This document shows, piece by piece, positions 1 through 22,475 of a stretch of 22,475 bases of DNA (position 1 is the first letter of the stretch; each line of letters starts with the position of its first letter). The DNA comes from a virus. The position numbers and the translations under genes were made by a program. Location: positions 1 through 22,475 of IMG/VR virus record IMGVR_UViG_3300035430_000374; one strand, written 5' to 3'. Under the pieces are notes generated by a model, which saw only the letters and a list, made by a program, of their open reading frames with translations, was not told the origin of the DNA and searched no databases.

Positions 1-13
1 ATTTTCTATTCCA

Positions 14-256
14 TTAATATAATATATTTGACGCCAAAAGTCCAGTCGCTGTCCCGCAACAAGCCCCAAAGGCGTAAGTTATTTTTTCGCTTAGTTTTGA
101 AAACGCTATCCCTTGTATATTAAAGCACCAAACAAGAGAAATAAGAAAGCCAACAAAAATCGCCCCCGCAATTTTACCATTGGCAATTTGCCAAGTGTTT
201 AGGCATACAAGACTGACTTGCATCCATGCGTATATAAATCTTTGTAAATTTCTCAT
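14..256 (-). CDS. Small membrane protein (80 aa), function unknown
   Basis: The ORF encodes 80 residues with about three hydrophobic segments (roughly residues 7-22, 28-46 and 58-79) and short polar links, so it should sit in the inner membrane. The N-terminus (MRNLQRFIYAWMQV) carries basic residues before the first segment. Small polytopic proteins of this sort recur in phage genomes, but I cannot assign a role. A holin is possible from size and topology alone, yet no endolysin gene is next to it. It is the last gene of the minus-strand tRNA/HNH group. A copy of the TATACTTTA 9-mer lies 11 bases upstream of its ATG, and no clear Shine-Dalgarno sequence is seen. The ORF is a confident gene; the function is not assigned. 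Confidence 0.7.
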   Translation of the reverse strand: MRNLQRFIYAWMQVSLVCLNTWQIANGKIAGAIFVGFLISLVWCFNIQGIAFSKLSEKITYAFGACCGTATGLLASNILY

Positions 257-266
257 TATGGACTAT

Positions 267-275
267 TAAAGTATA
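267..275 (-). promoter_or_regulatory. TATACTTTA motif, copy 1 (candidate phage promoter element)
   Basis: On the minus strand this reads TATACTTTA, preceded by CTTA and followed by ATAGTCCATA and then the ATG of the small membrane protein at 256. The same 9-mer occurs at 984-992 and 1610-1618, always on the minus strand and always just before a minus-strand feature. I infer a promoter -10-type element; no -35 is obvious. Confidence 0.4.
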
Positions 276-311
276 TAAGTTTTTGTTTGTCAAGATTTTC
301 GTTTAAAATTT

Positions 312-384
312 TAAGCGAGACAGGACTCGAACCTGTAATCTACGCATTAGAAGTGCGTTGCATTATCCATTATGCTACTCGCTC
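312..384 (-). tRNA. tRNA-Arg (TCT)
   Basis: The minus strand folds into a full cloverleaf. The acceptor is GAGCGAG with CTCGCTT, the D stem is GCAT/ATGC, and the anticodon stem is ACGCA/TGCGT around loop CTTCTAA (anticodon TCT). The T arm is ACAGG/CCTGT with loop TTCGAGT. The discriminator is A and CCA is not encoded. It would read AGA/AGG codons, and AGA is common in the phage genes here. Its first ten bases overlap the end of the HNH gene: the acceptor sequence GAGCGAG also encodes the last codons, and TAG, the next three tRNA bases, is that gene's stop. Confidence 0.93.
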
Positions 385-983
385 AAATCGTTGTCCACAC
401 AGCAATGGTGGTAACACTTTTTTATAAAATCAATAAATTCTTCATGAGTCATGTCGCCTTTTGCTTGATTTGCGGCTCTGGAAAGAATTTGTAAATTTTC
501 GATTGTATTTTCGCCGCCTTTTGATCGGGGCTGTTTGTGGTCAATTTCACATTCTGCTGGACGCTTCCAATCAAGAACGTCACCAGTATATCTGCAAATG
601 ATTTTTGTATTTTCTTCCGTGATGTTGTATTTTTCTTTTACTTTTTTGATATTTATCATTTTAGTTCTTTCTGTGTCTGATTTATACTTTTTTGCATAAC
701 CTTTTAATCTGCCACGAAAATTATTATGAGCCTCTGAAAGCGTCAAATCTTTTATTTCTCGTTTTACTTTGTTTTCTGTTTTGGCTCTATTAAAGGCAGA
801 TATATTGCGTTGCCATTTACGAGTATGTAGTGGAATCTTTTTTTTTCTTTCTTGGCATTTTTTTAATTGTGTTTCGTATTTAACATGATAGCACACCGTG
901 CTTATAGAACAGTCAAGAGCTTTGACTATCCTGCTATAAGAATAGCCCTGCTTCCTTAGATCTAGAATTTTTTGTTTAAGCAT
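375..983 (-). CDS. Free-standing HNH endonuclease with N-terminal HTH (202 aa)
   Basis: The C-terminal half carries an HNH nuclease signature. After a CRYTGD segment (about residue 130) comes CEIDHKQPRSKGGENT (145-160) with the DH pair at 148-149, then the conserved NLQILSRAANQAKGD stretch. The metal-binding His/Asn residues are thus present and the enzyme should nick or cut DNA. Residues about 14-33 (YSYSRIVKALDCSISTV) look like a helix-turn-helix for target recognition. This is the usual layout of a homing endonuclease. I chose ATG 983 (MLKQKILDLR) over a TTG at 1001, because the TATACTTTA motif abuts that ATG directly. It lies between tRNA-Met and tRNA-Arg on the same strand, and its TAG stop is inside the tRNA-Arg 5' end. 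That fits mobility into a tRNA array. Confidence 0.85.
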   Translation of the reverse strand: MLKQKILDLRKQGYSYSRIVKALDCSISTVCYHVKYETQLKKCQERKKKIPLHTRKWQRNISAFNRAKTENKVKREIKDLTLSEAHNNFRGRLKGYAKKYKSDTERTKMINIKKVKEKYNITEENTKIICRYTGDVLDWKRPAECEIDHKQPRSKGGENTIENLQILSRAANQAKGDMTHEEFIDFIKKCYHHCCVDNDLSE

Positions 984-992
984 TAAAGTATA
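984..992 (-). promoter_or_regulatory. TATACTTTA motif, copy 2, abutting the HNH start codon
   Basis: The minus strand reads GGTATTATATACTTTA followed immediately by ATG of the HNH gene. TATTAT or TATAC could act as a -10 box, which would put the transcript start at or next to the ATG. No Shine-Dalgarno sequence lies upstream. The 9-mer is shared with copies at 267-275 and 1610-1618. Confidence 0.4.
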
Positions 993-1026
993 TAATACCA
1001 ACCCAAAATAAAAGTCAAGAGAAAAA

Positions 1027-1101
1027 TGGTGGGCCCTGAGAATTACGATATCTCGACCTAACGATTATGAGTCGTTTGCTCTTCCTCTGAGCTAAAGGCC
1101 C
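1027..1101 (-). tRNA. tRNA-Met (CAT), CCA encoded, unusual T arm
   Basis: The acceptor is GGGCCTT/AGGGCCC, the D stem is GCTC/GAGC, and the anticodon stem is AACGA/TCGTT with loop CTCATAA (anticodon CAT). The discriminator A is followed by an encoded CCA (1029-1027), the only tRNA here with one. The T arm is odd: GAGAT/TTCTC with loop ATCGTAA. The conserved 53-61 G-C pair is T-T, T54 is A and A58 is T. CAT may mean elongator Met, or Ile if the C is lysidine-modified; sequence alone does not decide. It could also be a decaying gene. Confidence 0.8.
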
Positions 1102-1106
1102 AAAAA

Positions 1107-1180
1107 TAGGTTCGGCAGGATTCGAACCTGCGAATGACTGGATCAAAACCAGTTGTGTTAGGCCGCTTCACCACGAACCA
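1107..1180 (-). tRNA. tRNA-Gln (TTG)
   Basis: The acceptor pairs GGTTCG with CGAACC, with a weak T-T first position. The D stem is GTG/CAC, and the anticodon stem is ACTGG/CCAGT with loop TTTTGAT (anticodon TTG). The T arm is GCAGG/CCTGC with loop TTCGAAT. A weak first acceptor pair is typical of Gln tRNAs. No CCA is encoded. Confidence 0.9.
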
Positions 1181-1351
1181 GTAAAAGTGTGAGGGAGCCG
1201 ACCGCTGCGCAGTCCTTATCCTCATTATCAACCCCCGCCGTCGCAGAGGAATTGCAAGCTCAACCTAAACACCAATCCAAAATTGGTCAGATTGTTGGAC
1301 TTTTTCGCCAAATTATGCTTGAATCAGAGGCATGGCAGGTCTACTAAAAAA
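1181..1351. other. Unexplained 171-base spacer inside the tRNA array
   Basis: This stretch between tRNA-Gln and tRNA-Glu holds no tRNA that I can fold. It is richer in G and C than its surroundings, especially at 1195-1260. The plus strand, opposite to the tRNAs, has an open frame with a GTG at 1189 and a TAA at 1345-1347 (52 codons). It has an ordinary-looking residue mix (for example KIGQIVGLFRQIM) but no ribosome site and no ATG until near its end. It may be a gene remnant, a small RNA or part of a precursor transcript. I do not call a gene. Confidence 0.3.
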
Positions 1352-1426
1352 TACCCCTATGCGGATTTGAACCGCAGTCGCTTGGATGAAAACCAAGTGT
1401 CCTAGACCTGACTAGACGATAGGGGC
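1352..1426 (-). tRNA. tRNA-Glu (TTC)
   Basis: The acceptor is GCCCCTA/TAGGGGT, the D arm is GTC...GAC, and the anticodon stem is CTTGG/CCAAG with loop TTTTCAT (anticodon TTC). The T arm is TGCGG/CCGCA with loop TTCAAAT. The discriminator is A and no CCA is encoded. Confidence 0.93.
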
Positions 1427-1432
1427 TTTAAA

Positions 1433-1506
1433 TATAGCAGGAGAGATTCGAACTCCCGACCTTTCGGACCCAAACCGAACGCACTACCAGGCTGTGCTAC
1501 TGCTAT
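1433..1506 (-). tRNA. tRNA-Pro (TGG)
   Basis: The acceptor is ATAGCAG/CTGCTAT, the D stem is GCAC/GTGC, and the anticodon stem is TTCGG/CCGAA with loop TTTGGGT (anticodon TGG). The T arm is GGGAG/CTCTC (one G-T pair) with loop TTCGAAT. No CCA is encoded. It is the first tRNA after the sigma70-like promoter at 1542-1569. Confidence 0.93.
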
Positions 1507-1541
1507 GCAATTTCTAAAACTATCAAAGATCAATACACATC

Positions 1542-1569
1542 ATTATTGTGTGAAAAATAAAAATGTCAA
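1542..1569 (-). promoter_or_regulatory. Sigma70-type promoter for the tRNA/HNH operon
   Basis: On the minus strand a perfect TTGACA (1569-1564) is followed after 16 bases by AATAAT (1547-1542), a five-of-six match to TATAAT. The start of transcription would fall near 1535, about 30 bases before tRNA-Pro. This is the one textbook host-type promoter I see in the window. It suggests that the tRNA cluster is transcribed early by host RNA polymerase. Confidence 0.65.
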
Positions 1570-1570
1570 C

Positions 1571-1610
1571 AAAAAAAGCCCCAAAATCCTTTTTACGGGA
1601 AATTGGGGCT
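1571..1610 (-). terminator. Rho-independent terminator (minus strand)
   Basis: AGCCCCAA (1577-1584) pairs with TTGGGGCT (1603-1610), with a short inner TCC/GGA pairing. On the minus strand the hairpin is followed by seven T; the plus side has no T tract. It sits just upstream of the tRNA promoter, although no minus-strand gene lies to its right. It may block antisense transcription or end a very short RNA begun at the TATACTTTA copy next to it. Confidence 0.7.
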
Positions 1611-1618
1611 AAAGTATA
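1610..1618 (-). promoter_or_regulatory. TATACTTTA motif, copy 3, fused to the terminator hairpin
   Basis: The minus strand reads GATAAG then TATACTTTA, and its last base is the first base of the terminator stem. If it is a promoter like copies 1 and 2, the transcript would consist almost only of the hairpin. Confidence 0.3.
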
Positions 1619-1724
1619 CTTATCTTTTAAAACGAGAAACACACCACCGCTACTACGCAAAGTAATGTGAATAGTGTTACACATGTTTTTAAAAAAAAAG
1701 AAAAAAAATTTTTAAAAGGAAAAA

Positions 1725-1730
1725 GTGTAA
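1725..1730 (+). promoter_or_regulatory. GTGTAA motif, decides the start at 1739
   Basis: AAAAAGTGTAA lies eight bases (AACACATT) before ATG 1739. No Shine-Dalgarno sequence intervenes. The same hexamer at the same spacing precedes four other genes, so I take 1739, not the upstream in-frame GTG 1667, as the start. Confidence 0.55.
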
Positions 1731-1738
1731 AACACATT

Positions 1739-3088
1739 ATGTTCGCAGGCTCAGAGGAAACCTTTATAATTTTGCAAAATACTTTGCTGACAGGAATAAC
1801 GGATGTATCGTTTGATTATTCGGTTCAAGAAGAGGCGGTTCTTCTATTGGCGAATAGGGGAATAAATCGAAAGATTAATAAACCCCATGTCGCAAACTGC
1901 TCAATAACGAAGAAATATCTGGGAAGAGATTTCTTAAATGAGTTGACTGGATTTGTTGGTCTATCTGGACAATTCATTTATGGGCAAGATGCTTTGAATT
2001 TTACAGACGCAGCGATTTCAAGGTATCAAATAAAGATGAATGCAACTCAACCGCCAGAGGTTAATGTTGACTTGAAGATTTATGGTGATTTAAAACCAAC
2101 AACAAGTTTAAGAAAATCTACGGCGCAACAAGACGAAGAGTTTAGAGATTTAGATATTGATTGTGTTAGCTTGAACTTTATGGGAAAAAATTCTCCCGTT
2201 ACTGAATTCAACTTTTCTGCGGATTTTGACTGTAAGCCAACTTATGAAATCGAATCAACAAAATCTTCTGCTGTAAAAATATTTACCCCAGTCAAATATG
2301 CCGCATCCGCAAAAATAGAAATGACGGAGCAGGAATACGAAGACATGACTGGATTGTTTAGCACGGAAAATTTTGATAAAAGCTTTTCTTTTATTTTTGA
2401 TGATCGAAAGGCTGCATACAGAGTACAGGCGGGGTTAGACAGGCTTTCTTCTTATGCTGACAGCGGTCTTGCAACGGGTGAATATTATGCTCTTTTAAAT
2501 TTTGATACTGGATCAATGAGGCTTAATAATTATTCATTTGGGTCTTTTGGCTTAAGCTCTCAAAATATTAGCATCTCGCCCAAAGATACGATTGAGTTGT
2601 CTGTCAATTATAACGGATACGGCACAGACTTGCCACAAGGCGTGGCTATAAGCTCTCCAACAGGAGTAATTATATCGGATTTGCTGAAATCATTTAACTC
2701 TGGGGTAGATGCAGTCATTGAAGATTTTTTAGAACTTTTAAGCTCTCCTGGGGGAGTTACAGGACGAGATTTCGAAAGGTTGGAAACTGGGGATTATCCT
2801 TCAGCTCCTGCGCACTTTTTCCCTTTTATTAATGTGTACTATCCTCAAATTGTTAATTTCGAAAGCCAAAGCACTGGAGCCACCAATGACAATCTTTACG
2901 CTCTAGGCGTTGGAGCAGCAGGAGATATTAGCGATTATGACGTTCATGATTTTGAATCAATATCAACTGGCGCTTTTAATATTTTAGACTTTGATTACTA
3001 TATTAATTTTGAATATTTTGATTTTGAATCTACTGCAACTGGAAGCTTTACTAGCAATATTACTTATCTGGGAACTGGAATAATATAA
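1739..3088 (+). CDS. Tail-tube-like virion protein with C-terminal FExxxTG repeats (449 aa)
   Basis: No named family is recognised directly. By eye the N-terminal half aligns with the major tail protein encoded at 17083-18219. A conserved YLGxxF motif (KKYLGRDFLNELTGF against SYYLGDGFNEQALQF) is followed by strands YQIKMNA..PPEVNVDLKIYG against YSLEASV..IPTISVSFEG. A later stretch, LNNYSFGSFGLSSQNIS, lines up with LKLDSESFSSSIGPNKT. This suggests a tail-tube fold, perhaps a minor tube, baseplate-hub or tail-tip variant. The C-terminus has four [D/N]FExxxTG repeats, beginning at bases 2768, 2855, 2948 and 3020. The GTGTAA motif before the ATG groups it with late virion genes. An in-frame GTG at 1667 would add 24 Lys-rich residues and is less likely. 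The fold is an inference. Confidence 0.75.
   Translation: MFAGSEETFIILQNTLLTGITDVSFDYSVQEEAVLLLANRGINRKINKPHVANCSITKKYLGRDFLNELTGFVGLSGQFIYGQDALNFTDAAISRYQIKMNATQPPEVNVDLKIYGDLKPTTSLRKSTAQQDEEFRDLDIDCVSLNFMGKNSPVTEFNFSADFDCKPTYEIESTKSSAVKIFTPVKYAASAKIEMTEQEYEDMTGLFSTENFDKSFSFIFDDRKAAYRVQAGLDRLSSYADSGLATGEYYALLNFDTGSMRLNNYSFGSFGLSSQNISISPKDTIELSVNYNGYGTDLPQGVAISSPTGVIISDLLKSFNSGVDAVIEDFLELLSSPGGVTGRDFERLETGDYPSAPAHFFPFINVYYPQIVNFESQSTGATNDNLYALGVGAAGDISDYDVHDFESISTGAFNILDFDYYINFEYFDFESTATGSFTSNITYLGTGII
2768..3049 (+). repeat. Four [D/N]FExxxTG repeats in the protein C-terminus
   Basis: The repeats read DFERLETG (from 2768), NFESQSTGA (2855), DFESISTGAF (2948) and DFESTATGSF (3020). They are spaced 29, 31 and 24 codons apart, with aromatic and Asp-rich linkers. 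The DNA has diverged between copies, so this is a protein-level repeat and not a recent duplication. Confidence 0.7.
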
Positions 3089-3114
3089 TTCACCCGAAAA
3101 ATATATAAAAAAAA

Positions 3115-3120
3115 GTGTAA
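3115..3120 (+). promoter_or_regulatory. GTGTAA motif before 3129 gene
   Basis: AAAAGTGTAA is followed by eight bases (ACAAAATC) and then ATG 3129. There is no Shine-Dalgarno sequence. The element lies in a 40-base gap after the previous stop codon. Confidence 0.55.
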
Positions 3121-3128
3121 ACAAAATC

Positions 3129-4010
3129 ATGGCAGGAGGGACTATATACCAAAAATTAATCACAAGCGGGACACAGGGAACTGGAGACAAGTCTTTGATC
3201 ATCGAACCAAATTATGCTTATCAGGTTCCTTTTTCGTTTGGAGATAATTGGAATGAGATTATTATTGGCGGATTTATAAGTTTCGTGGCTGCTGGAGCTG
3301 GTAATGAAAATGTTGGATTAAATGATAATGACACATTCGATACTGGGGGAAGCGATGCAGACGGAACAAACGATACAATCAACTGGATAGGGATTGTAAG
3401 AAATGCCCAAACAAAAACATTGCCCCTTGATGCAGCCAACCAAGGTTTCGTGGGTCATATATCAGATAGAATTAGATTTGATAATAACGCCTCAAACATT
3501 TACAACAAGCTTGAATGGGAGCCTCTTTCTGATGGTCACGCTTATGGGGTTTCGGCTTACGGGGCAAATTTTCTCTCATCTGGAGATATTTCGCAGGGGA
3601 CCGCAACATTCTCCGACGCTGGGAACATTTTAGCGATTGGTTTAAAAAATTCTGATGCTCTTAGTTATGCGAGCCCAGAGGACAGTGATCGTTTTTGCGC
3701 TTACTTTGGAATGAAATTTACTGTCATCGACAAGGGTCTTTCAACACAAAAGATAAAAATGCAAATGTGCACCAATGGTAATCATGCTATTTCAGTACCC
3801 TCTACTAACATTAGTGATCCTAGTTTTGAAGAATTGAAAAAATTAATGGACGGGGACCACGAAATTTCTACTGTAACAAATGATTTAACTGGTTTGACGT
3901 TTAACAATGGTTCTAGTGCATATAATTTGCCAGACGCTTTCTTCTACTATAATGCTTTTACAGAATTCAGACCAAGAATTCATGCATGGGCGATTAAAAA
4001 ACTTTCTTAA
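3129..4010 (+). CDS. Probable virion protein, unknown (293 aa)
   Basis: I do not recognise this family. The protein is soluble, rich in Gly, Asn, Asp, Ser and Thr, and has no signal peptide or membrane segment. The composition (for example VAAGAGNENVGLNDNDTFD) fits beta-rich phage fibre or tail-tip proteins. The C-terminal part (RFCAYFGMKFTVIDKG, then FFYYNAFTEFRPRIHAWAIK) is more hydrophobic and probably a compact domain. It follows the tail-tube-like gene, has the same GTGTAA start signal at the same spacing, and precedes PhoH. A receptor-binding or fibre-associated role is a guess from context; I see no collagen-like or known adhesin repeats. ATG 3129 fits the motif spacing. Confidence 0.7.
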   Translation: MAGGTIYQKLITSGTQGTGDKSLIIEPNYAYQVPFSFGDNWNEIIIGGFISFVAAGAGNENVGLNDNDTFDTGGSDADGTNDTINWIGIVRNAQTKTLPLDAANQGFVGHISDRIRFDNNASNIYNKLEWEPLSDGHAYGVSAYGANFLSSGDISQGTATFSDAGNILAIGLKNSDALSYASPEDSDRFCAYFGMKFTVIDKGLSTQKIKMQMCTNGNHAISVPSTNISDPSFEELKKLMDGDHEISTVTNDLTGLTFNNGSSAYNLPDAFFYYNAFTEFRPRIHAWAIKKLS

Positions 4011-4016
4011 GTGTAA
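4011..4016 (+). promoter_or_regulatory. GTGTAA motif before the PhoH-like gene
   Basis: The stop codon TAA (4008-4010) runs directly into GTGTAA, then ten bases (TAGCTTTTGA), then ATG 4027. The whole intergenic region is 16 bases, so this element is nearly all of it. Confidence 0.5.
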
Positions 4017-4026
4017 TAGCTTTTGA

Positions 4027-4719
4027 ATGTCCAATAAACTTGAGTTCAAGCAATTGAATCACAAAATAAGATTCAAGGAACGTAAATTTAAATTTACCGA
4101 AAATCAAATAGATTTTTTAAAGACTGCGTTTGACCCCCAAACAAAACTTCTTTTTTTATCTGGCCCCGCTGGCACCGCAAAGACTTATATGGCCGCATAT
4201 TCGGCTTTGCAGATGATGGTGGACTCAGACCTTGAAAAAGGTATTCTATACGTCAGAAGCATAGCTGAGAGCGCACAGAGAAGCATGGGAGCGTTGCCAG
4301 GAGATCTAAAAGAAAAGTTCGCCGTTTTTGCGTCTCCATTTTATGATAAGCTGGATGAAATTTTATTAACTCAAGACATTAAAGTTTTGCGTGAAAAAGG
4401 AATGTTTGATTGTATCCCAGTCAACTATGTTAGAGGATCAAACTGGAATGACACAATCGTTATAATTGACGAGGCTCAAAACTTTTCATACAGCGAACTC
4501 CTTACCGTTTTAACAAGAATTGGAGAAAATTCAAAAATAATTATCTGCGGAGACGCCATGCAGAGTGATATTAATAATAGTGGATTTGCCCACATATTTA
4601 ATGTTTTTAATGATGAGGAGTCCCAAAACAATGGAGTTGTGTGTAAACAATTTACCGCTGATGATATAAAAAGAAGCGAAATTGTAAAATTTATTGTATC
4701 TAAGCTAGAGAAAAATTAA
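4027..4719 (+). CDS. phoH: PhoH-like P-loop ATPase (230 aa)
   Basis: The sequence shows Walker A GPAGTAKT (residues 46-53) and Walker B IVIIDEAQ (144-151). The family-specific stretches are also there: GALPGDLKEKF (88-98), YVRGSNWND (134-142) and LTRIGENSKIIICGD (162-176). These are the signature blocks of the PhoH family, whose members hydrolyse ATP and have been linked to RNA processing. The protein is close to the size of a bare PhoH core, with about 45 extra N-terminal residues and no added nuclease domain. PhoH genes are frequent in phages, often from marine or freshwater sources, and their role in infection is unsettled. Here it opens a run that goes on to transcription and packaging genes. 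ATG 4027 is set by the GTGTAA spacing. Identification of the family is confident; the role is not. Confidence 0.9.
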   Translation: MSNKLEFKQLNHKIRFKERKFKFTENQIDFLKTAFDPQTKLLFLSGPAGTAKTYMAAYSALQMMVDSDLEKGILYVRSIAESAQRSMGALPGDLKEKFAVFASPFYDKLDEILLTQDIKVLREKGMFDCIPVNYVRGSNWNDTIVIIDEAQNFSYSELLTVLTRIGENSKIIICGDAMQSDINNSGFAHIFNVFNDEESQNNGVVCKQFTADDIKRSEIVKFIVSKLEKN

Positions 4720-4727
4720 AATAAATT

Positions 4728-4733
4728 TATAAT
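4728..4733 (+). promoter_or_regulatory. TATAAT box six bases before ATG 4740
   Basis: AATTTATAAT is followed by AAATTT and ATG. The TATAAT-like box close to ATG recurs at 9544, 14276 and 15479. It could be a -10 element giving a nearly leaderless mRNA, but the local sequence is very AT-rich and chance is a real alternative. Confidence 0.3.
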
Positions 4734-4739
4734 AAATTT

Positions 4740-5054
4740 ATGGCGATTAAATTTTGTACAGATTGTGGCAAGAAGGTTGAATACAAATTCAGTCCTCCCA
4801 AGTTTTGTTCTGATTGCGGGACACCTATGGGCGTTGTCAACACTAACGAGGCTTCTGCTCCCCAAAAAGCTTTTAAAAAAATTGAAACTTTAAACGATGA
4901 TGAGACGGATGCAGAGTTCGTTCCACATATTTCCAAACTAGAATACGAAATCGAAAACTTTGGCTCAAGTGTACAGCAAACAATGGGCTCTTTGGCTGGT
5001 AGATCGGCCCCAAGACGAAAAAACAGAACAGTAAGAGATATCGACAATTTGTAA
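4740..5054 (+). CDS. Zinc ribbon protein (104 aa)
   Basis: An N-terminal zinc ribbon is plain: CTDC (Cys6, Cys9) and CSDC (Cys23, Cys26), a CxxC-x13-CxxC arrangement. The remaining 75 residues are acidic in the middle and end in a basic segment (SAPRRKNRTVRD). Zinc ribbons of this kind bind nucleic acid or protein partners; the family is not otherwise recognised. Its TAA stop overlaps the ATG of the sigma factor by one base (TAATG), so the two are probably translated in a coupled way. That pairing makes a co-factor for late transcription conceivable, much as T4 needs accessory proteins for its late sigma factor. This is inference only. Confidence 0.75.
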   Translation: MAIKFCTDCGKKVEYKFSPPKFCSDCGTPMGVVNTNEASAPQKAFKKIETLNDDETDAEFVPHISKLEYEIENFGSSVQQTMGSLAGRSAPRRKNRTVRDIDNL

Positions 5055-5725
5055 TGTATTCATTTGAAGACAAGCTTAAGGAAATAGAAGCTGCCCTCGA
5101 AAGAAAACGTTCCAAATGGGATCTCGATGCGGTTGCATATGTTGACTACGATGACATTAAACAAATCATCATGTCGCACATCTATAAGAAGTGGCACCTG
5201 TGGGATCAGTCAAAGCCGATTGAACCGTGGTTAAGTAGGGTAGTATCCAATCAATTTAAAAATCTACTTAGAAATCATTACGGAAATTACGCACGACCAT
5301 GTCTTCGTTGCAAGTTTAATTCTGGCGGCGAAAGCTGTTTAAAAACAAAAAGCGGCAATCAAGACACCTCCTGTTCTGATTATAGAGATTGGGCGCAAAA
5401 GAAAAAGGCCGCCTACGACATAAAACTGGCGGTAACAATGGAAAATCACATGAATGAAATTGGAGAAAGAAAAGATACTTTTCTAGATTTAGAACTTGCA
5501 TCGAAAAAACTACAAAACGAAATGAGTTCACACTTAAATAGTAGGCATTTTATAGCTTTCAAGATGCTTTTCATACAAAACAAATCAGAAGAAGAGGTGG
5601 CGAAATATCTGGGTTTTAAAACCAGCGAAAAAAAACGTTCGGCTGGGTATAAGCAAATCAAAAACTTAAAAAAGATTTTTCAAGAAAAGGCTAAAGAAAT
5701 TATTAAAAATAAGGATATTATATGA
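5054..5725 (+). CDS. Phage RNA polymerase sigma factor with zinc-binding insert (223 aa)
   Basis: Residues about 30-76 match sigma70 region 2 as in ECF and phage late factors: an acidic helix DYDDIKQIIMSHIYKKW, then WDQSKPIEPWLSRVVSNQFK and LLRNHY. Residues 155-210 look like region 4, a helix-turn-helix (NKSEEEVAKYLGFKT) that would contact DNA or an activator. Between them is a four-cysteine cluster (Cys83, Cys86, Cys95, Cys107), probably a zinc knuckle. The length is about that of small phage late sigma factors such as T4 gp55, though I claim no close relation. It should redirect host RNA polymerase to phage promoters. The GTGTAA elements in this window are the obvious candidate targets. The gene is coupled upstream (TAATG) and downstream (ATGA). 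Confidence 0.8.
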   Translation: MYSFEDKLKEIEAALERKRSKWDLDAVAYVDYDDIKQIIMSHIYKKWHLWDQSKPIEPWLSRVVSNQFKNLLRNHYGNYARPCLRCKFNSGGESCLKTKSGNQDTSCSDYRDWAQKKKAAYDIKLAVTMENHMNEIGERKDTFLDLELASKKLQNEMSSHLNSRHFIAFKMLFIQNKSEEEVAKYLGFKTSEKKRSAGYKQIKNLKKIFQEKAKEIIKNKDII

Positions 5726-6750
5726 TAAAACTTACAGACCATCAAAAAGAATTTATCTTAAATATATTCAAGGACGAGCCGAACATCATCAATATCACAA
5801 AAAAAGTATTTAATGATGATAAACTTGACGGTAGATCGAAAGAGGGGCGGGCTGTATCAAAATTTCTGGCAAAAAATGGCATGAAGGCCAAAACTACCAA
5901 GCGACCAAAGTCGGAAGACGTTGAGCTTTCCGAAGAGCAGATAGAGCAGGTTTTAGTGATGGAAAAAGATGGAATGAATACGTCCCAAATAGCAGATCTG
6001 CTTTTTAACAAAGAAGTAAAGAGGCTCAGCAATGAGTGGAGGGCGGTTAATGAAATACTAAATCAAGAAAAAGAAGAAACCCCATCTGGCGGATATGCGT
6101 CGCCACAAGCCCTATCTAGGATCATCAAAAAAATTAATGATTCCACTGGTTATGGTTTAGAGGAAGATAGAATGTCTCGGAATCAAAAACATTGTTGTGA
6201 CAAGCTCCGAATCAATCTTAGCAATTCAAGGTTTGTAGCTATTGTAAATAATTATACCAACCCAAGAGATAAGGAATTATTTGAACAAGAGTTTATTCGA
6301 TTAACTTGGGATAAACCAGACCTTACCGCAGACGAATTGAATCTATATATGAACGTCGCTAAAGAAATCATCAATCTTGAATTGATTACGGGTCACTTGC
6401 AAAAACTAAACGATATGTTTGAAAGCGCAGATGACCAAGATGAAATGACGGTGCGTCTGGCTGAAATTATTAAGGCTAAAAGCTCGGAATATCATCAATG
6501 CGAGTCTCGCATCGAAAATCTTACAAAAAAGCTTCAGGGAGACCGTGGGGCACGTTTAGCCAACAAGCAAAAGGAAACAGCGTCGTTTCTTTCCATCGTT
6601 CAGCTTTTCCAGGAAGAGGAGGAGAGGAAAAATATGGTTCGAATAGCAGAAATGCAAAAACAAGTTATAAAGGAAGAAGCTCAAAGACTTGAAGGCATGG
6701 CCGCTTGGAAGGCTCGTGTTTTAGGTATTGGTATTGAAGATGTCTTATAA
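5722..6750 (+). CDS. DNA-binding coiled-coil protein, candidate small terminase subunit (342 aa)
   Basis: The N-terminal 116 residues hold two similar helix-turn-helix-like units, about 22-52 (ITKKVFND...EGRAVSKFLAKNG) and 86-116 (IADLLFNK...NEWRAVNEILNQ). The rest is mainly helical and charged, with a likely coiled coil around residues 220-330. An N-terminal DNA-binding part followed by an oligomerising helical part, two genes before the large terminase, is what a small terminase subunit would look like. I see no sequence signature that proves it, and a transcription regulator or DNA-binding recruiter is also possible. Its ATG overlaps the sigma stop (ATGA). AAGGA at 5711-5715 gives a fair Shine-Dalgarno at six-base spacing. 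Confidence 0.55.
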   Translation: MIKLTDHQKEFILNIFKDEPNIINITKKVFNDDKLDGRSKEGRAVSKFLAKNGMKAKTTKRPKSEDVELSEEQIEQVLVMEKDGMNTSQIADLLFNKEVKRLSNEWRAVNEILNQEKEETPSGGYASPQALSRIIKKINDSTGYGLEEDRMSRNQKHCCDKLRINLSNSRFVAIVNNYTNPRDKELFEQEFIRLTWDKPDLTADELNLYMNVAKEIINLELITGHLQKLNDMFESADDQDEMTVRLAEIIKAKSSEYHQCESRIENLTKKLQGDRGARLANKQKETASFLSIVQLFQEEEERKNMVRIAEMQKQVIKEEAQRLEGMAAWKARVLGIGIEDVL

Positions 6751-7657
6751 ATGTAAAGAATGTGGATCAGATTTTGAATCTGAAAAATCACTACACAGTC
6801 ATCTTAAGGCTCATAAGATGTATGTGGCGGATTACTATGTAAAACACTACCCACGATTTAACAAGCTTAACGGCAACCCTCTTCCGTTTAAGAAAAAAGA
6901 AGAATACTTCGAGAATGATTTTATTAATCGATCTCAACTTGTAGAGTGGTGCAAATCGGCGCCGAGTAAAGAAGTAAAAGAATATATAGTTGAGTTGGGC
7001 AAAAGAAGAATTAAGGAAAAAAAATATACCCACGCCCCATTTTATTTAGAGCTGATCAAGAGACAGTTGCCAGACTTGGATGTATATAAGGAACACTTTG
7101 GGACATACACAAATGCTTGCGAAGCTATGGGCGTTAAGCCCATATTTTACAAGGGTATGCCCAAAGAATTTTATGAAGATGTCGATGCCGAGGTTTTGGT
7201 AGATACGAGAGAGCAGCAGCCATTACAATTTCCTAAATCTAAAATTTTAAAATTGGATTTTGGAGATTACACGCTGGGTGGAAATAATTTTTCTAATACC
7301 TTCGTAGATAGAAAAAGTTCGGGAGACTTTTTGTCAACGTTCGGGGGACAGGCAGATAGATTTAGAAGAGAAATGCAAAGATGTGTGGAATTAGATAGCT
7401 ACATGTATATTGTTGTGGAAAAGCCTTTGGCGACAATAGAGAAGGAAGCTATATTCACGAAAGGAAGAAGAGCTCCTAAATTGGGCTGGGTCTTTTCTAA
7501 TTTGATTTCAATTCAGCATGAGTTTGCTGGCAACTGTCAATTTGTGTTTACCGACAATAGAAAGCATAGTCAAGAAATAATTCCCAAATTGCTATATTTG
7601 GGCGAAAAGCTTTGGAGCGTAGATATACAATATTTTTTAGATAAGGAGGAACGATGA
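6740..7657 (+). CDS. C2H2 zinc finger-ERCC4 nuclease fusion (305 aa)
   Basis: Residues 3-25 form a canonical C2H2 finger: Cys5-x2-Cys8-x12-His21-x3-His25. A linker of mixed helices follows. Residues about 150-300 are an ERCC4-type (XPF/Mus81) nuclease domain, with VDTREQ (154-159), FGDYTLGG (174-181), FVDRKSSGDF (188-197) and RFRREM (207-212). These supply the acidic and lysine residues of the GDx(n)ERKx3D catalytic signature. The enzyme should cut branched or flap DNA, and the finger may guide it to target DNA. Lying directly before the large terminase and overlapping it by four bases (ATGA), it may clear branched replicative DNA for packaging, as T4 endonuclease VII does. ATG 6740 is preferred to TTG 6728; it overlaps the previous stop by 11 bases. 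Confidence 0.85.
   Translation: MSYKCKECGSDFESEKSLHSHLKAHKMYVADYYVKHYPRFNKLNGNPLPFKKKEEYFENDFINRSQLVEWCKSAPSKEVKEYIVELGKRRIKEKKYTHAPFYLELIKRQLPDLDVYKEHFGTYTNACEAMGVKPIFYKGMPKEFYEDVDAEVLVDTREQQPLQFPKSKILKLDFGDYTLGGNNFSNTFVDRKSSGDFLSTFGGQADRFRREMQRCVELDSYMYIVVEKPLATIEKEAIFTKGRRAPKLGWVFSNLISIQHEFAGNCQFVFTDNRKHSQEIIPKLLYLGEKLWSVDIQYFLDKEER
7643..7650 (+). promoter_or_regulatory. Strong Shine-Dalgarno site for the large terminase
   Basis: AAGGAGGA stands three bases before ATG 7654. It is the clearest ribosome binding site in the window and shows that the host ribosome uses the usual anti-Shine-Dalgarno sequence. The lack of such sites behind the GTGTAA motifs is therefore meaningful. Confidence 0.8.
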
Positions 7658-9504
7658 GTTGGGAAGTAGGAAATCAAAAACCCTTAAAAAGGGAGCCAGT
7701 CAACCAACAGATCATGGATCTCGAAGGTTATCTAGAAGATACTAAGGCTAAGATTTGGCTATACAAATTTTTAAAAGAAAATGTGACATTTACGACTCAA
7801 CTGCTTACTGGAATTGAGTTGTTCCCCTTCCAGCATATGGCTGTTAAAGCGATGATGGAAAACGATTACTTTTTGGGAATCTGGTCTCGTGGTATGTCGA
7901 AATCATTCTCAACTGGTATTTTTGCTTTGTTGGACGCCATGCTAAATCAGGGTGTTCACATAGGAATCATTTCAAAATCATTTAGACAGTCTAAGATGAT
8001 CTTCCGAAAAATAGAAGATATAGCTCAAGACAAAAAATCAGAATTATTCCGTCAATGTATTGGTAAGGTTAGCAAGTCGAATGATGAATGGTCAATGCAA
8101 ATCGGCAATAGTCGAATCACTGCTTTGCCATTAGGTGACGGCGAAAAACTTCGTGGTTTTCGTTTTCAAAGAATTATTATTGACGAGCTTCTACTTATGC
8201 CAGAAAAGGTTTTGAACGAGGTTATTATGCCGTTCCTTGCTGTTGTTGAAAACCCAACAGAAAGACAAAAAATCAGAGACGCCGAGGATGCCATGATTGC
8301 AGCTGGCAAAATGACAGAGGAAGAAAGAACAGAGTGGCCATCTAATAAAATGATTGGTCTTTCTTCTGCGTCTTACAAATTCGAATATCTATATAAGATG
8401 TATCAAGCGTATGAGAACATGATCTTTAATCCTGGGGCGAAAAATCAAGGTAGAAGGTGTATAATGCAATTTAGTTATGACTGCGCTCCCAAGGCGTTGT
8501 ATGATGAAAATTTGATTTCTCAGGCAAGGGGTACAATGAGCCAGTCGCAGATTGACCGAGAGTTTAACGCTCAATTCACGGATGATAGTGCGGGTTACTT
8601 CAAGATTAGTAAGATGGCTGAATGCACAATCGAAGATGGAGAATCTCCTGCCGTTGAAGTTGCTGGAGAAGAAGGTGCTGATTATATTTTGGCATTTGAC
8701 CCTTCTTGGTCTGAATCGGAAGCGTCTGACGACTTCGCTATGCAAGTCATTAAACTTTTACCAGAACAAAAAAAAGGTGTTGTGGTTCATAGCTATGCAC
8801 TTCCTGGCACAAATCTAAAGAAGCATATAATTTATTTTAAGTATATTTTAGATCACTTTAATATTATTATGATTGCGGGAGACTATAATGGGGGCGTTCA
8901 ATTCATAAATTCATGCAATGAAAGTGAGATATTTAAAAAAGACAATTTAAAAATAGGAATGTTTGAGGCGGATTTTAATAACCCACACGACTATGTAAAA
9001 GATTTAAAAAAGGCCAGAAGAGAATACAATGTACAAAATAAGGTTATATGCCACCTGAGAAAACCTCTGTCTGTTTGGATTAGAAACGCAAACGAAATGC
9101 TTCAAACCGCATTTGACAGAAAAAAAATATATTTCGCAGCCACTGCGATGGATGACAATTATTCCATACAGAAGGCTAAAAAAATACCAATCTCGGAATT
9201 AAAGTTCTCAAAGTACGAAGATGAGAAGAATGTGGGAGCCAAAATGATTGAGTTTATTGAACATCAAAAAGATATGATAGATTTAACAAAAGCCGAGTGC
9301 GCTCTGATACAAGTTTCTAGTTCGGCTGGAGGAACTCAAAGTTTTGATTTACCCTCTAATTTAAAGAGGCAAAAAGGCGTTGATAGAGCGAGAAAGGACT
9401 CCTATTCGGCTTTAGTGTTGGGTAACTGGGGAATGAATATTTATTATGATATGATGAATATCCCGCCAGAAAATGATCAAGGATTTACTCCGATGTTTAT
9501 TTAA
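7654..9504 (+). CDS. terL: Terminase large subunit (616 aa)
   Basis: This is the ATPase and nuclease motor that packages DNA through the portal. The ATPase domain shows a Walker A variant SRGMSKS (78-84), where the usual Gly before Lys is Ser. Walker B is RIIIDE (173-178), and the coupling region is MIGLSSASYKFEYLY (233-247). The RNase H-like nuclease domain starts near YILAFDPSW (344-352, with Asp349) and continues with MIAGDYNGG (406-414, with Asp410). A later Asp in the C-terminal VDRARKDSYSA segment is a candidate for the third catalytic residue. The length is typical of T4-type large terminases. It is coupled by ATGA to the nuclease upstream. The start is fixed by a strong Shine-Dalgarno site. 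Confidence is high. Confidence 0.95.
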   Translation: MSWEVGNQKPLKREPVNQQIMDLEGYLEDTKAKIWLYKFLKENVTFTTQLLTGIELFPFQHMAVKAMMENDYFLGIWSRGMSKSFSTGIFALLDAMLNQGVHIGIISKSFRQSKMIFRKIEDIAQDKKSELFRQCIGKVSKSNDEWSMQIGNSRITALPLGDGEKLRGFRFQRIIIDELLLMPEKVLNEVIMPFLAVVENPTERQKIRDAEDAMIAAGKMTEEERTEWPSNKMIGLSSASYKFEYLYKMYQAYENMIFNPGAKNQGRRCIMQFSYDCAPKALYDENLISQARGTMSQSQIDREFNAQFTDDSAGYFKISKMAECTIEDGESPAVEVAGEEGADYILAFDPSWSESEASDDFAMQVIKLLPEQKKGVVVHSYALPGTNLKKHIIYFKYILDHFNIIMIAGDYNGGVQFINSCNESEIFKKDNLKIGMFEADFNNPHDYVKDLKKARREYNVQNKVICHLRKPLSVWIRNANEMLQTAFDRKKIYFAATAMDDNYSIQKAKKIPISELKFSKYEDEKNVGAKMIEFIEHQKDMIDLTKAECALIQVSSSAGGTQSFDLPSNLKRQKGVDRARKDSYSALVLGNWGMNIYYDMMNIPPENDQGFTPMFI

Positions 9505-9530
9505 AAAGTTAGAAAAGTCACTTTTAAAAA

Positions 9531-9536
9531 GTGTAA
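9531..9536 (+). promoter_or_regulatory. GTGTAA motif and TATAAT box before the 9554 gene
   Basis: AAAAAGTGTAA is followed after seven bases by TATAAT (9544-9549) and then ATG 9554, so the motif-to-ATG distance is 17, longer than at other sites. It lies in the only real gap between the large terminase and the head genes and so may open the head operon. Confidence 0.5.
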
Positions 9537-9553
9537 CTAACTTTATAATACTT

Positions 9554-9709
9554 ATGCCAATACCAAAACCAGGAAAAAAGGAAGAAAAAAAACAATTCAT
9601 GTCTCGTTGCTTGGGCGACAAAACCATGAGAAAAGAATTTAAAGATATTAAACAAAGAATTGCGGTATGCATGACTTCATTTACAGATAAGGATAAGAAA
9701 GATGCCTAA
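9554..9709 (+). CDS. Small conserved phage protein before the portal (51 aa)
   Basis: The 51-residue product begins MPIPKPGKKEEKKQFMSRCL and ends with a VCMTSF/Asp-Lys segment. This pattern (MPxPKP, a Lys/Glu stretch, SRC, then a Cys-containing turn) resembles a short domain seen in many phages near portal and head genes; I recall the pattern but cannot name a function. It is too short for an enzyme, so a head assembly or DNA-binding role is speculation. The ORF can be extended upstream into the terminase gene, but ATG 9554 matches the GTGTAA/TATAAT signal and the conserved N-terminus. Its stop overlaps the portal start by eight bases. Confidence 0.65.
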   Translation: MPIPKPGKKEEKKQFMSRCLGDKTMRKEFKDIKQRIAVCMTSFTDKDKKDA

Positions 9710-11663
9710 AAGAAAATATACAAAAAAATCTGATTATTGGAACAAATTTCAAAGAGTTGAGCCACAGGTATCGCAAGCGCAAGAGTCTGTTGAGCCAGCA
9801 ACTGCTGGCGAATCTTATCATACTTCCCTGGGGTCGTACAGTCGGTCTGGCTCGGTGAGCAACTTAAATAATAATAATACAGGCACGAGAATAAATAGAT
9901 CCTCTGTTACGGCCCCGCTTAATAAATTTAGTCAAATTCGTGCTGGACTTTTGCCTTATGAGATTTCCTCTGATGGAATTAACGTAAGAGAGGCTATTGA
10001 ACTTTGCCAGAAAGCTTACGCCAATGTTCCTATTTTTAGGAATACAATTGATATGATGTCCGAATTCGCTAATTCAGAAGTTTATTTAGAGGGCGGCAAT
10101 GCGACATCTAGAGATTTTTTCATGAAGCTTTTCGACAGGATCAAGCTTTGGAATTTGAAAGATCAGTATTTCAGGGAATACTACAGGAGCGGAAACATTT
10201 TCCTCTACAGGTTGGACGGCAAGTTTGATTTAAACGATTTTAAAAAGTTTTCTAAAATTGTAGAGGGGACACCTAAAGAGAACAAATTTCCTTTAAAATA
10301 TATTGTTTTAAATCCTTTTGAGATCGTTGCAAAACGCAGTACAGTTTTTAACACAAAAGACGGGGCTTATGCAAAAATACTTTCTGAGTTTGACATGGAA
10401 AGATTGGCTAACCCTAAAAATGATTATGATAAAGCAGTGTTTGAGGCGTTAGATCCAAAAGACCGAAAATTAATCAAGAGTGGGTCATATTTTAAAGACG
10501 GACTAAAAATCAATTTAGATAACGAAAGATTGGCATATAGTTTTTATAAAAAGCAAGATTATGAACCATTTGCTATTCCTTTTGGCTATCCTGTTCTTGA
10601 GGACATTAACGCCAAGATAGAAATGAAGAAAATGGATCAGGCGATTATGAGAACTGTTGAAAATGTTATTCTCATGATCACTATGGGAGCAGAGCCAGAA
10701 AAGGGCGGCATTAATGCAAACAATGTCAAAGCCATGCAGAAGCTTTTTCAAAATGAATCCGTTGGTCGTGTGCTTGTCTCCGATTATACAACAAAGGCTG
10801 ATTTTATTATCCCAGACATTAACAGAGTTGTTGGAAAGCAAAAATACGAAGTGATTAATCAAGACATTAAGGAAGGATTGCAAAACATTATCCTTAATGA
10901 AGACAAATATAGCGGCGCACAAATTAAGGCTCGTGTATTTCTTGATAGGCTCAAAGAGGCTCGTGAGGCATTTATTAATGACTTCCTTCAGCCAGAAATA
11001 CGTCGAATTGCAAAAGATTTGGGTTTCAGACAATACCCAACTGCTAAATTTAAAGATATTGATTTGCGTGATGAAACTCAACTTATGCGTGTCGCCACAA
11101 GACTTATGGAGCTGGGTATTCTTTCCGCAGAACAAGGAATGAATCTTTTCCATACTGGCAGATTCCCTCTTGCTGAAGAACTCGAAGAAGCTCAAGAAAA
11201 GTTTGTAGAGCAGAGAGAAAAGGGGTATTTTAATCCAGTTGTCGGCGGTGTTCCAATGATAGAGGCGGAAGAGGAAGAAGATAAAGAGGGGCCCGAAGTA
11301 GAGCCAACTAGCGGAATGCCTGGTCGCCCCCAAGGTTCTCCAGATCAATTTTCTAGAGAAAGTATTCAGGGCACAGTTTACGAAATTGAAGCATTGAATT
11401 CCATAGCTAAGGAAAAAATGTTAGAAAAGCTTGGCGTGGAATCATTAAACGAAAATCAAGACGCAATGTTAAGTAGGCTTTGCGAATCTGTTGTTTGTGC
11501 TTCGGAAAAAGAAAATTGGCAAAAAACAGTGATTTCTTGTGTAAATGACTTTACGGAAATTGAAAAATTGGGGACACTTGATGGTGTTTTTGAAATTTCA
11601 GACTCACACAAATTAGAACTTTATCCATCAGCAATTTTATATCACTCAAATGAAAGAAATTAA
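9702..11663 (+). CDS. Portal protein (653 aa)
   Basis: The protein has the size and features of a long portal, the dodecameric ring at the capsid vertex to which terminase and then the tail attach. After a low-complexity N-terminus (about residues 1-70, Ser/Asn-rich, NNNNTGTRIN) comes a conserved-type block: INVREAIELCQKAYANVPIF, NTIDMMSEFANSEVYLEG and YFREYYRSGNIFLYRL. The long helical stem/wing region includes AKIEMKKMDQAIMRTVENVI and YSGAQIKARVFLDRLKEAR, and ends near TRLMELGILSAEQGM. The C-terminal 140 residues (Glu- and Pro-rich, then a small folded tail) are an addition beyond the usual core. It overlaps its upstream neighbour by 8 bases and its downstream one by 14, which suggests coupled expression. 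Confidence 0.88.
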   Translation: MPKRKYTKKSDYWNKFQRVEPQVSQAQESVEPATAGESYHTSLGSYSRSGSVSNLNNNNTGTRINRSSVTAPLNKFSQIRAGLLPYEISSDGINVREAIELCQKAYANVPIFRNTIDMMSEFANSEVYLEGGNATSRDFFMKLFDRIKLWNLKDQYFREYYRSGNIFLYRLDGKFDLNDFKKFSKIVEGTPKENKFPLKYIVLNPFEIVAKRSTVFNTKDGAYAKILSEFDMERLANPKNDYDKAVFEALDPKDRKLIKSGSYFKDGLKINLDNERLAYSFYKKQDYEPFAIPFGYPVLEDINAKIEMKKMDQAIMRTVENVILMITMGAEPEKGGINANNVKAMQKLFQNESVGRVLVSDYTTKADFIIPDINRVVGKQKYEVINQDIKEGLQNIILNEDKYSGAQIKARVFLDRLKEAREAFINDFLQPEIRRIAKDLGFRQYPTAKFKDIDLRDETQLMRVATRLMELGILSAEQGMNLFHTGRFPLAEELEEAQEKFVEQREKGYFNPVVGGVPMIEAEEEEDKEGPEVEPTSGMPGRPQGSPDQFSRESIQGTVYEIEALNSIAKEKMLEKLGVESLNENQDAMLSRLCESVVCASEKENWQKTVISCVNDFTEIEKLGTLDGVFEISDSHKLELYPSAILYHSNERN

Positions 11664-12084
11664 AAACCCACTTGTAGCGAATATCGACCGTTCTAACGGA
11701 GATATTGAAATCTCAATCGCAAAAAAATACAAACAAGAAGAGGAGCCAATGTACAAATCCTTTATGTCGGTCTGCTCTATGGAAGACAAGGAGTTGGTTG
11801 ATACTTCGGATATGGATGATGACGCAACCTCAAAAGCATGTGGTATGCAATATGATAAAATGAGAGCGATGATAAATGAAGAGGGTAAGGGCGGATTGAC
11901 CGAGCAACAAAAAAAACTTCCTCCAGCCCTTCAAAAAGCTATTTTGGAAAAAATGAAAAAAGAAGGCAAGCTTTCAGAAGAAGCCGAAGCTGCTTATTCA
12001 AAACTACTATCCAAGGATGACCAAAAGAAAAAGGAGGTCGGCCCAGAAGGAGAAATGAAAGTAGTTAAAAACAAAGATGCATAA
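11650..12084 (+). CDS. Unknown head-module protein (144 aa)
   Basis: I do not recognise the family. The protein is highly charged. The N-terminus is short and basic, the middle holds a Met/Asp/Cys-rich patch (CSMEDKELVDTSDMDDDA), and the C-terminal half is helical and Lys/Glu-rich around LPPALQKAILEKMKKEG and an EEAEAAYSKLLSK segment. LPPALQKAI-type helices recur in phage structural proteins next to proteases and portals. Its position between portal and protease, with overlaps of 14 and 8 bases, points to a head assembly role, perhaps an internal or scaffold-associated protein. This is context only. Confidence 0.65.
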   Translation: MKEIKNPLVANIDRSNGDIEISIAKKYKQEEEPMYKSFMSVCSMEDKELVDTSDMDDDATSKACGMQYDKMRAMINEEGKGGLTEQQKKLPPALQKAILEKMKKEGKLSEEAEAAYSKLLSKDDQKKKEVGPEGEMKVVKNKDA

Positions 12085-13606
12085 ATATACCACAACATTT
12101 GATTTTGAGGTAACGGCCTGTCAAGAAATTGGAGGCATCGATATTTCAAAGGCAAGTATAGAAAATTTAAGAAGTCTAATTCCAAGCTCCGTTGACTTGG
12201 ATAAAAATATTGATTTAATGGGTGTTGCCTTCAATGCCGCAGTAGTTAATGAATTCAACAAAAACGGAGATGGCATGAGCACAAAGACTGCCATCGATTC
12301 TGTTCAGCAGTTTGTCCATAAACCAACAAATATAGAACACGATAAGAAAAAGATTGTAGGCCATATTGTTAATGCTGGATTCAGTGACTATTCTGATAGC
12401 ACTATTCTGATTAATGTAGACGAAAATGAACAAAACCCTTTCAATATTGCTTTGGGCGCAGTTGTTTATAAAACTGTGGATAAAGAATTTTTCGATACAC
12501 TAAGAAGAAGCACCGATCCTAAAAGCAAAACGCATCAAACTGTTTCCGCAAGTTGGGAGATTGGCTTCAGCGAATACAAGATCGCTGTTGGTAGTAAAAA
12601 TTTAAAAGACGCAGAAATCATCTCTGATCCTCAAAAAATCATGGAAATGAAGGGAATGTTAAGAGCTTTTGGCGGCAAGGGAGTAATGGATGACGGGACT
12701 CCAGTCTATCGTTTAATTGTTGGAGATGTTTATCCTTTGGGTATTGGTTTCACTATGAAGCCAGCTGCGAACGTTAAAGGAATCATAAGTGAAGAATTTG
12801 AACAGCAAAATGAAGACGATGATTCTGAAAAATCTCAAGCCGCAGAATTAAAAAAAATTAATGACAAAATTTCACAAAATTTAAAAAATACTGTAAACAA
12901 TACTAAAATCATGGACTTAGAAACTCTACTATCAGAAATCAAAGCGTCTCTTACCGAGAAGAAATTCTCCGAAGAGGCCATCGCTGGCATGACTGCAACT
13001 TTTGCTGAAGCCATTAAACAAAAAGATGAAGAGTACCAAGCTTCTCTTGAAGCTGCGGAGCAAGAGAAGGCTGAAATCGCATCTGCGAAAGAAGAGCTTC
13101 AAGCTTCTGTAGAATCTATCAGAGAAGAACTCAAGGCTGCTCAAGAACGCATCGCAGAATTTGAAGCTGCAAAAACTGCTGAAGAAGCAGTCGCTCGTTT
13201 CAATGCCCGCATGGAGGAAATTGATTCTCTTTATGATCTCGAAGAAAGCGACGCAGCTTTCATCGCTGAAAAAATTAAGGGTCTCGACGCAACCGAAGAG
13301 TCTTTCGCTTCCTTTAAGAGTGAGCTTGAAGTTTTCTGGGCATCTAAGAATAAAGAAGCCAAGGCAAAATTTGAAGCCGAAGTTCAGGCGAAAATTGATG
13401 CAGAGGTTGAAAAGCGTTTGACTACTTCCGAAGCTTCTGAAGAAACTGAAGAAACTCAAGAGGAAGAAGTCAATGTTGAAGAAGCTCTTGCTAATGCAGA
13501 GCAAACCAACAAAGAGATTCCTAACAATAACGAAGCACAAGCTTCTGCAAAAACTTTGAAGGATAAGTTCGCTGCTGCTTTTAGCCGTGAAAATATTCTT
13601 GGATAA
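12077..13606 (+). CDS. Prohead protease fused to scaffold (509 aa)
   Basis: The N-terminal 235 residues look like a capsid maturation protease. GVAFNAAVVNEFNKNGDGM (49-67) leads to the His-containing NIEHDKKKIVGHI (85-97), and a likely Ser nucleophile sits in TVSASWEIGF (155-164, Ser157 or Ser159). I infer the His/Ser pair by analogy with phage prohead proteases. From about 240 the sequence changes to a charged, Ala/Glu/Lys-rich coiled coil up to 440 (for example EEYQASLEAAEQEKAEIA), then an acidic tail and a short C-terminus KDKFAAAFSRENILG. That is a typical scaffold. The fusion should place the protease inside the procapsid. An in-frame ATG at 12911 probably also makes the scaffold alone. 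It overlaps the upstream gene by eight bases. Confidence 0.85.
   Translation: MHKYTTTFDFEVTACQEIGGIDISKASIENLRSLIPSSVDLDKNIDLMGVAFNAAVVNEFNKNGDGMSTKTAIDSVQQFVHKPTNIEHDKKKIVGHIVNAGFSDYSDSTILINVDENEQNPFNIALGAVVYKTVDKEFFDTLRRSTDPKSKTHQTVSASWEIGFSEYKIAVGSKNLKDAEIISDPQKIMEMKGMLRAFGGKGVMDDGTPVYRLIVGDVYPLGIGFTMKPAANVKGIISEEFEQQNEDDDSEKSQAAELKKINDKISQNLKNTVNNTKIMDLETLLSEIKASLTEKKFSEEAIAGMTATFAEAIKQKDEEYQASLEAAEQEKAEIASAKEELQASVESIREELKAAQERIAEFEAAKTAEEAVARFNARMEEIDSLYDLEESDAAFIAEKIKGLDATEESFASFKSELEVFWASKNKEAKAKFEAEVQAKIDAEVEKRLTTSEASEETEETQEEEVNVEEALANAEQTNKEIPNNNEAQASAKTLKDKFAAAFSRENILG
12891..12896 (+). promoter_or_regulatory. CTGTAA variant motif before the internal scaffold start
   Basis: Inside the protease-scaffold gene, ACTGTAAACAATA is followed by ATG 12911, 14 bases after the hexamer. 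The same variant with similar flanks (CTGTAAATACAATA) lies 15 bases before the major tail protein ATG on the minus strand. The sharing by two abundant virion proteins suggests a strong internal promoter. Confidence 0.4.
12911..13606 (+). CDS. Nested scaffold protein, internal in-frame start (231 aa)
   Basis: ATG 12911 is codon 279 of the protease-scaffold gene. It stands exactly where the protease domain and linker end and the coiled-coil scaffold starts (MDLETLLSEIKASLTEKKF). Translation from it would give a 231-residue free scaffold with the same C-terminus, as in phage lambda C/Nu3. The CTGTAA element upstream supports separate expression. A stretch of AT-rich, Asn/Lys-coding linker (12841-12910) serves as its leader. 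The product would be needed in excess over the protease fusion. There is no Shine-Dalgarno sequence, so the call rests on the domain boundary and the motif. Confidence 0.6.
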   Translation: MDLETLLSEIKASLTEKKFSEEAIAGMTATFAEAIKQKDEEYQASLEAAEQEKAEIASAKEELQASVESIREELKAAQERIAEFEAAKTAEEAVARFNARMEEIDSLYDLEESDAAFIAEKIKGLDATEESFASFKSELEVFWASKNKEAKAKFEAEVQAKIDAEVEKRLTTSEASEETEETQEEEVNVEEALANAEQTNKEIPNNNEAQASAKTLKDKFAAAFSRENILG

Positions 13607-13638
13607 AAATAAAATATAAAAATTTAACTAAAAAAATT

Positions 13639-14262
13639 ATGGCACTTAGATTACTTCCATTCAGACAATATGACGAGCAAGATGTTATCAACTTGTTCGC
13701 TCTTACTGATGCCGATGTCCTTGACAGCACCACTGGTGATGGCAACGGATCCAACGGCGTCTTTGTTAAAGTTAGCGATGGTAACTTCAACCAAGATGTT
13801 ATTACTTATGGTTCTAACAGCTACCTTGGCAAGACAGATTACCCATTCGTTGGCGGCAACATGTATCCAACTAATCCGCTTGAGGTTACTCCAGCGGCTT
13901 CTGGCGATCTTCCTCTCGGTTTGACTCTTAACCAAACTGCTAAGAATGACGAAAACGGCGAAAAGCTTCTTTACAACGCAACCAAAAGAGAAGAGCTTCA
14001 AGCTGTTCTTCCTGGCCAAAGCGTTCCTGTTGCAACTAAGGGTATCTTTACTCTTGCTGCTGAAGCTTTCGATGGCGCAGCTTCTCTTTACACAGTTGGT
14101 ACTGGTATTAAGATTTCTAACAATAACGAAGGTAAGGTTACTGGTGTAGCACCAACTGATGGCGCTGCTTTCGGTTCTGTTATCGGTACTGGTTCACGCT
14201 CTTCTCAGGGAGGTCTTACTGATCAGTTCGCTGGCGAATACATCGTCGTTAAAATCGGTTAA
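13639..14262 (+). CDS. Probable capsid decoration/stabilising protein (207 aa)
   Basis: The protein is small, Gly-, Asn- and Thr-rich and without hydrophobic segments. It lies between scaffold and major capsid protein, the standard place for a decoration or head-stabilising protein. The N-terminus MALRLLPFRQYDEQDVINLF is amphipathic. The later parts (VKIGxx-like end IVVKIG, repeated turn motifs such as GTGIKISNNNEGK) look like an all-beta fold. Codon use is strongly biased to CTT, AAC and GTT, like the capsid gene, which implies high expression. The start at ATG 13639 is preceded by an AT-only leader with no Shine-Dalgarno sequence and no GTGTAA. The assignment comes mainly from position and composition. 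Confidence 0.7.
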   Translation: MALRLLPFRQYDEQDVINLFALTDADVLDSTTGDGNGSNGVFVKVSDGNFNQDVITYGSNSYLGKTDYPFVGGNMYPTNPLEVTPAASGDLPLGLTLNQTAKNDENGEKLLYNATKREELQAVLPGQSVPVATKGIFTLAAEAFDGAASLYTVGTGIKISNNNEGKVTGVAPTDGAAFGSVIGTGSRSSQGGLTDQFAGEYIVVKIG

Positions 14263-14275
14263 TTAGAAAGATATT

Positions 14276-14281
14276 TATAAT
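14276..14281 (+). promoter_or_regulatory. TATAAT box abutting the capsid gene ATG
   Basis: AGATATTTATAAT is followed directly by ATG 14282. AGAAAG at 14265-14270 is a weak ribosome-binding candidate. With no space for a start point before ATG the box is unlikely to be a promoter for this gene; AT-richness that favours open initiation is an alternative. Confidence 0.25.
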
Positions 14282-15406
14282 ATGAAAATTACTTTAAAAA
14301 ATACTCCAGAACAAGTTGAGCTTATCAAGGCTATGGCTTCCCGCAACCGTGACGTTGCTTACGAAGCTCAAACCGCTCTTGCTGAGTTTATTGGACCTGT
14401 TCTCGCAGAAGTTATCAACAATGCTCCTGCATTGTCTAACCTCTTTACTACTCTTCAGTATAACGCTGATGACAATCCTTCGATTCCGCTGGATCTGTAC
14501 TTCGACGTTTCTGATGAAGACTATGTTCAAGTTTATAGCCAAAGCCGTGCTGGTGGTCTTCCTACTTCGGAAGTTCTTCCAACATCTTCGGAACTCAAGA
14601 TCGCTACTTATAGCCTTGATTCCGCTGTGAGCTTTGACCGTCGTTATGCTGCCAAGAGCCGCATGGACGTCGTCGCTAAAACAATGACTCGTGTTGCACA
14701 AGAAATCCTTCTTAAGCAAAACAAGATCTCTGCTAATGTTGTAATGAAAGCTCTTGCAAATGCTGAAACCAACGGCTTCAAGCACGTTCAATCTTCTTCT
14801 GCTGCTGACCGTTTCGTTCTTGCTGACCTTAACAGCATGATCACTCGCTCCAAGAGAATTGTTACTTCTTTTGTTGGCGGCACCCCTGACGTTCGTCAAG
14901 GTCGTGGTGTAACTGATATCGTTTGCTCTCCTGAAATTGTAGAAGAGCTTCGTGCTATCGCTTACAACCCAATCAACACCAAAGAAGGTGACGGTACTGC
15001 TGTTACAGCTAACAACGGTCTTCGTACCGCTGACATTATCGCTGAAGAAGCTTATCGTGCCGCTGGCGCTCCTAGCTTCTATGGCATCAATGTTATTGAG
15101 CTTAACGAGTTTGGTACTTCCCAAGCATTCAACACCATCTTCGACACAGAAGCTGGAAGCACAAACTACGGTGGTCACATCACCAATACGTTCACAACTG
15201 CTGATGACGAAATCATCGTTGGTATCGACCGTAGCCGTGAGTCTCTGATTCGCCCAGTTGCTGTTGACGCTGAAAACGGTGGTGAGTTCAACCTTATCGC
15301 TGACGACCAGTACAGCATCCGTCAAAACAAGATCGGCTACTTCGGCTCTCTCGAAGAAGGACGCATCGTTCTTGACGACCGTGCTCTCGTAGGCATCATT
15401 GTTTAA
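14282..15406 (+). CDS. Major capsid protein, HK97-fold type (374 aa)
   Basis: Size, position after scaffold and decoration genes, and sequence style support the major capsid protein. Recognisable stretches are FIGPVLAEVINNAPALSNLF near the N-terminus, the E-loop-like YVQVYSQSRAGGLPTSEVLP, the spine-helix region MTRVAQEILLKQNKISANVV, and a P-domain/A-domain segment with DIVCSPEIVEELRAIAYN. It ends YFGSLEEGRIVLDDRALVGI. Hundreds of copies should form the shell after cleavage of scaffold by the upstream protease. Codon use is the most biased in the window (CTT, CGT, AAC, TTC), as expected for the most abundant protein. That bias leaves a long antisense open frame which is not a gene. It is followed 20 bases later by a strong terminator. 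Confidence 0.9.
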   Translation: MKITLKNTPEQVELIKAMASRNRDVAYEAQTALAEFIGPVLAEVINNAPALSNLFTTLQYNADDNPSIPLDLYFDVSDEDYVQVYSQSRAGGLPTSEVLPTSSELKIATYSLDSAVSFDRRYAAKSRMDVVAKTMTRVAQEILLKQNKISANVVMKALANAETNGFKHVQSSSAADRFVLADLNSMITRSKRIVTSFVGGTPDVRQGRGVTDIVCSPEIVEELRAIAYNPINTKEGDGTAVTANNGLRTADIIAEEAYRAAGAPSFYGINVIELNEFGTSQAFNTIFDTEAGSTNYGGHITNTFTTADDEIIVGIDRSRESLIRPVAVDAENGGEFNLIADDQYSIRQNKIGYFGSLEEGRIVLDDRALVGIIV

Positions 15407-15428
15407 TAAAAACAATTACTAAATTTAA

Positions 15429-15458
15429 GGGTCGCCTTTCGGGGCGGCCCTTTTTTTT
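15429..15458 (+). terminator. Rho-independent terminator after the capsid gene
   Basis: GGGTCGCC (15429-15436) pairs with GGCGGCCC (15443-15450) with one G-T pair around loop TTTCGG, followed by eight T. It is the strongest plus-strand terminator in the window and ends the head operon. Confidence 0.92.
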
Positions 15459-15484
15459 GAATTTTTATAATTTTGTTTTATAAT
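15457..15484 (+). promoter_or_regulatory. Possible promoter after the capsid terminator
   Basis: TTGAAT (15457-15462), a 16-base gap and TATAAT (15479-15484) resemble a sigma70 promoter and directly follow the terminator. ATG 15491 comes six bases later, so the transcript would be almost leaderless. Confidence 0.4.
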
Positions 15485-15490
15485 ATTTAT

Positions 15491-16156
15491 ATGGAAGATC
15501 TATCTAAAAAAATTAACGAAGAGGGGCAAAAATACCAAGAACTGCCTGACGCAATTCCTGCACCAAAAGAAAAGGTGCAAGAATTTATGGAAAAAGTAGA
15601 AAACAACTTGGAAGAGAGTCATATTGCAACCGCAGTAGAAAACGATGAGATTAATAATGATGAAGCTCAAAAAGAAGAGGTTTTAGAAAACCTGGAATAT
15701 GCAGACGGAAAAGAAAGGGACGAAGTAGACCTAATTGAAGAGCAGGAAAAGATTTACGGGACAGACACCCTTAGCCCATTTAAAACCGCTGACGTACGTG
15801 TATTTAGGCGGAGACTTGATGCAATGTCTAGGGAGCAAATGAATGCAATGGCAGAAAGAGTCGCTGCGAGAATATATTCTAGTGAGAACGACCAAAAAAC
15901 AGAGCTTTTGCAGGCATTTCACTCTTGGGTCTCTAGGAATGGCTCCTTCCAAACTTCGGCAACAAAAAAAGCAGAAAAGGGCGCATTAAGTGCGGCATTT
16001 GAAGGTTCTATTGATGTTAAAGAACTAGAAGAAAAACTAAAATCAAAAACACTTTCTGAGCTTCAAGAAACTGCCGCAAGATTAGGGTTTAATCCTGGTT
16101 TTGAGAGAGACAGAATTATTGGTTTGGTGGTTAAGGAATATCAAAGACAAGCGTAA
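15491..16156 (+). CDS. Acidic protein with Rho-N/SAP-like C-terminus (221 aa)
   Basis: The first 100 residues are very acidic and helical (for example NNLEESHIATAVENDEINND). The middle (DVRVFRRRLDAMSREQMNAM) is more basic and amphipathic. The C-terminal 40 residues (LKSKTLSELQETAARLGFNP, then RDRIIGLVVKEYQ) resemble the short helical Rho N-terminal/SAP/LEM-type fold used to bind nucleic acid. I do not recognise the full protein. It is expressed as a separate unit after the capsid terminator, before the head completion gene, so a role in the filled head or at the neck is possible. The ATG at 15491 follows a TATAAT-type box; an upstream TTG in frame is less likely. The next gene has a similar C-terminal domain. 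Confidence 0.7.
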   Translation: MEDLSKKINEEGQKYQELPDAIPAPKEKVQEFMEKVENNLEESHIATAVENDEINNDEAQKEEVLENLEYADGKERDEVDLIEEQEKIYGTDTLSPFKTADVRVFRRRLDAMSREQMNAMAERVAARIYSSENDQKTELLQAFHSWVSRNGSFQTSATKKAEKGALSAAFEGSIDVKELEEKLKSKTLSELQETAARLGFNPGFERDRIIGLVVKEYQRQA

Positions 16157-16185
16157 ATAATTATACTTAAGCGGGGTTGGTTTTG

Positions 16186-16191
16186 GTGTAA
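16186..16191 (+). promoter_or_regulatory. GTGTAA motif before 16200 gene
   Basis: TTTTGGTGTAA is followed by eight bases (TATACTAT) and ATG 16200, with no Shine-Dalgarno sequence between. This copy has TTG instead of the usual AA before the hexamer. Confidence 0.5.
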
Positions 16192-16199
16192 TATACTAT

Positions 16200-16481
16200 A
16201 TGGAAAATCAATCAAAAGATATTTTAGAAGACTTGACCTTCATTAACGGAAAAGAAGAAGTTGAGGAGGTTGTTGCGCCAACGAAAAAAACTGCAAAAAA
16301 GGCCACAAAAAAGGCAACGAAAAAAGTTGCCGAACCCAAGGCAGAGCCAGTTAAAAAATATTCATTGGAGGAGCTTAGCACAAAGGGTTCCACACAACTT
16401 GTGAACATATGCAGAGAACTGGGAGTTCCAGCCGCTCGTCGCAAACCACAAATGATACAAAATATTCTCAATAACAGTTAG
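16200..16481 (+). CDS. Lys/Ala-rich DNA-binding-like protein with Rho-N/SAP-like end (93 aa)
   Basis: Residues 1-25 are acidic. Residues 26-52 form a histone H1-like Lys/Ala/Thr tract (KKTAKKATKKATKKVAEPK), and residues 54-93 form a Rho-N/SAP-like helical domain (YSLEELSTKGSTQLVNICRE then VPAARRKPQMIQNIL). Both parts suggest nucleic acid binding. Similar Lys-rich tracts appear in bacterial histone-like proteins and in some phage internal proteins. A role in condensing packaged DNA or anchoring it at the neck would fit the position, but this is inference. The tract is coded by short A-rich repeats (16285-16330) that may vary in length between relatives. Its stop lies one base before the next start. 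Confidence 0.72.
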   Translation: MENQSKDILEDLTFINGKEEVEEVVAPTKKTAKKATKKATKKVAEPKAEPVKKYSLEELSTKGSTQLVNICRELGVPAARRKPQMIQNILNNS

Positions 16482-16482
16482 C

Positions 16483-16947
16483 ATGGCAAATATAGGAGAT
16501 TTAGCTAATTCAATCTATGTGAATGAATTTGATTCTACTGGAGTAACGGTAGAGTCAATTTCTGGTTGGCTTGAAAACAATATTGGTCAACTTAATAATG
16601 TTATTTATACCAGTTTTTCTGGAGTAAGTGGCGAGGTTTCTGGGCTAAATCTTGAAGAGCAAAGCATCTTTAAAGAACTTTACCTATATCACTATTATAC
16701 CAAACAAACCAGAAACACCATTCGTGGTATTGCTAATGACACAAATGGCAACATTCTTAGCGTCAGAGACGGCGATAACGCTATTACTTTCGTAAACAAG
16801 AACGAAGTGTCCAAAGTGTATAAAACTCTCGCTCAGGACGCAAATAACAAGCTTATGGACTTGGTGGCTAGATACAATAGTTATCAAGCCAGCCCAAGGC
16901 AAGTCGGAGGAATTGAGTCGAGGGCACAAGCATCTGACACTAACTAA
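16483..16947 (+). CDS. Head completion/adaptor-like protein (154 aa)
   Basis: The sequence pattern is familiar from phage neck proteins: MANIGDLANSIYVNEF, a SGWLENNIGQLNNVIYTSF helix, EEQSIFKELYLYHYYTKQTR, a short beta hairpin, and NKNEVSKVYKTLAQDANNKL followed by the PRQVGG end. I read it as the ring protein that sits under the portal after packaging (head completion/adaptor, gp6/gp15-like helical bundle). It is soluble and mostly helical, as expected. It starts one base after the previous stop, so it is probably translated by reinitiation. The order capsid, accessory, adaptor is standard; the connector partners that would normally follow are on the opposite strand from 20177 down. Confidence 0.75.
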   Translation: MANIGDLANSIYVNEFDSTGVTVESISGWLENNIGQLNNVIYTSFSGVSGEVSGLNLEEQSIFKELYLYHYYTKQTRNTIRGIANDTNGNILSVRDGDNAITFVNKNEVSKVYKTLAQDANNKLMDLVARYNSYQASPRQVGGIESRAQASDTN

Positions 16948-17014
16948 TTATCCCCAGAGTATATCTCTGATAGCGTGATCTCGAAAGAGGTTGCGCTTTT
17001 TTGTGCAATAAAAA

Positions 17015-17040
17015 ACCCCTCCGATTTGGAGGGGTTTGTT
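17015..17040. terminator. Bidirectional terminator between convergent operons
   Basis: ACCCCTCC (17015-17022) and GGAGGGGT (17028-17035) form a perfect 8-bp stem with loop GATTT. Reading minus, the stem is followed by a run of six T including the closing base; reading plus it is followed by TTGTTT. It therefore stops the capsid/adaptor transcript and the inverted tail transcript. Smaller hairpins flank it: CAGAG/CTCTG near 16955, TTGCGC/GTGCAA near 16991-17008, and AGGGG/CCCCT between 17048 and 17079. Confidence 0.88.
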
Positions 17041-17082
17041 TAGAATTAGAGGGGCTTCTTAGCTGTTCGCTCCACCCCTAAA

Positions 17083-18219
17083 TTATGATCTTGCGTTTCC
17101 GAGAACGGTTCCAGTGTTAGATCCAGAGAAGAATACGTTATTAGCAGTATCGTCTGGGCCACCAATTGAAAGCGAGAAGCTAAGATCAACAGTCTTATTT
17201 GGTCCGATGCTGGAGCTAAAGGACTCGCTGTCGAGCTTAAGATTTTTCATCTTATAGGAGGCTCTTGGTGTGCTGGAAACGTCAGAATCCTTGAAGGTGA
17301 ACTGAATTTCGGAAATGAAATCATCAGAATTAATGATATCAGTCAAAGCTCTTGTTTGAGTTTCAGAAACAATAGCGGAAACAGAAAGTGTCGGGGTGAT
17401 TGGGAAATCAACAACACGAGCAAAGGAGAAACGGGTTCCGAGTCTGTCAATTGGAGTTCTTCCAAGAGGAACGGACATCGAAATGCTTTGTACGTGTGCT
17501 CCGCCATCTCCATCAAGGTCAACAATTGCGTCGCCGTCTGCATTTGCAAAAGAAAGGGTAATATCTCCTGGGCGAAGGGCCGAAGGAATATTTGCTCCTG
17601 TACCTTGAGAGGCGGCTGGGAAAACAACTCCAAGGGCTTGATTTGCAAGAACTGTACCAGCTTCTGGGTCGATACCAACACCAGTAATGCCAGAATATCC
17701 AGCAGCGCCACCAGATACACCAGCAGTAGCGTTCATGTTGGTTCCTTCGAAGGATACAGAAATAGTTGGGATGCTGCCTACGGAAGCTTCAAGACTGTAG
17801 TCTGTAAGGAATGCATTTCCAATGCCAATTGTGCTGTATCCAGAACCTGCGGTATTGAAGTTAGCGTCTTTACCTTCTTCTGCAGTCAAAATGTAGAAGT
17901 TATTTCCACTTGTAGAGGCGATCTGCCCAGAAATAAAACCAGCATTAAAGCTAGTGCCATTCTTGAACTGAAGCGCTTGCTCGTTGAAGCCGTCGCCAAG
18001 ATAATAGGACATGTCAAATGAAACAGTAGGAGCCTCAAGAATGATGGCTTCGAGTCTAGAAAGTTGACCAAACTGATTCACGTCTTGACGTGCGACATTA
18101 AATGAATAATTAGCAGATTGGACTCTGCGAAGTTGTACGTGTTCGTTAGCGCCAGTAGAATTTACTGTTTGGCTGGTGAACAGCGCATCTGATTGATAAA
18201 TAACTCTATTTTTAGCCAT
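17083..18219 (-). CDS. Major tail (tube) protein (378 aa)
   Basis: The protein is long, soluble and beta-rich, with low charge and many Ser, Gly and Thr residues: the character of a tail tube subunit. Diagnostic stretches are YSFNVARQDVNQFGQLSRLE near the N-terminus, then VSFDMSYYLGDGFNEQALQF, YSLEASVGSIPTISVSFEG, the central GGAHVQSISMSVPLGRTPID, and the C-terminal KMKNLKLDSESFSSSIGPNK followed by VDLSFSLSIGG. It is the last gene of the minus-strand neck/tail block, just before a terminator, and its leader carries the CTGTAA variant motif. Both fit high late expression. A sheath protein is less likely because it is short and lacks a protease-like domain. A second gene, at 1739, seems to share this fold. 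Confidence 0.78.
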   Translation of the reverse strand: MAKNRVIYQSDALFTSQTVNSTGANEHVQLRRVQSANYSFNVARQDVNQFGQLSRLEAIILEAPTVSFDMSYYLGDGFNEQALQFKNGTSFNAGFISGQIASTSGNNFYILTAEEGKDANFNTAGSGYSTIGIGNAFLTDYSLEASVGSIPTISVSFEGTNMNATAGVSGGAAGYSGITGVGIDPEAGTVLANQALGVVFPAASQGTGANIPSALRPGDITLSFANADGDAIVDLDGDGGAHVQSISMSVPLGRTPIDRLGTRFSFARVVDFPITPTLSVSAIVSETQTRALTDIINSDDFISEIQFTFKDSDVSSTPRASYKMKNLKLDSESFSSSIGPNKTVDLSFSLSIGGPDDTANNVFFSGSNTGTVLGNARS

Positions 18220-18234
18220 AATATTTTATTGTAT

Positions 18235-18240
18235 TTACAG
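18235..18240 (-). promoter_or_regulatory. CTGTAA variant motif before the major tail protein
   Basis: The minus strand reads AAACTGTAAATACAATAAAA and ends at ATG 18219, 15 bases after the hexamer. It resembles the element before the internal scaffold start. TGTAAATA here is one base away from the T4 late promoter TATAAATA. Confidence 0.4.
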
Positions 18241-18261
18241 TTTTTTTGTTTGAATGTGAAA

Positions 18262-19110
18262 TTAAGAACGGGGAAATCTAATAGTGGAAACCTCAAAGTC
18301 TATAAATCCAACTTGAATGTCTCCAGGAACTTTGCTTTGAGCCCTTTCAGAAAATTTTGAAACAGTGACATCTTCTATATAATATGGGTTGCTTGCGGAA
18401 TAAGAATTGTTAAGCGAGGTGTAGTTGTATGAACCGTTTTTTATGTCGCCGTATTCCGTGGTAGGATGTCCAGAAAAGGGTATTTTTGAAAAAGATTTTC
18501 TAGCAGAATCTGCAAATATTGAGAGAACTCCATCCAGTTGATATGAATTTTCAGCAAGAACCACTGCTTTGATTGTGTTTGTGGTTTTGTCTTCCCCACC
18601 AAAAGAAAATCCCTCATTTGTCATGAACTCTGAGTTTATGAAAATTGCAGGTGTCATTTGGTCATAGGGTTTAACTCCAGTCGGGGTTTTTGAATATCTG
18701 CTATTTAATTCAAATTTATTTTCAAGAATTAAATCTTCTTCCGTTTCATTTGTAAGGTAAATATTGAAATCTTTTACAGCGAATGTACCACTAAGCGTTT
18801 CGCTTGTCCCAAAAGCTCCACCAGTTTCTATAATTCTTCCGTTTTCAAAATCAAAAATTATATCGTCTGTTCTGTCGTATCCATTAAAAGATGTTGGAAT
18901 GACTGGATTTGTATCCCCAGAAATTGAAGAGTCATTTACCCATTGTTTGTAGGGGCTTGCATAGGCTTTGTAGGAGCTTGGAAGCCTTGAATCGTTGTCA
19001 TAATAAAGAAAACCTGTTTGGTTCGAATAAGCTTCGCCCTTCTGAAGCAGTTCGTGATCGAACCAAAGCATAAAGCTTGTCATTAATTCATGTTGATATT
19101 GGGGCTTCAT
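18262..19110 (-). CDS. Neck/tail protein, unknown family (282 aa)
   Basis: No family is recognised with certainty. The N-terminus (MKPQYQHELMTSFMLWFDHE) is helical and amphipathic. The rest is acidic, aromatic and probably beta-rich, with stretches such as DDIIFDFENGRIIETGGAFG and a C-terminal PGDIQVGFIDFEVSTIRFP. It lies directly before the major tail protein and after the tail completion-like gene, the slot usually filled by a tail terminator or a tail completion protein. It is longer than most terminators. The GTGTAA motif ten bases before its ATG overlaps the stop codon of the upstream gene. I am sure it is a gene; the neck/tail role is by position. Confidence 0.7.
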   Translation of the reverse strand: MKPQYQHELMTSFMLWFDHELLQKGEAYSNQTGFLYYDNDSRLPSSYKAYASPYKQWVNDSSISGDTNPVIPTSFNGYDRTDDIIFDFENGRIIETGGAFGTSETLSGTFAVKDFNIYLTNETEEDLILENKFELNSRYSKTPTGVKPYDQMTPAIFINSEFMTNEGFSFGGEDKTTNTIKAVVLAENSYQLDGVLSIFADSARKSFSKIPFSGHPTTEYGDIKNGSYNYTSLNNSYSASNPYYIEDVTVSKFSERAQSKVPGDIQVGFIDFEVSTIRFPRS

Positions 19111-19120
19111 AAATTATTAT

Positions 19121-19126
19121 TTACAC
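19121..19126 (-). promoter_or_regulatory. GTGTAA motif before 19110 gene, overlapping a stop
   Basis: On the minus strand the stop TAG of the upstream gene shares its G with the motif (TAGTGTAA). Ten bases (ATAATAATTT) then lead to ATG 19110. No Shine-Dalgarno sequence is present. Confidence 0.5.
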
Positions 19127-19719
19127 TACAATACTTGCAGGTTCTCAAATTCTTTTTTATACTTTTTTAAAAAAGCCGAAATGTAAGAAGTGTTTTTAAA
19201 TCTAGTTCCTCCTTTTCTGACTCTTCTTGGTGATTGTATGCCAAGTCCAGATCTACTGTTATCTGTTTCTTTTCTTAGGTAAAAACCAAGCCCAGATATT
19301 CCCGTCTCTATTCCTTTTGCCCAGCTTCTCCCTGCCGCCCAAGGCATGGGAGTAACATCAAAAATGTCTTTTGGGGTTGGAATATTAATTCTGTAGTTTA
19401 TTCTTTTCTTGGACGCATTTACATAATCAAAGGTTGTACTTTCTAAAATCCTGAGTATTGGCTCAATCGGATCGTCTCCAGCTTCAAAACCAATAAACGA
19501 AAACAAATTTCCGCTGCCTCCGCCAAGTGTGCCGCTTATGTTTTTTGCTCCTATGCCGCCTTTTATTTCTATTGTTACGGGGTGGTTTAGAAATTCGGCT
19601 ATCATTGCATTTTTCTTCTTTTGGAAAGCTGCCTGAAAAACCTTTCTGACTTGCGGTCTTGATTCGAGTGCTAAATTTTTATTTAATTCTGCATCCAGTT
19701 CTAATTTTAGGGACGACAT
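19126..19719 (-). CDS. Tail completion/connector-like protein (197 aa)
   Basis: The protein starts with a charged helix (MSSLKLELDAELNKNLALES) followed by a KVFQAAFQKKKNAMIAEFLN segment and a Gly-rich stretch (GGIGAKNISGTLGGGSGNLF). It ends in a basic region with SPRRVRKGGTRFKNTSYISA and a helical KKYKKEFENL tail. The order helix, Gly-rich beta part, basic tail resembles HK97 gp10-type neck/tail completion proteins, though the match is by shape and position only. It shares one base with the stop of the upstream gene (TAATG), so translation is coupled, and it is followed by the next GTGTAA-led gene. Confidence 0.65.
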   Translation of the reverse strand: MSSLKLELDAELNKNLALESRPQVRKVFQAAFQKKKNAMIAEFLNHPVTIEIKGGIGAKNISGTLGGGSGNLFSFIGFEAGDDPIEPILRILESTTFDYVNASKKRINYRINIPTPKDIFDVTPMPWAAGRSWAKGIETGISGLGFYLRKETDNSRSGLGIQSPRRVRKGGTRFKNTSYISAFLKKYKKEFENLQVL

Positions 19720-20177
19720 TATTCTTCAATTGGTGCTAGATAAAAATGATAATATTGTGGGCCAAAGATTCCAGTTGGATTTCCCTTGCTAGTTATTGTG
19801 TATTTTCTGCCCTCAAATTCACATCTTTTTGCTTCTTTCAAAATCGCAAATCCGTCTGCGTCCACAGTAATTCTAACAGAGCCGTCAATCAATTCTATTC
19901 CTAATTGTGAATCTATATTGCCGTCCGATAGATTTTGCTCCCTGGAGTTGATATACTTAATTCTGGCTTTAACGGTGTGGCTAACGATGGTTTTTTGTGT
20001 TGATTCGGATCCGCTTGAGGTTTTGCCGTAAATGCCATTAAATTCAGAGCTGGCGGCGATCAAAATCTTTTTCCCTTCTTCATAAACCGTAATGTTTCTG
20101 GCAAAGGTTTCGTGAATGTCGTCAATAATCGCTTTGATTGTGTTTTTTTGAGAGTCTGATATTAGTGAGGTCGGCAT
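19719..20177 (-). CDS. Head-tail connector/head closure-like protein (152 aa)
   Basis: The N-terminal helix (SDSQKNTIKAIIDDIHETFA) is followed by a beta-rich body with the stretches ARNITVYEEGKKILIAASSE, HTVKARIKYINSREQN and GSVRITVDADGFAILKEAKR. It ends in a short strand-rich tail GIFGPQYYHFYLAPIEE. An N-terminal helix plus a small beta barrel, a mention of a fixed EFNGIYG loop, and the place as first gene of a neck/tail operon fit a head closure protein (SPP1 gp16-like), which plugs the adaptor ring. The evidence is moderate. It opens the inverted block, and its ATG lies eight bases from a GTGTAA motif that is part of a perfect inverted repeat. Confidence 0.68.
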   Translation of the reverse strand: MPTSLISDSQKNTIKAIIDDIHETFARNITVYEEGKKILIAASSEFNGIYGKTSSGSESTQKTIVSHTVKARIKYINSREQNLSDGNIDSQLGIELIDGSVRITVDADGFAILKEAKRCEFEGRKYTITSKGNPTGIFGPQYYHFYLAPIEE

Positions 20178-20183
20178 GTCTAC

Positions 20184-20205
20184 TTTTACACTTTTTTGTG
20201 TAAAA
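20184..20205. promoter_or_regulatory. Divergent GTGTAA pair forming a perfect inverted repeat
   Basis: TTTTACAC (20184-20191), six T and GTGTAAAA (20198-20205) form a palindrome with an 8-base arm. The minus copy lies eight bases from ATG 20177. The plus copy lies 23 bases from ATG 20227, which has its own AAGGA site. I read it as two back-to-back late promoter elements that drive the inverted neck/tail block one way and the tail assembly genes the other. A hairpin-based terminator is unlikely, because the A/T-rich stem is short. Confidence 0.6.
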
Positions 20206-20226
20206 CAATACAGGTATAAGGATATT

Positions 20227-20517
20227 ATGATTGCAAAAGAATTTTTGTATGATCGTTCTGATCATCACATCAGGCACTTGTTTAAGTCTTTTTTGCAGAC
20301 TCTTGAAGAGATGCAGAAAGTTCATGAAATTAATTTTGGAAAGCTGTATGATAGCTTACCAAGCGAATATCATGATTTAATTAACATGTCCGATTATTTT
20401 GATGAAGATTATTACGATATATATAGAAAAAGAATTTTAGATATTGGAAATTCTGTTTTGAGAGATTATAATAGTGAGTTAGAAAATCTAACCGTAGAAT
20501 TCAGATTTAAACAATAA
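20227..20517 (+). CDS. Unknown small acidic protein (96 aa)
   Basis: I do not recognise it. The protein is helical, with many Asp, Glu, Tyr and His residues (YDRSDHHIRHLFKSFLQTLE then SDYFDEDYYDIYRKRILDIG). It has no membrane segment. It precedes two tail assembly genes and the tape measure, so it may be a small tail protein or an assembly factor. The ATG at 20227 follows AAGGATATT, a fair Shine-Dalgarno at usual spacing. An in-frame ATG at 20176 is excluded because it would lie upstream of the promoter-like palindrome. Confidence 0.65.
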   Translation: MIAKEFLYDRSDHHIRHLFKSFLQTLEEMQKVHEINFGKLYDSLPSEYHDLINMSDYFDEDYYDIYRKRILDIGNSVLRDYNSELENLTVEFRFKQ

Positions 20518-20520
20518 GGC

Positions 20521-21249
20521 ATGGAAAACATTTACGAATTTACATTAAACAAAAAAGTAAAAAAACAGGTAGAAACAAAAAGAACCTCAAAAGACGGAGA
20601 AGAGGAAACTGTTCTTTCTAGTCGCACGGTCAATTCGCCTGTAAAATTTATTATTAAAAAGCCGACAAGAAGGCTGGCTGACGAGGCTGAGCTTTTTTAC
20701 TCAATTGAGTTGAGTAAAAGTATTAAGATGGGAATTGTTACAAAAGCCATGCTTATTAAAAAATATGCAGATAACGGAGGGGCGTTGACTGAAGAAGAGT
20801 CAAGGCAACTTCTAAAATCCGTGAAGAAGCTTCATGATTTAGAAAATGAATATAAGCTTATAGAGGGCGCAAAAAATAAAGCAGAAAAGAAGAGATCCGA
20901 GGAGGTCTTGGTTGAAATAGTGACTTTAAGAAGAGAGTTGCAAGATCTTGAATCCTCTTTGCAATCTGTTTACCAGCACACTGCTGACGCAAAAGCGGAA
21001 CAAAAAACTTTGCTTTGGTATGCAATCAATCTTTCCAAAATGATTGGAGAGGATGGAGAGTCGCAAGAATTTTTTGAGGGTCTAGACTTTGAGGAAAAAT
21101 TAGAGGATTTGTACAATAAATACGAAACCGAAGAGGGTTTTGATTTTGAGGCCGCTTCTATCATTTGCAGGGTGGTTGGATATTGGTTCTACAATCAAGA
21201 AGCTAAGCCTGAAAAAATAAAAGAGTTCATCGAAAATGGTGGGCAATGA
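20521..21249 (+). CDS. Candidate tail assembly chaperone 1 (242 aa)
   Basis: The N-terminus (MENIYEFTLNKKVKKQVETK) has the look of a small beta domain. Residues about 95-165 form a charged coiled coil (NKAEKKRSEEVLVEIVTLRR), followed by a helical part, GLDFEEKLEDLYNKYETEEG. It lies two genes before the tape measure, the standard place for the chaperones that coat the tape measure until the tube is built. It begins three bases after the previous stop. AAGG is the only ribosome-binding hint. It overlaps the next gene by 14 bases in another frame, which recalls the paired chaperone arrangement of many tails. Assignment is by position and shape. Confidence 0.6.
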   Translation: MENIYEFTLNKKVKKQVETKRTSKDGEEETVLSSRTVNSPVKFIIKKPTRRLADEAELFYSIELSKSIKMGIVTKAMLIKKYADNGGALTEEESRQLLKSVKKLHDLENEYKLIEGAKNKAEKKRSEEVLVEIVTLRRELQDLESSLQSVYQHTADAKAEQKTLLWYAINLSKMIGEDGESQEFFEGLDFEEKLEDLYNKYETEEGFDFEAASIICRVVGYWFYNQEAKPEKIKEFIENGGQ

Positions 21250-22213
21250 TAAAAATTTAGAAATAGTTTCAGAAATATTGCAAGGAGTTACTGTCGTAGA
21301 TAGCTCTTTTGGTTCGTTATATTTTAGGCATCTTTCTCAAGCCCAACAGAGAGAGGCTATTTCGGAATCCAAACTTTTTGAAAGGGAGGCTCTGTCTAAG
21401 GGGCTTTTGTCCAAAGAACAGTCGTTGCGTGAAATAATTGACCAAGAAATGTGGTCGGAAGAAAACGAACAACAGATTAAAAATTTAAACACGGACATAG
21501 AAAATTTAAAAAAAATAAATTCTCAAGTTTTTTTGCCTTCAAAAAAGAAAGAAATAGAAAAAAGTTTGAAAGAAAAACAAAATACTTTGTTTTCTATAGA
21601 ATCTGAAAGAGAGGAATTATTGGGTTTAACTGTCGAAAAATATTCAAACAACAAGATACAAAAAAATATTGTAAGTAAAATATTGTTTTACGATAGAGAG
21701 TTTAAGAAAAGTGTTTTTGATGAATTATATGTAAACGAAGCCTTTAAGGAGGTCGAAATATATAAAATGCAAAAAGATTTTTTTGAAAAATTTGATGACA
21801 CGAATATTTCTACCGCAGTCTTGAGCGATTATTTTTCCATGTATCTGCCGTTTTGTGAGGATGTTTTGGGCGTTTTTGGAAAGCCTCTTAGGGATTTGAC
21901 GAGTTATCAATTAAAGCTTATTTCATTTGGTAGATACTTTTTAAATATATTCAAAAACACAACAAAAGAAATACCAGAAAATGTAGCAAAAGATCCAGAG
22001 CTTTTGATTGGTTTTTATCAAAATCAAAGAGATGATTCGGGGAAACGTGGCTCCACTTCGGGGGATGGTGGATCAACGTATTTTGGGGCGACAAAGGAAG
22101 ATATTGAGGCGATCAAAAGAGAAGATGAAAATGCAGTCGATTTATCTGAAGAAATAAAGAAAAAGGGAGGATCCCTGAATATGAAGCAAATGATGGAATT
22201 GCACGGACTTTAA
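21236..22213 (+). CDS. Candidate tail assembly chaperone 2 or tail protein (325 aa)
   Basis: The protein is highly charged and helical. A long coiled coil runs over about residues 60-135, between QQIKNLNTDIENLKKINSQV and SIESEREELLGLTVEKYSN. A compact middle follows (VLSDYFSMYLPFCEDVLGVF), then a Gly-rich linker (KRGSTSGDGGSTYFGATKED) and a short C-terminal helix NMKQMMELHGL. It is coupled to the previous gene by a 14-base overlap and precedes the tape measure by 14 bases. In other phages the second tail assembly chaperone is made by ribosomal frameshifting; here the second frame has its own ATG. No known domain is recognised. Confidence 0.65.
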   Translation: MVGNDKNLEIVSEILQGVTVVDSSFGSLYFRHLSQAQQREAISESKLFEREALSKGLLSKEQSLREIIDQEMWSEENEQQIKNLNTDIENLKKINSQVFLPSKKKEIEKSLKEKQNTLFSIESEREELLGLTVEKYSNNKIQKNIVSKILFYDREFKKSVFDELYVNEAFKEVEIYKMQKDFFEKFDDTNISTAVLSDYFSMYLPFCEDVLGVFGKPLRDLTSYQLKLISFGRYFLNIFKNTTKEIPENVAKDPELLIGFYQNQRDDSGKRGSTSGDGGSTYFGATKEDIEAIKREDENAVDLSEEIKKKGGSLNMKQMMELHGL

Positions 22214-22219
22214 GTGTAA
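22214..22219 (+). promoter_or_regulatory. GTGTAA motif before the tape measure
   Basis: The stop TAA of the previous gene runs straight into GTGTAA, and eight bases (TATTCTGT) lead to ATG 22228. The 14-base gap consists of this element and its spacer. Confidence 0.55.
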
Positions 22220-22227
22220 TATTCTGT

Positions 22228-22475
22228 ATGGCGGTAACTGTAGGAGTAGATTTAAATCCAAATACTAAAAAGGTTGAGGCGGCTTTGGCTAGAATTCAAG
22301 CCCAGGCAAAGGGTATTGATTTTGGTGGAGGCGCAAGATCTATTGAAAAGCTTTCTAGGCCGCTTGGGAAGATAACTGGACAGGCCACAGAGTTTCAAAA
22401 ATCACTTGAAGCTTCTAACGCTCGTGTTTTAGCTTTCGGTGCTTCTGTTGCTGTTATCAACAAACTTTCTCAAGC
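22228..22475 (+). CDS. Tape measure protein, N-terminal part (cut by window end)
   Basis: The frame opens at ATG 22228 and runs out of the window after about 82 codons. It begins MAVTVGVDLNPNTKKVEAAL, continues with an AQAKGIDFGGG segment and contains SNARVLAFGASVAVINKLSQ. That SNARVLAFGAS-type segment is one I know from long phage tail tape measure proteins, and the helical Ala-rich style matches. The product sets tail length and is later threaded into the cell. It follows the two candidate assembly chaperones in standard order. Only the start is seen, so its length is unknown. Confidence 0.85.
   Translation, partial: MAVTVGVDLNPNTKKVEAALARIQAQAKGIDFGGGARSIEKLSRPLGKITGQATEFQKSLEASNARVLAFGASVAVINKLSQ

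Follow-up and report, generated by a model that had tools for sequence, protein, structure and literature searches.

GTGTAA as a very probable late-gene promoter box in a large uncultured aquatic phage family

The hexamer GTGTAA stands shortly before start codons on both strands of an IMG/VR virus fragment of 22.5 kb (the window, meaning the whole stretch of DNA analysed here). Does it recur there by chance, act on the ribosome or start transcription, and if it starts transcription, what reads it and where do the RNAs begin? From our comparative analysis, GTGTAA very probably switches on the late genes of a large uncultured family of aquatic phages, and the messages it controls seem to have the start codon as their very first bases, with no leader on which a ribosome could land.

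Occurrence and conservation of the box

Gene starts were called with a simple caller, and the contigs are fragments. GTGTAA is present in 15 copies on the two strands of the window, compared to a shuffled mean of 7.6, and ranks first of all hexamers upstream of window start codons. Nine of these 15 copies lie ≤30 nt from a start, where 0.23 would be expected (27 starts; Poisson P = 3e-12), and 7 of 26 window starts have a copy at 8–10 nt, whereas 2000 dinucleotide shuffles gave a mean of 0.04 and never more than 2. The recount found all nine start-proximal copies at the positions given by the initial annotation of this DNA, whose total of 13 had overlooked copies at 7267 (minus) and 14907 (plus). 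Previously listed as an intergenic stray, the copy at 1677 (minus) is instead conserved and stands at the start of a predicted noncoding RNA; the number of the five other copies, all gene-internal, fits chance. The boxes and associated elements are as follows, with the window itself included in the orthologue counts.

1565..1668, minus strand: predicted noncoding RNA of ~100 nt, with a 5′ stem-loop and an intrinsic terminator
1677..1682, minus strand: GTGTAA box of the predicted noncoding RNA, conserved in position across the window and 21 relatives
1725..1730, plus strand: GTGTAA box, 8 nt before ATG 1739 (predicted RNA start 1739); 27/27 orthologous upstream regions
3115..3120, plus strand: GTGTAA box, 8 nt before ATG 3129; 15/15 orthologues
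4011..4016, plus strand: GTGTAA box, 10 nt before the phoH-like gene at 4027; 19/34 orthologues
4740..5054, plus strand: zinc-ribbon protein gene, with weak zinc-ribbon matches; its stop overlaps the SigA start
5054..5725, plus strand: SigA gene, a divergent phage sigma with region 2, a cysteine-rich insertion and a weak region 4
9531..9536, plus strand: GTGTAA box, 17 nt before the small gene at 9554 and the portal gene; 14/14 orthologues at 17–18 nt
16186..16191, plus strand: GTGTAA box, 8 nt before ATG 16200; 8/8 orthologues
19121..19126, minus strand: GTGTAA box, 10 nt before ATG 19110 (minus); 9/13 orthologues at 8–10 nt
20186..20191, minus strand: GTGTAA box, 8 nt before ATG 20177 (minus); 7/7 orthologues
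20198..20203, plus strand: GTGTAA box, 23 nt before ATG 20227; 7/7 orthologues at 18–24 nt
22214..22219, plus strand: GTGTAA box, 8 nt before ATG 22228; 7/7 orthologues

The phoH-like gene at 4027 matches PhoH (PF02562), and the box at 4011..4016 may be the promoter of a phoH–zinc ribbon–sigma operon, in which the zinc-ribbon protein is a possible partner of SigA. Where the portal box does not precede a gene of the 9554 type, it lies 18–25 nt before the portal gene itself (64/78). The boxes at 20186..20191 (minus) and 20198..20203 (plus) form a divergent pair, TTACACAAAAAAGTGTAA, of which the plus-strand member is a leadered copy: an AAGGAT ribosome site lies within its leader, and a Shine-Dalgarno-like AAGG is kept in the orthologues. 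The gene at 22228 was assigned as tape measure through its orthologue, since the counterpart in contig G001 matches tail tape-measure families.

To follow the box beyond the window, we used 80 viral contigs fetched by terminase protein (86–93% identity) and 160 further contigs fetched by two distant capsid proteins from metagenome-assembled genome (MAG) contigs. With independently called genes, GTGTAA was the top upstream hexamer in G001, G002, G003, G004, and G012; in G001, half of the 38 copies (19) lay close to a start (P = 2e-22). The exception among the large relatives tested was G005, in which it came second, behind TATAAT. When loci were binned by capsid identity to the window, GTGTAA led in five of the six bins, also where capsids were <50% identical (262/511 copies, 42-fold), and the overlapping words TGTGTA and GTGTAT were on top in the sixth, a bin of four loci. 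The pattern of box, 8–10 nt spacer and ATG matched 221 times in 30 large contigs, compared to 29 matches for the reversed pattern. Enrichment at 8–10 nt, whose absence genome-wide would count against the original proposal, is thus present in independent contigs. Orthologues of the nine box genes retain the box (less strictly at the phoH-like gene, 19/34, and at 19110, 9/13) with proteins down to 35% identity. That the genomes are AT-rich and the contigs related could favor chance, or common descent of AT-rich upstream DNA, as the source of the box; we give this explanation almost no credence, as shuffling, comparison with control hexamers, removal of duplicates, and the persistence of the box at 35% protein identity all refute it.

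The box precedes the genes that open structural blocks and is absent upstream of operon-internal genes (terminase, 0/78; sigma, 0/50; capsid, 0/36). Box-bearing genes encode tape measure, tail, and fibre-assembly proteins, and also a ribonucleotide reductase subunit.

Box anatomy and the predicted RNA start

The hexamer is stringent: of the single changes tried, GTGTAT alone was a clear minor variant. It is followed by T or A and then mostly by A, giving GTGTAAWA, and is preceded by A or T runs; beyond these weak runs, no informative column or enriched word marked a −35 or other upstream element. Among 1239 non-redundant starts, the distance d between box and ATG was 8 nt in 38 cases, 9 nt in 20, and 10 nt in 17, with 2 copies in total at d = 0–7 and a tail extending to ~34 nt, whereas Shine-Dalgarno words in the same set were centred at 6–10 nt. 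One-sided distances of this kind are expected of a promoter if RNA starts ~8 nt downstream.

A second pattern is fixed to the box. At +14, counted from its first G, a purine was found in 80–89% of sequences in all classes with d ≥ 10, with C almost absent, and the positions just upstream were ~50% purine. For boxes with d = 8, the +14 position coincides with the A of the start codon, directly preceded by a pyrimidine in 96%; for d = 9, the purine falls at +13. The purine therefore lies 7–8 nt after the box, independent of ATG distance. Ribosome sites follow the same geometry: strong Shine-Dalgarno sequences occurred between box and ATG in 0 of 145 cases with d ≤ 11 and in 31 of 71 with d ≥ 17 (~6 expected), appearing just where the +14 purine leaves room. 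In the window, the 8–10 nt spacers have no Shine-Dalgarno sequence and the large terminase gene has a perfect one, AAGGAGG, both as first described. Boxes with d ≤ 11 thus show the arrangement from which leaderless genes are predicted, a −10-like signal ~10 bp before the start and no Shine-Dalgarno, as in PMC3160421.

The box at 1677 (minus) bears on the same question. An intrinsic terminator lies ~100 nt downstream. Across an alignment of 20 distinct sequences GTGTAA never varies, and compensatory change supports 5 of the 10 consensus pairs; folding of the window RNA was better than that of 200 shuffled versions (z = −3.2). The window and its 21 relatives have no open reading frame in common to all, and comparison with Rfam gave no family. 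By these signs, this box starts a conserved predicted noncoding RNA; as such a transcript has no use for a translation signal, its box argues for a promoter.

Could GTGTAA nevertheless act in mRNA, on the ribosome or as a start-codon enhancer? Its closeness to start codons and the lack of Shine-Dalgarno sequences at the 8–11 nt copies would suit such a role. A ribosome signal, however, should be centred ~4–12 nt from the start and confined to mRNA leaders, whereas the distances here are cut off below 8 nt and run one-sidedly to 34 nt, the remote copies coexist with Shine-Dalgarno sites, and a noncoding RNA carries the box as well. The +14 purine is fixed relative to the box and unfixed relative to the ATG, and the place of the box relative to the ATG is that of the −10 box in the early promoters described below. 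We dismissed a translation signal on the distance shape, the +14 purine, and the noncoding RNA, and consider it very improbable. Judged by these patterns, GTGTAA is a promoter element rather than a ribosome signal.

Candidate readers and proposed mechanism

SigA is the main candidate reader and the most likely one, on the evidence of its distribution. It was found in 27 of 30 large contigs; of the three exceptions, G023 and G028 stop short of the site upstream of the capsid gene where it usually lies. Sigma70_r2 was matched in 61 of 63 SigA homologues and a weak region 4 in 7 of 63. The AlphaFold model (pLDDT 81) has ECF sigma factors as its nearest folds, with weak matches (E = 0.03, low TM), and the fold-match list includes PDB 5or5, an ECF region 2 titled as bound to GTAAAA, within GTGTAAAA. 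SigA has its weak region 4 although no −35 was seen. Because the gene lies within the late block, it would need an earlier promoter. No RNA polymerase beta-type homologue was found in the 30 contigs, which speaks against a phage RNA polymerase of that type as reader.

A second phage sigma, SigB, was present in 10 of 30 large contigs. In G001, its gene (47932–48489, minus) overlaps a dNMP-kinase-like gene and adjoins ssb and ribonucleotide reductase, a setting like that of phiEco32 gp36 and, loosely, T4 gp55. Neither sigma matched T4 gp55 in profile comparison or aligned with phiEco32 gp36. The same promoter class might be read by SigB, with SigA serving another purpose; SigB occurs across distant members, and contig G026 has the box and SigB while SigA was not found there. 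We ranked SigA ahead because it is near-universal, whereas SigB was detected in far fewer contigs, although its absence is weak evidence given that the contigs are fragments. On balance, SigB as reader is a minority possibility and rather unlikely. Less probable still is a host alternative sigma, or host sigma70 with a phage activator. Room for it is left by the sigma comparison here, which covered phage genes; however, the box is kept throughout a highly diverse family that nearly always has its own sigma, is unlike the sigma70 −10 hexamer, lacks a −35, and shows no upstream activator sites.

From features read directly in the sequence (the box, its positions and conservation, the lack of a −35, the purine and Shine-Dalgarno patterns, and the noncoding RNA), we infer the RNA start, the identity of the sigma, the timing, and leaderless translation. 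We estimate a probability of roughly 80% that GTGTAA defines a one-box, −35-less promoter class dependent on a phage sigma and giving mostly leaderless or near-leaderless mRNAs. Nothing beyond GTGTAA plus (T/A)A would be needed for recognition, and this −10-type box would span roughly −14 to −7. A phage-encoded ECF-like sigma, most likely SigA, would bind the host RNA polymerase core and recognise the box without a −35, and RNA would start at the purine 7–8 nt after GTGTAA. At most sites, this purine would be the A of the ATG or lie 1–3 nt before it, so that the mRNA would be leaderless or nearly so; sites ≥17 nt away would give a longer leader, often with a Shine-Dalgarno sequence. Promoters of this class would drive the blocks of structural genes as well as certain other genes and a single small noncoding RNA. 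The initial proposal of a −10-like box, a phage sigma, and (near-)leaderless late mRNAs thus gains support from the enrichment, the missing −35, the fixed-distance purine, Shine-Dalgarno sites in long-spacer copies only, the boxed noncoding RNA, and the sigma gene in the window. Two observations sit less easily with this reading: non-structural genes such as ribonucleotide reductase also carry the box, and SigB may be the reader, as G026 illustrates.

Early promoters, known systems, and the phage family

A second signal marks another set of genes. TTGAC starts 34–37 nt before ATG at 13/115, 16/147, 9/69, and 3/42 starts in four contigs, where 0.5, 0.7, 0.3, and 0.2 would be expected, and is followed by TATACT-like boxes ~7 nt before ATG. 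The pattern, TTGACA-N17-TATACT, begins ~35 nt before ATG, so RNA would also start at the ATG. These genes lie in early-looking small-gene blocks, with some in the replication block; none of 30 in the four contigs had a Shine-Dalgarno sequence, again the arrangement of leaderless genes. Early genes, which would use sigma70-type promoters, thus look leaderless too. The GTGTAA and TTGACA classes lie mostly in different genome blocks, and the putative label 'late' for GTGTAA genes derives from gene content and from this separation from sigma70-type early promoters. We lean, with some reserve, towards both early and late programmes running largely on leaderless mRNAs, with the late class also driving a conserved small RNA.

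T4 late promoters have a single −10-like octamer, TATAAATA, no −35, and gp55 as sigma, with coupling to replication through gp33 and the gp45 clamp. The boxes here are likewise single −10-like elements without a −35, of similar length and spacing to the start. The last four bases of the T4 octamer (AATA) agree with GTGTAAWA when W = T, whereas the first four differ; the T4 consensus is thus not matched, and SigA and SigB have no detectable gp55 homology. ECF promoters normally need a −35, and ECF sigmas combine region 2 with region 4 and lack region 3. Compared to E. coli sigmaE-type ECF sigmas, to which the SigA fold is nearest (weakly), the class here has no −35 and SigA has a cysteine-rich insertion.

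The phiEco32 gp36 middle/late promoters have the box tAATGTAtA, with RNA starting 6–8 bp downstream (PMC8948821). They resemble those here in that a single TGTA-containing element, with no −35, stands before structural genes, and also in the proposed phage-encoded sigma on host core polymerase, with early genes on host sigma70-type promoters; the start predicted here, from the purine peak, would lie 7–8 nt downstream. In contrast, the consensus here is GTGTAAWA, with the TGTA core alone in common, and the sigmas lack gp36 homology; gp36 is without region 4, whereas 7 of 63 SigA homologues have a weak one; and here the start codons lie at the predicted RNA start, in the early class likewise. 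Phage 7-11 late promoters are two-part (GTAAtg-16-aCTA) and read by SaPh711_gp47 (PMC8948821); a phage sigma with region 4, weak in SigA, and the link to late genes are shared with the class proposed here, in which no −35 is seen. Leaderless 'TA-led' bacterial genes have TANNNT ~10–12 bp before the start, no Shine-Dalgarno, and the housekeeping sigma (PMC3160421); the near-start −10-like signal is alike, and the phage-specific box is additional here. The AR9 paper describes phage transcripts as often leaderless (PMC5312081). Among the papers listed by a literature search on the hexamer as a phage promoter, which left most subscription papers outside its coverage, none matched the class. Of the originally claimed 'new late promoter class', the box and the sigmas appear new, along with the predicted leaderless use in both classes, the predicted noncoding RNA, and the uncultured family, whereas single-box promoters read by phage sigmas were already known (T4 gp55, phiEco32 gp36).

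No isolate relative was found in INPHARED by capsid, and terminase gave partial ~25% identical matches only. MAG matches carry conflicting labels (Patescibacteria, Rickettsiales, Verrucomicrobiales); an actinobacterial host was tried through WhiB, with no match found. For this abundant phage family, the analysis gives a readable late-gene switch, two candidate sigmas, and a candidate small RNA, and sequence by itself may suffice to annotate its transcription units. If early and late genes both dispense with leaders, as the patterns suggest, a phage lineage can be organised around leaderless messages, with consequences for the kind of ribosomes its hosts have and for how promoter and start codon can become locked together.

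TATAAT near ATG was considered as a possible third promoter class, but its distances are not one-sided. In G001 and G004, the ribonucleotide reductase subunit gene carries both the GTGTAA and TTGACA-class boxes, overlapping.

Apparent early promoters and GTGTAA box arrangements

Early-block genes are preceded by TTGACA-N17-TATACT, with the -35 box beginning 35 nt ahead of the ATG, and from their sequence these elements are apparently leaderless sigma70 promoters. The early blocks lie in three related viral contigs:
G001, 1-9.7 kb
G002, 12-43 kb
G003, 30-42 kb

At the ribonucleotide reductase small-subunit gene, TTGAC overlaps GTGTAA, the proposed late promoter box, as if for continuous expression:
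G001, 49551-49588
G004 (another related contig), 42217-42254

The window also carries a divergent GTGTAA pair that is kept in relatives, its minus copy apparently leaderless and its plus copy apparently leadered:
20186-20203, both strands, TTACACAAAAAAGTGTAA

GTGTAT often replaces GTGTAA as the box in the clade of relatives L107, L155 and L187.

Start-proximal TTATAAT-type sequences

TTTATAAT or TTATAAT is conserved near the start codons of several window genes, at distances from the ATG whose pattern is unlike that of a promoter:
4722-4739
9540-9553
15470-15490
14270-14281

Sigma factors and RNA genes

SigB, a second phage sigma factor present in 10 of 30 contigs, is encoded by a gene that overlaps a dNMP-kinase-like gene; the divergent phage sigma factor SigA has a cysteine-rich insertion. 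A zinc-ribbon gene lies directly upstream of SigA.
G001, 47932-48489, minus, SigB
L087 (a further relative), 7935-8489, SigB
Window, 5290-5390, SigA insertion separating sigma region 2 from region 4

A predicted structured noncoding RNA is conserved in the window and in 21 relatives, and comparison with Rfam matched no family. Five tRNA genes, with an HNH-like endonuclease gene (assigned by eye) within their cluster, are also present in the window:
1565-1668, minus, predicted noncoding RNA (~100 nt) with intrinsic terminator
311-1506, minus, tRNA genes (Arg, Met, Gln, Glu, Pro)
375-1001, HNH-like endonuclease gene
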